Source: Methylotuvimicrobium buryatense 5G (GTDB lineage: Bacteria; Pseudomonadota; Gammaproteobacteria; Methylococcales; Methylomonadaceae). Taken from it: DNA of 64,000 nt. The first letter of the stretch is position 1; each line of letters starts with the position of its first letter. The stretch is taken from positions 4,069,924 through 4,133,923 of the forward strand of contig NZ_KB455575.1 of assembly GCF_000341735.1 (NCBI RefSeq), read 5' to 3'. The notes under the pieces are model-generated. The model did no database searches. It had not been told where the DNA came from and saw only the letters and a program-made list of their open reading frames with translations. The translations under genes were made by a program, and so were the position numbers. This document shows positions 1-64,000 of this stretch, in pieces.

Positions 1-1233
1 TGGGATGATGCAGTCTTGATTGCATGGCGTGCGTTGTCTGTTGTCGGCTATGTTGCGATAGATTGTTTTGGTCAGATGATAAATGCCAGGAATACTCATT
101 AACCAGCCGAATAAGAATGGATAGCGCATTTTTATTAGGATTCGTATATAGGTATTGATGCCGCTATAAACTTTTCCGTTTTCATCGACGGCATAAAGAT
201 CCGTTAGTAGGGTGTTTAGTGGTATGGAAGATAGAGCGGGTTGTTTATTTGAAAAGGTTTGAGCGTCTTTAAATTCAATGCATTTGAAAATATCGAAATG
301 ATTGACGGTTAATGCGGTCCGGTTGCATAAAGGGCAGTCTTTGTCGTAATAGACAAGTAATAAAGGCTGAGTGGGTCTTAAGGTTTTCGCTAAGCAACGC
401 CACCATGAAAATGGAACCAGTAGAATGTAAAAAATGAGCATGCTAAGGCCAAACGGATAAATGTTTAGAGAAATCGTTATGCCAAGGTGTAAGCCAATGC
501 CAATAAAAAGGTAGATGGGGCGTAAGTGACGGTTTGAAAATAAGAATAGAAAGCTGAATTGAAAAATGATAATGGTATAGCCAATCATCTTTTGTAAGAC
601 TTCCTGGTTGAGCAGCCAGGACATATTGATCGCGGATACATAATAAGGCTGTGTGGACGGAAGCCAGGCGCCTAGGCCGTTTCGCCAGTGTTCAGCAAAT
701 AATTTATGAATCGCCGAGTCGAAATATAGAAAGCCCAGGCAGATCAATATAGGGAGGTGGTAGCTGAGGATTGAAACAGTAGGTTTTTGATGTTGCGAAT
801 AATGACGAAAAGGTGTGCTGAGTTTTAGCCTTAATTGATCAATTGCAAAGGCTTTGTCGGTCGGCATGAAGAGTAGAAAAAATCCTGCTCCGGTCATAAA
901 TGCATCGAATCCGCCGTCAAAGTCGCGCTGCATGGGGGTAAATTGTACAAAGACGATCCAAAAAATGTAGCTGACAATCAGGGCGTATTGGCATTGGTAG
1001 CCAGCGATTATGAATAAGGCAGCAATCGCCCAGAGGCAAAGAAAAAAAGGAATGAGTGGGAATTCGACGTCAATGTAAGGAGTAGGGTCGAAAATTAGAT
1101 GGTTGAAATATAACAAGAAGCAGATTTCTTGAAATAACACCATTCCGTAGAATAGTCGGAATAAGCCGATGCCGGTGGCTGGGGCGGGTTTAGTATGGAG
1201 TTGGTATATCTTGGTGTAAATAAAATGATACAT
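1..1233 (-). CDS. HTTM-domain membrane protein with C-terminal DCC (CxxC) domain, truncated by window edge
   Basis: An uninterrupted frame of 411 codons starts at an ATG (1233-1231) and runs off the left edge, so the C-terminus is missing. The first ~270 residues are hydrophobic with many Trp and Tyr and include LYFDSAIHK, resembling HTTM proteins (horizontally transferred transmembrane, related to vitamin-K-dependent gamma-carboxylase). After the last membrane segment comes LLLVYYDKDCPLCNR, a typical DCC/DUF393 thiol-disulfide motif with the Cys pair CPLC. HTTM followed by DCC is a known bacterial architecture; its substrate is unknown. I infer a membrane protein whose redox domain lies on one membrane face. 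The family assignment is by motif and membrane pattern only. Confidence 0.75.
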   Translation of the reverse strand, partial: MYHFIYTKIYQLHTKPAPATGIGLFRLFYGMVLFQEICFLLYFNHLIFDPTPYIDVEFPLIPFFLCLWAIAALFIIAGYQCQYALIVSYIFWIVFVQFTPMQRDFDGGFDAFMTGAGFFLLFMPTDKAFAIDQLRLKLSTPFRHYSQHQKPTVSILSYHLPILICLGFLYFDSAIHKLFAEHWRNGLGAWLPSTQPYYVSAINMSWLLNQEVLQKMIGYTIIIFQFSFLFLFSNRHLRPIYLFIGIGLHLGITISLNIYPFGLSMLIFYILLVPFSWWRCLAKTLRPTQPLLLVYYDKDCPLCNRTALTVNHFDIFKCIEFKDAQTFSNKQPALSSIPLNTLLTDLYAVDENGKVYSGINTYIRILIKMRYPFLFGWLMSIPGIYHLTKTIYRNIADNRQRTPCNQDCIIP

Positions 1234-1289
1234 TTAATAAAGCAATGTGCTGATTAAATGTACAAATTATAAGGTATTTAGGCGGCGAG

Positions 1290-1347
1290 TGGATAAAAAA
1301 ACAAAGGCCGCCTCTAATACTTTAACGGAATTAGCAGGGGCGGCCTT
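1290..1347 (-). terminator. Intrinsic terminator of the 43-residue membrane peptide gene
   Basis: A 9-bp perfect stem (1304-1312 with 1339-1347, AAGGCCGCC/GGCGGCCTT) is followed on the minus strand by a run of seven T. It sits just after the small gene ending at 1380. A second short inverted repeat (1362-1380) overlaps that gene's stop codon. Confidence 0.7.
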
Positions 1348-1379
1348 GTAATCTTTATTTAAACTAACGGAGTGTTAGT

Positions 1380-1511
1380 TTATTTGTCTTCGTCGTTAGG
1401 CTCAGCAAAAACCCATTTTACTAAGAAGTAACCGGCTGCGATAACGACAATCGCACCGATCATGCCAGCTGGTTCTTTTAACATTTCAGTCAAATCTAAG
1501 ATCGCACCCAT
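1380..1511 (-). CDS. 43-residue single-span membrane protein, function unknown
   Basis: This short frame encodes an amphipathic start (MGAILDLTEMLKEP), one hydrophobic segment (residues ~15-34, AGMIGAIVVIAAGYFLVKW) and an acidic tail (EPNDEDK). An AGG ribosome-binding core lies 8 nt before the ATG, and a convincing intrinsic terminator follows, so the unit looks like a real monocistronic gene. I do not recognise the family. It could be a small subunit or regulator of a membrane complex, a stress peptide or a membrane-active peptide; nothing nearby decides. Confidence 0.6.
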   Translation of the reverse strand: MGAILDLTEMLKEPAGMIGAIVVIAAGYFLVKWVFAEPNDEDK

Positions 1512-1723
1512 GAGTGTCCTACCTGTATTTTTATATTTTAGAAAATGCTATAGACATAGCAAATGAGCCATCAATGATACTTTAGACACAGCTAATGTCA
1601 AGATTTATTGTTGAAATTTTAAAGCGATGCACAATAAGTTAGGGGAATGTAAAAACTAGAGTAGCGGTGGGTGTGTGTTATAATCCGAAAGACCTATAAA
1701 ATTCAAAGTAAAAAGGTGGGAAA

Positions 1724-2113
1724 ATGAATATAAAAATGAGAATACATGCAATATGGCCCGCTGTTTTATTGGCTTTTGCAGCGAATGCGGAAGTCTTATT
1801 GAAAGATCAGTCTGAAATTTTGGGAAGTTGGAATCTCTATGCGGAATCTGCTAAGTTGGATGGAGAGAAAAAAGCGTTAAGCGTCGAGTGGGATTTTAAA
1901 ACTGACGGGGTGTTGAACACTAAATCGATCGATACGTTCGGGCGAACTAAGACGTTTGAAGTGGCATTAAAATATTCTGTCGAAGATGGCATGATTAGAA
2001 AGCAAGCGACTCCCGGTCGCGAAAAATACGAATCTTGCAAAGTGATCGAAAAATCGGATTCGGATATGATTTTGAAGTGTACCTATCTTTTTTTCTTTTT
2101 AACTAAAAAATAA
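1724..2113 (+). CDS. Small exported protein, function unknown
   Basis: A 129-residue protein with a probable signal peptide (residues 1-22, cleavage near ANA-EV). The mature part begins EILGSWNLYAES, followed by alternating short strands, which loosely recalls small lipocalin-like beta proteins; this is a weak impression. Two further Cys are present (YESCKVIE, LKCTYLFFF), compatible with a periplasmic disulfide. The sequence AAGGTGGGAAA just before the ATG is a good ribosome-binding site. It lies 23 bp before the next gene on the same strand, so the two probably form an operon. Confidence 0.6.
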   Translation: MNIKMRIHAIWPAVLLAFAANAEVLLKDQSEILGSWNLYAESAKLDGEKKALSVEWDFKTDGVLNTKSIDTFGRTKTFEVALKYSVEDGMIRKQATPGREKYESCKVIEKSDSDMILKCTYLFFFLTKK

Positions 2114-2136
2114 TAACTAAAACAGGAGGGTGTGCA

Positions 2137-2562
2137 ATGATTGGTGGTATTGTGATGATTCTGGTAGCCGTTTGGGTCTACCAGTCGGCTTCGCGAGCTA
2201 AAGTAGAAAAAACCCTTTTTTGGGTGGTTTTGTGCTCGGTCGTTTTTTTAGCGGTTCAATTTACGGCTGTTTATTTCAATGTGTATTTACTCGAGACCTT
2301 TAAAGGCGGCGGTTTCGAAGGCGGCTATGAGCGGGATTTGGCTTCCGTCGGCGACCGAAAAACCAAAGGCGGCATATTTCAAGGATTTACCGGAACTCTG
2401 TTGTCCATTGTGTTTGAATTGATGCCGCCGCTTCTGGGTGTCTTAGCCGTTGCATTTATTAGAACTAAGTTTATGCTCAAAGAAGCATTGACAGTTTCTA
2501 ATTTATTCAGCGGAATGAAAGAGTTATTCGTCTCGATCAAGAATAGCTTCAAACCGGAATAG
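2137..2562 (+). CDS. Small integral membrane protein, function unknown
   Basis: A 141-residue protein with about three hydrophobic segments: residues 1-18, 26-50 and ~84-108. The loop between segments two and three is rich in Gly and charge (ETFKGGGFEGGYERDLASVGDRK). The ribosome-binding site AGGAGG precedes the ATG by 7 nt. It follows the small exported protein by 23 bp and ends before a strong bidirectional terminator. I do not recognise the family; the pairing suggests a joint envelope function. Confidence 0.6.
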   Translation: MIGGIVMILVAVWVYQSASRAKVEKTLFWVVLCSVVFLAVQFTAVYFNVYLLETFKGGGFEGGYERDLASVGDRKTKGGIFQGFTGTLLSIVFELMPPLLGVLAVAFIRTKFMLKEALTVSNLFSGMKELFVSIKNSFKPE

Positions 2563-2580
2563 TCTCTCGTTTTACAAGGC

Positions 2581-2611
2581 AAAAAAGCCCAAGTCCTGCT
2601 TGGGCTTTTTT
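2581..2611. terminator. Bidirectional intrinsic terminator
   Basis: AAAAAAGCCCAAG and CTTGGGCTTTTTT form a perfect stem around a TCCTG loop, with A and T runs on the two sides. It ends the plus-strand pair upstream and the convergent DUF2970 gene. Confidence 0.9.
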
Positions 2612-2616
2612 GTTAA

Positions 2617-2805
2617 TCAGCCAGTAATTTTTGCAACAAGTAATGCCAAAAGAGCGACAAATAAAACGGTAAAAATAATGCCGACAATGATGTACGTGGA
2701 TAAGTTGCCGTGTTCGAAATCCCGTTGCCTGTTTTTGTCACTTTGTACGCCGACTGCGGCGGCGAAAACGCTTTTTATTACACTGAGTATCGTCGGTTTC
2801 GACAT
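2617..2805 (-). CDS. DUF2970 family membrane protein
   Basis: The protein (62 residues from the chosen start) reads MSKPTILSVIKSVFAAAVGV, then QSDKNRQRDFEHG and one membrane span (residues ~38-60). This matches the DUF2970 pattern (IKSVxAAxxGVQSDKNRxRDF plus one C-terminal helix). Two in-frame ATGs exist. The GGGGG ribosome-binding motif (2812-2816) directly touches the upstream ATG (2811) but sits 6 nt from the one at 2805, so 2805 is preferred. The function of the family is unknown. Confidence 0.8.
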   Translation of the reverse strand: MSKPTILSVIKSVFAAAVGVQSDKNRQRDFEHGNLSTYIIVGIIFTVLFVALLALLVAKITG

Positions 2806-2910
2806 AACCATCCCCCTAGAAATCCGTTAAGCATAATATGGTGCGACAGCTTGTCAAGCCAAGCTTTATCCGGGCGCTCTGCCCTTATTTAACTTCTAGC
2901 ATGTAAGCAC

Positions 2911-5900
2911 ATGAGTAAATTAGAAAATTTTAAAAAAAGACTGTCCCAAAGTATCCTGTTTTTAGATGGCGCTATGGGCACGATGATTCAAAGCTACAAA
3001 TTGGAAGAAAAAGATTATCGGGGCAAACGTTTTTCGGACTGGACTGTCGATCTAAAAGGTAATAATGACCTGTTGTCTTTGACTCAGCCGGATATTATTA
3101 AAGCGATTCACAGCGCATATCTCGATGTCGGTTGCGATATTATCGAGACTAATACCTTTAATGCGACGCAAATTGCGATGGCCGATTACAAAATGGAATC
3201 ATTGGCCTATGAGATCAATTTGGAATCGGCGCGACTGGCTAGACAGGCTGCTGACGAATATACCCACAAAACACCTGATAAGCCGCGCTTCGTAGCCGGT
3301 ATTTTAGGGCCGACCAACCGAACTGCATCGATGTCGCCGGATGTCAACGACCCCGGTTTTCGTAATATCGACTTCGATACTTTGGTTGATGCTTATACCG
3401 AAGCGACGCGGGGCTTGATTGACGGCGGTTCCGATATTATTTTGATCGAAACGGTATTCGATACGCTCAATGCCAAGGCGGCAATTTTCGCGGTCGATCA
3501 ATATTTCGAAGCGCTCGGCTATAAACTGCCAGTCATGATTTCCGGCACGATTACCGATGCGTCCGGCAGAACCCTGTCGGGTCAAACCGTCGCGGCGTTT
3601 TGGAATTCACTCAGTCATATCGAGCCGATTTCATTCGGCTTCAACTGTGCCTTAGGTGCGAAAGAACTCAGACAACATATCGAAGAGTTATCTTCGATAG
3701 CCGATACGCATGTGTCGGCTCATCCAAACGCGGGCTTGCCGAACGAATTCGGCGAATATGACGAATCGCCGGAAGATATGGCCTTGGAGTTGGCTGATTG
3801 GGCCGCGAACGGTTATTTGAACATCATCGGCGGCTGTTGCGGCACGTCGCCCGAGCATATCAAAGCGATTGTCGAGGCGGTCAAGCAATATCCGCCGAGA
3901 GTCGTTCCCGTTATTGAAAAGCAATGCCGCCTGGCCGGCCTGGAACCGATGAATATTGGGCCGGATTCGTTGTTCGTTAATGTCGGCGAACGGACCAATG
4001 TCACCGGCTCGGCAAAATTCAAGCGCTTAGTTGTCGACGGCGATTTTGAAACGGCATTGGAAATAGCCAAGGACCAGGTCGAAAACGGCGCGCAAATCAT
4101 CGATATCAACATGGACGAAGGCATGTTGGAGTCGAAAGAAGCGATGGTGCGCTTTCTCAGTCTGATCGCGGCAGAACCCGATATCGCTAAGGTGCCGATC
4201 ATGCTCGATTCGTCGAAATGGGATATTCTCGAAGCCGGATTGAAGTGCATTCAAGGCAAGGGTGTCGTTAATTCTATCTCGATGAAGGAAGGCGAGGAGG
4301 CATTTATACGACATGCCAAATTGATACGTCGCTATGGTGCGGCTGCAATCGTGATGGCTTTCGACGAACAAGGTCAAGCCGATACGCGTGATAGAAAGGT
4401 CGAAATCTGCAGTCGGGCCTATCGTATTTTGACCGAGCAATTGAATTTTCCGGCCGAGGACATTATTTTCGACCCGAACATCTTTGCGATTGCAACCGGT
4501 ATCGATGAGCACAATAACTACGGCATGGATTTTATCGAGGCGACCCGCGAAATCAAGCGAACGCTACCTCATGCCTTGATTTCGGGCGGCGTGTCGAACG
4601 TGTCTTTTTCGTTCCGAGGGAACAATCCGGTTCGCGAGGCGATACATGCGGTATTTTTGTATCATGCGATCAAGGCCGGCATGGATATGGGCATCGTCAA
4701 TGCCGGCCAATTGGCGATTTACGAAGATATTCCGATAGAATTGCGCGATGCGGTTGAGGATGTTGTGCTCAATCGTAATGACCGCGCGACCGAACGCTTG
4801 CTTGAGTTGGCCGAAAAATATCGAGGCGACGGTAGTACGGTAGCCAAGCCGGAAGAGCTGGAATGGCGTAGTTGGCCGGTTACTAAAAGGCTCGAGCATG
4901 CCTTGGTTAAAGGCATCGCCGATTTCATCGACGAAGATACCGAGCAGGCACGACAGGAAGCCGAAAAGCCGCTGCATGTAATCGAAGGCGCGTTGATGGA
5001 CGGCATGAATGTGGTCGGCGATTTGTTTGGAGCCGGCAAAATGTTTTTGCCGCAAGTCGTCAAGTCGGCGCGTGTCATGAAAAAGGCGGTCGCTTATTTG
5101 ATGCCGTTCATGGAAGCTGAGCAAGACGGCGAAATGCAGACCAACGGCAAAATACTGATGGCCACCGTCAAAGGCGACGTGCACGATATCGGTAAAAACA
5201 TCGTCGGAGTGGTGCTGCAATGCAATAATTTTCAGGTTATCGACTTGGGAGTGATGGTGCCGGCCGAAAAAATATTGCAGACCGCGCGAGATGAAAAAGT
5301 CGATATCATCGGTCTCAGCGGATTGATTACGCCGTCTCTCGATGAAATGGTGCATATGGCCAAGGAAATGGAACGACAAGGCTTCGACATTCCGTTGATG
5401 ATCGGCGGCGCAACGACTTCACGAGCGCATACTGCGGTCAAGATCGAGCCTAACTATCATGGCCCGGTTGTTTATGTTGCCGACGCCTCCAGAAGCGTCG
5501 GTGTCGCCAGTCATTTGGTCAGCGACGATTCCAAGGAGGCATTTACCCAAAAAATCAAGGAAGAATACAAGGAGGTTCGGGAAAGGCATCAGGGCCGTAA
5601 AGCCAAGACCAAGCAGCACAGTATTGAGCAGGCGAGGCGCAATAAATTCAATTGGACCGATTTCGAGCCGGTCAAGCCCACTTTTTTAGGCACCAAAGTC
5701 ATCGATCGCTTTCCTCTCGATACGTTGGTTTGGTATATCGATTGGACGCCGTTCTTCCATACCTGGGAATTGGCCGGTAAATATCCCGATATTTTCGAAG
5801 ATCGGGTTGTCGGCGTCGAAGCGCGAAAGTTATTTGAAGATGCGCAGACCATGTTGAAAAAAATCATCAACGAAGAATGGCTTCAGGCTCGAGCCGTTAT

Positions 5901-6582
5901 CGGTTTTTTTTCGGCCAACAGCGACGGCGACGACATCATTTTATATAAAGACGATTCGCGGCTTGAAAAGCGAGAAATTTTGCATCATTTGCGGCAGCAA
6001 AGTGTCAAGGCGCCGGGGCGGCCGAATTATTGTTTGTCCGATTTCATCGCGCCTATCGATAGCGGCAAGACCGATTATTTGGGCGGCTTTGCGGTAACGA
6101 CCGGCATCGGCATCGAAGCTAAGCTCGAAGAATTCGAAAAAGACCATGACGATTACAGTTCGATCATGCTCAAGGCCTTGGCAGACCGATTGGCAGAAGC
6201 CTTCGCCGAGTATATGCATGAAGCGGTTAGGAAGGATTTTTGGGGTTATGCAAAAGACGAACAATACCGTAACGATGAGTTGATCGCAGAATCTTATCAA
6301 GGCATAAGGCCGGCTCCGGGTTATCCCGCTTGTCCGGATCATACCGAAAAGAGCAAATTGTTCGAGTTGCTCAATGTTACGGCGACGACCGGCATCGAGT
6401 TGACCGAGAGTTACGCGATGTATCCGGCTTCGGCGGTCAGCGGCTGGTATTTTTCGCATCCGGAAGCGCAGTATTTCAATGTTGGCAAGATCGATCACGA
6501 TCAGCTCGAAGACTATGCGCGCCGAAAAGGCATCGCGAAGGAAGTAGCTGAGCGGTGGTTGTCCGCGCATTTGCATCACTGA
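2911..6582 (+). CDS. metH: Cobalamin-dependent methionine synthase
   Basis: This enzyme transfers the methyl group of 5-methyltetrahydrofolate to homocysteine through methylcobalamin in the cytoplasm. The 1223 residues carry all four modules. The homocysteine domain (~1-325) has zinc ligands Cys246, Cys309 and Cys310 in GFNC and GGCCGT. The pterin-binding domain spans ~350-615. The cap and B12 domain (~645-890) carries DVHDIGKN with lower-ligand His758. The AdoMet reactivation domain (~900-1223) contains [12 protein letters not shown] and [14 protein letters not shown]. Length and residue numbering match the E. coli enzyme closely. I found no clear B12 or SAM riboswitch in the 100 bp upstream. 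Two small genes follow, the first after 10 bp. Confidence 0.98.
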
Positions 6583-6592
6583 GGAGCTTTCT

Positions 6593-7090
6593 ATGATTGA
6601 ACGCGCGATCGAGCGCATCATGTATGCGAGTCGCTGGATTTTGGCGCCGGTGTATCTAGGAATGAGCGTAGCCTTGTTGGCAATATCGGTAAAATTTTTT
6701 CAGGAGATCATTCATTTTGTCCCTCACATTCTTGAGATCGATGAAGCGAATTTGACTTTGAAGTTATTGACTTTGATCGATCTGACTCTGGTTGGTAGTC
6801 TAGTCATCATCGTGATGTTCAGCGGTTACGAAAATTTCGTTTCGCAAATGGATATCGGTTTGTCGACCGAAAAGCTGGGTTGGCTCGGAACGCATGATTA
6901 CGGTTCTCTAAAAATCAAGCTGGCATCGTCGATTGTCGCGATCTCGTCGATTCATTTGTTGAAAGTATTCATGAATATACAAGGGACTGACAACGACAAG
7001 ATTTTATGGTATGTCGCCGTGCATTTAACTCTCGTAATTTCTGCGCTGTTGATGGGTTTTCTCGATAAAATCAGCAAGCATCATGATTAA
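6593..7090 (+). CDS. UPF0114 (YqhA-like) inner membrane protein
   Basis: This 165-residue protein has about four hydrophobic segments. It begins [19 protein letters not shown] and carries the YqhA signature-like stretch [20 protein letters not shown]. The UPF0114 family has no established function. AGGAG lies 6 nt before the ATG, which starts 10 bp after metH, and the 3' end overlaps the next gene by 8 bp. The three genes are probably co-transcribed; a functional link to methionine synthesis is not implied. Confidence 0.85.
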
Positions 7091-7352
7091 GTTGATTCTG
7101 TTCGGGACGCAAGGCTGCCATTTGTGCGAGCAAGCGGAGGAAATGCTGAATAGTTATCTGGCAGATAATAACGATATCGAGATTGAGTCGATCGATATAG
7201 CCGAGCAAACGCAATGGCAGGAGCGTTACGCGATACGCATCCCGGTGTTGTTGCACGAGGCGTCGGGTTCAGAACTTTGTTGGCCGTTCGATCGACTCGA
7301 TGTAGAGAGGCTTGTCGCAATGATTAGCGGAAAGTATGATGGTAAGCGGTAA
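7083..7352 (+). CDS. Glutaredoxin-like protein (DUF836 type)
   Basis: An 89-residue thioredoxin-fold protein with the N-terminal motif [19 protein letters not shown] is the redox-active CxxC, and the cis-Pro region follows at IRIPVLLHE. Small proteins of this type are thought to be cytoplasmic thiol-disulfide reductases; the partner is unknown. The start codon lies inside the end of the UPF0114 gene, indicating translational coupling. A perfect hairpin 28 bp after the stop probably closes the metH transcript. Confidence 0.85.
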
Positions 7353-7379
7353 GCCCTGTATTGCTTGATCCCATACGCG

Positions 7380-7401
7380 GGGCGGGTTATTTAACCCGCC
7401 C
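7380..7401 (+). terminator. Hairpin after the metH operon
   Basis: GGGCGGGTTA and TAACCCGCCC form an almost loop-free perfect palindrome. Only a short T-poor tail follows, so termination may be inefficient or Rho-assisted. Confidence 0.55.
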
Positions 7402-7530
7402 TTGAATTGAATTTAGGCCGCTTCGAAGGCTTCGAAATAAACCGTGGGTGACGAGCATCAGTGACTTTCCCTCGCCTAGCCTTAGGAGAGGGACGGTGGA
7501 AGTGTTGTTCCCGCTGAGGATGGCGGATGC

Positions 7531-7568
7531 ACTGTGGGAGCGATCCCTAGATCGCGATTTCGAGGCCA
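7531..7568. repeat. Short dispersed repeat (TGTGGGAGCGATCC type), copy A
   Basis: GTGGGAGCGATCCCTAGATC followed by GCGATTTCGAGGCC recurs almost identically at 16415-16450. The unit contains GATCGCGATTTCGA-type inverted motifs. It lies within the 7402-7980 gene-free stretch, which otherwise holds the copy-A family-6 repeat and no coding region that I can see. Confidence 0.6.
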
Positions 7569-7609
7569 AGAATGCTAAGTTACATTAAATGGCATCGAGG
7601 TCAAAAAGG

Positions 7610-7765
7610 CTAAAATATGTGGCTACCCAAGCGCCAGATCGGGTAGCCTGTTCAGGAAGCTCTAGTTTCCGGGGTGTCTTTCACAAGCTGGAGTTTGGGA
7701 AAGAGCGTGATGCGGGTTGGCCGTTTTAAGCTTGATGCGCATGGATTACAAACCCCGTCCAGCCA
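7610..7765. repeat. Palindromic dispersed repeat family 6, copy A (decayed)
   Basis: This segment matches 63379-63620: both contain TGTTCAGGAAGCTCTAG, TTTCCGGGGTGTCTTTC or a close variant, GGGAAAGAGCGTGATG and GGTTGGCCGTTTT. Copy A lacks an ~85-bp inner block and its palindromes have mutated arms (CTACCCAAGCGCCAGATCGG against ACCCAAGCTCCAGCTTGGGT). It is non-coding. Confidence 0.75.
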
Positions 7766-7919
7766 AGGGCGACTGATAATGGCTTGCGTCTTAAACCGAA
7801 CTCAGGTTGCATAAGTTTTTTGAGTCCATTGGTTGATCAGCTTGAAAGGTTTAACTAATTGAATATTTTCGTGATTTTCGTAAATAAAAAATGCTTTTTA
7901 CAGCTGATGGCTGTTTCCT

Positions 7920-7957
7920 AATGACCAAACCGGGTGAGTCGATTGGCTCCCGGTTTG
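7920..7957 (-). terminator. Hairpin downstream of the cupin gene
   Basis: CCAAACCGGG pairs with CCCGGTTTGG across a partly paired GTGAGTCGATTGGCTC interior. It lies 24-61 bp past the cupin stop. There is no clear T run on the minus strand, so it may stabilise the transcript rather than terminate it. Confidence 0.4.
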
Positions 7958-7980
7958 GCAGGTCGAACCGAGGAAGCTGG

Positions 7981-8388
7981 TTATTTTTTCTCGGGCTGTT
8001 TCGGTTGCGCGAGTTCGAAAATAATTAATTCGGCGGTGCCTTTGCCGACATTTTCGACCGACATGACATCGCCGGACTCCCAGAATACGTCTCCGGCCGA
8101 ATAGACTCCCGTTTTATCGCCTTCGATGACTTTTAACTTGCCTTTGACGACATAGCGAGGGCCAGGGCCGTCGTGGGTATGGTCCGGTGTTTTGAATCCT
8201 GCAGGTATGGTGACTTTGATTGTTTTGGCATTGACGGTATTCGACGGTAATTCGATCTGTTGTTCTAATAATAGTTTTCTGTCGAATTTGCCTTGAGTTT
8301 GCGCGGTCGCCGTTGAAATTCCAAGCGTCAGCATGGCTAACGGTAACCCGAACATTCCTGCGTATTTTAAATAACAATTATTGTTCAT
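7981..8388 (-). CDS. Exported cupin-domain protein
   Basis: A 135-residue protein with a signal peptide (residues 1-29, ending TATAQ) and one cupin fold. Metal-binding cupin motif 1 is visible as PDHTHDGPGPRYVVKGKLKV (His-x-His and later Glu), followed by SAGDVFWESGDVMSVENVG as motif 2. Small periplasmic cupins of this type bind a divalent metal, but their substrates are mostly unknown. A GGGAGAAAG ribosome-binding site precedes the ATG. It is probably a single-gene unit, since ~90 bp separate it from the DUF2058 gene upstream. Confidence 0.8.
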   Translation of the reverse strand: MNNNCYLKYAGMFGLPLAMLTLGISTATAQTQGKFDRKLLLEQQIELPSNTVNAKTIKVTIPAGFKTPDHTHDGPGPRYVVKGKLKVIEGDKTGVYSAGDVFWESGDVMSVENVGKGTAELIIFELAQPKQPEKK

Positions 8389-8478
8389 CTTGCTTTCTCC
8401 CGTATAAATTTATTGTGAGATTGTTTGATCGTTAGCTGGTGATTTTGTTGCATCGAATTTTGCTATTTCAATAAGAAA

Positions 8479-9018
8479 TTACCAAATCAAGTCGTCCGGT
8501 ATTTGATAATCGGCATAGGGATCGTCAGTCGCGGGTTGTTTGGGAGGCTCATTGATTAAAACGATCACGCCGGGTAAGCGTTGTTCGATTTTTTGGGCAA
8601 TTTCGAGCGGTACGATTTGATATTGTTTTTCGCAAATGACGATTGCCGCGCGGCCATTGACGATTTGATTTCGTACGAACTCCGAAACATATACCGATTT
8701 AACTTTGCCGTTATCGTTAAAATTGTATTTTACGCCTTCATTGCTTTGCGCAAGCTTATGTTGCTCGACCAGTTGTTTGATCTGAGCGGCCAGTTGTTTT
8801 CGTTCCGTTTCTTCTTTTTTTAGTTGGTTGAGCAGACGGTCTTTTTCTTGTTGTTCCGTTTTAGCTTTTTGTATCTCCAGTCGAGTTTGCTCCGTAGCGG
8901 CATGGGCATTCTTTTTGGGTTGTTTACGTTTTTCGGCCCGAATTTGTTTAGCCTTGGTGTCGCTGGCAAGGCCGGACTTCAGCAGTTGTTCCTGTAGACT
9001 TAATTTTTTTTGAGTCAT
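8479..9018 (-). CDS. DUF2058 family nucleoid/RNA-associated-like protein (YaiL type)
   Basis: The start is ATG 9018 (MTQKKLSLQEQLLKSGLAS); longer upstream reading in this frame overlaps the exchanger gene and is not genuine. The 179 residues begin with the DUF2058 signature (LSLQEQLLKAGL-like, then KQIRAEKRKQ), continue in a highly charged coiled coil (~30-90), and end in a compact domain (YNFNDNGKVKSVYV, FVRNQIVNGRAAIVICEKQY). E. coli YaiL belongs to this family; its role is not well defined. The gene lies 23 bp after the exchanger, so the two probably share a transcript. Confidence 0.88.
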   Translation of the reverse strand: MTQKKLSLQEQLLKSGLASDTKAKQIRAEKRKQPKKNAHAATEQTRLEIQKAKTEQQEKDRLLNQLKKEETERKQLAAQIKQLVEQHKLAQSNEGVKYNFNDNGKVKSVYVSEFVRNQIVNGRAAIVICEKQYQIVPLEIAQKIEQRLPGVIVLINEPPKQPATDDPYADYQIPDDLIW

Positions 9019-9041
9019 GGTTTTTTCGTGACGGCAATAAG

Positions 9042-10013
9042 TTAAATAGTAGTGACCGAAAAGATCAGATAACAGGTGTAACCGATGTAGGCCGATAATA
9101 ATAATCCGCCTTCTATACGGTTGATTCGTCCTCCGCCATTGTTGGAGTAACCCAGGACAAAAAGGGAAGCCGTTAGTGCGGCCATGACAGGCCAATCTCG
9201 GAGCAAAATATCTTCGGGGATCGTCATGGGATGTATGGCTCCTGCAATCCCTACGACCGCAGTCGTATTGAATAGATTGGACCCGATAATATTTCCCAAG
9301 GCAATATCGTGCTCGCCCTTCTTGGCGGCGATGACTGATGACGCCAGTTCCGGCAAAGATGTGCCGATTGCAACGACGGTTAGTCCAATGATTAAATCGC
9401 TGATACCTAGACTTTGTGCAATCGTGACTGCGCCTGAGACCAGCATCTGTGAGCTGACGATCAATAACACCAAGCCTAAGGCAACCCAAAATAACGCACG
9501 ACCAAGTGTCATCTCGTGGGCTTGTAATTCGGATTCCATTTCCTTTTCGAAACTATCGGAATCTTTTTTCATGCCTTGGATGATGGTCCAGCCCATGATC
9601 ATGCCAAACACCGCTAATAAAAGCCAAGCATCCAATTGAGTAAATTCGTTGTCATAAATTTGCAAGGCGGCGAACAACGTGACCGCGCTAAGGATAGGGA
9701 GTTCTTTTCGAAGCACTTGAGAGTGTACGGCAATCGGACTTATGATCGCGGTGATGCCGAGAATTAATGCGATATTGGTGATATTTGAGCCGTAGCCGTT
9801 GCCTAATGCGATATTCGGATTGCCTTGCCATGCCGATATTGAAGACACCGCCATTTCCGGGGCGGAGGTGCCGAAACCGACGATGACCATGCCGATCAAT
9901 AGCGGCGACATTCCGGCAAAATGCGCAACAGCGGACGCGCCCTCGACAAAGCGATCGGCACTCCAGACTAATAATGCTAAACCGACAATAATTAGAACAA
10001 CAGATAACGCCAT
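9042..10013 (-). CDS. CaCA-family sodium/calcium exchanger-like antiporter (YrbG type)
   Basis: The start is ATG 10013 with GGAG 5 nt upstream; an ATG 135 bp further upstream in the same frame adds an unlikely hydrophilic leader. The 323 residues contain two inverted repeats of about five helices each. Each repeat carries an alpha motif: GFGTSAPEMAVSS then GNGYGSNITNIALILG, and AIGTSLPELASSV then GNIIGSNLFNTTAVVG. The Asn/Glu and Ser positions are intact, so exchange activity is likely. Charged residues lie in the central loop (DSDSFEKEMESELQAHE). The ion pair (Na+/Ca2+ or K+/Ca2+) cannot be read from sequence. Confidence 0.92.
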   Translation of the reverse strand: MALSVVLIIVGLALLVWSADRFVEGASAVAHFAGMSPLLIGMVIVGFGTSAPEMAVSSISAWQGNPNIALGNGYGSNITNIALILGITAIISPIAVHSQVLRKELPILSAVTLFAALQIYDNEFTQLDAWLLLAVFGMIMGWTIIQGMKKDSDSFEKEMESELQAHEMTLGRALFWVALGLVLLIVSSQMLVSGAVTIAQSLGISDLIIGLTVVAIGTSLPELASSVIAAKKGEHDIALGNIIGSNLFNTTAVVGIAGAIHPMTIPEDILLRDWPVMAALTASLFVLGYSNNGGGRINRIEGGLLLSAYIGYTCYLIFSVTTI

Positions 10014-10119
10014 GGAGACTCCAAAAAAGAAATACAGAGTTTTATGATTCTGTATATGGAAGGGAAAAGGAAATCGATTACAATCGAGCTTTGAAAGAGC
10101 CATTGTTGTACCGGTTTTA

Positions 10120-10277
10120 TTTACCCATCGTAGATAAAAATTCGGCACCGGGGCCCGTCAAAGGATGCCGTGAATACGCCCATGTAAGCTCTAGCCAGCA
10201 TCCATGCTGGCAAAGCCTTTGCCAGGCATCTCGGTGCCTCCTTAGGCACTGCCGAAATTTGAAGTGCGAAAGGTAAA
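10120..10277 (+). repeat. MITE family 1, copy 1
   Basis: This is a ~160-bp non-coding element. The left end reads TTTACCCATCGTAGAT...ATTCGGC and the right end GCCGAAATTTGAAGTGCGAAAGGTA. The ends are ~27-bp imperfect inverted repeats (consensus TATACC-NN-TCG...TTCGGC). The interior carries the GCCGTGAATACGCCCATGTA module and an AGCCAGCATCCATGCTGGC hairpin. It lies between the divergent exchanger and alanine dehydrogenase genes and may carry their promoters. Confidence 0.8.
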
Positions 10278-10331
10278 ACCGAATTATATTCCAATTCGAA
10301 TGATAGCTTGCCACTAAATCAAGGGGGCGCA

Positions 10332-11438
10332 ATGAGAATAGGTGTTCCGAAAGAAATTAAGGATCAAGAAGGAAGGGTGGGACTGACTCCGGCGGCCGCC
10401 GGAATATTGGTCGAGCGAGGCCACGAAGTGTTAGTTGAAATCGGTGCCGGATTAGATTCGGGGTTTACCGATAATCATTACAAGCAGCTTGGTGTTAATT
10501 TGGTTTCAGCATCGGAGGCTTGGCAGGCGGACCTAGTGGTTAAGGTCAAGGAGCCGTTGCCTGCCGAGTATCAGTATTTGAAGCAACAAAAGATCTTTAC
10601 TTTTTTGCATTTGGCCGGTGTCGATCCGGCTTTGACCGATGCCTTGCTGACTAATGGCACCACCGCGATTGCCTACGAACTGGTTGAAGATGAGCAAGGC
10701 CGGTTGCCGATTCTAGTGCCGATGAGTGCGATAGCCGGCAATGTCGCGGTCTTGATGGGCGCGTATTACCTGGCTAAGTTCAATGGCGGCAAAGGCGTTC
10801 AATTAGGCCGCATTGGCAAGAACAGGCATGGTAATGTGTTGGTCGTCGGCGATGGGGTGGTTGGCATGCATGCCGCTCGCGTGGCATCGGCAATGGGAGC
10901 CGAGGTTTATGTCGCCGGTATCGACAAATCGCACATGGATTGGTTGAGAAGAAACGAGTTGCCGGAAGTCAATTTCGTATTATCGACGCCGGAAAATATA
11001 AGCCGCATTGTTACCGAGGCAGACCTTATTATTGGGGCCGTGTTGTGCAGGGGAGACAAAGCGCCTAAAGTCATCACCGAACAAATGATAGCGACGATGA
11101 TGCCCGGCTCGGTCGTTGTCGACGTCAGTATCGACCAAGGCGGTTGCATCGAAACTTCGCGGCCGACATCGCATACCGAGCCCGTTTACAGGACGCATGG
11201 CGTGATTCATTATTGCGTTAGCAATATGCCCGGCGCCTACCCTCGAACCTCGACACTGGCGCTCAATGAAGCGACTTTGCCTTTTGTTCTAAAGCTGGCC
11301 GAAGCAGATAAAGAAGGGCTTGAGCATCTTGACAGTGGATTAAAGAAAGCAGTCATGACTTATCACGGACAGTTGACCAATCATGCTGCAGCTGCAGCGC
11401 TTGACAAATTAAAGCATTATCGGGCTTTGGTTGATTAG
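10332..11438 (+). CDS. ald: Alanine dehydrogenase
   Basis: The NAD-dependent enzyme interconverts L-alanine with pyruvate plus ammonium in the cytoplasm and can serve nitrogen assimilation or alanine use. The start at 10332 gives MRIGVPKEIKDQEGRVGLTP, the usual family N-terminus, with GGGGGC 3 nt upstream; an in-frame ATG at 10308 is rejected. The 368 residues match family length. The catalytic Lys region is VVKVKEPLPAEY, His lies in FTFLHLAGVD, the nucleotide-binding stretch is NVLVVGDGVVGMHAARVA, and NMPGAYPRTSTLAL is near the C-terminus. No regulator is adjacent. Confidence 0.96.
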   Translation: MRIGVPKEIKDQEGRVGLTPAAAGILVERGHEVLVEIGAGLDSGFTDNHYKQLGVNLVSASEAWQADLVVKVKEPLPAEYQYLKQQKIFTFLHLAGVDPALTDALLTNGTTAIAYELVEDEQGRLPILVPMSAIAGNVAVLMGAYYLAKFNGGKGVQLGRIGKNRHGNVLVVGDGVVGMHAARVASAMGAEVYVAGIDKSHMDWLRRNELPEVNFVLSTPENISRIVTEADLIIGAVLCRGDKAPKVITEQMIATMMPGSVVVDVSIDQGGCIETSRPTSHTEPVYRTHGVIHYCVSNMPGAYPRTSTLALNEATLPFVLKLAEADKEGLEHLDSGLKKAVMTYHGQLTNHAAAAALDKLKHYRALVD

Positions 11439-11450
11439 CGTGGGAAAAAT

Positions 11451-11712
11451 CAGCAATTCCCATTTTGAGCAGTTTCGCCGATTTTAGGGTGTGGGGTATG
11501 CCTGTCGAGGAACGCCGTAAACCCATCCATGGGGGCTTGGCGGCAGCTCGAACGCCAAGGATGGCCTGAATGCAGATTTTGCATTACGTCAAGGATGGCG
11601 TGTAGTAGGGCAATGCAGGAGCAATTGCCGAGGAGCAAAAATCTGCCCTGCTGCCGACATCCTCGCCAAGCATACCCCACACCCTTTTTGATCTCCAAAT
11701 TGGGAATTGCTG
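11451..11712. repeat. MITE family 2, copy 1, with 9-bp target duplication
   Basis: The element begins CAGCAATTCCCATTTTGAG and ends AAATTGGGAATTGCTG, giving terminal inverted repeats of ~18 bp. It is flanked on both sides by GGGAAAAAT (11442-11450 and 11713-11721), a perfect 9-bp direct repeat that records its insertion. The interior holds GTGTGGGGTATGC, the ATGGGGGCTTGGCGGCAG module, the GAATGCAGATTTTGCATTACG module and CTGCCGACATCCTCGC. No transposase is inside. Confidence 0.9.
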
Positions 11713-11781
11713 GGGAAAAATAGTTCGGATTTCGATAGTTGGTTTTTTTGATAGTCCTTTAACGAGAAGTTTTTCCAGAGG

Positions 11782-12042
11782 TTAACGCTGCTGCCGCCAA
11801 CGGTAATACACTTTCCCGTCATCGCATTGCCAACTCAAGCGTTGACTCCCGCTGTCGTTGATAAACGGTTGGCAATCGTGGTCGATTTTAAATTGTGCCC
11901 ATTCGCCGTCGTCGATATTGGAACTGATGTAAGCACCGATCAACTTAAAAATGACAATACCGAATAACAGAACAATGATGGTTGTTGCAAGGTTATGTCG
12001 TAATAACAATATTATTTTTGCGGCTTTATGGAATAAGTACAT
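11782..12042 (-). CDS. Small membrane-anchored protein, function unknown
   Basis: 86 residues: a short basic N-terminus, one hydrophobic segment (residues ~17-40, NLATTIIVLLFGIVIFKLIG), then a domain with two Cys (DHDCQPF and SWQCDDGKVYY) and several Trp. The spacing suggests a periplasmic domain with one disulfide, anchored by the N-terminal helix. The GEWAQFKIDHDC-type stretch looks like a recurring small-protein pattern, but I cannot name a family. It stands between two non-coding repeats. Confidence 0.6.
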   Translation of the reverse strand: MYLFHKAAKIILLLRHNLATTIIVLLFGIVIFKLIGAYISSNIDDGEWAQFKIDHDCQPFINDSGSQRLSWQCDDGKVYYRWRQQR

Positions 12043-12075
12043 GGCAGCCTTCCTGTTCGGTTATTGAATATGATT

Positions 12076-12271
12076 ATCCTAAGAAGAGCAGTTGGCATGT
12101 GTTGTAGACCGTTCGTGCTGAGCCAAGTCGAAGCATGAACGGTCTACAACACTTTCACCGGCTTGGTGAAGCATCAAACTACCCTCACCCTTCGACAAGG
12201 CTCTCTTGAGCGCAGACGAAGGGCTCAGAGCGAACGGGTAGTTTGAGTCTCTTAGCTGCTCTTTTTAGGAT
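12076..12271. repeat. Palindromic repeat family 5, copy 1
   Basis: The ends are inverted: ATCCTAAGAAGAGCAGTTGG on the left, and the right end read on the other strand is ATCCTAAAAAGAGCAGCTAAG-like. Inside are two long hairpins: GTTGTAGACCGTTCG paired with GAACGGTCTACAAC, and CAAACTACCC paired with GGGTAGTTTG. The loops contain the widespread GTTCGTGCTGAGCC and CCCTTCGACAAGGCTC motifs. It sits just downstream of the SPFH-like gene. Confidence 0.8.
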
Positions 12272-12312
12272 TATTGTTTGTTCATCGATGCCTATTTGAG
12301 TTTTGTGTTGCT

Positions 12313-13680
12313 TTATTCGGGCTCCGAATTCAACGGCAGTTCCCGAGGAGCTTGGTCGGTGGATTGCTTGGCTTTTCTCGCGGCCTGTATCATTTCGTTG
12401 CGCCGTTTCTCGAGTACCAGTAGCTCGATATCCCTGCGTAAATATTCGGAAGTTTCCTGAGTGGCTTCATAGCGTTTTTTCTGCTCTTCGATCTGCATCG
12501 CCAGTTCCATTTCCTTCAGGCGGCTTTCGTGTTGCAGCCTTTCCGCATGCAACTTTTCCTGCAATTTCTGAGCTTCTGATTGTTTTTGCGCAGCTAAAGC
12601 CCGTTCCGCTTCGGATTCGATTTGTTTTAAGCGCTGTTCCTGTTTGAGCTTTTCTTGTTGCATGCGTTCTTTCGCGGCATTCCATTGAGCTTGTTGTTCT
12701 TCGAACAGTTTGAGTTCGGCTGCGAGCTCTTTTTCTTTCAGTAACTGTTGATGCCTCAACTTTTCTTCTTGCAGTCGTTGCTCGTTTTCAAGTTGTTTAG
12801 CCAGTTGTTGGCGTTGCAATTCTCGTTGCGTTTCCTGCTCGAGTTCTTGCAGACGGGTTTGATGCCGGACGCGCTCCATGTACAGGCGTTCTTCCAGGTT
12901 GAATTGCTCGGTTATTTGTCGCTCTTGCTCCTTTAGTAAGCGCAAATTGGATTCTGCCTCAAGTGCTTGTTCTTTGATTTTTAATTCCGTTTCCCGGTTT
13001 CTTTTTTCGATAAGCAGGCGTTCTTGTTCTTCTTGTTGGCGCAGGTTTTCCCTATTTTGACGTTCCTTGAATTCGAAGTTTTTCTTTTGGATTTTTAAAT
13101 AAATATCTTCACGAGCAAAACCATTGTTCAGGTTTTGCGATTGCGCAACATCGGCAAAAGACGGTTGTATCGAGCATAACGCACGACACTGGATATGTTG
13201 AGTGATTAGTGTTTCGTTGATTTGCGATTGAATTTGCTTTTCGATCGGCGCTAAACCGGATTCTATCCATTCGCCATTGTCGAGCTTTTTAATTTCCTGG
13301 TCGATGACATCGCGAACCAGGCTTTCATAAGCTTTTTTGATATGTCGGTTGATCTCGGGCAAGGTCTCAAGATGTGCCATCGCATAGTGAATCGAGGCTT
13401 GAAAATGAATCGTCAGATTGATCTCAAGTGAGCAAAAACCGCCGTAGAGTTCGGCACGACAGATCATCAGCCAGTCTTCGATCGGTAGATGATAAATACG
13501 ATGGTAAAAACGCGGAGTAAATGTTGTGGGACGTGGAAAGGCCTTCCGATAAGGACCTAGTTTTGCGACGACTAAACGTCGGCTGCCGTCGAAGCCCGGG
13601 TCCCAAGTTTCATCTTGGTCGTTCGCTTCGCTGGCGATATCGGCTAGCCAGAGGTCCAGAGGCGATTTAGTGCTGTTCAT
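12313..13680 (-). CDS. SPFH/flotillin-like coiled-coil protein
   Basis: 455 residues without a membrane segment. The N-terminal ~175 residues form a globular part whose second half (EINLTIHFQASIHYAMAHLE, then a helix-rich stretch ending QINETLITQHIQCRALCSIQ) resembles the strand-helix pattern of an SPFH/band-7 domain; this is an inference from pattern, not a clear match. Residues ~190-440 are a long Glu/Gln/Arg-rich coiled coil. The start ATG (13680) overlaps the upstream membrane-protein gene by 14 bp, implying coupled expression. I infer a scaffold assembled on a membrane partner. Function is unknown. Confidence 0.6.
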   Translation of the reverse strand: MNSTKSPLDLWLADIASEANDQDETWDPGFDGSRRLVVAKLGPYRKAFPRPTTFTPRFYHRIYHLPIEDWLMICRAELYGGFCSLEINLTIHFQASIHYAMAHLETLPEINRHIKKAYESLVRDVIDQEIKKLDNGEWIESGLAPIEKQIQSQINETLITQHIQCRALCSIQPSFADVAQSQNLNNGFAREDIYLKIQKKNFEFKERQNRENLRQQEEQERLLIEKRNRETELKIKEQALEAESNLRLLKEQERQITEQFNLEERLYMERVRHQTRLQELEQETQRELQRQQLAKQLENEQRLQEEKLRHQQLLKEKELAAELKLFEEQQAQWNAAKERMQQEKLKQEQRLKQIESEAERALAAQKQSEAQKLQEKLHAERLQHESRLKEMELAMQIEEQKKRYEATQETSEYLRRDIELLVLEKRRNEMIQAARKAKQSTDQAPRELPLNSEPE

Positions 13681-14953
13681 GGGTAGCGGGTTCGGTATTC
13701 ATCGTTACAGGTTCTGCGCGTCCGGATTGCTCCTTGATTTTTTGTAGTTTATCGCCAAGCTTTTCGGCAATTAACGGATAAAGCGTCGGCGCGAATTCCA
13801 CAGTACGGTCATCGACTTTACGCAAAAAGCCCCGGCTAAGCAACAGGCCGACCGCAAACATTCTCGGCCAGTCAATATAGCGTTTGGCTTTTTCGATTTC
13901 GGTTTTTTCGATAATCATTTCCAGGGCATCGTTTTCGTTGATGCGAAATTGCGTGAATTGTCTAAGGCACTCGAAAACCAACTCTTCCTCTTGTTCAGTT
14001 AGTGGGCCGGGAGCGGTGAATTCCAGGCGGTAGGAGAGCAGTACGGTAAAAAAATCGACCATGCCCGCGCACACTAAAGCAAAGGTCGAAAAGCCCGTCC
14101 ACATTGCAAATGACGGTTTGATGCCTTGGATATATTGCGAGTAAGGCATCAATACCGGTGCCGCGGGTAAATGGGTGTTGAATTTGGCGACTTGTCGATT
14201 GAATTGCAATTGAACGGTCTGCAAACCGCTCGATATCTGTTGATATATTTCTCGAATAGCTTCGGAATCCTGGTCAAGTTGGTTTAGATTGGCTTGTAGT
14301 GCGCCGATTTGGGCGTCGAGAAGTGCAAGTTGTTCTTCAAGTCCTGCCAATTCAGATTTTTTGTTTTGATAAAGCTCGTTATAGTGCCGCCATATTCGGC
14401 CTTCGCCGATTTGGTTTCTTAACGATGGAGGGATTTCAGGATGCGTGCCGAAATAAGCTTGAGTGACTTGTTGGTTCAACTGTTCCACTTCAAGCCGCTC
14501 TTTCGCCAGCAATTCCCCTTTGATGGCGATAATGTTGCTTAAATAATCCTCGACTTTATTGCGGACCTCGTTGAGGCGTTGGATATGAATCGTGTCTTGC
14601 TCGGAGATTTCATAAAATTTGAAATAAGAAAACGACACCGATGCGCCCAATGCAATCAACAGCGAGGCAAGCACGCTGAAATAACGCAATCGATTGGCAC
14701 GCCAATGAATCCCTGCGATTTCGAATGAGCAAATTACGATGATCGATTGAATCGCGACCGTGATGATCAGCGCGATCCAGGGTGTGATGAAATGCGACAT
14801 GCCGTAATATGTCGTAAACCCGGAAGCCAAACTGAGCGCGAGAACGATGGGAATGGTCCATATTCGCATCAGACTCACGAACATGGTTTGTATGATGTTG
14901 ATGAGACGTCCTAGGCCGCCGCTTTTCATTTTTATTATTATTCGGTTGTCCAT
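13667..14953 (-). CDS. Multi-pass membrane protein with long coiled-coil loop
   Basis: 428 residues. Three hydrophobic segments lie near the N-terminus (~28-48, ~55-77, ~88-112), then a ~165-residue helical, coiled-coil region (~115-280), then a fourth segment (~287-312). The C-terminal ~110 residues (EEELVFECLRQF through KYR-less RFLRKV-type strands) look like a small helix-turn-strand domain, perhaps winged-helix-like. The architecture resembles DUF4407-type proteins but I cannot assign it firmly. The gene overlaps the SPFH-like gene by 14 bp and is its likely partner. Alternative start: ATG 14929. Confidence 0.6.
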   Translation of the reverse strand: MDNRIIIKMKSGGLGRLINIIQTMFVSLMRIWTIPIVLALSLASGFTTYYGMSHFITPWIALIITVAIQSIIVICSFEIAGIHWRANRLRYFSVLASLLIALGASVSFSYFKFYEISEQDTIHIQRLNEVRNKVEDYLSNIIAIKGELLAKERLEVEQLNQQVTQAYFGTHPEIPPSLRNQIGEGRIWRHYNELYQNKKSELAGLEEQLALLDAQIGALQANLNQLDQDSEAIREIYQQISSGLQTVQLQFNRQVAKFNTHLPAAPVLMPYSQYIQGIKPSFAMWTGFSTFALVCAGMVDFFTVLLSYRLEFTAPGPLTEQEEELVFECLRQFTQFRINENDALEMIIEKTEIEKAKRYIDWPRMFAVGLLLSRGFLRKVDDRTVEFAPTLYPLIAEKLGDKLQKIKEQSGRAEPVTMNTEPATHEQH

Positions 14954-14987
14954 CGTCTGACTTTATGTTGTTATTCGAGTAAGCGTA

Positions 14988-15175
14988 ATCCTAAAAAATC
15001 AGCTGGAGCGCTTGGAATCCGTTCGTGCTGAGTCCTTCGGACTGCGCTCAGGAGAGCCTTGTCGAAGTATGAGCGAATCCAAGCGCCACCCATTGGGTGA
15101 GCATTCTAAATCCCGCCCACCCTTCGACTAGGCTCAGGGCGAACGGGATTTAGAATGCTCAACTGATTTTTTAGC
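14988..15175. repeat. Palindromic repeat family 5, copy 2
   Basis: The outer ends pair as CTAAAAAATCAGCTG and AACTGATTTTTTAG. The inner hairpins are GCTTGGAATCCGTTCG with GAGCGAATCCAAGC, and GAGCATTCTAAATCCCG with its exact complement. The loops keep the GTGCTGAG and CCCTTCGACTAGGCTCAG motifs seen in copy 1, while the arm sequences differ. It lies immediately upstream of the coiled-coil membrane protein gene. Confidence 0.8.
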
Positions 15176-15326
15176 GTTATTGCGGAAATTAGCAAGATTA
15201 AAAAAATTCTGCTAATAGTATCACATTGAATTTAAATAGTTTCTATTGAAAACAAATCAAGCAGTTGTCTTTATTCCGGCTATTGCGTGAGGGTTTTAAC
15301 CGTATATTTGAGATTGAGTGTCAATC

Positions 15327-16271
15327 ATGAAAATAGCCATAATCGGAGCCGGCCATGTCGGTTCGTCGTTAGCGTATGCGCTGGTGTTGAAGGGGTTGGG
15401 CAATTATTTGTTGTTGGTCAATCGTGATGCGACCAAAGCGTTGGGAAATGCATTAGATTTACAGCATACACTGGCTTTTTGCGAACGACCGATGCAAATC
15501 GAGGGCGGCCCGCTTGAAGAGGCGGTGGGTTGCGATATCGTCGCGATCACCGCTTCGACGCCGATGGCAAAAGGCATGACTTCTCGTATGGAATTAGGCA
15601 AAGCGAATGTCGAGTTATTCAAATCGATTATCCCGATGCTGGCCGAAAATAATCCTGAAGCTGTTTTTATTATCATCACCAATCCGGTCGATGTGATGAC
15701 CTGCTGTGCTACGCGGCTTTCGGGATTGCCGTCGTCACAAATCGTCGGAATCGGCACGCTGGTCGACTCGGCTCGATTCAGAACCTTATTGTCCAAGGCC
15801 GAGCAGATTCATCCCGACGATTTAAGAGCCTATATTCTTGGCGAACACGGACCGAATCAGTTTCCGGTATTCAGCCATGCTTCGGCTGGCGGCGAGCTGA
15901 TAACCGATAGTCCGAGGCATAGAGAGATTTTTGAAGAGGTCAACAAGGCCGGTTTCGAGGTCTATCGATTGAAAGGTTATACCAATTTTGCGATTGCTTC
16001 AGCCGCTTGCGAAGTCATCAGAACCATAGTTCACGACGAACATCGAACGATGCCGCTCAGTACTTGTTTCGATGACTGGCAGGGGATCAAAGACAATTGT
16101 TTCAGCATTCCGGTCGTACTAGGCCGTTCCGGTATTATCCGGTATTTGCAGCCCGACCTAAACAGTCTGGAGATCGAGGCGCTGGAGCAATCGGCCAGAA
16201 CGGTCCGAGCCAATATCGATAGTTTATTGCTTGGGGTAGGTGAAAGAGGAAAGGTGAAAGGTGAAAGATGA
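15327..16271 (+). CDS. L-lactate/malate dehydrogenase family protein
   Basis: An NAD-dependent 2-hydroxyacid dehydrogenase of the LDH/MDH family, cytoplasmic. It has [14 protein letters not shown] (dinucleotide fold), [21 protein letters not shown] (substrate-binding Arg), and [12 protein letters not shown] with the catalytic His. The mobile-loop segment [12 protein letters not shown] has neither the MDH-type Arg nor the LDH-type Gln at the discriminating position and one extra residue, so substrate is uncertain. ATG 15327 is chosen over the GTG at 15318. The last ~12 residues ([12 protein letters not shown]) are encoded by the start of a 7-bp tandem repeat, so the C-terminus may vary between strains. 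Confidence 0.85.
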
Positions 16272-16403
16272 AAGGTGAAAGGTGAAAGGTGAAAGGTGAA
16301 AGGTGAAAGGGGAAAGGTGAAAGGGGAAAGGGGAAAGGGGAAAGAGGAAAGAGGAAAGAGGAAAGAGGAAAGAGGAAAGAGGAAAGAGGAAAGAGGAAAG
16401 AGG
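16238..16403. repeat. 7-bp tandem repeat (GGTGAAA / GGGGAAA / GAGGAAA)
   Basis: About 24 consecutive heptamers, drifting from GGTGAAA units at the left to GGGGAAA and then GAGGAAA at the right. The array begins inside the last codons of the dehydrogenase gene and includes its stop. The unit is not a multiple of three, so unit gain or loss near the left end would alter the protein tail. A related array lies at 23202-23281. Confidence 0.95.
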
Positions 16404-16414
16404 AATGGAGTCTT

Positions 16415-16450
16415 GTGGGAGCGATCCCCAGATCGCGATTTCGAAGCCGG
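16415..16450. repeat. Short dispersed repeat (TGTGGGAGCGATCC type), copy B
   Basis: GTGGGAGCGATCCCCAGATC followed by GCGATTTCGAAGCC is nearly identical to 7531-7568. It lies between the heptamer array and the flippase gene; no coding sequence is visible in 16404-16568. Confidence 0.6.
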
Positions 16451-16568
16451 TAAGCTTGGATGATAATAAAGGGTATCGAAGTCACATTGGTCAAGGTTCC
16501 TCGTTACCGCCGCTCCAGCGTGGGAATGCATACCAAAGCTGAAAGATGAAGGGAGAAACGTGGCCGAC

Positions 16569-18050
16569 TCAAGTATCGTGTTTGTGGCGCAGTAGCGGCC
16601 GAATATCGAACCACGTTGCGGTAACTAGATAAGCTGCAAGGCTTGCCGAAGCGCTGAGCCAGGTGTTGATAAGATAGACTTCTGTCGCGAAATGATGGGC
16701 AACATATAAAATTAAACCGAAGGTGATATAGCCGATGATCTTGCCTAGCCTATAAGGGACCGGATAATAGCGGCGCCCGAGTAGCCAAGAGATGACGGCC
16801 ATGAATAGATAGCACGCCAGCGTCGCCCAGGCAGAACCGTGATAACCCCAAATCGGGATCCACCAAATATTCAGCCAAGCGGTCAAACCGGCGCCCGCCA
16901 ACGAAACCCAAGCGCCCATGCCGGTGCGGTCGGTCAATTTGTACCAGATCGACAGATTGACATAGATGCCGAGCAGTAGATTTGCGATCAATAAGACCGG
17001 CACAATATCGAGGCCTTCACGGAAATCCGAGCCGATAAAATATTGAAAGAAATCGATGAATAGCGTCACGACTAGAAAAATAAACACGCCGAAGATTACA
17101 AAATAATTCATGATCAATGCATAAGACTTTTGTGCATCCTCACGTCCGGCTATGCTAAAGAAAAACGGTTCGCCGGCATAGCGGAAAGCTTGCACGAACA
17201 GGCTCATTAGAATCGATAATTTATAACAGGCGCCATAGATACCGAGCATTTGCAAATTGGTATCCAAATCATAAGGCAGCATATATTTCAATATTGCCCG
17301 GTCGAGCATTTCGTTGACCATGCCGGCGAATCCGATGATGACCATAGGCAATGAATAGATCAACATCGGTTTGAGTATTGTCGGGCTTAGCTGCAGGCGT
17401 ATGCCGCGCAGTTGCGGAATCAGTAACAGGAATTTAAAACAACTGGCCAGCAGGTTGGCTAGGAAAATATATCCGACACCGATCGCCGGGTCGTAAATAA
17501 AACGAATCGCCGAATCCGGCCAGGCCGCAGCGATTTTAGGACAAGCAACCAGAAAAAACAGATTGAGGCCGATGGTCAAGAAAATCTCGGTCAATTTGAT
17601 GCCGGCAAAACGCCATGCCCGGTTTTCCGCGCGTAACCGCGCGAACGGCAGCGCCGTTATCGCGTCCAGAACTAGAATCGATGCAAACCAAAGAATATAT
17701 TCAGGATGTTCGCCGTAATGCAGAAGCTCCGCCAAAGTTTCGTTGAAAAATACGATGAACCCGAGAAAAGTCAGATTAACCAAAACTAAAAAGCTTTGCG
17801 CGCCGGCATAGACTGTCTCTTTCGAAAAATCCTTTTTATTGTGAAATCGAAAATATCCGGTTTCAAGGCCGCCGATCAACAGTACCGCGAAAAAACCGGC
17901 GTATGCATAAAATTCCGAGACCACGCCGTATTCACCGGTATTGAATGTGTAGGTGTAGAGCGGGACCAAAAGATAATTAAGAAAACGGCCGATGATGCTG
18001 CTAAGGCCGTAAATTGCGGTCTGTGAAACGAGTTGACGTAAAGGGTTCAA
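16569..18050 (-). CDS. Wzx-type polysaccharide flippase (MATE/MOP superfamily)
   Basis: 493 residues with about 12-14 hydrophobic segments spread over the whole length. The N-terminus ([20 protein letters not shown] then [20 protein letters not shown]) is typical of polysaccharide biosynthesis membrane proteins that flip lipid-linked sugars across the inner membrane. No glycosyltransferase or sugar-nucleotide gene is adjacent, so the substrate is unknown. The only reasonable start is a TTG at 18050 with a weak upstream ribosome-binding site; no in-frame ATG lies near it. Confidence 0.85.
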
Positions 18051-18077
18051 GACAAAGGGTCCGGTTAACAGAGTAGC

Positions 18078-18180
18078 TATAGCTATCGTAGATCAATATT
18101 CGGCGTCGGGGTGTCCGTTAAAGGGCATGGTGCATATGTCCATGTAGGCAAAGCCTTTGCCGAATACCCCGGCGCCTAAG
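18078..18180 (+). repeat. MITE family 1, right-truncated copy
   Basis: The left end TATAGCTATCGTAGATCAAT and ATTCGGCG match the family terminus. The middle (TGTCCATGTAGGCAAAGCC and CCCCGGCGCCTAAG) is present, but the right terminal repeat is absent, so this is a decayed copy. The gene-free stretch 18051-18461 also holds a family-3 end fragment and otherwise shows nothing. Confidence 0.75.
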
Positions 18181-18321
18181 TCTGTTGAAAAAAGCCATTT
18201 TAGCTAATTTCTGTATTACCGCTTTTTAATCTCAAAATAACTTGGAAATTGTTGATGGTCATAGGCTATAAAGCGCTAGGTGTAGGGTGAACATCGCGCA
18301 CCAAGGTCGGGCATCCGTCGT

Positions 18322-18351
18322 GTTAGGCGGTTTTTCAATCAAAAGGGAGTA
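18322..18351. repeat. Solo end of MITE family 3
   Basis: TTAGGCGGTTTTTCAATC followed by AAAAGGGAGTA is nearly identical to the right end of the full element at 48510-48685. No matching opposite end is seen nearby, so this is a remnant. Confidence 0.65.
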
Positions 18352-18461
18352 GATCGTTTTTCAACCACCGAGAACACAAGGCATGAATATCTATACCTTT
18401 GTGAACTCTGCGGTTTTATTAAGCGTTAAATGAAAAATTCAAAGAGTTGAGTGATAAGAGA

Positions 18462-18728
18462 CTAAGGATAAATAACCTTAGGCTGGAAATAGGCGGCCGG
18501 ATATTTGGGATCGAATTCCGCTATCGAGGCCGGTTCGCTGCTTGATTTTTTATCGGCTTTTTGGGCGTCCGGTGCGGTATCCAATTGATCTGCTAATTCT
18601 TCATCGATAAAAACGACTTTCGGTTGAAAGTTGCTGGCAGGGTATTGCTCGTCACTGCCGGCTGAAGCAGTCGTTGACGCTAAAGTGAAGCCGAATGCGG
18701 CAAAGCCTAATAGGATTCTTTTGAACAT
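18462..18728 (-). CDS. Small exported protein with duplicated YPAxxFQPKV motif
   Basis: The start at ATG 18728 (MFKRILLGFAAFGF) has GGAGG 11 nt upstream; a longer start at 18788 would be read out of the adjacent MITE and is rejected. The 88 residues have a signal peptide (1-23, ending ASA). The mature protein carries YPASNFQPKVVFIDEE and, at the C-terminus, YPAAYFQPKVIYP, separated by an acidic and Ser-rich linker. Two copies of one short motif suggest a repeated binding element in the periplasm or outer envelope. I do not recognise the family. A family-1 MITE ends 42 bp upstream and may supply the promoter. Confidence 0.6.
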   Translation of the reverse strand: MFKRILLGFAAFGFTLASTTASAGSDEQYPASNFQPKVVFIDEELADQLDTAPDAQKADKKSSSEPASIAEFDPKYPAAYFQPKVIYP

Positions 18729-18769
18729 TATTGTATGGTCCTCCGGGTCGTTGAATATCAGCCCGCTAT

Positions 18770-18930
18770 TATACCTTTCGTACTTCAAAATTCGGCAGGT
18801 GACTAAGGAGGCACCGGGGTGCTCGACAAAGGCTTTGCCAGCATGGAGCTGGCATAGAGCCTACATGGACGTATTCACGGCGTCCTTTGACGGGCACCCC
18901 GGCGCCGAATTTTGATCTGCGATGAGTATA
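18770..18930 (-). repeat. MITE family 1, copy 3
   Basis: Complete 161-bp element in the minus orientation, from TATACCTTTCGTACTTCAAA to GATGAGTATA. Inside are GGCAGGTGACTAAGGAGGC, the CCAGCATGGAGCTGG hairpin and ACGTATTCACGGCGTCC. It lies upstream of the small exported protein gene. Confidence 0.9.
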
Positions 18931-19022
18931 TCTAGGATAGCGGGGGCATAAAGGGCTATAAGTATCGGGTATTTTTCCCGGTCCTGCAACAGTGCAGGAC
19001 GTTTAAACGACTGCCGGTAAGC

Positions 19023-19772
19023 TCATAAAAGCGCCCTGATTTCAGGATGATCCTGAAGCAATTTTTGTCTGAACGCCTCGATAGCCGTTTCGTCGTCGCG
19101 TTTGTCTCTCGGAATGTTCACGCGGATTTCGCTGATCGCCTGCATCGGCGGCGAAGACAGGAAAACCAGGCGATCCGCTAGCGCGATCGCTTCGCGCAGG
19201 TCGTGCGTGACGAACAAGACCGTATGCGGACGCTGTTGCCAGAGTCTTATCAACAATTCCCTGACCTGACGCGCGGTTGGAGCATCGAGCGACACGAAAG
19301 GCTCGTCCATCAATAGCACGTCGGGATCGATCGCAAAGGCCCTGATGATCGAAACGCGCCGACTCATGCCCAAGGACAGGCGTTCCGGATAGACCTGTTG
19401 GGCATCGGTCAATTGCATCGTGTCGAGCAAGGCGTCAACCGTTTTCGGGTCATGATCGGTCGGCAGGGCCAGCGTGATGTTTTCTCGGACGGTCTTCCAC
19501 GGCAAAAGCCGAGGGTTCTGAAAGACATAGCCGATTTTCGGTGTTTTGTGCCGATGTTCGACCGTGATTTCGCCCCGGTAATCCCGGTCTAATCCGGCCA
19601 GGATGTTCAGCAGCGTGGTCTTGCCGCAGCCGGACGGGCCGACCAGGCAAATGAATTCATTGGACGGCAATTCCAGTTTCAGATCGGCGATGGCACGGTG
19701 ACCCGGGGATTGTCGTTGCGATGGATAGGTTTTGTCAACGATGTCGATGCGGATCGCGGTCATCGGCGCCAC
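19023..19772 (-). CDS. ABC transporter ATP-binding protein (nitrate/sulfonate/taurine type)
   Basis: A 249-residue ATPase with Walker A GPSGCGKTT, Q-loop YVFQNPRLLPW, signature LSLGMSRRVS (the canonical second Gly of LSGG is Leu), Walker B VLLMDEPF and H-loop FVTHDLREA. This places it with SsuB/TauB/NrtD-type importers that energise uptake through the inner membrane. The start overlaps the permease stop by 13 bp. With the permease and binding protein it forms a complete importer; the substrate is not evident. Confidence 0.92.
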   Translation of the reverse strand: MAPMTAIRIDIVDKTYPSQRQSPGHRAIADLKLELPSNEFICLVGPSGCGKTTLLNILAGLDRDYRGEITVEHRHKTPKIGYVFQNPRLLPWKTVRENITLALPTDHDPKTVDALLDTMQLTDAQQVYPERLSLGMSRRVSIIRAFAIDPDVLLMDEPFVSLDAPTARQVRELLIRLWQQRPHTVLFVTHDLREAIALADRLVFLSSPPMQAISEIRVNIPRDKRDDETAIEAFRQKLLQDHPEIRALL

Positions 19773-20518
19773 CTTCCGGCTTTTCGGTCGAGCGGTTTCA
19801 GAATGAGTATCTCGATCACTTGAATCACCGCCACAAACGCGACCGTATAGGCCAGAATGCCGGCGACGTCGAACATTTGAAAGAATAAATGCAATTGGTA
19901 GCCCATGCCGTTACTGCGGCCGAGCAGTTCGACGACGAGAATGATTTTCCAAATCAATGCTAAACCCGAACGCGTTGCGCCCATGACAAAAGGATGCAGT
20001 TGTGGCCAGATGACATGAACCAGAGTTTTGCGTTTACCGAAATGGTAACAGCGGGCCATTTCCAGTAAATCCTTGTCCAGGGCTCGAGTGCCTTCTCGAA
20101 TCGTGACGACGACGTTCGGCAGTTTGTTGATGACGACCGCAAGAATAGCGGCTGATTCGATCAGTCCAAACCAGACATAGCACAAGATAATCGTCACCAA
20201 GGCCGGGATATTCAAAAAAATGACCAGCCAGTTATCGAAAAAGGCATCCAGTTTTTGATTCCGGCCTAAGACGATACCGATGGCGCAACCGAGTAGCATC
20301 GCAACGGCAAAACTGGAAACCAATCTAAGCAAGGTCACGCCCAGATGATAAGGAAGTTGGCCGGATAAGGTTTCTTGCCAGAATACCTCGGTCACCGATG
20401 CCGGCGTTGGTAGGCTATTGTCGCTGAGATAAAGGGCAAGGCCCTGCCATAGCCCTATAAAGAGCAGGATCGACAACAGATTGAGTGTTCTGTAATGGCT
20501 TAGCTTAGTTGAAGTCAT
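19760..20518 (-). CDS. ABC transporter permease (BPD_transp_1, SsuC/TauC type)
   Basis: 252 residues with about six membrane segments. The cytoplasmic EAA loop is represented by EGTRALDKDLLEMARCYHFG, the contact site for the ATPase, followed by the KRKTLVHVIWPQLHPF stretch. The N-terminal LLSILLFIGLWQGLALYL is a typical first helix. The gene follows the binding-protein gene by ~80 bp and overlaps the ATPase gene, consistent with one transcript. Confidence 0.92.
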   Translation of the reverse strand: MTSTKLSHYRTLNLLSILLFIGLWQGLALYLSDNSLPTPASVTEVFWQETLSGQLPYHLGVTLLRLVSSFAVAMLLGCAIGIVLGRNQKLDAFFDNWLVIFLNIPALVTIILCYVWFGLIESAAILAVVINKLPNVVVTIREGTRALDKDLLEMARCYHFGKRKTLVHVIWPQLHPFVMGATRSGLALIWKIILVVELLGRSNGMGYQLHLFFQMFDVAGILAYTVAFVAVIQVIEILILKPLDRKAGRWRR

Positions 20519-20600
20519 GTTTGGATTAAGTGCAGCAGCATTTCAGTGATAACGCTGCTATTGACGAAAGCGCTTCCTTTAATTCAGTGACATCCGAGCA

Positions 20601-21575
20601 TTATTCTTGGTCGATGGCCCAAAAAGTACCTGGCTGCAGATTGTCGTCTTTTCCGGTCAGTTTGTTGTGGCTGACCGTTTTCAAAATACGGTAGATGCGG
20701 TTAGCCGCATTTTTTTCTGGGTCACCCCACTGTTTTACGGCGCCTTCGCAATAACGCTTGCGCAGTACGCTTTGAGTATGCGTATCATCGGTTTGCGTTA
20801 ACGGCAGGATTTTTTGCCAGGCTTCATCCGATTCGCATAGCAATGCGCGGGCTTGTCGAGCGGCTTGCAAAAAACCGGTCAGTACTTGTTTATGTTGCTC
20901 GGCCCAGCTTTGTTTGAAGACATAGCCAAGCGCCGGCACCTCCTCTTCTATTCCTAGTGTTTTGATCAACGCTTGACCGTCGATAATTTGGCGATATCCT
21001 TGAGCTTCAAGTTTGGCGGCAAAATGCCAATATGTCATGACGGCATCAAGGCGGTTGTTGAGCATTTGCTGATTGAGTAAGGGTGGAGCGCCGTAGACCT
21101 TTTCGATAGATGAAGCGATTTCGCTATTGCCTTGTTGTTGGAAAGCGGCTTGCATCAGCAACCCGTTTTTGTCGAGTTCTCCGCCGGCGATACCTAAGCG
21201 TTTATCTTTAAGGTCGTTTAGCGTTTTGATCGGGCTGTTTTCAGTAACGACGAGCCCGCCCGAGACATTTGAGTAAGGATAAAACGTATAATCGGCACCC
21301 GTCGAGCGCAATTTCGATACCCATATCCAGTCGGAGACGATAATGTCGACCGCACCTGATTGCAGTGCAATTTTACCGGCTTCAGGGTTGGCCAGTGGAT
21401 GAATAGCCAATTCAAATTTGCCGGATTCGTCGAGTTTAGCACTTTGTAAGGTTTGCACTTCCCAGGCTGCCGTGCCGAACTCCAAAATACCCAGACGTAT
21501 AATAACGGGTTCTGCAGCGAAGCTGTTGAGCGAGAACAACAAGCCAAGCCAGAAAAAGTGTAATTGTTTTTTCAT
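20601..21575 (-). CDS. ABC transporter substrate-binding protein (NMT1/SsuA-like)
   Basis: The start at ATG 21575 gives MKKQLHFFWLGLLFSLNSFA, a signal peptide cleaved near FAAEP; AAAGGA lies 8 nt upstream, whereas it directly touches the alternative ATG at 21584. The 324 residues show the two-lobed periplasmic binding pattern: SGAVDIIVSDWIWVSKLRST, LNDLKDKRLGIAGGELDKNG, and ALGYVFKQSWAEQHK. Such proteins bind small sulfonates, nitrate, pyrimidines or other organics. The two downstream genes complete the importer. Confidence 0.88.
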   Translation of the reverse strand: MKKQLHFFWLGLLFSLNSFAAEPVIIRLGILEFGTAAWEVQTLQSAKLDESGKFELAIHPLANPEAGKIALQSGAVDIIVSDWIWVSKLRSTGADYTFYPYSNVSGGLVVTENSPIKTLNDLKDKRLGIAGGELDKNGLLMQAAFQQQGNSEIASSIEKVYGAPPLLNQQMLNNRLDAVMTYWHFAAKLEAQGYRQIIDGQALIKTLGIEEEVPALGYVFKQSWAEQHKQVLTGFLQAARQARALLCESDEAWQKILPLTQTDDTHTQSVLRKRYCEGAVKQWGDPEKNAANRIYRILKTVSHNKLTGKDDNLQPGTFWAIDQE

Positions 21576-21697
21576 TGGAGTCATCCTTTCTGTTCGATAG
21601 TCAATAACCGAAACATTCTAACTTGTTTTGGCTCTGAAATGGGGAGGCTATACTTCGCGCGGTCATGTTTTCGGCTTTTATGGCAATGCTATTTTGT

Positions 21698-21793
21698 TCG
21701 ACGCTTACAGGGAGGTAAGCGGTAGACTGCGTCTGGAACCGGCAGTCGACGCTTACAGGGAGGTAAGCGGTAGACTGCGTCTGGAACCGGCAG
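21698..21793 (+). repeat. 48-bp perfect tandem duplication in the moaA leader
   Basis: Two identical 48-bp units (21698-21745, 21746-21793). Each unit contains two hairpins: CGCTTAC-AGGGAG-GTAAGCG and GACTGC-GTCTGGAACCG-GCAGTC. The second hairpin is completed at the unit junction and by the GTCGA that follows. It ends 75 bp before moaA. Confidence 0.95.
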
Positions 21794-21868
21794 TCGAGAG
21801 CAAACCACTAAAACAGACTATGAGCCGTATTGTGATAATATTGCCACATTAGTCAACCGATATAACTT

Positions 21869-22876
21869 ATGAGTTCATTATCCAACACGACGCAATTGAT
21901 CGACCGCTTCGGCAGAATTGTCGATTATGTAAGAATTTCAATCACCGACCGCTGCGATTTTCGATGTCAATATTGTATGGCCGAAGACATGGTGTTTTTG
22001 CCGCGTGCGCAAATTTTAACGCTCGAAGAAATCCATACGATAGCCCGGGCGTTTACTGAATTGGGCGTCAAAAAAATCCGTGTGACCGGGGGCGAGCCGT
22101 TGGTGCGCAAAGGCGCATTGCAATTGCTCGAAAATCTGGGGCGTTTGTCGGGACTGAATGAACTGGTTCTGACCTCCAACGGTTCTCAATTGGCGACGAT
22201 GGCGCAAGCGATTAAATCGGCCGGCGTAAAGAGGCTCAATGTCAGCTTGGATACGCTCGATGCAAAAAAATTCAAGGATATTACCCGAACCGGCGACTTG
22301 CATCAGGTGTTGCGAGGTATCGAGGCGGCGAGGCAGGCGCGGTTCAAACGCATCAAAATCAATGCGGTCGTTTTGAAAAATCGTAATCATGAAGAAACGA
22401 CCGATTTGGTTCAGTTTGCAATCGACCGTGATTTGGATATCAGCTTCATCGAAGAAATGCCGCTCGGTGTCATCGGCAGTCACGATCGCGCCGAAGCGTA
22501 TTACTCCAGCGATGAAATTAAAGCCGATTTGGAACGGCATTTCAATTTGATTGCGAGTACCGAAAAAACCGGTGGGCCTTCGAAATACTTCCAGGTTGCA
22601 GGAACTTCGACCAAGGTCGGGTTTATCTCGCCGCATAGCCACAATTTTTGTAGCACCTGCAATCGTGTCCGATTGACCGTTGAAGGCCGATTGCTGTTGT
22701 GCCTCGGCAACGAGCACTCGGTCGATCTAAAAAAAGTCATTCGAGCAAATCCGGGGAATCTCGATGCGCTTAAAAATGCGATCGTCGAGGCGATGAAAAT
22801 CAAACCGGAAAAGCATGAATTCAATCTAAACGAACAACCGGTTATTTTCAGACATATGAATGTAACGGGGGGGTGA
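21869..22876 (+). CDS. moaA: GTP 3',8-cyclase (molybdenum cofactor biosynthesis)
   Basis: This radical-SAM enzyme makes (8S)-3',8-cyclo-GTP, the first intermediate of molybdopterin synthesis, with MoaC. The 335 residues have the SAM cluster motif DRCDFRCQYC (C-x3-C-x2-C), the GGEPLVRKG stretch, the second Fe-S cluster FCSTCNRVRLTVEGRLLLC (C-x2-C-x13-C), and the C-terminal Gly-Gly (NVTGG-stop) known to be needed for activity. No other moa gene is in the window. The stop codon is at the start of a short GGTGAAA run, as seen also in the dehydrogenase gene. Confidence 0.97.
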   Translation: MSSLSNTTQLIDRFGRIVDYVRISITDRCDFRCQYCMAEDMVFLPRAQILTLEEIHTIARAFTELGVKKIRVTGGEPLVRKGALQLLENLGRLSGLNELVLTSNGSQLATMAQAIKSAGVKRLNVSLDTLDAKKFKDITRTGDLHQVLRGIEAARQARFKRIKINAVVLKNRNHEETTDLVQFAIDRDLDISFIEEMPLGVIGSHDRAEAYYSSDEIKADLERHFNLIASTEKTGGPSKYFQVAGTSTKVGFISPHSHNFCSTCNRVRLTVEGRLLLCLGNEHSVDLKKVIRANPGNLDALKNAIVEAMKIKPEKHEFNLNEQPVIFRHMNVTGG

Positions 22877-23201
22877 AAGGTGAAAGATGACAAGCGCGCC
22901 AAGATTTTTCGCGAAAGCTGAAATGGGGTCCGTCCGATTTCAGCAGCGAAAAATTACTTGGCGATTATTGCCTTCGGCGGCCCCGATTCGCCCTGCGTCC
23001 GTGCCACTACGCCACATCATCGTAAACTCGATGCGGCTCCGTAGCACTCCCACAAATGGCTTTACGCCGTGTCGCGATGCCTTGTATTTTGCCTCCGCCT
23101 GCGCTATTCGCGCAGACTCCGGCAAAACACCCGGCGCTACGGCTATCGGGGACTAAAAATCTTCACTTCGCTGGCGCTCCGTTTCCAAGATTTTCAGCGA
23201 A
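22877..23201. other. Gene-free segment bounded by imperfect direct repeats
   Basis: CCAAGATTTTTCGCGAAAG (22899-22917) and CCAAGATTTTCAGCGAAGG (23185-23203) bound ~290 bp without a credible coding frame. Its codon-like composition differs from neighbours (GC-rich, CGGCGGCCCCGATTCGCC). It may be a decayed insertion; I cannot name it. Confidence 0.35.
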
Positions 23202-23281
23202 GGTGAAAGATGAAAGATGAAAGATGAAAGATGAAAGATGAAAGATGAAAGATGAAAGATGAAAGATGAAAGATGAAAGAT
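23202..23281. repeat. 7-bp tandem repeat (GATGAAA)
   Basis: About eleven heptamers, mostly GATGAAA, starting with one GGTGAAA. The same unit family appears at 16238-16403 and as two units directly at the moaA stop (22872-22889). Confidence 0.95.
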
Positions 23282-23379
23282 GGGTTCTTATGTTCTCGCC
23301 AAATGTATCCCACAGCGCCAAAAATTGTCGTTCATTGAGGCGAAGGTGACGAGCCAATAGACGCCAACATAAAGAAAAA

Positions 23380-23480
23380 ATGCGTCATTCCGCCAGGGAT
23401 TGGCGGAATCCAGTGCCATGGATGGCAATGCGAAGCTTCACATTTATGTAATCTGGATATCTGCAATCTATTCCGACATG
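23380..23480. repeat. ATTCCGCCAGGGATTGGCGGAAT-type intergenic palindrome
   Basis: CATTCCGCCAGGGATTGGCG continues into GAATCCAGTGCCATGGATGG and later ATTCCGACATGACGAATA. This wording is typical of dispersed intergenic repeats in many proteobacteria. Only this copy is in the window, so the repeat status rests on general knowledge. Nothing else is seen in 23282-23631. Confidence 0.45.
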
Positions 23481-23631
23481 ACGAATAATGCCGCAAAAGC
23501 ACTACAGAATAGGCGCTAATTTGGCGCTTATGGGTGTTCCCCCACCAGTGAATTAGTCTGAGCCGTCTGTTTTAATTGGCAAAGGGCCAATTTTTATTAA
23601 CCCGCAACTTTATTTCCCCCACCTAAAAATT

Positions 23632-24912
23632 ATGACATTCGAATCTCTAGGGCTTATTGCCCAACTCCAAACAGCAGTTGCGGAACAGGGTTATGAAACG
23701 CCTACGCCGATACAGCAAAAAGCTATTCCGCTTATTCTTGACGGACGCGATGTCATGGCCGGCGCGCAAACCGGAACCGGTAAAACGGCCGGTTTTGCGT
23801 TACCGATCCTGCAGCGGTTGAGCGAGACGATTAACAAAAAACCTCGGCCGGTTCGTACATTGGTATTGGTGCCGACTCGCGAACTGGCAGTACAAGTGCA
23901 TCAAAGTTTCAAGGATTACGGCAAGCATGTCGCGTTGTTTAGTGAGGTGGTTTTCGGTGGTGTGAGCATGAACGGTCAAGCTCAACAGTTGCGGCGCGGT
24001 TGCGATATTGTTGTCGCGACTCCGGGACGATTGCTAGACCATGCTCGCCAAGGCAATGTCGATTTGGGGCGAGTCGAAATATTGGTTCTTGATGAAGCCG
24101 ACCGAATGCTGGATATGGGTTTCAAGCGTGAAGTCGATGCAATACTGGCATTGCTGCCTAGACAGCGTCAAAATTTGTTATTTTCGGCGACTTTTTCTAA
24201 TGAGATAAAAACCCTGGCAGGGCGCTTACTGCATGATCCGGTCGCAATTGAAGCGCCGCGGCAAACGATCGATGCCGATACCGTCGAACAACGTATTTAT
24301 CCGATTAAGCGCGAATACAAGCGGGAATTATTATCTTACCTGATCGGTAGCGGTAATTGGCGACAAGTCTTGGTGTTCGTTAGAACCCGGCATGGGGCGG
24401 ACCGTTTGGCCGAGCAATTAATCAAAGATGGTATTCGGACTGGGGTATTGCACGGTGACAAATCTCAAGGCGCGAGGATGCGTGCTTTGGCGGGATTCAA
24501 ATCCGGGAAAATAGCGGTTTTGGTGGCGACCGATATTGCCGCGCGAGGCCTCGATATCGATCAATTGCCGCATGTGGTTAATTTCGATCTACCATCCGTG
24601 GCCGAGGATTATGTGCATCGTATTGGCAGAACCGGTCGCGCAGGATGGGTCGGCGAGGCTATTTCGCTAGTTTGCCCCGAGGAAGCGCCGATGCTCTTGG
24701 CGATTGAGAAATTATTAAAACGGTCGATACCGCGCGTTGCCGATACCGGTTACGAAGCCGTTTCATTGGAGGATCGGTCGGGAGCGGAAAAAAAGGATAA
24801 TAAACGCACTACGCGTAGCGCTCCGCCCGTTAGAAAAAAAGCGCACCGAGGAGTGGCTTTCGTTAATAAAAAACGAGGGGACAAGCAAGGCAAGCGCTTG
24901 AGGAAAACTTGA
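23632..24912 (+). CDS. DEAD-box RNA helicase, RhlE-like
   Basis: An ATP-dependent RNA helicase of 426 residues. Visible motifs in order: Q motif [14 protein letters not shown], Walker [26 protein letters not shown] in [16 protein letters not shown] in LFSATFS, and HRIGRTGR in the second RecA domain. The C-terminal ~50 residues are strongly basic ([18 protein letters not shown], then [14 protein letters not shown]), typical of RhlE-type RNA-binding tails. The family acts in ribosome assembly or RNA turnover. A family-1 MITE begins 3 bp after the stop. Confidence 0.93.
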
Positions 24913-24915
24913 ATA

Positions 24916-25076
24916 TATACCCTTTGCTTGTCAAATTTCGGTGCCGGGGTGCCCGTCAAAGGACGCCGTAAATACGACCATGTAGGCTCTATGATAGCAT
25001 CCATGCTATCAAAGCCTTTGCGGAGCACCCCGGCGCCTCCTGAGGCAATGCCGAAATTTGAAGTGCGAAAGGTATA
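24916..25076 (+). repeat. MITE family 1, copy 4
   Basis: Complete 161-bp copy from TATACCCTTTGCTTGTCAAA to GTGCGAAAGGTATA. It fills nearly the whole gap between the convergent helicase and oadB stop codons, so its internal hairpins (TGATAGCATCCATGCTATCA) lie in both 3' untranslated regions and might act as a terminator. Confidence 0.92.
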
Positions 25077-25089
25077 CTTCTGCGTATTT

Positions 25090-26217
25090 CTAATCAACCA
25101 AGCTCAACAAAATCCCGGCCGCGACGGCGGAGCCGATCACGCCGGCAACGTTCGGTCCCATTGCATGCATCAGCAGGAAGTTATGAGGGTTGCTTTCAAG
25201 ACCTAGCTTATTGGCGACCCTGGCCGCCATCGGGACCGCCGATACACCGGCCGCGCCTATTAGCGGGTTGACCGGTGTTTTGCTGAATTTATTCATGATT
25301 TTTGCCATGATGACGCCGGCGGCGGTGCCGATGCAAAAAGCGATCGCGCCCAAACCCAAAATACCGAGTGTTTCGAATTTCAGAAATGCTTCGGCGCTCA
25401 GTTTAGAGCCGACCGAAAGGCCTAAGAAAATCGTGACGATGTTGATCAATTCGTTTTGCGCGGTCTTGCTCAGACGGTCGACCGCCCCGCAAGTATTCAT
25501 TAGGTTACCTAAACAAAACATGCCTACCAAGGGCGCGGCCGAGGGCAAAAGCAAGGCAGTTAACAGTAATAGCAGCAGTGGAAACAAGATTTTTTCGGAT
25601 TTACTGACGGCTCTGAGCTGCTCCATTTCGATCATGCGCTCTTTTTCCGTAGTCAATGCGCGCATGATCGGCGGTTGGATGAGCGGCACCAGAGCCATAT
25701 AGGAATAAGCGGCAACTGCGATCGCTCCGAGCAGGTCAGGGGCTAACTTCGAAGCAACATAGATGGCCGTAGGCCCGTCGGCGCCGCCGATAATGGCAAT
25801 TGCCGCGGCATCCTTAAGCGAAAACTCGAGGCCGGGCACCATGTTTAGCGCTAATGCGCCTAATAATGTTGAAAAAATACCGAATTGAGCCGCAGCGCCT
25901 AGTAATAAGGTCTTCGGGTTGGCCAGCATCGGTCCGAAGTCCGTCATTGCTCCGACGCCCATGAAGATCAATAATGGAAATATGCCGGTTTTAATGCCGA
26001 AATATAAATAGTATAAAAGACCGCCTTCTTCGGCCATGTCTGCAATCGGTATGTTGCTCAGCACTGCGCCGAAACCGATCGGTAGTAGTAATAGAGGCTC
26101 AAAACCTTTCTTGATGGCCAGGAACAGAAGTAAAAAACCTACCATCATCATAAAAGCCTGGCCGGTTTGGATGTTGTAGATCCCGGTGCTTTGCCAGAGC
26201 GAATTTAAATTTTCCAT
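25090..26217 (-). CDS. oadB: Na+-translocating oxaloacetate decarboxylase, beta subunit
   Basis: The integral membrane subunit decarboxylates the carboxybiotin of OadA and exports Na+. The start at 26217 gives [20 protein letters not shown]; an upstream in-frame ATG adds 18 unlikely residues. The 375 residues have about nine hydrophobic segments, [20 protein letters not shown] with the key Asp of the Na+ site, and [20 protein letters not shown] followed by [18 protein letters not shown] near the C-terminus. It lies downstream of oadA but is separated by 476 bp that contain a family-4 MITE. Confidence 0.95.
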
Positions 26218-26327
26218 AAATGATCTCGATTGAAGTTGATTTTTATTCTGAATAGTTGTTGAGTGCATCACGCATTAGCAGAGACAAGGCCAGGAATTAG
26301 GAAATGCTAATGGACTGAATTCGTTAA

Positions 26328-26516
26328 CCTAGGATTTGGTCGTAAATAACTTCCCTATTTTCGGAGGGTTCGGTAACTCGATTGGCAGGTGTCGGCGGCA
26401 GGGAAAGCCGCCGTCAAGCCTACACGGACGTATTTGCGGCGTCCTGTCAAGCGAGTTACCGAACCCTCAACAACGCTCATAGTTCCTGGACATTATTTAT
26501 CACGAAATCCCTAGGG
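26328..26516. repeat. MITE family 4, copy 1 (between oadA and oadB)
   Basis: Outer ends: CCTAGGATTTGGTCGTAAAT on the left and, on the other strand, CCCTAGGGATTTCGTGATAA on the right. Inner arms: GGTTCGGTAACTCG and CGAGTTACCGAACC next to TGGCAGG/CCTGTCA. The middle has the ACACGGACGTATTTGCGGCG module shared with family 1. Confidence 0.85.
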
Positions 26517-26619
26517 CTTTTTTATTATAAATTGAAGAGCGCTTTTATTTATCCTCATCGGCGCGCCTTAGTCCTTATTTAATAAAGAAGGGGTTGGGGT
26601 TCGGGAAGGTGCCGGCGCG

Positions 26620-26672
26620 ATGTTAAGGGGAGGACCGTTCATGCTTTGGCAGTGCTAGGCACGAACGGTGGT
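26620..26672. repeat. Family 5-like hairpin remnant
   Basis: GGACCGTTCATGCTTTGG and CACGAACGGTGG echo the GACCGTTCGTGCTG hairpin of the element at 12076-12271. No outer ends are present. It lies 22 bp past the oadA stop and could act as a 3' hairpin. Confidence 0.45.
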
Positions 26673-26693
26673 TTATCTCTGGCTCTTGTGGCT

Positions 26694-28478
26694 TTATAAG
26701 GTAATCAGGGCGTCGCCGACCGTCACTGCGGAACCTTCCTTGATATGGACGATAGATACCGTGCCGCTGGTTTTGGAGCGAACTTCGGTTTCCATTTTCA
26801 TGGCCTCCATGATCACGACTACATCGCCGGCTTTTACCGTGCCGCCAATACTGACATTGATCTTTAAGATATTTCCCGCCATTGGCGCTTGAACGATCGC
26901 GCCTCCGGAGTTGATTGGCTGAGCTGGTTCTGCAGGTGTTATTCCCGGCTTGATGTCGAATGTTGTTCCGCCCGGCGCAACCGAGACATTAAAGGTTTTG
27001 CCGTCAACGTTGACGCTATAGGTTTCGGCTTGACATGCGGTTTTTTGCGGTACGGTCGGAACGGGGACTGCAGGTTCGTTCGAAGGCGGGGCTTCGAAGG
27101 CTTCGGCCTGGCCGCGATGGCTAATGAATTTCCAGCCGATTTGGGCGAATAAGCCATAAATCAGAGCGTCTTCTTCGAGATTGTCGGCTAATGTTACGTC
27201 TTCGGCTTTCGCTTTGGCGCGGACTTCTTCGATTAATTTGTCCATTTCGGGTTCCAGCAAATCGGCTGGACGGCAGGTGATCGGTTTGGCGCCGACCAGC
27301 ACCTTGGCTTGAAGCTCGGCATTAACCGGAGCCGGCGTAGCACCGTATTCGCCTTTCAGTACACCTGCAGATTCCTTGGTGATAGTTTTATAGCGCTCGC
27401 CGGTCAATACATTGATGACCGCTTGCGTGCCGACGATTTGCGATGTTGGTGTCACAAGTGGAATGAAGCCTAGGTCTTCTCGGACTCGCGGTATTTCTTC
27501 CAAGACCTCATCGAAGCGGTCTGCGGCATTTTGTTCCTTTAATTGGCTTTCCATGTTGGTCAGCATTCCGCCGGGTACTTGGCTAGTCAGGATGCGGCTG
27601 TCGACGCCTTTTAAATTGCCTTCGAAACGTGCGTATTTTTTGCGAATTTCTCGGAAATAGGCGGCAATGTCTTCTAATTTCTTGATGTTGAGTCCGGTAT
27701 CTCTCGCTTGACCCTCAAGTGCGGCGACCATGGTTTCGGTAGGGCTGTGTCCGTAAGTCATGCTAAGCGAGGAAATTGCCGTGTCGACATTATCGATTCC
27801 GGCTTCCGCGGCTTTAATCAGCGTTCCGACGCTTAGCCCTGTCGTCGCATGGCAATGTAAGTGCACCGGAATCGATAAACTTTGCTTGAGGCGGCCAACT
27901 AACTCATAAGCGGCATAGGGCGTCAACAAGCCGGCCATATCCTTGATACAAACCGAATGCGCGCCCATGTCTTCGATTTGTTTGCCTTGATCGACCCACA
28001 TGTCGAGCGTATGTACCGGACTGACCGTATAAGAAATGGTGCCTTGGGCGTGTTTGTCCGTGGCCAGTACCGCTTTTACCGCGCGCTCGATATTGCGCAT
28101 ATCGTTCATCGCGTCGAAAATTCGAAAGACGTCGATGCCGTTTACCGCGCAGCGTTCGACGAATTTATCGACGACATCGTCGGCATAATGCCGATAACCG
28201 AGAATATTTTGGCCGCGAAACAGCATTTGTTGCGGCGTGTTGGGCATCGCGGCCTTCAGTTGGCGAAGGCGTTCCCAGGGGTCTTCGCCCAAATAACGGA
28301 TGCAGGCGTCGAATGTGGCGCCGCCCCAGGTTTCCAAAGACCAGTAGCCGACTTTGTCAAGTTTTTCACAGATCGGCAACATGTCTTCGATGCGAAGGCG
28401 TGTCGCCAGAATCGACTGGTGCGCGTCGCGTAATACGACTTCCGTGATTCCTAAAGGTTTGGTGTTGGCTGCTGTCAT
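26694..28478 (-). CDS. oadA: Na+-pumping oxaloacetate decarboxylase, alpha subunit
   Basis: The biotin-dependent carboxyltransferase moves CO2 from oxaloacetate to biotin, with OadB using it to pump Na+. The 594 residues begin [20 protein letters not shown], contain the metal and Lys site stretch [14 protein letters not shown] and HCHATTGLS, a linker rich in Pro and Ala (~465-520), and a C-terminal biotinyl domain with EAMKMETEV, the Lys being the biotin site. GGAGAAC lies 8 nt before the ATG. No oadG gene is found upstream or between the subunits. The reverse, pyruvate-carboxylase-like role is an alternative. Confidence 0.95.
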
Positions 28479-28766
28479 AGCTTGGGTTCTCCGTGGACCT
28501 TATGGGAGGTCAAATCATTAAAAGTTGATGCGACTTTAAGTTTTAACCAGGGCGTTCAATTAACTTCGGTTGCGAATAAAAAAGGCGCTTGGCTGCGAGT
28601 ATGGTTAGTATCCGGAGTCCTACGGCAGATGCAAATGGGCTGAAATTAAAGTCGTTTGGCGTGCATTATATTGAAAAAACAAGGCAACATCATCTTGAAT
28701 TGCTTTGCGGGAAAAATGAGCAGGCCTTGTTTATGAGAATATTCGAGGCTTAGGCGTTGCGGTTTT

Positions 28767-28990
28767 ACTCCCTTTTGATCGAAAAACCGTCTAAGAATAA
28801 AAGGTATGGGATGTGTCTAACGAGGACCGTCGTGAACCCATTCATGGGGGCTTGACGGCAGCGATCGAACGCCAAGGATGGCGTGAATGCAGATTTTGCA
28901 TGGAGCAAAAATCTGCCCTGTTGCCGACATCCTCGCTAGCCACACCCCATACCTTCATAAAGCTAGCCATTTTTTGAGTATAAAGGGAGT
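28767..28990. repeat. MITE family 3, copy 1
   Basis: The element runs from ACTCCCTTTTGATCG to AGTATAAAGGGAGT, preceded by T and followed by A, so the insertion site reads as TA/TA. The inside has GTCGTGAACCCATTCATGGG, GCTTGACGGCAGCG, GAATGCAGATTTTGCAT and TTGCCGACATCCTCGCTAGC. Outside it, the 28479-29425 gap shows no coding sequence; no oadG-like frame is present. Confidence 0.88.
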
Positions 28991-29040
28991 ATGTCGTTTT
29001 CGCATCGGTTTCATAGCATAGGTTTATTTCATTATTATAG

Positions 29041-29117
29041 GGTTGAGAGATGATTGTTATGCTTGAAAGAGGTATCTCTTCGGTGCAAGTCCTTATGGCG
29101 CAATGATCGTCGCACCT
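29041..29117 (+). ncRNA. Possible structured RNA upstream of the porin promoter (speculative)
   Basis: GAGAGAT (29045) can pair with ATCTCTTC (29073), and GGTGC (29082-29086) with GCACC (29111-29115), enclosing AAGTCCTTATGGCGCAATG. I do not recognise a riboswitch class. It ends ~100 bp before the sigma-54 promoter, so it would not be in the porin leader from that promoter. Confidence 0.2.
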
Positions 29118-29222
29118 AAATTGTGCTTTTGTTTATTAATACGCCCTAGAAAAGAGCGGTTGCTTTCATGTTGGTAGAGGTTTTATTTTCTTATATGTTG
29201 TTTGTTAAGGGTATTTCAATGG

Positions 29223-29238
29223 TGGCACATTATCTGCA
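29223..29238 (+). promoter_or_regulatory. Sigma-54 (-24/-12) promoter for the porin
   Basis: TGGCACATTATCTGCA has the full -24 element TGGCAC and a -12 GC exactly 10 nt after the GG, one base off the TTGCA consensus. It lies ~190 bp before the porin start, with no competing start in between. Confidence 0.65.
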
Positions 29239-29425
29239 TTAGACAAGTTGGGTTGTATCTTTAATGCTACAATTTGCGTAAAACGCAACAAAAGCTACGC
29301 TTAAATCATGGCGAATCAATAGGTTTAGGGGTTTTAGTTAATAAGCAAGATTAATCTAAGTTAGTCGAATAACTGATTCACAAGAATGTTTTTCGATAGT
29401 TACTCTACTTAAAAAGGCGACACTT

Positions 29426-30634
29426 ATGTACATAAATAAAAAGCAAAATGGTTGGCGATTGACTCTTGTAAGCGCGATACTGATGTCATCGGCGGCGCAT
29501 GCTGAAGATAAAGGTCTCATTGAGAGTTTAACGGGTTCCGATATCAATAAAACCGCGCCGATGCGAGATTTGGGTTTGAAATTCGGCGGCTGGGTTTCGG
29601 GCGGTATAGCGGGTAATCCGCATGATCCGCGCGACAAGACTAATGGTCCGGTAACATTCAATAACCGTTCGAACGAATTCCATATGCATCAATTATATGG
29701 CTATATCGAAAAAGCGGTCGATACCGAGAGCAATAAGTGGGACTTGGGTTTTCGCGCAGATGTGGTTTACGGCGTGGATGCTGCTTATACGACACAGGCT
29801 AATTTCGACGATAATCTTGTCGTCGATTCTTCCTCGCGATTTTATAAGCTGGCATTTCCGCAAGTGTATGCCGAATTGTTTGCGCCGATCGGCAACGGTT
29901 TGACGACTAAGGTCGGTCACTTTTATACGATTATCGGCAATGAGGTGGTTACCGCGCCGGATAACTTCTTCTTTTCGCATGCTTATACGATGCAATATGG
30001 CGAACCGTTTACGCATACCGGCGTTTTAATGTCCTATCCTTTGACAAGTAACATCGAGTTGACGGGCGGGGTGGTCTCCGGTTGGGATTCATTCTTTCAG
30101 CAGCCTGCCAATTTCTTGGGCGGCGTGACTTATACGACCGACGATGAAAAAACAACATTGGCGGTTTCTTATATTACGGGCGATACCGTCGTTGCGGAAA
30201 GGGGCGACTCGGTTGATGGATCTAAAGTCGAGCGCCATCGTTCAATGTATAGTGTGGTGTTGTATCATGATTTTACCGACGAGCTGCACTATACCTTGCA
30301 GCACGATTTAGGTGTGCAAGACAATGTTTACCAAAGGGGCGGCGATTCCAAGTGGTATGGCGTCAATCAGTATTTAACTTACGACGTCAATGATCAATTG
30401 GCTACTGGTCTTCGTTTTGAATGGTTCCGTGATCAAGACGGGACTCAAGTTTCTGCCGCGGGCAATAAAAATCACTACTTCGCGATTACCGCGGGCGTGA
30501 ATTATTCTCCGTTATCCTGGTTAATGATTAGACCTGAAGTCAGGTACGACTGGGTGACCGGCGCCAATGAATTCGATGCCGGTGCGGCCAGTGATCAAGT
30601 GCTGATATCTGCGGATGCGATCATTCGTTTCTAG
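29426..30634 (+). CDS. Outer-membrane beta-barrel porin (BBP2/OmpL-like)
   Basis: 402 residues with a signal peptide (1-26, ending AHAED). The mature protein has alternating strands through to the terminal Phe (ISADAIIRF), the usual C-terminal signature for BAM insertion. The stretches FGGWVSGGIAGNPHDP, FRADVVYGVD and PQVYAELFAPIGNGLTTKVG fit the putative beta-barrel porin-2 (DUF1597-type) family. A short helical stretch after the signal peptide (GLIESLTGSD) precedes the barrel. The AAGGCG ribosome-binding site is followed by ATG at 29426. Expression is likely sigma-54-dependent. The cargo is unknown. Confidence 0.85.
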   Translation: MYINKKQNGWRLTLVSAILMSSAAHAEDKGLIESLTGSDINKTAPMRDLGLKFGGWVSGGIAGNPHDPRDKTNGPVTFNNRSNEFHMHQLYGYIEKAVDTESNKWDLGFRADVVYGVDAAYTTQANFDDNLVVDSSSRFYKLAFPQVYAELFAPIGNGLTTKVGHFYTIIGNEVVTAPDNFFFSHAYTMQYGEPFTHTGVLMSYPLTSNIELTGGVVSGWDSFFQQPANFLGGVTYTTDDEKTTLAVSYITGDTVVAERGDSVDGSKVERHRSMYSVVLYHDFTDELHYTLQHDLGVQDNVYQRGGDSKWYGVNQYLTYDVNDQLATGLRFEWFRDQDGTQVSAAGNKNHYFAITAGVNYSPLSWLMIRPEVRYDWVTGANEFDAGAASDQVLISADAIIRF

Positions 30635-30663
30635 GGTTTTGAAAACGGCCTCAAATGGTAACT

Positions 30664-30823
30664 TATACCCGTCGTAGATCAAAATTTGGCGCCTGGTTGT
30701 CCGCTAAAGGACGCCGTGAATACGTCCATGTAGTCTCTATGCCAGCTCCATGCTGGCAAAGCCTTTATTGGACACCCAGGCGCCTCCTCGGGCACTGCCG
30801 AAATTTGAAGTGCGAAAGGTATA
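30664..30823 (+). repeat. MITE family 1, copy 5
   Basis: Complete copy from TATACCCGTCGTAGATCAAA to GTGCGAAAGGTATA, 30 bp after the porin stop. It has the CCAGCTCCATGCTGG hairpin; the GCC-rich pairs around it carry mutations (CGCCTGGTTGTCC / GGACACCCAGGCG), and both arms changed together. Confidence 0.92.
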
Positions 30824-30872
30824 AATACGTTCAAGGAGCTTTCGATTCTTTTTCTAGTGTTAAGAGAGGTGG

Positions 30873-31006
30873 CTCCCTTATGATCGAAAAACCATCTAAG
30901 AATAAAAGGCATGGGATGTGTCTATCGAGGTCCGTGTTGCCGACATCCTCGCTAGCCACACACCATATCTTCATAAAGTTAGCTATTTTTTGAGTATAAA
31001 GGCAGT
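30873..31006. repeat. MITE family 3, copy 2 (short)
   Basis: The left end CTCCCTTATGATCG and AAAAACCATCTAAGAATAAA match copy 1. The right end is TTGAGTATAAAGGCAG. The middle lost ~85 bp, so GTCTATCGAGGTCCG joins directly to TGTTGCCGACATCCTCGC. Confidence 0.85.
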
Positions 31007-31113
31007 AGTAAGGTCCTTTATTTTTAGTCTAAATAGGGGGATAAAAGCGGATTTTGATCCAACAAAATCCGCCAACCACTTCAGTGCCCAAGCTATCCAG
31101 TGAGTTTTTTTGT

Positions 31114-31250
31114 TATACCCATCGCAGATCAAAATTCGGAACCAGGGGGCCGTCAAAGGGCGCCGTAAATACGTCCATTTAGGCAAAGCCTTTGCCGAGC
31201 ACCCTGGTGCCTCCTTAAGCATCGCCGAAATTTGAAGTGTGAAAGGTATA
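31114..31250 (+). repeat. MITE family 1, copy 6 (short)
   Basis: The 137-bp form runs from TATACCCATCGCAGATCAAA to GTGTGAAAGGTATA and lacks the central CCAGCATGG hairpin. It ends 7 bp before the lipoprotein stop codon. Confidence 0.92.
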
Positions 31251-31257
31251 ACTCCCC

Positions 31258-31617
31258 TTAAAATTCAGAAAGTTCCTCAGCCATCTGTCGGTGAAACTCG
31301 GCCATTTTGCGACTATCTTCGGCTGCTACTTCTAGGTCTCTTGTCATCTTGGCGGCTTGCGATTTCAGTCCATGAATCCTTTTGCCTTGCTTCCAAGGTC
31401 GGGCTCTGTATTCCCTGAGCATTTGCCGTTCTTCTTCTGCATTAGCTTCCAGGGTTTTTGCAACTTCATCGTAATGTTCGGCCAAACGCAAATGGTCTTC
31501 GCGCGTTTGCGCTGTTTTTACGGCATGCGCCCAGTTAGAGGACGTTGTAGGTTGAGAAGCGCAAGCCGTTAACATGGTCGAAACACAAAAAATTAAAAGA
31601 ATTTTTTTCATTGTCAT
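31258..31617 (-). CDS. Small helical lipoprotein, function unknown
   Basis: The start at ATG 31617 has CAGGA 8 nt upstream; earlier in-frame starts are less supported. The 119 residues begin MTMKKILLIFCVSTMLTAC, with lipobox LTAC, so the mature protein is lipid-anchored at the Cys. The rest is highly charged and helical (EDHLRLAEHYDEVAKTLEAN and RKMAEFHRQMAEELSEF), likely a helical hairpin in the periplasm. Ser follows at the +2 region (CASQP), compatible with outer-membrane sorting. I do not recognise a family with known function. Confidence 0.75.
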   Translation of the reverse strand: MTMKKILLIFCVSTMLTACASQPTTSSNWAHAVKTAQTREDHLRLAEHYDEVAKTLEANAEEERQMLREYRARPWKQGKRIHGLKSQAAKMTRDLEVAAEDSRKMAEFHRQMAEELSEF

Positions 31618-31773
31618 CAATATTTTCCTGTAACTGAAGATTCCCACAAATTATAAGAACTGCTGAGACCCGGGGGCAACCTACAAGTTCAATTCTTAAT
31701 GAATGGGCATGAGATAAGTTAGGCCGCTGACTCCGCGATTTTTGTTCGTATTGAAGGAGCGCAAACAGGCCTT

Positions 31774-31917
31774 AAAGATTTGGTCGTAAATAACTTCCCC
31801 ATTTTAAGGGGCGGTTGCTCAATTGGCAGGTGTCGGCGGCTCAGCGTCCTGTCAAACGAGTCACTGAATATCCACACAGCCTACTACTTATAGAAGTTAT
31901 TTTGTGAGCATTCCTTA
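31774..31917. repeat. MITE family 4, copy 2 (short)
   Basis: The left end AAGATTTGGTCGTAAATAAC matches copy 1; the right end AGAAGTTATTTTGTGAGCAT plus TCCTT matches the copy at 48685-48966. Inner arms GCGGTTGCTCAATTGGCAGG and CCTGTCAAACGAGTCACTGA are degenerate. The interior is reduced to ~20 bp. Confidence 0.75.
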
Positions 31918-31983
31918 ATTTTGAGTATAAAGTGAGTGTTATGGAAATAAGGAGGGTGGGAAGGGGGGGGTTAAATGTTTATG

Positions 31984-32093
31984 CAAATGATATTGATTAC
32001 TATTAGCACTTGTTGTATTGTATTCGCTAATTTTTTTGATCTATAAAAATCATTCCGGCTTGCTTCCGGTTATAAAACAATCAATATCATTTG
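31984..32093. promoter_or_regulatory. Paired Fur-like boxes in the TonB receptor promoter region
   Basis: CAAATGATATTGATTA (31984-31999) recurs in inverted orientation as AATCAATATCATTTG (32079-32093). Both resemble half or more of the Fur consensus GATAATGATAATCATTATC. The second lies just before the GGGGGAG ribosome-binding site. Iron-repressed expression is an inference. Confidence 0.55.
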
Positions 32094-32103
32094 TGGGGGA
32101 GTT

Positions 32104-34395
32104 ATGTTTCATTCGAAACGCGTCATTGGGTCGTTATCTTTGGCCTGTTTATCATTTGGGATAGCGCCTCAGGCGCAAGGTGTCGATAAGGATGCTCCGC
32201 CGACCGTGCTCGATACGGTTAAGATTATCGGCGACCCTGACAAGGCTCGGGATATGCCTGCGTCGGCACATTACATCGATACTAGCGATATTCGCGATCA
32301 AACCTATAGCGATATCAATCGAATTTTACGTAAGGCCCCCGGCGTTAATATCCGCGAAGAGGACGGTTTCGGTCTGTTTCCTAACATCAGTTTCCGCGGG
32401 GTCGATACGACGCGCAGTGCAAAAATTACTGTGATGGAAGACGGCGTGTTGACGGCGCCGGCCCCTTATTCAGCGCCTGCCGCTTATTTTAATCCGGCCG
32501 GCGGTCGTATGAGCGGCATCGAGGTTATGAAAGGCGGCAGTCAGGTCAAATACGGTCCGCATATTACCGGCGGGGTGTTGAACTATCTGTCAACGCCGAT
32601 TCCCGAAGACGGCAAGGCTTATCTGAAGACGATTTACGGCAGTTACGATGAAGTCCGCTCGCACGGTTATGTCGGCAACACTCATGATACCGAGTTCGGC
32701 CGCTTCGGTTATCTGGTCGAGGGTTTTTATCGGCGGTCCGACGGCTTCAAGACGATCGATTCGACTACAGGTTTTGAAGGGAGTGATAGGACCGGTTTTT
32801 CACAAGTTGAACCGATGATTCGCTTATCCTGGGAGCCGAATACCGAAATGTACCAAAGGCTCGAGGTCAAGTTCGGTTATTCGAACATGGATGCCGACGA
32901 AACTTATCTCGGCTTGAGTGAAGCCGATTTTAGAAACGATCCGTATCGGCGCTATGCGGCATCACGATTCGATAATATCACGACCGAGCATTTCAGAGGC
33001 TTCGCGCGGTATTTCATTTCGCCGACCGACGACTTGGATATCGTCACGACGGCTTACTATAGCGAATTCGCAAGGAATTGGAGTAAATTGCATGATATTC
33101 GTGGAGGGGCGTCGGGGAATATGGGCTTGGCCAGTGCATTGGCAGGCGCAAATGGCGGGTTGGGCTTGGATTGTCTTAAGGGTCGTGTGAACTGTGGGCT
33201 TCGGGTCCGGGACAACAATCGCGAATATTACCTTGGAGGTGTCGAATCGGTAGCGAACTATCGAATCGATTTAGGCGCTACGCATCATGAGCTAAGCGGC
33301 GGTTTTCGATATCACGAAGATGGAGAGAAAAGGCATCAGCATCAAATTACGTATTCTCAAGATGCCAATGGCGTGATTACCGGGAACAATTTCGGTGACC
33401 GGCTGGATACATTACCCGGTGGTCAAAATAATGCTAAAAGCGATACGCGCGCCTATGCCTTTTTCCTAAAGGATCGTATCGAATTCGGTAATTGGGGCTT
33501 TACGCCTGGTATTCGTTACGAGCATCTTTATCAAGAATATAAGAAGCACGTTCCTTTGGATAGACAACGAACCGTGGCCGATACAGTCTCCACATCCTTC
33601 GATTTGTATGCTGGCGGAGCAAGTCTCGATTATAAATTCAATGATGAATGGATGGTATTCGGTAGCGTTCATCGAGGGTTTTCTCCGCCCGGACCTTCCG
33701 ACATAGAAGCCAAAAGAGAGGCCGAAACGAATAATGCTTACGAATTGGGAATGCGTTTTGCAAAAGGAGCGTTTTCTGCCGAAGTTATCGGATTCTATAC
33801 GCAATTCGAAAACTTGATCGTGGTGAACAGTATCGGTGGTGCCGGAGCTGATTTTGGTGAAAACTTCGGGGAAGTCGATACCCGAGGCGTCGAACTGGCG
33901 CTTAATTTCGATGCAGGACAGGCTTTCGGCTGGGGTTTCCGTAATCCTTACTTCGTTTCCTTTACCTACACCGATACCGTCCAATTAAACGATGCGGCCT
34001 CGACCGACGCCGAATCGATTTTCAGCTTCGGCAAAAAAGGCAATCGCGTGCCTTATATCCCCGAATATGCGGTCAGTTTCGGCAGCGGTATTCATTTCGA
34101 CAAATGGGGTTTCGACGTGACCGGCAACTATGTCGGTGAAACGTATACCAGCGCGAGCAATACATCCCTGCAAATAGACGGCAATGGCAATCCCGATTCG
34201 CGTTTCGGTAAAACAGACGACTATGTCATCGTCGATGTTTCGGCCTATTACCAGGTGACGAAAGGCATAAAATTGCTCGGCGGCGTACAAAATGCCAATA
34301 ATGAAGAGTACAACGTTTCGAGGCAGCCCTACGGCCCCCGCCCCGGCATGCCGATTTTCGCCTACGGCGGTTTCGAGCTAGACTTCGATATTTAA
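32104..34395 (+). CDS. TonB-dependent outer-membrane receptor, FecA-like
   Basis: 763 residues. A signal peptide (1-26, ending APQAQG) precedes a plug domain with IDTSDIRDQTYSDINRILRK, VNIREEDGFG, ISFRGVDTTRSAKITVMEDG and GGVLNYLSTPIPEDG, which resembles the Fe(III)-dicitrate receptor group. The 22-strand barrel follows and ends FAYGGFELDFDI. There is no N-terminal signalling domain and no FecI/FecR pair nearby, so this receptor probably only transports. A TonB box may be VLDTVKIIG (~37-45). The Fur-like boxes support a role in iron uptake; other metal chelates remain possible. Confidence 0.9.
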   Translation: MFHSKRVIGSLSLACLSFGIAPQAQGVDKDAPPTVLDTVKIIGDPDKARDMPASAHYIDTSDIRDQTYSDINRILRKAPGVNIREEDGFGLFPNISFRGVDTTRSAKITVMEDGVLTAPAPYSAPAAYFNPAGGRMSGIEVMKGGSQVKYGPHITGGVLNYLSTPIPEDGKAYLKTIYGSYDEVRSHGYVGNTHDTEFGRFGYLVEGFYRRSDGFKTIDSTTGFEGSDRTGFSQVEPMIRLSWEPNTEMYQRLEVKFGYSNMDADETYLGLSEADFRNDPYRRYAASRFDNITTEHFRGFARYFISPTDDLDIVTTAYYSEFARNWSKLHDIRGGASGNMGLASALAGANGGLGLDCLKGRVNCGLRVRDNNREYYLGGVESVANYRIDLGATHHELSGGFRYHEDGEKRHQHQITYSQDANGVITGNNFGDRLDTLPGGQNNAKSDTRAYAFFLKDRIEFGNWGFTPGIRYEHLYQEYKKHVPLDRQRTVADTVSTSFDLYAGGASLDYKFNDEWMVFGSVHRGFSPPGPSDIEAKREAETNNAYELGMRFAKGAFSAEVIGFYTQFENLIVVNSIGGAGADFGENFGEVDTRGVELALNFDAGQAFGWGFRNPYFVSFTYTDTVQLNDAASTDAESIFSFGKKGNRVPYIPEYAVSFGSGIHFDKWGFDVTGNYVGETYTSASNTSLQIDGNGNPDSRFGKTDDYVIVDVSAYYQVTKGIKLLGGVQNANNEEYNVSRQPYGPRPGMPIFAYGGFELDFDI

Positions 34396-34405
34396 GTTTG
34401 TCTTG

Positions 34406-34430
34406 ACCGGCCCGGAGCGGGCCGGTTTTA
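34406..34430 (+). terminator. Intrinsic terminator of the TonB receptor gene
   Basis: ACCGGCCCG-GAG-CGGGCCGGT is a perfect 9-bp stem with a 3-nt loop, followed by TTTTA. It lies 11 bp after the stop codon. Confidence 0.85.
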
Positions 34431-34487
34431 GAGTGGTCTTTCCTAAATCTAACACAAGGATGTGCCTTTTTTCTCGATTAGCGAGCG

Positions 34488-35239
34488 TTAGTCGCTAAGC
34501 ATGACTCCGCCTGCCCAAGCGAAAAATAGAAGTCCACCAATTCTGGCGCTGATTGCGGCATTGAATGGGCTTAATTTTTCGGGCGTTATGATCAAGGTTA
34601 ATACCAGCATGCCGGTAATGTTCATCAGGCCGACCGAAAACATCACGAGCATTTCGGCCCAGCAACAGCCCAAACAAACAACTCCATGTTGTATGCCCAT
34701 TCGATAAGCGCCCATTGCTCCATCGCGCCATCGGTTCATTAAAAATCCTACCGGGCTTTGGCAATAGCTTAGGCAAGCATTTTTAGTCGGGGAAAACTGA
34801 TAGGCGCCGGCCATTACTAATATCGCAATCGCGAGAATCCGATTGTTGTTGTCCATCATTGGAGACAGCCAGAGCAGGCCGTGCATTTGCCACTGCAATA
34901 GCGCTAAAACAATGCTGAATAAAAGCCAGATGCTCAAATAGCCGAGCACGAACAGCGGGGATAAACGAAAAAGGTTTTGACCTCGTTTGCGGCAAATGGT
35001 GGCAAATGCCATCACGGTCGGAAATGCGGAAGGAAGCATCATCGCGATCATCATGACGGCCCACATAGAAAAGACGATACCGAAATCGAAGGCCGACCAT
35101 GCTGAAGTCGCGGAGGGCGCATCCACATTTCCGTCATTGGCGTTTCGGACATGTAGCGGTATTGCCAGAATACTCCGGCCCATGCCATGAGATTGACGGC
35201 CAGTAAGGCCGCAAACAGCGTATTTTGGGTTCGGGTCAC
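34488..35239 (-). pseudogene. DUF2182 membrane protein, apparent frameshift near the N-terminus
   Basis: The main frame (35183-34488) has the DUF2182 hallmarks FSMWAVMMIAMMLPSAFPTV, YQFSPTKNACLSYCQSP and GVVCLGCCWAEMLVMFSVG, with several helices, and is tentatively metal-related in the family. It lacks the usual first helix. That helix is present in another frame starting at GTG 35239, 3 bp after the DUF1326 stop (MTRTQNTLFAALLAVNLMAW, then YMSETPMTEMW). Joining the two requires a shift near 35108-35125. It may be a real disruption or a sequence error. Confidence 0.65.
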
Positions 35240-35242
35240 GGC

Positions 35243-35853
35243 TTAGGGGTGGTATTCGAAATCGGAATAAAAGCCGTTGCGTTCCGAGAAGGTCCAGTCG
35301 TATTGGTAATCTTTATAACGGTAATGTTTGGAGCGTGCGACGATCGAGGCGTGTGAAGGAACCACGCACAGAGGCGGATTGCTGATTGTCGATTCGCCGC
35401 CGGATATGCCTTGAATGCTTTCGATTTCGGCTTCGGCGATGCCCGGAATGCTCAGGCGGCGTTGGTTTTTTTCGGACGAATAGTGTATCGGCGTTTTTTC
35501 GATGCCAAGTACTTCACTAACTAAACTCATCAAAATTTGCGGATGCCCGCCCGCGCGGCCGCCGAATATTTCGGTAATCGCGTTTGCTTGGTTGTCGTCG
35601 GCGCGGTCGTCGATGTAGAGAGCGGCTTGCCAGTTGCCTTCGATCATCGTCCCTGGCGAGTAGCAGGCCAGGACTACATTAAGATTGTCGAGCGTAATCT
35701 GTTGGTAATGGCCTGTCTCGATATGCCAAGCGACCAGTAATTTACAGGCGCCTTCGCTAGGAGGTTTTAGCCAGATGCAAGGGCAGGCGGTTTCGCAGTT
35801 ACAAGCTTCGAAATAGCGCCTTGTAAATGCCAAGTTTTATCGGTCTGGTTCAT
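35243..35853 (-). pseudogene. DUF1326 protein, apparent one-base frameshift at codon ~12
   Basis: The frame ending at 35243 contains the DUF1326 start pattern RYFEACNCETACPCIWLKPP. Its only in-frame start is a poor TTG (35833). An ATG at 35853, 9 bp after the SDR stop, encodes MNQTDKTWHLQG in a second frame, exactly the missing W-x-L-x-G lead of the family. Adding one C near 35816-35820 (GGC-GC to GGC-CGC) joins both into a normal protein. DUF1326 and DUF2182 genes commonly pair; their role is unknown. The Cys-rich motif could bind a metal. Confidence 0.65.
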
Positions 35854-35862
35854 AACGTTCTG

Positions 35863-36597
35863 TCAAAAAGATTCTTTAAAAGGTCGCAAGTCGAGCTCGT
35901 GCGTCCAAGCGCTCCGATGTTGTTGATGCATCGCCCAATAGGTGTCGGCGATTGCATCGAGTTGCATCAAGCCTTCCGGGCCCTTTTGTGCGACAAATTC
36001 GGGGAATTGCTTTCTGGCTCGTTCGCCGTCGATCACGCCGTCGAGAATCGTATGCACGACGTGAATCCCGCGCGGCGAGAATTCTCGCGCCATACCTTGC
36101 GCCAAGGCTCTAAGTCCGGCTTTGGCGGAAGCAAAAGCGGTAAACGGCGGTTTTGCTCTCAGTGAAGCGGTGGCGCCTGTAAAAAACAGCGTACCTTTGC
36201 CGCGTTCGAGCATGAGAGAGACGGCTTCCTTGCCGAATAAAAATCCACCCAAACAATTTTGCTGCCACAAACGAGCGAATGTTTCGTTTTCGGTTTCCAA
36301 AAGTGGGCTACGAATATTGCTGTCGACATTGTAGGCGGCAATTTCGAGTGGATAACCCTGTAAGGCTATCGTTTCGAAAAGATGCGCGATGTCATGTTCA
36401 ACCGTTGCATCGGCGACGACTAAGGTGGCCGATCCGCCTTGTTGGCGGATGGTTTTGACCACATGTAGCAGCTTATCCTCACTTCGGCCTGCAATAAAAA
36501 CGTGCAAGCCTTTTGATGAAAAACATTTGGCGAGTGTGGCGCCCAATCCTTGTTCCGGACCTACCCCAATAACTACGGCTGAACATGGCTGCTGCAT
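35863..36597 (-). CDS. Short-chain dehydrogenase/reductase family protein
   Basis: 244 residues with a Rossmann start (AVVIGVGPEQGLGATLAKCF), NADP-type Arg-containing AGRSEDKLLHV, and the central FFTGATASLRAKPPFTAFASAK segment. In canonical SDRs the catalytic pair is Tyr-x3-Lys; here the Tyr position is Phe (FASAK), so classical oxidoreductase activity is doubtful. The gene starts 2 bp before the carbonic anhydrase stop region and is followed 9 bp later by the DUF1326 gene, so all four are probably one operon. Confidence 0.85.
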   Translation of the reverse strand: MQQPCSAVVIGVGPEQGLGATLAKCFSSKGLHVFIAGRSEDKLLHVVKTIRQQGGSATLVVADATVEHDIAHLFETIALQGYPLEIAAYNVDSNIRSPLLETENETFARLWQQNCLGGFLFGKEAVSLMLERGKGTLFFTGATASLRAKPPFTAFASAKAGLRALAQGMAREFSPRGIHVVHTILDGVIDGERARKQFPEFVAQKGPEGLMQLDAIADTYWAMHQQHRSAWTHELDLRPFKESF

Positions 36598-36599
36598 CG

Positions 36600-37175
36600 T
36601 TATGCGCGTCCCGCCGCAGTCGCTTCGGGAACTTCTATCAATTTACCGTCTTTGACGTCATAGATATAGCCGTAAATCGGAATATCGGACGGTACCAGCG
36701 GGCTGTTTCTGATGCGCATCACGTCCTCCGTCACGCTTTGCGCCTGATCCTTGATGGTCAGCCAATTGATGTATTTGCCGTCGGTGCAACCGGGCCCTTC
36801 GCAACTGTCATGCCAGCCATCGGCATCGACCGAGGCGGTTTTTAGACTGCTAGATAATAAATCGCCCATAATTTCATTCGTGAAGGTTTCCATACCGCAA
36901 TCGGTGTGATGGATTACGAACCATTCTCGGGTACCCAAGAGTTTGTAGGAAATAACTAGCGAACGGATTGCGTCGTCGCTGGCGCGTCCGCCGGCATTGC
37001 GGATGACGTGAGCGTCGCCTTCGGAAAGGCCGGCGTATTTAGCGGGGTCGAGACGAGCATCCATGCAGGTCAAGATTGCGAAACGACGTCCCGGCGGCAT
37101 CGGCAGGTCGCCTTTGTCGAAACTATTGGCGTATTCGCGGTTGGCAAGTAAAACTTCATTCAATACATTGCTCAT
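36600..37175 (-). CDS. Beta-class carbonic anhydrase
   Basis: This zinc enzyme interconverts CO2 and bicarbonate. The 191 residues show [11 protein letters not shown] (Cys-x-Asp-x-Arg), [20 protein letters not shown] and [13 protein letters not shown] (His-x2-Cys), the zinc ligands and catalytic dyad of beta enzymes. The length and spacing resemble the short Rv1284-like group. It is the first gene of the operon that continues with SDR, DUF1326 and DUF2182 genes. A sigma-54-type promoter lies ~150 bp upstream and a V4R activator gene is divergent. Confidence 0.93.
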
Positions 37176-37321
37176 GTGTTTCTCCTCATTATCGTTGTTT
37201 TAATAGTGCTTCGTTATTATCGTCTGCGTATTTAGTATAAATGGGTTGGGTTTCCAAAGGATTAAGCGCAGGCTGATATTTTAAATTGGGACTCATTTCA
37301 AAAGGTTTATCTTATAAAGTC

Positions 37322-37338
37322 AGGCATTTTGCATGCCA
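37322..37338 (-). promoter_or_regulatory. Candidate sigma-54 promoter of the carbonic anhydrase operon
   Basis: Read on the minus strand, TGGCATGCAAAATGCC has GG and GC separated by exactly 10 nt (consensus TGGCAC-N5-TTGC; TGGCAT and ATGC here). The core is palindromic, so a plus-strand promoter is also possible. It lies between the operon and the sigma-54 activator gene. Confidence 0.5.
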
Positions 37339-37400
37339 TCGAATCGCAAAATTATAAGGTTTGTGAATACAATGGGTTAGAAAGTTTCCTGGGAAATATT

Positions 37401-37437
37401 GTGAAATTATGGTTCAATTAGTGAAATTAGATTTCAC
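37401..37437. promoter_or_regulatory. Candidate activator binding site (7-3-7 palindrome plus direct repeat)
   Basis: GTGAAAT-TAG-ATTTCAC (37421-37437) is a perfect palindrome; a further GTGAAATTA lies exactly 20 bp upstream (37401). Same-face spacing of ~2 helical turns fits an oligomeric regulator. It sits 11 bp before the V4R regulator gene, ~65 bp from the sigma-54 promoter. Confidence 0.55.
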
Positions 37438-37448
37438 ACGAGAGCCGC

Positions 37449-39026
37449 ATGAATGAGACTTCATTTTCCGATTTAACGCCAACCTTTTTTTTACAGACTT
37501 TTGTGTTGGAGTTGATGCATGCTGCCGAACAGCAAGGCAAAACTCATAGCGAGGAGCTTATCGAATACATCGCTCGAACTGCGGGAAGGTTTTTTGAAGA
37601 AACTTATCGAGAAGAGCGCAATATCAAAGATGCGTTGGAACTGGAAAGTTATATCGAGTTAATTGTTGGGTTAAAAAATAAAATCGGCGGTGGGTTTTCT
37701 CTGGTCTCGGCGGATAGTCAATGTGTTCGGGTTAAAAATAGTTGCTGTCCCTTTGGGGAAGGGGTTACGCACTTTCCCGAATTATGCCGGATGACCTCTA
37801 GTGTTTTCGGCGGGATTGCGGCCAGAAACTTCGGTTATGCCAAGGTGGAAATCGCTAAGAGCATCGCTCGTAAGGACGGCGGCTGCGATGTGTCGGTATA
37901 TCTGAATGAGGAAGAGGCAAAAGGACGTCCGGGGCTTGAATATGGTCATCGAAATAGTGAAGAAGGTGAGAAGGATATGACGGATTTACATTCTCGCATT
38001 GAAGAGAGCATGCAAAAAATATGGCGATTGAAATCGCCAAGGCCTACTAAAAAGCAGCCGCCCGTTATAGTGGCAAAATCTCCGGTCATGCAAAAAGTAT
38101 TGCAGGCGATTGAAAAAATTGCGCCGACTGTTGCGACGGTGTTGATTCAAGGGGAAACCGGGGTTGGTAAAGAGTTAGTTGCGCGCGCTATTCATGCGAT
38201 GAGCTGGCGTAGTGGTCAAGCTTTCATGGCAATTAATTGCGGTGCGATTCCCGATACCTTAATAGAGAGTGCGTTATTCGGGCATGAAAAAGGGGCATTT
38301 ACCGGGGCGGTGGAGATCCAGCAAGGTGTTTTTGAGCGCGCCGATGGCGGTACGCTGTTTCTAGATGAGGTGGATTCGTTGTCTGCGGCCGCACAGACCC
38401 GTCTGTTAAGAGTGGTGCAAGAGGGTGAGTTGGAGCGCGTTGGTGGAAAAAAAACCATTGAGGTCGATGTGCGTTTGATTTCTGCGACAAATCAGGATTT
38501 GCAGGAGCGTGTCGAGCAGGGCTTGTTTCGGAAAGACTTGTTTTATCGTTTGAATGTGGTGAGGTTATCTATTCCGCCATTGGCGCAAAGAGGGGAGGAT
38601 TTTCCGTATTTGGTTCAGGTTATCTTGAAAAGGTTGGGCGAAAAATATAATAAAACGGTGCTTTCGGTTAGCCGGGGCGTGATGCAAAAGATTCGCGCTT
38701 ATCATTGGCCCGGTAATGTCAGAGAGTTGGAGAATGTATTGGAGCGTGCGGTTTTGTTTGTATCCGGCTCCGAAATTACGCAGCTTGATCTGGAGATGCC
38801 CTCTCCTGAGGCGGTTGGCGATAATTGGCGAGACATCAAGGAAGGCGTAGTCGCGGATGCGGAGCGGAATTTTTTGCAAGCGTCTTTACGCCAGCATCGC
38901 GGTGATGTCAAAAAGGTGGCTGCAGCGATGGATCTGACGCCGAGAGCGGTGTACGGAAAGCTAAAAAAGTACGGAATGGATGCCGGTCAATTTCGCGTTA
39001 ATCCGGGTTTGGATGTCGATGGTTAA
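37449..39026 (+). CDS. Sigma-54-dependent activator with V4R sensor domain (XylR/DmpR-like)
   Basis: 525 residues. The N-terminal V4R-type domain (~60-165) has a Cys-rich segment NSCCPFGEGVTHFPELCRMT, which in related effector-sensing regulators binds zinc. The AAA+ domain (~205-440) has Walker A GETGVGKE (235-242), the sigma-54 contact loop GAFTGA, Walker B GGTLFLDEV and an Arg-finger region RKDLFYRLNVVRL. The C-terminus carries a Fis-type helix-turn-helix (KKVAAAMDLTPRAVYGKLKK). It lacks the longer aromatic-binding XylR N-terminal part, so the ligand is unknown. The stop overlaps ispB's stop on the other strand. Confidence 0.93.
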   Translation: MNETSFSDLTPTFFLQTFVLELMHAAEQQGKTHSEELIEYIARTAGRFFEETYREERNIKDALELESYIELIVGLKNKIGGGFSLVSADSQCVRVKNSCCPFGEGVTHFPELCRMTSSVFGGIAARNFGYAKVEIAKSIARKDGGCDVSVYLNEEEAKGRPGLEYGHRNSEEGEKDMTDLHSRIEESMQKIWRLKSPRPTKKQPPVIVAKSPVMQKVLQAIEKIAPTVATVLIQGETGVGKELVARAIHAMSWRSGQAFMAINCGAIPDTLIESALFGHEKGAFTGAVEIQQGVFERADGGTLFLDEVDSLSAAAQTRLLRVVQEGELERVGGKKTIEVDVRLISATNQDLQERVEQGLFRKDLFYRLNVVRLSIPPLAQRGEDFPYLVQVILKRLGEKYNKTVLSVSRGVMQKIRAYHWPGNVRELENVLERAVLFVSGSEITQLDLEMPSPEAVGDNWRDIKEGVVADAERNFLQASLRQHRGDVKKVAAAMDLTPRAVYGKLKKYGMDAGQFRVNPGLDVDG

Positions 39027-40033
39027 TAATTTCGCTGAACCGAAAATTCGGCGAGAGCAATCAGGGCGGCCTTGTAAGTTGAGTCAGGTAATATGGTTAG
39101 TGCGTCGATTGCTTTTTGGGCTTCTTCGTGGGCTCTTTGTTCGGTGTAGGCGATAGCTTGGGTTTTTTGTACGACGGTATAGACTTCTTGAAAGGCGTCG
39201 CGGTCGCCGGTTTTGATTGCGTCTATGATGATTTGCGTTTCTTCGGGGGTGCCGACTTGAATTGCATGAATCAACGGTAGTGTGGGCTTGCCTTCGGCCA
39301 GGTCGTCGCCGAGATTCTTACCGAGTTCTTCCTTGGTGGCTTTGTAGTCGAGGGCGTCGTCGATTAATTGAAAAGCGATGCCAAGATGTTGTCCGTATCG
39401 TGCGAGGTTGTCTTCAATTTCCGGGGCGCTTTGCGAAATTACTGCGCCGAGTCGCGTGGCGGCGCTGAATAAAATTGCGGTTTTGCGCGAGATGACCTCA
39501 AGATATTTGGCTTCGGTGGTCTCCGGGTTGTTGCAGTTAAGTAGTTGCAATACCTCGCCTTCGGCAATCGCGGTCGTGGTTTTGGATAGGATCTCCATTA
39601 CGCGCATGTTGTTGGTTCTTACCATCATTTCAAAGGCGCTCGAATACAGGTAGTCGCCTACTAAAACGCTGGCAGCATTGCCCCAAACCGCATTAGCGGA
39701 TTCCTTGCCGCGTCGTAATTCCGATTCGTCCACCACGTCGTCATGCAGTAAAGTTGCGGTATGGATGAATTCAATGACTGCGGCTAAAATGAGATGATGA
39801 TTATGGATTGGGCCGAGCGCTTTGGCTGCCAATAATAGTAACATCGGGCGCAAACGCTTGCCGCCGTTGCCGACAATATAATGGCCTACTTGATTAATGA
39901 GAATGACATCGGAGCTTAACTCGTCGAGGATTAGCTGGTCGACCGCTTTAGTTTCCTCGGTTGTGAGTTCCTTGATAGTGTTGAAATCCGGATGTTGCTT
40001 AGTATTCGGGCTAAGGTTGGTTTGGGATGCCAT
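39023..40033 (-). CDS. ispB: Octaprenyl (polyprenyl) diphosphate synthase
   Basis: Makes the all-trans polyprenyl tail of ubiquinone or other quinones. The start at 40033 (MASQTNLSPNTKQHPDFNTI) gives 336 residues; an upstream in-frame ATG is less likely. Both Asp-rich motifs are present: LLHDDVVDESELRRG and QLIDDALDYKATK, with KTTTAIAEGEV between them. It lies next to rplU-rpmA in divergent orientation, the usual gammaproteobacterial arrangement. Confidence 0.96.
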   Translation of the reverse strand: MASQTNLSPNTKQHPDFNTIKELTTEETKAVDQLILDELSSDVILINQVGHYIVGNGGKRLRPMLLLLAAKALGPIHNHHLILAAVIEFIHTATLLHDDVVDESELRRGKESANAVWGNAASVLVGDYLYSSAFEMMVRTNNMRVMEILSKTTTAIAEGEVLQLLNCNNPETTEAKYLEVISRKTAILFSAATRLGAVISQSAPEIEDNLARYGQHLGIAFQLIDDALDYKATKEELGKNLGDDLAEGKPTLPLIHAIQVGTPEETQIIIDAIKTGDRDAFQEVYTVVQKTQAIAYTEQRAHEEAQKAIDALTILPDSTYKAALIALAEFSVQRNY

Positions 40034-40299
40034 GAGTCGATGAGTGCTCAATAATGTCAATTAAAGTTTGATTCGGGTGTGCTGCCCGTGAAATCCGATT
40101 AATAAAGTTATTTTCGGGTAAAGGCTAAGATAACTGACCATGCTATTGAATAAAGTATATTGGTGTCAATAGCTTTGTTGTGTTATTTTATGCATTGCAA
40201 TCGAATAGTTCGTTGGATATAAGTTTGACGTAACTTTTTTTTAAAAATATAATTGTCTGTTTACTTTTAACAGATAGTTGCTTGATGGAGCTGACGCGG

Positions 40300-40611
40300 A
40301 TGTATGCGGTAATTCAAACAGGTGGAAAACAGTACCGGGTTGAGGAAGGTGCGACCTTAAAAATAGAAAAACTTGAGCTGGGAACAGGCGATAGCGTTGA
40401 ATTCGATAAAGTGCTGATGGTTCAGTCGGGTGATGCTGTAAAAGTCGGTCAGCCTTATGTCGAAGGCGGCAAGGTTACGGCGACTGTGGTGTCTCAAGGT
40501 AGGCACAAAAAAATCAAAATTATTAAATTCAGAAGACGTAAGCACCATATGAAGCAAATGGGGCATCGTCAGTATTTCACAGAAGTCCAGATTACTGGTA
40601 TTTCTGCTTAA
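40300..40611 (+). CDS. rplU: Ribosomal protein bL21
   Basis: 103 residues starting [20 protein letters not shown], the standard bL21 N-terminus, and ending with the basic stretch [24 protein letters not shown] lies 7 nt before the ATG at 40300; the upstream in-frame ATG is not used. First gene of the rplU-rpmA unit, 20 bp before rpmA. Confidence 0.98.
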
Positions 40612-40631
40612 ATTTTTTTGGGAGTAGGGTA

Positions 40632-40889
40632 ATGGCTCATAAGAAAGCGGGTGGTAGTACTCGGAACGGTCGCGATTCCAATGCAAAACGCTTGGGTGTT
40701 AAAATGTTCGGCGGCCAAGTCGTAAAAGCGGGAAATATTATCGTGCGTCAGCGCGGCACTAAATTTCATGCGGGCGATAATGTTAGCTGCGGTAGAGATC
40801 ATACTTTATTTGCAACGGCAGAGGGCAAAATCGTTTTTCAGGTCAAAGGGCCTAATAAACGCAAGTTTGTCAGTATTGTTGCTGCATAA
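40632..40889 (+). CDS. rpmA: Ribosomal protein bL27
   Basis: 85 residues starting [20 protein letters not shown], the typical bL27 N-terminus that reaches toward the peptidyl-transferase centre, with [20 protein letters not shown] following. GGAGTAGGG precedes the ATG. It is followed by a strong terminator. Confidence 0.98.
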
Positions 40890-40926
40890 GACGTTGCGCC
40901 GCATTCGCGGCAAGCAGTGTTTAATG

Positions 40927-40958
40927 AAAAGCCTCGCCCTTCAAGGTGGGGCTTTTTT
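40927..40958 (+). terminator. Terminator after rplU-rpmA
   Basis: AAAAGCCTCGCCCTT pairs with AAGGTGGGGCTTTTTT, followed by a T run. obgE begins 35 bp later, so the factor-like GTPase is expressed from its own promoter or by read-through. Confidence 0.85.
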
Positions 40959-40989
40959 GTTTGTGAACGGATGAAGATGCGACGTGTAA

Positions 40990-43135
<2,146 letters not shown>

Positions 43136-43142
43136 GGGGGGT

Positions 43143-43175
43143 AAAAAGCCGAAGGGCGTTGCATTCGGCTTTTTT
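43143..43175. terminator. Bidirectional terminator between proB and rpsT
   Basis: AAAAAGCCGAA and TTCGGCTTTTTT form a stem with a GGGCGTTGCA loop and A/T tails on both sides, serving the convergent genes. Confidence 0.9.
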
Positions 43176-43180
43176 ATCGA

Positions 43181-43444
43181 TTAAGCAAGGCCGCGAATTT
43201 TGGCGTTTAATCTGCTTTTGCTGCGTGCGGCTTTGTTTTTGTGGATCAGGCCTTTGTTGACTGCGGAATCGATAATGGGGACCGCAGTTTGAAAAGCGGC
43301 TTGCGCTTTTTCTTTGTCGCCTGCGTTGACCGCAGCCAGAACTTTTTTGATGAAAGTACGCAGATTGCTGCGTTGTCCAGCGTTACGAATGCGGCTTTTT
43401 TCCGCTTGTCGCGCCCGCTTCTTAGCTTGTGCTGTATTAGCCAT
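43181..43444 (-). CDS. rpsT: Ribosomal protein bS20
   Basis: 87 residues starting [20 protein letters not shown] (ATG 43444), strongly basic and helical, ending with the usual [15 protein letters not shown]. In-frame extension upstream is not typical and is rejected. Convergent with proB. Confidence 0.97.
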
Positions 43445-43781
43445 AGTATATCGATTCGTAAAGGGTGAGTTAATAAGACCGCATATTATCTTGCGTAGTG
43501 CTACTATTGTCAATTTTTAATGATGTGAGAAATAGTCGTTTTGGGCAGGGAGATTGTTAAAACAACAATGATCGCCAGTTTTATGACGATGCTTTCGCGT
43601 ATTGTGGATGCCTTAGAAATATGTTGATTGCCAGGCTTTTCGGCGTCGATGCGGCTCCTGATGCATTTTTCGTGGCTTTCAAAATACCAAATTTTTTGCG
43701 GCGCCGATAGTGGCTTTGGCCTGGAGCGTTTTACTTGCGGGTTTGTTGTGACTTAGGTTGAGTATAGGCGGCGCGTTTTTC

Positions 43782-44092
43782 CAGCAATTCCCAGTTTGAG
43801 CAGTTTCGCCGATTTTAGGGTGTGGGGTATGCCTGTCGAGGAACGCCGTAAACCCATCCATGGGGGCTTGGCGGCAGCTAAGCGCCAAGGATGGTGTGAA
43901 TGCAGATTTTGCATTACGCCAAGGATGGCGTGTAGTAGGGCAATGCAGGACAGAAAAATGCTCCTGCATTTTCTGCATTCATTACATCCATGTAACTCAG
44001 CAATTGCCGAGGAGCAAAAATCTGCCCCTGCTGCCGACATCCTCGCCAAGCATACCCCACACCCTTTTTGATTTCCAAATTGGGAATTGCTG
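43782..44092. repeat. MITE family 2, copy 2 (with extra module)
   Basis: The ends CAGCAATTCCCAGTTTGAG and CAAATTGGGAATTGCTG match copy 1, and the interior is nearly identical except for a ~59-bp inserted stretch around ACAGAAAAATGCTCCTGCAT. There is no matching flanking duplication; GTTTTTCCAGCAA at the left junction recurs at 44143-44155, suggesting a rearranged flank. Apart from this, 43514-44164 holds nothing that I recognise. Confidence 0.9.
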
Positions 44093-44164
44093 CTGGGGTG
44101 CAAATTGTCGGTCACATACGCCGGATAATGGTAGAATTCACTGTTTTTCCAGCAAGATGTGTTC

Positions 44165-45094
44165 ATGCGATTGATAAGAGGATTGGCTCACATTGAGCCC
44201 ATGCCGAAAGGTTGTGTGCTGACGATAGGCAATTTCGACGGTTTGCACTTAGGTCACCGGGCGGTTATCGACAAATTGGCACGGCAAGGCCGGGAAATGG
44301 GGTTGCCGTCGGTCGCTTTGATATTCGAACCCCAGCCATTGGAATATTTTCAAGGCAGAAATGCGCCGTCGCGTCTGACCCGATTACGGGAAAAAATTAT
44401 TCAGTTCTCGGATTCGCCGATTGATCGAGTATTGATACTACGTTTTAATCGCTTCTTTGCCGATTTGGATGCAGAGGCTTTTATCGAAGGTATTTTGCTG
44501 AAACGGCTGAATGTCAAATATCTCGTGGTCGGTGATGATTTTCATTTCGGCAAGGCGCGGCGCGGTAATTTCGCGATGCTGAAGGAAAAGGGCCTTGAAT
44601 TCGGCTTTCAAGTCGAAGATACGCCTTCTTACCAATTGGACGGGCATCGAGTTAGCAGCACGATGATTCGGGATGCCTTGGGCGAGGGCGACTTGGATTA
44701 TGCGGCCAGTATGCTGGGGCGTTCTTATTCGGTTTGTGGTCGAGTGGCCTATGGCGATAAGATAGGGCGCACGATAGGATTTCCAACCGCGAACATTCAG
44801 CTATCGCGAAAAAACACGCCGATCGAGGGTGTGTTCGCGGTTGTCATGACAGGCATCGACGGACGGGAAATTCCCGGTGTTGCTAATGTCGGAACCCGGC
44901 CGACCGTGGGCGGCGGTTCGAAGGTGATTTTGGAAACCCATTTATTCGATTTCAATCGCGATATTTACGGGCACTATGTCGAAGTGCATTTCAAGAAGAA
45001 AATAAGAAATGAAATGCGTTTTCCTTCGCTGACCGAACTCAAGGCGCAAATCGTCAACGATGTGGCCGAAGCTAAAAAAATTTTACTGATTTAA
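44165..45094 (+). CDS. ribF: Bifunctional riboflavin kinase / FMN adenylyltransferase
   Basis: Converts riboflavin to FMN and FAD. 309 residues from ATG 44165 (MRLIRGLAHIEPMPKGC); a GTG at 44159 is an alternative. The adenylyltransferase part has LTIGNFDGLHLGHRAVIDKL and the RVSSTMIRDAL site. The kinase domain (~185-309) has GRTIGFPTANIQL and GVANVGTRPTVGG. It lies just before ileS-lspA in the conserved gammaproteobacterial order. Confidence 0.97.
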   Translation: MRLIRGLAHIEPMPKGCVLTIGNFDGLHLGHRAVIDKLARQGREMGLPSVALIFEPQPLEYFQGRNAPSRLTRLREKIIQFSDSPIDRVLILRFNRFFADLDAEAFIEGILLKRLNVKYLVVGDDFHFGKARRGNFAMLKEKGLEFGFQVEDTPSYQLDGHRVSSTMIRDALGEGDLDYAASMLGRSYSVCGRVAYGDKIGRTIGFPTANIQLSRKNTPIEGVFAVVMTGIDGREIPGVANVGTRPTVGGGSKVILETHLFDFNRDIYGHYVEVHFKKKIRNEMRFPSLTELKAQIVNDVAEAKKILLI

Positions 45095-45109
45095 CTTAAG
45101 TTAACGACG

Positions 45110-47935
45110 ATGGATTATAAAACTACACTGAATTTACCTAAAACGGACTTTCCGATGAAAGCCAATCTGGCGCAACGCGAACCGGAGCGGCTGGCGGCTT
45201 GGAACGACATCGATCTGTATCGAAAAATCAGGGAAGAGTTTGCCGGCCGCCCTCGCTTCATTCTGCATGACGGACCTCCTTATGCGAACGGTGCGATTCA
45301 TATCGGTCACGCGGTCAATAAAGTTTTGAAAGATATCATCGTCAAGTCTAAATCATTGAGCGGATTTGATGCGCCTTATGTACCGGGTTGGGATTGTCAC
45401 GGTCTACCGATCGAGCTGATGGTCGAAAAGAAAGTCGGCAAGGCCGGCGGCAAAGTTTCCGAGGCCGAATTCCGCAATGCCTGCCGCGACTATGCGGCCA
45501 AGCAAGTCGAGATGCAAAAGGGCGAATTCATTCGCTTGGGTGTATTGGGCGAATGGGATAACCCGTATTTGACGATGAATTACAAGTTCGAAGCCGATAT
45601 CGTTCGCGCACTCGGCAAGATCAGCAAAAACGGTCATCTCAGTAAAGGCGCTAAACCTGTACATTGGTGTACCGATTGCGGTTCGGCGCTGGCCGAGGCC
45701 GAAGTCGAATATGAAGACAAGCATTCGCCGGCCATCGATGTGCGTTTTCAGGTCGTCGATGAAGCCGCATTTTTGGCGCGCTGTCATCATGTGCCCGAGC
45801 ACGAAGGCGAAGGCCCAATCTCGGTCGTGATTTGGACGACCACGCCGTGGACCTTGCCGGCCAACCAGGCTGTAGCATTGAACCCGGAATTGGAATATGC
45901 GGTCGTGCAATGCGAAAAAGACGGCGCGAAGGAAAGGCTGGTCTTGGCCGAAGCCTTACTGAAAGATGCAATGCTTCGTTATGGCTTTGAAGATTATCAT
46001 GTGATCGCTTATTGCAAGGGCGACGCTTTGGAAAATCAGTTGTTGCAACATCCGTTCTATGCGCGCCAAGTGCCGGTGATACTCGGCGATCATGTCACGA
46101 TCGAGGCAGGTACCGGGGCGGTACATACTGCGCCCGGTCATGGTCAGGAAGACTATGTCGTCGGCTTGAAGTACGATTTGCCGGTCGATAACCCGGTCGG
46201 CGACAACGGTGTATTCTTGCCGAATACCGAATTGTTTGCCGGCGAGCATGTTTTTACCGCGAACGATCATGTCTTGGCTGTTTTGGCTGAGCGAGGAAAA
46301 CTGGTGCATCACGAATCGATGCTGCACAGTTATCCGCATTGCTGGCGGCATAAGACGCCGATCATCTTCCGCGCGACGCCGCAATGGTTTATCTCGATGG
46401 AGAAAAACGGTTTGCGCGACAAGGCGCTTGAGGAGATAGGCAAGGTCCAATGGATACCGGACTGGGGGCAGGCCCGTATCGAAGGCATGGTCGGCGGCCG
46501 TCCGGATTGGTGCGTATCGCGTCAGCGTACCTGGGGCGTGCCGATTGCGTTATTCGTGCATAAGGAAACCGGCGACTTGCATCCGAACACCGAGGCATTG
46601 ATCGAACAAGTGGCTCTGCGCATCGAACAAAAAGGCATCGACGCCTGGTTCGAATTGGACGCGGCCGAATTACTCGGTGCCGATGCCGAACATTACGAAA
46701 AAATGCAAGATACGCTCGATGTCTGGTTCGATTCCGGTGTGACGCATTATGCCGTACTCGATGCCCGGGATAACCTGGATTTTCCGGCAGACTTGTATTT
46801 GGAAGGGTCGGATCAACATCGCGGTTGGTTTCAATCGTCCCTCTTGGCATCGGTTGCGATGCGCGGTGTGGCGCCTTATAAAGCGGTATTGACGCACGGC
46901 TTCACGGTTGATGCGGACGGCAAAAAAATGTCCAAGTCGAGCGGTAACGTTGTCGCGCCGCAAACGATCATGAAAACCTTGGGTGCCGATGTGTTGCGTT
47001 TGTGGGTTTCGGCGACCGATTATCGCGCCGAAATGAATGTCTCGGACGAAATTCTGAAAAGAACCTCCGATGTCTACCGACGCTTGCGTAATACCGCGCG
47101 TTTCTTGCTGTCCAATTTGGACGGCTTCGATCCGGCCCTGCATAAGGTTCCTGCGAACGAACTATTGGCATTGGACCGCTGGGTCGTCGACCGCGCTTAT
47201 TGTTTGCAGCAAGAGGTCGTTGCCGCATACGAAAGCTATCAATTCCACCAGGTCTACCAAAAAGTGCATAACTTCTGCGCAGTCGACCTCGGCGGGTTTT
47301 ATCTGGACATCATCAAAGACCGGCAATATACCGCGAAAGAGGACGGTTTGGCGCGCCGTTCCGCGCAAACCGCGATGTATCATGTCGCCGAGGCATTGAC
47401 GCGTTGGCTATCGCCAATCATCAGCTATACCGCCGACGAAATCTGGCACTATTTGCCGGGGCAGCGCAGTCAATCCGTATTTCTCGAAACTTGGTACCAA
47501 GGGCTTTTCGAGTTGGACAAAGATTCTTCGATGGACAGAGCCTTTTGGGTAAAGGTAATGGCCGTGCGCGAAGCGGTCAGCAAGGAATTGGAGCGGGTGC
47601 GCAAAACCGGTGCGATCGGCGCATCCCTCAATGCCGAGGTCGCTTTGTATGCCGACGAACGCTACTTCCCTGTCTTGAAACAACTCGAGAGCGAATTGCA
47701 CTTTGTGTTTATTACGTCTGCGGCAACTGTTCAAGAGCTGGCATCGAGTCCCGATGATGCCGTTCAATCCGAGTTGGAAGGATTAAAGATCAAGGTTTCG
47801 GTATCCGAGCATGCCAAATGCGTGCGCTGCTGGCACCAGCGCGCCGATATTGGCGTCGATCCGAATCATCCGGAATTGTGCGGACGCTGCGTCGAGAATA
47901 TAGTCGGCGACGGCGAAGTCAGGCATTACGCGTAA
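45110..47935 (+). CDS. ileS: Isoleucyl-tRNA synthetase
   Basis: Class I synthetase, 941 residues. Visible: class I signature [16 protein letters not shown] (HIGH type), the editing (CP1) domain in ~200-400 with [23 protein letters not shown] for ATP binding, and a C-terminal zinc ribbon [10 protein letters not shown]...CGRCVENI. The gene starts 15 bp after ribF, followed 15 bp later by lspA, and the three are likely one operon. Confidence 0.98.
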
Positions 47936-47950
47936 ATAAGGACTAGTCGT

Positions 47951-48424
47951 ATGTATAAATGGCTTTGGTTATCGTTTGTCGTGCTGGTTCTGGATCAAGT
48001 TACCAAGCTTGCGGTAGCGGCAAACATGCAGCTTTATCAATCGATTCAAGTATTGCCGTTTTTTAATCTGACCTATGTGCATAATACCGGTGCGGCGTTC
48101 AGTTTCTTGAGCGAAGCCGGCGGCTGGCAGCGCTGGTTTTTTGCCGTGCTGGCCTTCGTGATCAGCGTTGTGATAACGGTTTGGTTGGCAAGGCTCAAGC
48201 GGCATGAAACCCTGTTGGCGGTTTCGTTGGCATTGGTGCTGGGCGGTGCGGTCGGCAATTTGATCGACCGGCTCGCTTACGGTTATGTAATCGACTTTCT
48301 CGATGTTTATTATCAGGATTGGCATTGGCCGGCGTTCAACATCGCCGACTCGGCAATTACGATCGGTGTCGCGTTGATGATTGCCGAGTCGTTCGGTTTT
48401 GGCAAAAAAGACGAAGCCTCGTGA
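47951..48424 (+). CDS. lspA: Lipoprotein signal peptidase
   Basis: Inner-membrane aspartyl protease that cleaves prolipoproteins after lipidation. 157 residues with four membrane segments and both catalytic-Asp regions: GNLIDRLAYGYVIDFLDVYY and FNIADSAITIG. It would process, among others, the lipoprotein encoded at 31258-31617. Confidence 0.96.
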   Translation: MYKWLWLSFVVLVLDQVTKLAVAANMQLYQSIQVLPFFNLTYVHNTGAAFSFLSEAGGWQRWFFAVLAFVISVVITVWLARLKRHETLLAVSLALVLGGAVGNLIDRLAYGYVIDFLDVYYQDWHWPAFNIADSAITIGVALMIAESFGFGKKDEAS

Positions 48425-48509
48425 AAAAGCGGTGTGTACGCAATGCGTACCTTTTGATGAGTATCCTGACCCGGTTCGCTCGAAAGGGTTCTCGAAGCCT
48501 ACACTACGT

Positions 48510-48685
48510 TACTCCCTTTATACTCAAAAAATGGCTAACTTTATGAAGGTGTGGGGTGTGGCTAGCGAGGATGTCGGCAGCAGGGATCGCTGCCGTCAAG
48601 CCCCCATGGAAGGGTTCACGGCGGTCCTCGATAGACACATCCCATACCTTTTATTCTTAGACGGTTTTTCAATCAAAAGGGAGTA
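48510..48685. repeat. MITE family 3, copy 3
   Basis: The ends TACTCCCTTTATACTC and CAATCAAAAGGGAGTA are inverted and bounded by TA. Inside: GCTAGCGAGGATGTCGGCAG, CAGGGATCGCTGCCG, CCCCCATGGAAGGG and CGGCGGTCCTCGATAGAC. It directly abuts the family-4 element to its right. Confidence 0.9.
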
Positions 48686-48966
48686 GGAATATGCACAAAA
48701 TAACTTCTACAAGCATTAAGCATTGTGGCGGTTCGGTGACTCGCTTGACAGGACGCCGTGAATACGCCCATGTAGGCTTGACGGCGGAATCTGATTGCCA
48801 TGGATGGCATGAATGCAGATTTTGCATTACGCCATGGATGGCGTGTAGTAGAGCAATGCAGGAGCAATTGCCGAGGAGCAAAAATCTGCCCTGCCGCCGT
48901 CACCTGTCAATCGAGCCACCGAACCCCCTTTCCACATTTGTCGAAGTTATTTCATGCTCGTTCCTT
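48685..48966. repeat. MITE family 4, copy 3 (overlapping the ampD 3' end)
   Basis: Outer ends: AGGAATATGCACAAAATAAC on the left and, read on the other strand, AAGGAACGAGCATGAAATAA on the right. Inner arms: GGTTCGGTGACTCGCTTG and CAATCGAGCCACCGAACC. The interior holds the CCGTGAATACGCCCATGTAG module of family 1 and the GAATGCAGATTTTGCATTAC module of family 2. The right ~66 bp are also the last codons of ampD. Confidence 0.88.
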
Positions 48967-49502
48967 AATAAATCGAGCAGCCTATCCCAATCGAACGACG
49001 GGCCCGGGTCGGTCTTGCGGTTAGGTGCAATATCGCTGTGTCCGGTCAGCGTTTGTTTGGACAATTTCGGATAATGCTTAAATAGACACTGGAGCGTTGC
49101 CGCGAGTTGTTCATATTGCTCGTCGGTGTAGGGAGATGTTTCGGTCCCTTCGAGCTCGATGCCGATTGAAAAATCATTACAGCGTTCGCGGCCTCGATAG
49201 CTTGAAAGGCCCGCATGCCAGGCGCGTTTGTCGAATGGTACGTATTGTACGACTTCGCCGGTCCTTCGGATCAGCAAATGCGCCGAGACTCTTATTTGAT
49301 GAATGTCTTGAAAATAAGGGTGATCGCCGGGACATAATGTATTGCTAAACAAGCGGTCGATATGCGGCGTGCCGAATTCGCCGGGCGGCAAGCTGATGCA
49401 ATGAATCACAATTAGCGAAATATCGTTAGGGTCGGGGCGTTCGTCATGATTCGGTGAAGGCCTTTGCGTACAATCATCGAGACAGTGATTCGAGAGTATC
49501 AT
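48900..49502 (-). CDS. ampD: 1,6-anhydro-N-acetylmuramyl-L-alanine amidase with MITE-encoded tail
   Basis: Cytoplasmic zinc amidase of cell-wall recycling. Visible residues: LIVIHCISLPPGEFGTPHID (first His), RAWHAGLSSYRGRERCNDFS, FSIGIELEG, and TGHSDIAPNRKTDPGPSFDW (His and Asp). The 200 residues run past the usual end near residue 182: the last ~18 (EITSTNVERGFGGSIDR and stop) are encoded by the right end of a family-4 MITE. The enzyme core is intact, so activity is probably kept. Divergent from nadC with 32 bp between start codons. Confidence 0.95.
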   Translation of the reverse strand: MILSNHCLDDCTQRPSPNHDERPDPNDISLIVIHCISLPPGEFGTPHIDRLFSNTLCPGDHPYFQDIHQIRVSAHLLIRRTGEVVQYVPFDKRAWHAGLSSYRGRERCNDFSIGIELEGTETSPYTDEQYEQLAATLQCLFKHYPKLSKQTLTGHSDIAPNRKTDPGPSFDWDRLLDLLRNEHEITSTNVERGFGGSIDR

Positions 49503-49534
49503 GGGCTTTTTAAAATTATGCGGAGCATTAAAGT

Positions 49535-50365
49535 ATGAACCAATCGTCCATTATTGAGCAAATTCAACTTTTCCTCGAAGAAGATATCGGTACCGGCGAT
49601 ATTACCGCGCAAATCATTCCCGAAAACAAAAACGCTCGGGCTGAAGTCATCACGCGTGAAGACATGGTTTTGTGCGGACACGCCTGTTTCGACGCCGTGT
49701 TCCGGCTCCTAGACGAAAATGTACATATCGAATGGCTAGTCACCGAAGGTGATAAGGTCTCCAAGGATACTGTGCTATGTCGGTTACAGGGTAATGCTCG
49801 TGCCTTGTTGACCGGCGAACGAAGTGCGTTAAATATTCTACAAACAATGTCCGCAACCGCGACGCAAGCGAGAGAATACGCCGATGCCGTAGCCGGAACG
49901 AATTGCCGAATCCTCGACACGCGCAAAACCCTACCCGGTTTGAGAAAACTTCAAAAATACGCAGTGGCTTGCGGCGGCTGTATTAATCATCGGCTTGGGC
50001 TGTTCGACGGTATCTTGATCAAAGAAAATCATATCATTGCGGCGGGCTCGATTGCCGCCGCAGTGCAAATGGCGCGCGAAATATCCGAATTGCCGGTCGA
50101 AATTGAAGTGGAGAATCTTCAAGAGTTTGAACAGGCGCTTGCTGCCGCGCCGGACCGGATCATGCTCGATAATTTCAGCCTTCACGATTTGAAGGCCGCG
50201 GTTAAGCTAAACGGCGACCGGGTCGAGTTGGAAGCGTCCGGTAATGTCGATCTGAAAAGCGTTAAAAAAATTGCCGAAACCGGCGTCGATTTTATTTCAG
50301 TAGGGGCTTTGACCAAAAATGTTAAAGCGATCGACCTTTCGATGCGTATCAACCTGGTGAATTGA
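49535..50365 (+). CDS. nadC: Nicotinate-nucleotide pyrophosphorylase (carboxylating)
   Basis: Quinolinate phosphoribosyltransferase of NAD synthesis. 276 residues with LLTGERSALNILQTMSATAT, ILDTRKTLPGLRKLQKYAV, CGGCINHRLGLFDGILIKEN and a C-terminal VELEASGNVDLKSVKKIAET barrel segment. The ampD-nadC neighbourhood is usual in gammaproteobacteria. The next gene starts 1 bp after the stop. Confidence 0.97.
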   Translation: MNQSSIIEQIQLFLEEDIGTGDITAQIIPENKNARAEVITREDMVLCGHACFDAVFRLLDENVHIEWLVTEGDKVSKDTVLCRLQGNARALLTGERSALNILQTMSATATQAREYADAVAGTNCRILDTRKTLPGLRKLQKYAVACGGCINHRLGLFDGILIKENHIIAAGSIAAAVQMAREISELPVEIEVENLQEFEQALAAAPDRIMLDNFSLHDLKAAVKLNGDRVELEASGNVDLKSVKKIAETGVDFISVGALTKNVKAIDLSMRINLVN

Positions 50366-50366
50366 C

Positions 50367-50849
50367 ATGAGCGAAAAAATAGCGGATTTATGCCGGCTAA
50401 TCAATCACGGCGTTTATGTGATCGGCGTGCGCGACCGCGAAAAAACCAATGCCTTTACCGCAGCGTGGCTCATGCAGGTGTCTTTCGATCCGGTCATGTT
50501 GGCGCTGAGCATCAATCCTGAGCACAATTCTTATCGGCTGCTCGAATCGGGCCGATGCTGTACAGTCAATGTCCTAGGTCGAGATCAAATGGCTATCGCG
50601 GAACATTTCGGCCGCTCCGTACCCGATAAAATGACGGGATATGCCTGGCAACAGGCGAAAACCGGCGCACCGGTATTACCTGAAAGTCTCGCCTATTTCG
50701 ATTGCGAGCTCAGCCATTTCACCGATGCCGGCGATCATCGCATCGCTGTGTTGAGCGTCGTCGATGCGGCGATGCTTAGAAGCGGTCCTTCGATGCTCTA
50801 TAGTCAGACCGGCGATATGGATGGCAGCAGTGAGCTTTACCAGGAATAG
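50367..50849 (+). CDS. Flavin reductase-like (DIM6/NTAB) FMN-binding protein
   Basis: 160 residues starting at ATG 50367, 1 bp after nadC, so coupled to it. The family pattern for FMN-binding split-barrel proteins is seen in NAFTAAWLMQVSFDPVMLAL, NPEHNSYRLLESGRCCTVN and AYFDCELSHFTDAGDHRIAV. Such proteins reduce free flavin or serve as flavin-dependent oxidoreductases with an unknown partner. Its link with NAD synthesis may be positional only. The 296 bp that follow hold no gene I can support. Confidence 0.85.
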   Translation: MSEKIADLCRLINHGVYVIGVRDREKTNAFTAAWLMQVSFDPVMLALSINPEHNSYRLLESGRCCTVNVLGRDQMAIAEHFGRSVPDKMTGYAWQQAKTGAPVLPESLAYFDCELSHFTDAGDHRIAVLSVVDAAMLRSGPSMLYSQTGDMDGSSELYQE

Positions 50850-51145
50850 CAAGAATAAGCCTTCCGCTGTTGTTTGATAGACCCCACATGGCTGATGTAC
50901 GCGATGATCAGCTGTTTCATCCTTCGATGCCGCTCGGGATTCTTTCCATTCCTTGGTCTAGCTAAATTTCATTAGCAAAAGCTACGGGTCGATTTGCTGC
51001 CAGAAGCAGATCTCTCTTATTCGATTTTCTGTACTCTGAAACATCAGTTCGTAAGTATTCATACGTATAGTTTTCAGATGATGATTCATAGATACTAACC
51101 CCCCGATAAAACAGAATAATCCTATATCTTAAGAGAGAGCTCACC

Positions 51146-51829
51146 ATGATGAATCGTACCTTTAATCTTAAGGTCTCATCTTCACAATCCCATAGAGAAA
51201 TTAGCCGTAACATCGCTTTCCATGAAGCGGGCCATGCTGCAGCCATACATTTGGGCAACCAACAGAAAGGACTGCCGCCGGTTTTTTTTCAGATATGTGT
51301 CAAACCGTTAAATACCGACTTTCAGTCGTCCGAGCGTTTGGGAGATCGATCGGCTCGCTATATGGCTAAAGTAGAAGGTGGTCGCTTGATTCATACGATA
51401 GCAACCTCGTTTCACGAAACGACAAAATACTTTTCTAATGCACAAAAGCTTGTTTATCAGTGTGCTTTCGAAGCCGATATCATCAATTTACTCGTTGGAC
51501 CGCTGGCCGAAGCCAGATATATCGCATTGCGCGACAATGAGCCCATAAACCCTCGGCTAGTGAATATCGAGGCGCTGCAATATTATGGCGGATCATCCGA
51601 TTTGGAGCTAGTCAACGAGTATCTTGATTGCTTTGTTGTGACTCGGGAACTTAGAGAGAAAAAACTCAATACGCTCTTCATGGACGCATTCAATTTTATC
51701 AATGATAGGTCAAATTGGCTCGCAATTACTGCGCTGGCCGACTTTGTGTTATCGACCGATAGAAATGTCCTTCAATTTGAACAAATTGGATCAATACTTG
51801 ACCAGGGCAAGATACTGACAAAGAACTAA
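51146..51829 (+). CDS. Orphan FtsH-like zinc peptidase domain protein
   Basis: 227 residues beginning MMNRTFNLKVSSSQ. The zinc motif AFHEAGHAAAIHLG (HExxH) lies at ~28-41, followed by LLVGPLAEARYIALR and YYGGSSDLELVNEYLDC. The last stretch matches the FtsH (M41) third-ligand region, GxSNDLxxAT-like, with Asp in place. There is no AAA+ domain and no membrane span. FtsH peptidase domains normally act as part of an AAA+ ring, so a free domain would need another unfoldase or a different role. AGAGAG lies 7 nt upstream. Confidence 0.7.
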   Translation: MMNRTFNLKVSSSQSHREISRNIAFHEAGHAAAIHLGNQQKGLPPVFFQICVKPLNTDFQSSERLGDRSARYMAKVEGGRLIHTIATSFHETTKYFSNAQKLVYQCAFEADIINLLVGPLAEARYIALRDNEPINPRLVNIEALQYYGGSSDLELVNEYLDCFVVTRELREKKLNTLFMDAFNFINDRSNWLAITALADFVLSTDRNVLQFEQIGSILDQGKILTKN

Positions 51830-51899
51830 CTAAAAAGGCGCTATCGACAACTAGTCTAGGTTCATTGTTTTCAATAAATTCGAGGGGGTTAGCTGTTTT

Positions 51900-54104
51900 A
51901 TGAAAAAGATGCCCCATAGCACTATCGATGACAGCCATCTGCCTCAGCAAACTGAACTACAACTCAGTAAAATGTCGGCGGCAATCGCCCAAAAAGCGAC
52001 AGGTTCCCAAAATCTACAACGCCAACTAAAAGCCCGCCGGGGCGAACTGGACAAGTTGCGCATTGCCCCGACTCAACTTGATGCCTCGTTAGAACGTTAC
52101 AACAAGCTCGACGATTTTATACCCGTTGCCTATTTCATGCTGGCCTCCGATAGCAGCATTGTCGATGCTAATCAGGCTGCAGAGTGGCTGCTTGGCATAC
52201 CGCGGTCGACTTTATGCCTACAACATTTTGCAAAGCTAGTCGCTGAAGAGTCTCAATCTACATTCAATGCTTTTCTGGAGAAAACATTTTCAATCAGGCA
52301 TCATCAAAGCTGCGAGGTGACGTTAAAAATAGCCGGGCGAATGATTTGGATAGAAATTAAGGCCATTGCCGATCCTTTACTTCAAATCTGTCGTGCCGCG
52401 GTTTCGGACATTACCGAACGCAAGCAAACCGAGCGTCGATTACAAATTGCCACAATGGCCTATCAGGCGATAGACGAAGCTATTTTGATTACCGACGCCA
52501 GTTACCGTATCGTTGCCGTCAATCCCGCTTTCACAAAACTTACCGGCTACACCGAAGAGGAAGTCGTCGGTCAATTCGCACATTTTTATAAATCCGAGTG
52601 CCATGACAGTCGTTTCTATTTGAATATCTGGAAGGCCTTGCGGAAAACCGGACATTGGCAGGGCGAGATTTGGAAGCGTCGCAAGAATGGTGAAATTTAT
52701 CTTGAATGGTTGAGAATCAATACCAATTACGACAGCAACGGTAAGGTACTGCAGCGTGTCGCGATTAGCACCGACATTACCGACCGCAAGCGCGCGGAAG
52801 AAACGATGTGGAAACGAGCAAACTTCGATCAGCTAACCTGCTTACCCAACCGGTATTTGTTTTATGACCGCATGCAATTGGCAATCAAACAAGCCTACAG
52901 GGAAGGTCGGACGATGGCTTTGATGTTGCTTGACCTCGACCGTTTCAAGGAAATCAATGATACCTTGGGGCACGACATGGGTGACAGTCTGTTGTTGGAG
53001 ATTGCGCGGCGGTTGAACCATTGTGTGCGCGAGACCGACACGGTGGCGCGCTTGGGCGGCGATGAGTTCGCCATTATTCTGAATGAAATGGAGGATCGTG
53101 TCAGCATTGAACGCATTGCTCAAGGTATATTGCAACAACTGGCTGAGCCGCTTTTGTTGAATGGCAAAAAGGTCAATATTTCCGCTAGTATCGGTATCAC
53201 ATTTTATCCGGAGGATGCCTCCGAAATTGAAACATTGATGAAGAATGCCGATCAAGCCATGTATGACGCCAAAGAGGCGGGCCGTAACCGGTTCAGTTAT
53301 TTCACTCATACCATACAGGAGACTGTTCGATCCCAAGCCATTTTAGATAACGATTTGCGAGATGCGCTTGCCGATAATCAGTTGCAGTTGCACTATCAGC
53401 CCATTATCGAATTGGCAAGCGGAGTAATTTATAAGGCGGAGGCGCTGATCCGCTGGCGACATCCGCAGCAGGGATGGCTTAATCCGACGGATTTTATTGC
53501 GGTTGCCGAGAAAACAGGATTAATCGTTGAAATTAGCGATTGGGTATTTAAAGAAGCGGCACGACAAGTGAAGCTCTGGCGAAGATATTTTGATAAACGT
53601 TTTCAGATCAGCATCAACGGCTCTCCAATGTTATTCCATTACGGCAGCGAACATCAAAATAGTTGGTTCGAGCATTTGCAACAAAATGGACTTACGGTTG
53701 ACAGTATTGGAGTCGAAATAGGCGAAGGTCTTCTATTGGACACTTCACATGCTATTTCAAGCACTTTGTCTTCGTTCTGTGAAATTGGCATGCCGATCAG
53801 TATCGACGATTTTGGCACCGGTTGCTCATCATTGTCCTGCTTGCAAAAATTTCATATTGCATATCTAAAAATAGATCGGTCGTTTGTCAGCCAGTTGCTG
53901 AATCAATCGAATAAAATAATGCTTTGTGAAGCGATGATTGCTATGGCGCACAAACTCAAGATAAAGGTGATCGCGGAAGGGGTGGAAACCCATGAACAGC
54001 GAGAGCAACTCGAAAAAATGGGCTGTGATTTTGCTCAAGGTTACCTACTTTCAAAACCCCTATCCGCCGAAGCCTTTGATACGTTGCTACAGAAACGCGA
54101 ATGA
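51900..54104 (+). CDS. PAS-GGDEF-EAL protein (c-di-GMP turnover)
   Basis: 734 residues without clear membrane spans. Two PAS-type sensor domains (~75-165 and ~180-300) are followed by a diguanylate cyclase domain with intact RLGGDEFAIIL (~385-395) and a phosphodiesterase domain with YKAEALIRWRHPQQGWLNP, FGTGCSSLSCLQKFHIAYLK and AEGVETHEQ, so both halves could be active. Location is cytoplasmic. It follows the orphan peptidase by 70 bp; a shared promoter is possible. An IS3-type element lies ~245 bp downstream, before the sensor kinase. Confidence 0.93.
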   Translation: MKKMPHSTIDDSHLPQQTELQLSKMSAAIAQKATGSQNLQRQLKARRGELDKLRIAPTQLDASLERYNKLDDFIPVAYFMLASDSSIVDANQAAEWLLGIPRSTLCLQHFAKLVAEESQSTFNAFLEKTFSIRHHQSCEVTLKIAGRMIWIEIKAIADPLLQICRAAVSDITERKQTERRLQIATMAYQAIDEAILITDASYRIVAVNPAFTKLTGYTEEEVVGQFAHFYKSECHDSRFYLNIWKALRKTGHWQGEIWKRRKNGEIYLEWLRINTNYDSNGKVLQRVAISTDITDRKRAEETMWKRANFDQLTCLPNRYLFYDRMQLAIKQAYREGRTMALMLLDLDRFKEINDTLGHDMGDSLLLEIARRLNHCVRETDTVARLGGDEFAIILNEMEDRVSIERIAQGILQQLAEPLLLNGKKVNISASIGITFYPEDASEIETLMKNADQAMYDAKEAGRNRFSYFTHTIQETVRSQAILDNDLRDALADNQLQLHYQPIIELASGVIYKAEALIRWRHPQQGWLNPTDFIAVAEKTGLIVEISDWVFKEAARQVKLWRRYFDKRFQISINGSPMLFHYGSEHQNSWFEHLQQNGLTVDSIGVEIGEGLLLDTSHAISSTLSSFCEIGMPISIDDFGTGCSSLSCLQKFHIAYLKIDRSFVSQLLNQSNKIMLCEAMIAMAHKLKIKVIAEGVETHEQREQLEKMGCDFAQGYLLSKPLSAEAFDTLLQKRE

Positions 54105-54411
54105 ACGGTCGACTGAAAAACAGGTTTGAGTCTTTTCTGAAATCATCACTACTTTTACCCTACCCGGACAAGCCGGAACCGAAAAGGACTGCCCAAAAAT
54201 GCATAAGTTTCTGTTTGTATTGAAAATAGGGGGGGTCCTGTCAGAAAATGTTAAGACTTGGTCGATAAGTAGCTAATCAGTGTTTTAAAAAACCAGATAT
54301 TGACGCAATTCGAGCGATCGTTGAGATCTCTTTGCTTGTAAAGAATATAGTGGACCCCAAAATCCAGACAATAGTTTAAGATGGTGTCTATCATAAAAAA
54401 GGTAGGCGAGA

Positions 54412-54705
54412 ATGAGTGAAAAAAAGCGCACGTTGATGACCAGTACACAAAAGGCTAAAGTGGCACTGGAGGCTGTAAAAGGGAGTAAAACGGTTAATGA
54501 AATAGCACAAGACTATAGTGTTCATCCGACCCAAGTAGGTCTATGGAAGAAGGCTTTATTGGAAAATGCCAGTCAATTGTTTGACGTAAAGCGTGGCCCC
54601 AAGGCCATTGATCCGCAAAGCGATCCAGAGCGCTTGTACGCCAAGATTGGCCAGCTCAACATGGAGCTGGAATGGCTTAAAAAAAAGTCCGGGATCAACC
54701 TTTAA
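54412..54705 (+). CDS. IS3-family transposase OrfA
   Basis: 97 residues with a helix-turn-helix (KVALEAVKGSKTVNEIAQDY, then VHPTQVGLWKKALLE) and a leucine-zipper-like end (RLYAKIGQLNMELEWLKKK). The end CTT AAA AAA AAG lets ribosomes slip to the -1 frame and make the OrfAB fusion transposase. Confidence 0.92.
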   Translation: MSEKKRTLMTSTQKAKVALEAVKGSKTVNEIAQDYSVHPTQVGLWKKALLENASQLFDVKRGPKAIDPQSDPERLYAKIGQLNMELEWLKKKSGINL

Positions 54706-54788
54706 GCCTGCGTCAGGGCTGGATTAATTCAAGTGCTGGACTGTCGGTAGCCGCACAGTGCCGACTGGCTGGCATCGCACGATCGACA

Positions 54789-55610
54789 GTGTATACGGAC
54801 AAGCACGAAGTAGATGAAGTCGAACTGATGTTGCTACGCTTACTGGATGAAGAATATACTCGGCATCCCTTTTATGGCAGCCGGAAAATGACGGTTTGGC
54901 TACGCATGCAAGGTCATGCCGTGAACCGAAAGCGTGTGCAACGCTTGATGCGGATATTGGGCCTGATTGCGATGGTTCCAGGCCCGAATACTAGCAAAAA
55001 ACATCCTGAACATACGGTTTATCCGTATTTGCTCAGAGGGCTCAGTGTGATTCGCCCGAATCAGGTCTGGAGTACGGACATCACCTACATCCGGCTCGCA
55101 CATGGTTTTGTATACCTGGTGGCGATTATGGATTGGTACAGCCACAAAATCTTGGCTTGGCGGGTGTCGAACACGATGGATGTTGGGTTTTGTGTGGACT
55201 GTTTAACGGCTGCTCTCAAGCAATACGGAGCACCGGAGATTTTCAACACCGACCAGGGTTCGCAATTCACCAGTGACAAATGGGTCGCTGTGTTACAAGA
55301 AAACAGCATCAAAATCAGCATGGATGGACGGGGGCGAGCATTGGACAATATCTTTGTTGAACGTCTCTGGCGGAGTGTTAAGTACGAGGATATTTATCCG
55401 AAAAACTATGTTTATATGCCTGAGCTATTGTTGGGGTTGACCGAGTATTTTGCCTTCTACAACGGTGAGCGATATCACCAGGCATTAGGCTATAAAACAC
55501 CTGATCAAATCTATCAGACAGCGGAAGGCGGTGGGGCAATGATTGTGGATAAATTTAACGAACGGACAGATAAAGAGACTACCGGCGGACTCCATGTGGA
55601 CAAAGCGTGA
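54789..55610 (+). CDS. IS3-family transposase OrfB (DDE integrase domain)
   Basis: The integrase core is read in the -1 frame of orfA. It has PNQVWSTDITYIR (first Asp), NTDQGSQFTSDKW (second Asp) and DNIFVERLWRSVKYE (Glu), the complete DDE triad. The conserved pre-core HPFYGSRKMTVWLR and GYKTPDQIY near the end are typical. The listed start is a nominal GTG; in the fusion the frame is open from the slippery site. 273 residues from the nominal start. Confidence 0.92.
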   Translation: MYTDKHEVDEVELMLLRLLDEEYTRHPFYGSRKMTVWLRMQGHAVNRKRVQRLMRILGLIAMVPGPNTSKKHPEHTVYPYLLRGLSVIRPNQVWSTDITYIRLAHGFVYLVAIMDWYSHKILAWRVSNTMDVGFCVDCLTAALKQYGAPEIFNTDQGSQFTSDKWVAVLQENSIKISMDGRGRALDNIFVERLWRSVKYEDIYPKNYVYMPELLLGLTEYFAFYNGERYHQALGYKTPDQIYQTAEGGGAMIVDKFNERTDKETTGGLHVDKA

Positions 55611-56021
55611 ATTTCCTTCGGAACGTGTGGATAAGCTGATAGAAAACTGCTTAGGCAGTTTACCACGAGCTTACCCACACTAATTCACCCTTTGACCACA
55701 TTCCGCCGCAGCAAGCATGATGGAATATCAAAATGCCTGCGGCGCAATAATAACAATTTAATAAAATGAAAAAGGAAATGACTTAATTTTTGAGTCATTG
55801 GTTTAGACAATAGAGAAGAATTGGGGCAGCGCCAGTCAGCTGTAACAAAGACAACACCCTCTTAAACTCGGTGATAAATTGTCTGGACAATGGGGTCCAC
55901 TATAGAATGAGAGCTTATTGACAGTAGATGAGAGAAAGAATATCAATTTGTTAGGCAAACACAATTTATGTAGCTCGACCCAAAATTGACACTCGTCAAT
56001 AAACATTGAATATCAGAGCCG

Positions 56022-59000
56022 ATGACCGACGCGCGATGTAAAATCCAAACAATTTTCTTTGATTTAGGCGATCAACCTGCCGTGTTGCGATACGGACTGG
56101 CGGTACTGGTCGTCGTCGCCACGACATTCGCGACCATTTATTTTCCAGTGATAGGTGATCGCGCTGCATTTTTGTTATTTGCTTTCGGGATTAATCTGGT
56201 CTCTTTCTGGTTAGGGAAGAACCCCGGCTTTCTTGCGGCGGCATTATCCTTGATCGCAGTCAATGCACTGATATTGTTTCCGGCCGAGACCGAATTCGAC
56301 GACCTATTGATATTAAACGCAGCCTTTTGCTTTGTCTCAGTGGTTATGGTCGCGACAACCAGCTTTCATAGGCGAATCACCCATGCGTTATGGGAAAGTC
56401 GACAGGATTTGGATCGTGCGCAAACGGTCGGGCAAATCGGTAGCTGGCGGCTGGATATCAAGCGTGACGAATTAATTTGGTCCGACGAGAATCACCGTAT
56501 TTTCGGTATTCCGATAGGCACGCCGAAGACCTATCAGACTTTTCTAGCCATCGTGCATCCGGAAGACCGGGACTATGTCGACCGGATGTGGCGAGCGGGT
56601 CTGCGCGGCGAGCCCTATGATATCGAGCACCGTTTGTTGGTAGATGGCGCAGTGAAATGGGTTCGAGAAAAGGCTTGGCTGGAATACGATAAAAAGGGCA
56701 ACTTGCTAGGCGGGTTCGGGACCACGCAAGATATTACCGATCACAAACGCAACGAATTGGAGCTGCGGGACAGTCGGCAGCGCTATGCTGACATAGTCGA
56801 GTCGGCTAGCGATGCGATTATTACTATCGACGTCGATCAACGTATTTTGCTATTCAACTCAGCAGCGGAAAAAATGTTCGGTTGCAGTACGGATGAAGCC
56901 ATCGGCGGGACTATCGAACGTTTTATGCCCGAGCGGTTCCGCGCTGCACATGGCTCATCTATTCGTGGATTCGATGATGCAGGAGTTGCTCATCGAATAA
57001 AAAATGGACTGTCGTCCATTAGGGGAATACGAGCCGATGGCGAAGAGTTCCCGATCGAGGCGTCCATTTCCAAGTGCGAGATAAACGGCGAGAAAACCTT
57101 TACCGTGATCATGCGCGACGTGACCGACCGCACGAATGCGGAATTGGCCATGAAGGAGCAGATAAGATTACAGGACCAATTAACCAAGGTTGCCGCAACA
57201 GTGCCTGGGGTCATTTGTTCGTTCCGATTACGCCCTGACGGCACGGCATGCATGCCTTATGCCAGTCCGCTGTTCGAATCGGTATATGGGTTCAGCCCCG
57301 AGCTTGTGGTCGAGGATTTTAGCCCTGTTTTCGCTCGCACCCATCCCGACGATCTCGTTCATATCCATGCAACCATTGCCGAATCGGCTCGTACCCTCCA
57401 GGCTTGGCGAGATGCGTTCCGCTACAATCATCCGACCAAAGGCGAGATTTGGATCGAAGGTCATTCGATGCCGCGGAGCGAGACGGATGGCGGCATTCTC
57501 TGGCATGGTTATATCCAAGACATTACCGACCGTAAGCTGGCCGAATTGACATTACGCGACCGGGAAAACGAATTACGTTTGATCATGGACGCGACGCCCG
57601 CGCTGATCTCTTATTTGGATACCGAGTTTAAGTATTTGCGAGTCAATGCGACCTATGAAAAATGGTTCGGTATCACAGCGGATCGGATCCTTGGTCGAAA
57701 AGCACCGGAAATCATCGGTCAAGAAGCCTGGCGTACCGTTAAACCCTATTTCGAACGTGCCCTTGCAGGGGAGCAGGTAAATTTTGATCAACAAATACCC
57801 TACGGGCATGGAGAGCCTCGCTGGGTCCAGGCCACTTATATTCCTAATACGGATACGACCGGAAAGATCAAGGGTGTCGTCGTGCATGTCGTCGATGTTA
57901 CGGATAGAAAGCTGACCGAGAAAAAAATTGATTTACTAAACCGGAGCTTGGAGCGCAGAGTAGAAGAGATGCAAGTCATTTTCAATACTGCACCGATCGG
58001 ACTGTGCATTGCCGATGGCTCGGACGTCTACGATATTCGCGGTAATCCGGCGCTTGAGGTGATGCTCGGCATACCGATGAGGGTCGGTCTTTCCAACCGT
58101 AGTGAAGTTATGAACGCCATTCGTGTCATGCAAAACGGGCTCGAGCTGGCAAATGAGGATTTACCGATGCGGCGCGCCGTTCGCGGAGAAGTAGTCAAAA
58201 ACCAAGTCATCGATATTATTCGTCCCGACAGCCAACAGATAACAATACTCGGCAATGCTTCGCCCTTATTTAACGAACAAGGCGAGCCGCGTGGTGCCGT
58301 GGGGGCTTTTCTAGATATCACGGCGCTCAAACAGGCCGAGCAAGAGCTGCGCAACTCCGAAGCTCGACTCGCCCTGGTCGTCGAAGAAGTCAATGCCGGA
58401 TATTGGGACTGGGATTTGATTACCCGTCAGTTATTTTTATCGCCCGAATTAAAACGGCAAATCGGCCTTGACGATAGCGAATCACTTAACCGGAGCGAGG
58501 ATTGGGAAAGCCGCTTGCATTCGGACGATCGAGCATATGTCATGGCGACGATAGAAAACTTCATTGCCGATCACAAGCCGAATTTTGAATTGGAGTTTCG
58601 CTTGCGCCACAAAGACGGGTCTTACCGTTGGATTCATTCACGCGGTGTTTTGTTGAGCGATCAAAATAATCGAGCCTACCGTATCCTGGGCATCAATTTA
58701 GACATTACCGACTACATGAAGCAAAAGAAGCTCAACGAGCGGCGCGACAAAATGGAACAGTCGTCCCGATTATATGTTGCGGTCCAGACGGCCGCTGCGT
58801 TTGCCCACGAATTGAACCAGCCGCTGTCGGCTATCTCCTCTTATGCCGATGTGGCGCTGCATTTGTGTCAAACGGATAATCCTAATCCGCAAAAACTTTG
58901 TCAAGTCATGGAAAAATGTTCACAGCAAGCGCAACGCGCCGGCGAAGTGATACGGCAATTAGTGAGCCTATTGCAAAAAGGGGAAACCGTTAGCGAACCG

Positions 59001-59459
59001 GTAGATATCAATGCCGCGATCCATGAAGTGTTCGATTTAATGAAAACCGATGGGCTCTCTGATGAATTTAAAATTGAGCTGGATCTTGCCGTTGACTTGC
59101 CTCCGGTTAAGGCCAATGCTCTGCAGATACAGAAGGTATTGATCAATCTGCTACGTAATGGCCTGGAGTCTATGTTGGAACAGAGAGAAAAAGCCGAAGC
59201 GATCATCGTGACAACGCAACGCGATGAGGCCGATCCAACCATGATTCGGGTGACAGTGCGCGATAGCGGAATAGGTGTCGAGAATCCTGCTGCGCTTAGA
59301 AATATCTTTCAACCTTTTCATAGCACTAAACCGGCCGGTTTAGGAATGGGTCTTGCGATAAGCCGTTCTTTGATTGCGGCCCACGGCGGAAAAATGTGGG
59401 CCGAGCCAAATGCGGGCAACGGCCTTAGCATCCACTTTACCTTGCCATGCGCGATATAA
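56022..59459 (+). CDS. Multi-PAS hybrid-type sensor histidine kinase (FixL-like)
   Basis: 1145 residues. Four hydrophobic segments (~18-120) near the N-terminus resemble DUF4118-type anchors. About six PAS/PAC units follow (~135-900; each ends with a DITDRK-like element). The HisKA domain has FAHELNQPLSAISSYADVAL with phospho-acceptor His929; the ATPase domain has N-box LINLLRNGLESM, GIGVENP and GLGMGLAISRSLIAAHGG. It has no receiver domain. The stop overlaps the FixJ-like regulator by 13 bp, so the two form a pair. No heme-binding PAS is clearly evident. The signal is unknown. Confidence 0.93.
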   Translation: MTDARCKIQTIFFDLGDQPAVLRYGLAVLVVVATTFATIYFPVIGDRAAFLLFAFGINLVSFWLGKNPGFLAAALSLIAVNALILFPAETEFDDLLILNAAFCFVSVVMVATTSFHRRITHALWESRQDLDRAQTVGQIGSWRLDIKRDELIWSDENHRIFGIPIGTPKTYQTFLAIVHPEDRDYVDRMWRAGLRGEPYDIEHRLLVDGAVKWVREKAWLEYDKKGNLLGGFGTTQDITDHKRNELELRDSRQRYADIVESASDAIITIDVDQRILLFNSAAEKMFGCSTDEAIGGTIERFMPERFRAAHGSSIRGFDDAGVAHRIKNGLSSIRGIRADGEEFPIEASISKCEINGEKTFTVIMRDVTDRTNAELAMKEQIRLQDQLTKVAATVPGVICSFRLRPDGTACMPYASPLFESVYGFSPELVVEDFSPVFARTHPDDLVHIHATIAESARTLQAWRDAFRYNHPTKGEIWIEGHSMPRSETDGGILWHGYIQDITDRKLAELTLRDRENELRLIMDATPALISYLDTEFKYLRVNATYEKWFGITADRILGRKAPEIIGQEAWRTVKPYFERALAGEQVNFDQQIPYGHGEPRWVQATYIPNTDTTGKIKGVVVHVVDVTDRKLTEKKIDLLNRSLERRVEEMQVIFNTAPIGLCIADGSDVYDIRGNPALEVMLGIPMRVGLSNRSEVMNAIRVMQNGLELANEDLPMRRAVRGEVVKNQVIDIIRPDSQQITILGNASPLFNEQGEPRGAVGAFLDITALKQAEQELRNSEARLALVVEEVNAGYWDWDLITRQLFLSPELKRQIGLDDSESLNRSEDWESRLHSDDRAYVMATIENFIADHKPNFELEFRLRHKDGSYRWIHSRGVLLSDQNNRAYRILGINLDITDYMKQKKLNERRDKMEQSSRLYVAVQTAAAFAHELNQPLSAISSYADVALHLCQTDNPNPQKLCQVMEKCSQQAQRAGEVIRQLVSLLQKGETVSEPVDINAAIHEVFDLMKTDGLSDEFKIELDLAVDLPPVKANALQIQKVLINLLRNGLESMLEQREKAEAIIVTTQRDEADPTMIRVTVRDSGIGVENPAALRNIFQPFHSTKPAGLGMGLAISRSLIAAHGGKMWAEPNAGNGLSIHFTLPCAI

Positions 59460-60100
59460 GCACTCAAACCTTCTACGTCTTCATCGTCGATGACGATGAT
59501 GCGGTGCGTGACGGCCTCGGGCAGGTTATGGAAGTTGCCGGCTTTAATTATCAAGCTTTCGAGAGTGCCGAGCATTTTCTGCAAGCTTATTGTCCGGGTA
59601 AGAGAGGATGCTTGGTTCTCGATCTCAACATGCCGGATATGACCGGCGACGAGTTGCAAACCGAATTGACCCGCCGGGATATTCATTTGCCTATCATTTT
59701 CCTGACCGGTTATGGAGACATACCCACGACCGTTCGCGTGATCAAAGCCGGAGCGGTTGATTTTCTGACGAAGCCCGTTTCCAGTAAGTTATTGATCGAA
59801 CGGATTCGGGGAGTCCTAGAGCAAGAAGCCCGGAGGTACGAAGACTCGCTACTGGCAGAGCAAGCGCTCTGTAGGCGTTTAAACGGTCTTACCACCCGCG
59901 AATCGGAAGTGATGTCGCTGGTGGTGGCGGGCCATGCCAATAAGGAAATCGCAAGACAGCTCGGCATCAGCCACCGTACCGTCGAGGTGCACCGTGCTCG
60001 AGTCATGGAAAAAACGGGTGCAACCAGCCTTCTGGAATTAGCCCGTTTGTGTGAAACTTGTCGACTGCCGCCGGAGGCATCTTCTTCTGAATCGGAATAA
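59447..60100 (+). CDS. FixJ/NarL-type response regulator
   Basis: 217 residues. The receiver domain has VFIVDDDDAVRDGLGQV and phospho-acceptor Asp in LVLDLNMPDMTGDEL, then LTGYGDIPTTVRVIKAG and DFLTKPVSS (conserved Lys). The LuxR-type DNA-binding domain contains LTTRESEVMSLVVAGHANKE and ISHRTVEVHRARVMEKTGA. Coupled to the kinase by a 13-bp overlap. The pair resembles FixLJ systems that switch respiratory or oxygen-linked genes, but no target is visible here. Confidence 0.95.
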   Translation: MRDISTQTFYVFIVDDDDAVRDGLGQVMEVAGFNYQAFESAEHFLQAYCPGKRGCLVLDLNMPDMTGDELQTELTRRDIHLPIIFLTGYGDIPTTVRVIKAGAVDFLTKPVSSKLLIERIRGVLEQEARRYEDSLLAEQALCRRLNGLTTRESEVMSLVVAGHANKEIARQLGISHRTVEVHRARVMEKTGATSLLELARLCETCRLPPEASSSESE

Positions 60101-60217
60101 ATTGATATCGGTATAAGTTTTAACCGAGCCCTCCTTATCAACAATCTGTTCGATATTGAAAAAAGGGACGTTCCTGCTCATTCCTAAGATGTGTAACTGT
60201 TTATGTTCGCGTTAACC

Positions 60218-60427
60218 TATACCCATCGCACTTCAAATTTCGGCATTGACGCATGGAGGTGCCGGGGTGCTAGGTCGATTTTTGCTCCTGCAAAATCGAC
60301 ATTCACGCCATCCATGGCGCTCGCAAAGGCTTTGCCAGCATGGAGCTGGCATAGAGCCTACACGGACGTATTTACGGTGTCCTTTGACGGGCACCCCGAG
60401 GCCGAATTTTCATCTACGATGAGTATA
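60218..60427 (-). repeat. MITE family 1, copy 7 (with extra ~50-bp module)
   Basis: Minus orientation from TATACCCATCGCACTTCAAA to TCATCTACGATGAGTATA. It carries an inserted GTCGATTTTTGCTCCTGCAA and CATTCACGCCATCCATGGCG block, which is the module known from families 2 and 4, here within a family-1 element. Otherwise the 60101-60553 gap shows nothing. Confidence 0.9.
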
Positions 60428-60553
60428 AACAAATAACAAGCCCAGCTTTAACATTTTGTGGTCTTTAGGTCATGATGGGCGCTTAACTTGTTAGGGCTGG
60501 GCAAGTCATTGAACTAACTTATTATTCTTCATGATGAAATGCTTTTTCCAGGT

Positions 60554-61450
60554 TTATCTTTCCAATATCTCGGGAGATGGCTGAAAGTCTTTGTTGTTGT
60601 GTTGAGGGCAAGCATAAAATCTGTATTTTTTGCCGTCGATCGTTCTTTCTATGACTTTTAAACCTGTTGAGCGTCGGCAGCGTTTACCTCTAGAGGTCGT
60701 AGCATGGCATTGCTCGCCGTTAACGGTAAGGTCGATAATTTTATCGCTTGGCGCTGTTTTAACTTCAGGTTCTTTTTTGACCGACGCGGACGGTTTGCTT
60801 GCTTTCTTTTCGGCGGGTTTGTCAGGCTGGGCTTGCTTGCTAACAGGCACTGTCTCTGGCTGTTTTGCTTGGGTCTCGACGGGTTTCGCTACAGCTTTCG
60901 TTTCTTTTGCAGCAGGTTTAGCCGGTGCCGCTACCGTTTTAGCAGATGTATTTTCTATCCGACTCGACAAATAGCGCTCGACTCGAGTCGGTGCGACTTC
61001 TTTCGGTGTGTTGTTTACGGGTGTTTGGTTTAGGGGTGCTACTGTTTTGCCTTCCAGTCTGGCGAGATAGCGTTCGACTCCACTCATGTTGGCCAAAGCA
61101 GCAGCTTCAGCCTCGGCTTTTTCTCGCGCTTCTTGTTCCAGTTTTGCTACATATCTTGCGACACCGGATAATTGTGCCGTTTTAGGTCCGCCTTTGGCTG
61201 ATTGCGCTTCCTGAGCGGTTTGCGGTTGCTGCTTCGCCATGTATTTAGCAACCCCGGTTAATGTTGAAGTTGCTTGTTCCTTTTGCGATGTTTTATTTAT
61301 TCGTGCAGGTTCCGCATTAGCGGTCGAAGGTTTGGTCGCAGCAGGTTTGATATCTTCTTGTATATACACGGATGGATCATAACGTTCTTTAGCTTCAGGC
61401 AATTTAAGCCCTGCTAGGTTAAGTAGTTGATCCAAAAAATTCATTGCCAT
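60554..61450 (-). CDS. Repeat protein with (L/M)SGVxRYLARLE motifs and C-terminal Cys/His domain
   Basis: 298 residues. Four similar motifs are LTGVAKYMAKQQ, LSGVARYVAKLEQE, MSGVERYLARLEGK and PTRVERYLSSRIE, spaced by ~35-45 residues. A long Lys/Ala/Pro-rich linker follows (~165-235). The C-terminus has EQCHATTSRGKRCRR and RFYACPQHNN, a Cys-x8-Cys...Cys-x2-His pattern that probably binds zinc. I do not recognise a family. The repeated short helices could each bind one partner, and the terminal domain nucleic acid or protein. Monocistronic. Confidence 0.65.
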   Translation of the reverse strand: MAMNFLDQLLNLAGLKLPEAKERYDPSVYIQEDIKPAATKPSTANAEPARINKTSQKEQATSTLTGVAKYMAKQQPQTAQEAQSAKGGPKTAQLSGVARYVAKLEQEAREKAEAEAAALANMSGVERYLARLEGKTVAPLNQTPVNNTPKEVAPTRVERYLSSRIENTSAKTVAAPAKPAAKETKAVAKPVETQAKQPETVPVSKQAQPDKPAEKKASKPSASVKKEPEVKTAPSDKIIDLTVNGEQCHATTSRGKRCRRSTGLKVIERTIDGKKYRFYACPQHNNKDFQPSPEILER

Positions 61451-61784
61451 CTCGAGAACCTCTGTTTTTATTTTAGTTGTTATAGCAAAAGACCAATATA
61501 TTTATAGTCTTTCGCTCCGGAAACTTATGATTACCGGTTGCTAAGGATAACCTAGTCGCTTTGGGTGAGCAATTAGGACTTGGTAGTGTTTTTATATTTA
61601 TACATCCGAAATCAGCGATGCTTGTCTATATTGAGTATCCAAATTGGTAATGGATAGTTAAACTCTCACCTTATTAACAAGATGTTTCAGCTTGCCGAAG
61701 CAAGTGTCCCAGCAGGGGCCAGCGGAATGTGTCAATGACATTGAGACACCAAGTTGTTTTAATTAGTGTCTAATTGTTGTGTAT

Positions 61785-62855
61785 TTATGAGTCGAGGTTC
61801 TCCTTTGTGTTAATAGGCGGATTAATCCAAACGGCGTTAGGCAAGCTGGGTGGCAAAGGGCACTTTCCTTTGAATCGCTTTGGATTGGCGAGGAAGGCAA
61901 TCTCCAGGGTTTTTGCGCGTGCTTGGTATACCGTAGCCGCTTGGTCGAAATGGACGGTGGCCGGGGTCATGTAACCGATGCCCGAGTGGCAATGGGACTG
62001 GTTGTACCACGGGAAGAAGCGTTGGCAATGGCTGCGGGCATCCTCAATGCAGCCGAAGCGGACGGGGAAATCAGGCCGATATTTCAGGGTTTTGAACTGG
62101 GCCTCGGAATAGGGATTGTCATCCGAGACATAAGGCCGGCTATGAGTCTTGGCGACATCCAGATCGACCAGTAAGGCAGCCACGGGCTTGCTGCGCATGC
62201 TGGAACCGCGATCGGCATGCAGCGTCAGGGTATGCGGCGGGATGTTGTGCTTGGTCACCGTCTCGGCGATCAGCTGCTCGGCCAGTTCGGCGGTTTCCCG
62301 CGGGGCGACCATCCAGCCAACGACATAGCGACTGAAAATATCCAGGATCACATAGAGGTGGAAACAGGTCCATTTAGCCGGGCCTTTGAGTTTCGTAATA
62401 TCCCAGCTCCAGACTTGATTGGGCGCGGTGGCCAGGAGTTCAGGCTTGGTATAGACCGGGTGCATCCGTTGGCGCCTGCGCTCCGCTGACTGGCCGTCCG
62501 CTTCCAGAGCACGGTACAGGGTGCGCACCGAGCCGATGTAGCGCCCCTCGTCCAGCAGAGTGACATAGACAAAATACGGCGAGCAGTCGGCGAAGCGTTC
62601 GCTGTTAAGCACCGCCAGCATTTGCTGCCGCTCATTAGTCGAGAAAGCCAGCGGGGCGGATGGACGAGGCACCCGCGTTACCGGCACAGGCGTCAGGAGG
62701 CGCCGACGGGCATCCTCGCGATAGACCGAACTGCGGTTCAAATTCAGGGCTGCACAAGCCGGAGCCAGGCCGACCTCCGGGGCCAGCTGGTTAAGGGCTT
62801 GCATCAGTTGGACTCGCTCGGCGTCTCGTCCGCCGGCAGTCCGAACAAGACGCAA
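61785..62855 (-). CDS. IS3-family transposase OrfB (copy B)
   Basis: 356 residues (nominal start TTG). It has a DDE integrase core: PNQVWSWDITKLKG (Asp), LHADRGSSMRSK (Asp) and DNPYSEAQFKTLKYRPDFP (Glu), with the upstream helical domain LAPACAALNLNRSSVYREDA. It is expressed as an OrfAB fusion through the -1 slip over AAAAAAAAC. The end of orfA (codons 155-162) is read in the other frame across the overlap. Confidence 0.9.
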   Translation of the reverse strand: MRLVRTAGGRDAERVQLMQALNQLAPEVGLAPACAALNLNRSSVYREDARRRLLTPVPVTRVPRPSAPLAFSTNERQQMLAVLNSERFADCSPYFVYVTLLDEGRYIGSVRTLYRALEADGQSAERRRQRMHPVYTKPELLATAPNQVWSWDITKLKGPAKWTCFHLYVILDIFSRYVVGWMVAPRETAELAEQLIAETVTKHNIPPHTLTLHADRGSSMRSKPVAALLVDLDVAKTHSRPYVSDDNPYSEAQFKTLKYRPDFPVRFGCIEDARSHCQRFFPWYNQSHCHSGIGYMTPATVHFDQAATVYQARAKTLEIAFLANPKRFKGKCPLPPSLPNAVWINPPINTKENLDS

Positions 62856-63292
62856 AGTTTTTTTTGGACATCAATAATGGCATTGGCCTGAGCGAGTCTG
62901 CGACGCAGGCGCTCATTTTCCTGGGTAAGTTGGCGCACACGACGGTCCTCGGCCTGAGCCGAGTCGGCCTTGCGCCCGCGCTTTTGCGGCGCCAGCGCGG
63001 CACGCTGATCGGCAGCACGCTGTTTGCGCCAAGTGGCTAATTGGGAGGAGTAAATCCCTTCTTTGCGTAATAGGGCGCCAATCTCACCCGGCTGAGTACA
63101 GCGATCAGCGGCATCCAGGATGCGGCGCTTGTCGCTGCTGGTAAATTGTCGGCGCTGGGCGGTGGCAACCACCTCCGGATCGGGCCGCGCGCCGGAGGTC
63201 GCGTTTCCAGCCGCCCTACGGGCGTCTTCCAACGCGACCTCCGGCGCAGTTAATTGTGGTGATTCCATGGTCTCTGCTTTTGATTTGCTCAT
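62804..63292 (-). CDS. IS3-family transposase OrfA (copy B)
   Basis: 162 residues with an HTH_Tnp_1-like segment (RRQFTSSDKRRILDAADRCT and IGALLRKEGIYSSQLATWRK) and a basic leucine-zipper-like part (VRQLTQENERLRRRLAQANA). The region before (~1-48) is unusually long, acidic and Ala-rich for OrfA. The slippery site GTC CAA AAA AAA CTT lies near the C-terminus. Confidence 0.9.
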   Translation of the reverse strand: MSKSKAETMESPQLTAPEVALEDARRAAGNATSGARPDPEVVATAQRRQFTSSDKRRILDAADRCTQPGEIGALLRKEGIYSSQLATWRKQRAADQRAALAPQKRGRKADSAQAEDRRVRQLTQENERLRRRLAQANAIIDVQKKLCVLFGLPADETPSESN

Positions 63293-63378
63293 GATTCTGG
63301 CCTACCTTTATACTCTAATTTCCGAGGGGTAAGTGTCTCAGGTCATATTGGCACAGGGGGCAGTCGTAGTCGCAAAAA

Positions 63379-63620
63379 CTAAAATATGCTGTTACCCAAG
63401 CTCCAGCTTGGGTAACCTGTTCAGGAAGCTCTAGCTTCCCGACAATCAAGAAAGAGTGAACGAGCGAGTCGGGGGTGACTGAGAATGTGCGGAGGTTGCG
63501 TCGGTCTCAGGAAGCTGGAGCTTCCGGGGTGTCTTTCCCAAGCTGGAGCTTGGGAAAGAGCGTGATGTGGGTTGGCCGTTTTTAGCTTGACGCGCATGGC
63601 TTACGAACCCGTCCTGCTAG
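63379..63620. repeat. Palindromic dispersed repeat family 6, copy B
   Basis: Better preserved than the copy at 7610-7765. It contains ACCCAAGCTCCAGCTTGGGT, GGAAGCTGGAGCTTCC and TCCCAAGCTGGAGCTTGGGA, three near-perfect palindromes around AGCTCCAGCT-like cores. The ~85-bp block CGACAATCAAGAAAGAGTGA...TCTCAGGAAG is absent in copy A. It lies directly beside IS copy B and is non-coding. Confidence 0.8.
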
Positions 63621-63746
63621 GGATATGCTGATCTTTGGGCTTTAGCTGAAGAAACTTGCAAATCAGGAACTCCCACGCTCCCATTCCGCTTTAGACCTCA
63701 AGGATATTTCGATATTTTCGGTTTGGTAGAGAGGCACATGATTCAA

Positions 63747-64000
63747 TCAAGTCGAATCTTGAAGCGAGATTAACCAGGGGGTGCGGGAGGGAGGATCGAC
63801 ATGGAAGGCCAATGCTTCCGGTTTGTGTAATAGGCCTTGTTCGCCTGACGCATTCGGATTGAGTTGCCGTTTATCGATAAAATCGATCATTCGCCGGCAG
63901 TTGTAAATGACTAATACTCGGTGATCGTGAAGTCTATTGTGAATTAAGTAAGCGACATTTTGCTCGTTGTACTCGGGATTTCGATCGATCATTCGCCTGA
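63747..64000 (-). CDS. C-terminal part of an unidentified protein, open at the window edge
   Basis: The frame is open from the right edge to a stop at 63747 and includes an internal Met (63992). Visible: NPEYNEQNVAYLIHNRLHDH, VLVIYNCRRMIDFIDKRQLN, then a low-complexity end. It could be the tail of a longer protein or a chance frame; I cannot assign a family. If real, its N-terminus lies beyond 64000. Confidence 0.3.
   Translation of the reverse strand, partial: RRMIDRNPEYNEQNVAYLIHNRLHDHRVLVIYNCRRMIDFIDKRQLNPNASGEQGLLHKPEALAFHVDPPSRTPWLISLQDST

Follow-up and report, generated by a model that had tools for sequence, protein, structure and literature searches.

At least six types of terminal repeat enclose one shared core in the genome of Methylotuvimicrobium buryatense 5G. 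The favoured explanation, to which we assign a probability of roughly 70%, is that these miniature inverted-repeat elements (MITEs) are moved by their ends, while their interiors would be swapped separately and in place, via hairpin template switching or ectopic conversion. This reading draws on the recurrence of the same core behind ends of different type, on duplicated targets and unoccupied sites for end types E1, E2 and E3, on in-place differences between interiors, and on elements with mixed ends. The overall reading of a first-pass annotation of this DNA, in which families with different ends share interior modules, is supported.

Element census and end types

The analysed sample comprised a 64-kb window (the whole stretch of 64,000 nucleotides under study) and 40 segments of 20 kb taken at even intervals along this genome, amounting to 864 kb or ~17%, in which 210 element loci make up ~3.9% of the sampled sequence. 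Of 28 patterns written for ends, arms, cores and modules, 26 returned 11-99 matches, while E5L and E5R returned 8 and 9, respectively; because the two versions of an arm overlap, some of these matches represent the same places. In a single sequence simulated from the sample with a first-order Markov model, each pattern had 0-2 matches.

The elements of this sample possess at least six end types, i.e., E1, E2, E3, E4a, E4b and E5. Using a pairing procedure that leaned towards same-type ends, 124 of the 134 paired elements were found to carry two ends of the same type, and ten to carry mixed ends. The arms behind the ends group as A1 in E1, A23 in E2 and E3, and A45 in E4a, E4b and E5, with GGTTCGGTNACTCG representing an inner arm common to three outer ends, namely E4a (GGAATATGCAC), E4b (GGATTTCGTGATAAAT) and E5 (ATGAAGGC..CCCGGCAAATGAAAG). 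The four families of the first-pass annotation do have distinct ends, but its fourth family combines three end types (E4a, E4b and E5) behind one arm. The copies it had reported in the window exist, at positions confirmed within a few bases:

10120-10277, plus strand: E1 element, TATACC-type ends, A1 arms, core; core-model match
11451-11712, plus strand: E2 element, CAGCAATTCCC ends, A23 arms, core variant Cg, inner modules; core-model match
18078-18190, plus strand: truncated E1 element with left end, arm and short core
18323-18352, strand not given: E3 end fragment (repeat family D13)
18770-18930, minus strand: E1 element, core on minus strand; core-model match
24916-25076, plus strand: E1 element; core-model match
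26329-26512, minus strand: E4b element, GGATTTGGTCGTAAATAACTTCC end, A45 arms, core on minus strand; core-model match
28766-28991, plus strand: E3 element, TACTCCC ends, A23 arms, core Cg, short inner module; core-model match
30664-30824, plus strand: E1 element; core-model match
30872-31007, strand not given: E3 element, decayed left end, without core match
31114-31251, plus strand: E1 element, short core; core-model match; site empty in genome G432
31774-31914, strand not given: mixed element, left end E4b, right end E4a
43782-44092, plus strand: E2 element whose interior holds nested hairpins; core-model match; DNA fold z -9.85 versus shuffles
48510-48686, minus strand: E3 element, core on minus strand; core-model match
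48687-48957, plus strand: E4a element, GGAATATGCACAAAATAACTTC / GAAGTTATTTCATGC ends, A45 arms, core Ct, inner modules; core-model match; DNA fold z -7.50 for 48727-48928
60218-60427, minus strand: E1 element, extra CCATGGATGG and TCGATTTTGC module adjoining the core; core-model match

Intact window copies are short (138-311 nt) and non-coding, as is typical of MITEs, and inverted outer ends of 17-29 nt are present in 11 of the 16 window parts, the exceptions being 18078, 18323, 30872, 31774 and 60218. The copy at 18078 is of type E1, as proposed, albeit truncated, while that at 31774, previously placed in the fourth family, has two ends of different type, E4b and E4a. Two further window repeats (12073-12274 and 23396-23490) gave no match to the core model, and the core is therefore not carried by every small repeat of the window.

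Judged by their arms, L018:8559-8781 (E5/E1), L018:6778-6917 (E3/E2), L033:10082-10246 (E2/E4a) and the window element at 31776-31914 appear to be genuine mixed-end elements, while several of the ten mixed pairs, e.g., L028:11186 and L043:17742, may be adjacent truncated elements. Locus L065 in wino1 has E4b/E3 ends as read by eye.

A core shared across end types

The core is a three-way junction which contains a GTAG and small hairpins. A covariance model of this core (R1), built from 50 sequences, none of which was titled as methanotroph, matched 158 copies in the 864-kb sample at E <= 0.01, corresponding by proportion to ~900 core copies per genome; each of the six end types is represented among the matches. 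A covariance model search also located the core in 76 of 369 gammaproteobacterial genomes, representing 69 of the 272 sampled genera. The proposal that one core had acquired several ends holds in part: a single core, present in many gammaproteobacteria, is indeed located behind at least six end types.

Among the 124 same-end elements, core variant Ct was present in 35/52 E1, 12/18 E4a, 8/13 E4b and 4/5 E5 elements, and variant Cg in 26/27 E2, 6/9 E3, 6/18 E4a and 1/52 E1 elements, bearing in mind that the Ct and Cg patterns may cross-match. The CCATGGATGGCGTGAATG module is present under all six end types and GCAGATTTTGC..GCAAAAATCTGC under five, E3 excepted, in which a related form, MBi, was found (2/9). 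The sharing of interior blocks across end types, as claimed in the first-pass annotation, is real.

Mean distances within and between end-type families were compared using 1000 label shuffles, the counts of which are not probabilities because copies are not independent: core Ct (n=59) gave 0.088 within and 0.089 between families (415/1000 shuffles as large), module MBi (n=14) 277/1000, MB (n=24) 17/1000 and the CCATGG module (n=42) 2/1000, and no shuffle (0/1000) was as large for arms A45L (n=44) and A23L (n=57), for core Cg (n=36) or for Ct and Cg pooled (n=91). Arms track end type; core variant Ct does not, and variant Cg does. An alignment of interiors within families only, named at the outset as the outcome contrary to module sharing, is absent for Ct, but a family signal persists in Cg and in the two variants pooled.

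The signal retained by Cg and the grouping of end types by their arms both speak for plain common descent, in which an ancestral core-bearing MITE was split by ancient end replacement and interiors are alike through conservation. We regard this as unlikely, given that Ct lacks a family signal and exhibits 62 identical cross-family pairs, that module MB exhibits 99 such pairs, and that orthologous sites retain their ends yet differ inside.

Target sites and transposases

Empty orthologous sites indicate a TA target for E1 and E3 and a 9-bp duplication for E2, while a TWA duplication for E4a and E4b is read from flanks only; the ends act like DDE-transposon ends. The E1 site at 10120 is empty, with one TA, in genomes G430 and G432, and occupied with another interior in G429; the site at 18770 is empty in G431 and G432, and occupied in G429 by the same interior; the site at 24916 is empty in G430 and holds other interiors in G429 and G431. 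The E3 site at 28766 is empty, with a single TA, in G430 and G432. For the E2 element at 11451, G432 provides the empty site and the 9-bp duplication GGGAAAAAT, and G430 carries the same insertion, with both ends and duplicated target kept and one inner block different.

All four ISAzo13-family genes (PF07592) are flanked by E4a-like ends with 2-5 mismatches to a consensus, and E4a ends are most likely recognized by an ISAzo13-family enzyme. The E2 ends match an IS4-like transposon of 1.6 kb whose transposase is broken into two overlapping frames (PF01609, 29.7 bits), and an IS4-like transposase is the candidate for their recognition; no 9-bp duplication was seen in the flanks of the E2-ended element L186. 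The transposase search by end type, as recommended in the first-pass annotation, gave candidates for E4a and E2; ends of types E1, E3, E4b and E5 were not found beside PF01609 genes (30 of 32 matches) or PF07592 genes (4/4). IS630, which has a TA target, was rejected as E1 mobilizer, the genome being without a PF13358 match, and L164, considered as an autonomous E1 element, is actually an IS4-like transposon sitting inside an E1 MITE.

Interior differences at orthologous sites

The occupied orthologous sites that were scored contained a different interior in five of ten cases and the same interior in the other five. Where an E1 site held another interior (10120, 24916 and 18078), a second independent insertion may have occurred at the same TA. 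In Stenotrophomonas, 15 orthologues of copy B carry one of three core alleles within one conserved stem. These alleles require 6 changes on the flank tree (minimum 2; 96/200 shuffles as low), and are unlinked to that tree. The sequence surrounding the Stenotrophomonas core is a repeat in its own right, with 1-35 matches per genome, and the replaced tract may therefore take in the stem; transfer of the copy B locus between species may also have taken place. The best reading of these sequence comparisons is that pieces of an element can be replaced in place after landing. The proposal that modules move between elements of different transposases is thereby upheld in part, with inner modules changed in place at orthologous sites and two end types matched to different transposase families.

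We propose the following scheme, in which the relative age of core and ends, the mechanism that exchanges blocks and the way in which ends are captured are inferred. The outer 20-30 bp would be recognized by several different DDE transposases, with palindromic arms and one shared three-way-junction core sitting behind them; new sites would be reached through the ends, and interior change would be a separate process taking place in situ. Because arms and core fold into hairpins shared by many copies, a replicating strand that switches template at a hairpin, or ectopic gene conversion there, may copy interior blocks from one element to another while keeping both arms matched. The same process acting on one side, followed by copying to the other arm, could provide the core with a new pair of ends. 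It is conceivable, though we hold this only tentatively, that the core is a second-tier selfish hairpin cassette without ends of its own, which copies itself between MITE loops and so would outlive each transposase and persist across gammaproteobacteria.

Does the core have a selected role?

Alternatively, the core could be a selected functional structure (a terminator, RNA stabilizer or protein site) that favours the MITEs carrying it. It is unusual in structure and widely distributed, and the covariation check suggested for its hairpins gave a strong signal (290 double-changed cells versus 96 in shuffles), although palindrome-templated repair could yield such matched double changes without selection. 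Furthermore, a Yersinia copy appears in Rfam as the sRNA Ysr224 (RF02770), which contains the core and scores 129.9 bits in Yersinia similis L093, whereas window copies reach 27.7 bits against a gathering score of 70, including the weak match at 24921-25018. Placement of the 134 elements (63 codirectional, 28 convergent, 17 divergent, 18 inside ORFs and 8 unassigned), set against 89, 35 and 31 kb of codirectional, convergent and divergent intergenic sequence by rough gene calls, reveals no clear orientation bias, and a terminator role was rejected. Three core alleles are also tolerated at one Stenotrophomonas locus. We regard this explanation as unlikely, though the core may have some selected role.

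The core loops resemble those of TwoAYGGAY RNA; no match of that name was returned at E <= 1 for the window and eight other loci. Cutting of hairpin tips by SbcCD was not supported: SbcD above the curated cut-off is absent from the genome, which has only a 49-bit match adjoining what we take to be a YhaO/YhaN pair. As SbcD is also not rarer in core-bearing genomes (13/76) than in others (31/293), neither SbcCD action nor its absence explains the spread of the core.

Relationship to known repeat systems

To our knowledge, several end types with one core and interiors that differ at the same site are unusual for bacterial MITEs. Bacterial MITEs such as NEMIS, ERIC, YPAL and Nezha, as listed in PMC3733652, are likewise non-coding elements of 70-300 bp with terminal inverted repeats that are mobilized by end-recognizing transposases. 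In the present elements, by contrast, one core and a set of inner modules recur behind at least six end types, and interiors vary at the same site. Among the open-licence titles listed, none described MITEs with a shared core behind several ends, searches with 10-11-base core pieces returned unrelated titles only, and nothing was found in that literature on miniature inverted-repeat elements in Methylomonas or Methylotuvimicrobium.

BIMEs and REP/REPIN are, similarly, mosaics of small intergenic hairpins; the present core differs in not lying beside the RAYT genes examined and in riding in MITEs with TA, TWA or 9-bp duplications. Gene conversion was reportedly proposed for REP evolution by Higgins in 1988. 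The inner hairpins and core might nevertheless be REP/REPIN-like and moved into MITE loops by RAYT (Y1 tyrosine) transposases: four genes of this genome match Y1_Tnp, such genes are commoner in core-bearing genomes (61/76 versus 180/293 in the rest), the core contains the GTAG and small hairpins mentioned above, and inserts occur in the second hairpin loop of L079, L113 and L125. PMC3733652 also describes S. maltophilia tyrosine-transposase genes with flanking self-complementary repeats, and REP dimers within longer palindromes (A. variabilis and H. neapolitanus), which resemble the present elements in nesting a hairpin unit within a longer palindrome but differ in that the unit nested here forms a three-way junction and occurs in 69 of the 272 gammaproteobacterial genera sampled. 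Repeat units beside the RAYT gene, as in REP/REPIN, were lacking at all 34 Y1_Tnp loci examined (four in this genome and 30 of 47 matches in ten core-bearing genomes), no core-model match being found within ~1.5 kb. Nor does every core-bearing genome have a RAYT: 15 of the 76 are without a Y1_Tnp match, several of these being incomplete, and five of the 15 contain at least 12 core copies, three of the five being 97-99% complete. At one RAYT locus of this genome, L158, lies an E4a-like end with 3 mismatches from the consensus. RAYT mobilization as the main driver is thus unsupported, despite Y1_Tnp being commoner in core-bearing genomes, and we consider it very unlikely.

Implications

Movement by ends combined with interior replacement in place separates two processes that are usually merged for bacterial MITEs, i.e., reaching a site and changing there later. 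If this is true, an interior can outlast several transposases by riding in small palindromic repeats, and its sequence reveals little about where a copy came from. This picture also links a repeat hitherto known piecemeal, including as a Yersinia 'sRNA', and makes the ~900 copies per genome, many with orthologous sites to compare in relatives already sequenced, a natural assay of exchange templated by hairpins.

Element abundance and end types

The elements, which are MITEs by layout, were surveyed in an 864-kb sample of the 5.07-Mb genome, comprising the window and 40 evenly spaced 20-kb stretches. BLAST searches with ten window elements as queries returned 210 loci including fragments, totalling 33.8 kb (3.9% of the sample), and the copies named in the first-pass annotation were recovered in the window at positions correct to within a few bases. 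Each end, arm, core and module pattern was matched 8–99 times in the sample, as opposed to 0–2 times in one first-order Markov simulation of it. The 352 ends, with preference given to same-type partners, form 134 convergent pairs and leave 84 ends without a partner; 124 pairs carry the same type on both sides, while ten are mixed, of which at least four look genuine and at least two resemble adjacent fragments when judged by their arms.

At least six end types (E1, E2, E3, E4a, E4b and E5) are present. Three of the four families originally proposed, i.e., E1 (TATACC-type), E2 and E3, are retained, while the fourth had lumped E4a, E4b and E5 through their common inner arm, GGTTCGGTNACTCG. Arm A1 occurs in E1, A23 in E2 and E3, and A45 in E4a, E4b and E5; the exceptions for A23 are one E1 element, in which an E2 element is nested, and two E4a elements also holding A23. 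Two nested insertions were recorded:
L042 5970-6413: E2 element within an E1 element (the A23 exception)
L164 1034-2635: IS4-like transposon within an E1 element

Empty sites and transposases

Syntenic stretches of four relatives (G429–G432) contain empty counterparts of several window elements, named here by end type and start position. The sites of E1_10120 and E3_28766 are empty with a single TA in G430 and G432, and that of E2_11451 shows a nine-base overlap in G432. Empty counterparts with less precise junctions exist for E1_18770, E1_24916 and E1_31114 as well. In most listed pairs, E4a and E4b elements are flanked on both sides by TTA or TAA.

The proposal that different transposases mobilize the different end types finds support for two of them. 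All four PF07592 genes in the genome sit between E4a-like ends, and the one gene that was scored gave 479 bits to NCBIfam ISAzo13. A 1.6-kb element with E2 ends, at which the 9-bp duplication is absent, contains two overlapping frames, the longer of which matches PF01609 at 29.7 bits and an IS4 model at a sub-threshold 19.3 bits. No transposase was found for E1, E3, E4b or E5.

Interiors and end family

How closely interiors follow the end family differs between modules, as assessed by label permutation (1000 shuffles) on aligned modules of elements with both ends of one type. Variant Ct of the core, the shared three-way-junction hairpin interior, has no family signal (415/1000 shuffles; 62 identical cross-family pairs), nor has inner module MBi (277/1000). 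Module MB has a weak signal (17/1000) yet 99 identical cross-family pairs, and the CCATGG module gave 2/1000. Arms A45L and A23L (left versions), core variant Cg and the whole core (Cg plus Ct) each track family (0/1000), the last because Cg and Ct divide by family. At L010 13208-13330, the CCATGG and GCAGATTTTGC module occurs three times in tandem, in a stretch that runs on into E2-type sequence.

Interiors at orthologous sites

Ten occupied orthologous comparisons with flanks 85–100% identical were scored by eye from the sequences, pairs that were too rearranged or without a flank being left unscored. Interiors were alike apart from point differences in five and unlike in five:
Same interior: E1_18770, E4b_26329, E3_28766 and E1_18078 versus G429
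Same interior: E4_31774 versus G432
Different interior: E1_10120 versus G429
Different interior: E2_11451 versus G430
Different interior: E1_24916 versus G429 and versus G431
Different interior: E1_18078 versus G431

The cleanest case is E2_11451 in G430, where the ends and duplicated target are unchanged and one inner block differs. Among the unscored pairs, the E3_30872 interior seems longer in G432.

At one Stenotrophomonas intergenic locus, stem GGCGGGGTGGGTCCGGTTGCGGG is kept in 15 orthologues (four further partial matches being left out) and encloses core alleles I, II and III in two, seven and six of these, respectively. On a flank tree built without the elements, the alleles require six changes versus a minimum of two, a value as low in 96 of 200 label shuffles, and well-supported sister pairs, e.g., L211/L215 and L094/L217, carry unlike alleles. 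The region around this core is itself repeated (1–35 matches per genome in 61 genomes), and therefore the replaced tract may extend past the core.

The core in other genomes

Pattern CCGTRAATACRTCCRTGTAGGCT matched at least 107 stretches; the 80 matches listed include Stenotrophomonas, Marinobacter, Alcanivorax, Rheinheimera, Yersinia similis, Methylomonas and one Rhodobacteraceae-titled MAG. A core model built from the alignment of fifty sequences described below matched 158 places in the own-genome sample (E up to 0.01) and 76 of 369 gammaproteobacterial genomes, representing 69 of 272 genera (E up to 0.001). Scoring in these genomes was capped at 12 places each, and the E-values are rough.

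Fifty core sequences, none methanotroph-titled, align as a three-way junction. The constancy of the first hairpin in this alignment is by construction, since it lies within the search pattern; the outer stem and second hairpin fall outside it. RNAalifold prefers the first hairpin as GCC-gtgaa-TACATCCATGTA-GGC, with a bulge of five bases, and model matches in other genomes vary here too, e.g., GGC/GCC in place of GCC/GGC. Outer stems vary greatly among copies, often inside one genome (five stems in the five copies of L201), although both copies of L198 have one in common. Large inserts occupy the second-hairpin loop in L079, L113 and L125, from other gammaproteobacteria or unclassed proteobacteria.

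The covariation check suggested for the interior hairpins was performed with a hand-written structure of the core. Pairing cells amount to 83.4% versus 62.2% in shuffles, falling to 31–40% when the partner is shifted by one to three columns, and 290 cells are altered on both sides versus 96; neither pairs with a double change (19; 119/500 shuffles as high) nor further pair types (64; 153/500) exceed shuffles. Covariation cannot by itself separate structural selection from palindrome-templated repair. The DNA of two window elements folds far more stably than shuffles (z -7.5 and -9.9), as expected of palindromes, on which Rfam microRNA families also score weakly. The same core lies within the overlapping Rfam family Ysr224 of Yersinia similis (L093 1814-1920), and therefore this 'sRNA' may be a piece of a dispersed repeat.

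Other repeats

The window and sample contain further repeats:
12073-12274: MITE-like element with ATTATCCTAAGAAGAGCAG ends and a GTGTTGTAGACCGTTCGTGCT hairpin; 25 BLAST pieces in the sample, more copies in relatives, no match to the core model
23396-23490, L031:9960-10044 and L038:14452-14544: small repeat GGCGGAATCCAGTGCCATGGATGGCA..., found as 24 BLAST pieces in the sample; the core model weakly matches the L031 copy
7595-7755 and 63364-63610: dispersed repeat, recovered as 13 BLAST pieces across the sample; the copy at 7595-7755 has no reported inverted ends
16210-16424 and 23173-23296: heptamer arrays, one composed of GGTGAAA, GGGGAAA and GAGGAAA units and the other of GATGAAA
21698-21793: perfect 48-bp tandem duplication

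Proposed movement and exchange

REP dimers in nested palindromes are already described in PMC3733652, and REPINs, as RAYT-linked doublets, in PMC3116915; no report of the core, or of its sharing across end types, was found in listings of open-licence papers. Involvement of SbcCD was tested and is unsupported, as is that of RAYT (Y1 tyrosine transposase), although Y1_Tnp is more frequent among genomes that carry the core. The best account is that several DDE transposases would move the elements via their ends, while the interiors would be exchanged separately and in place, as copies able to form hairpins undergo template switching or ectopic conversion with one another.
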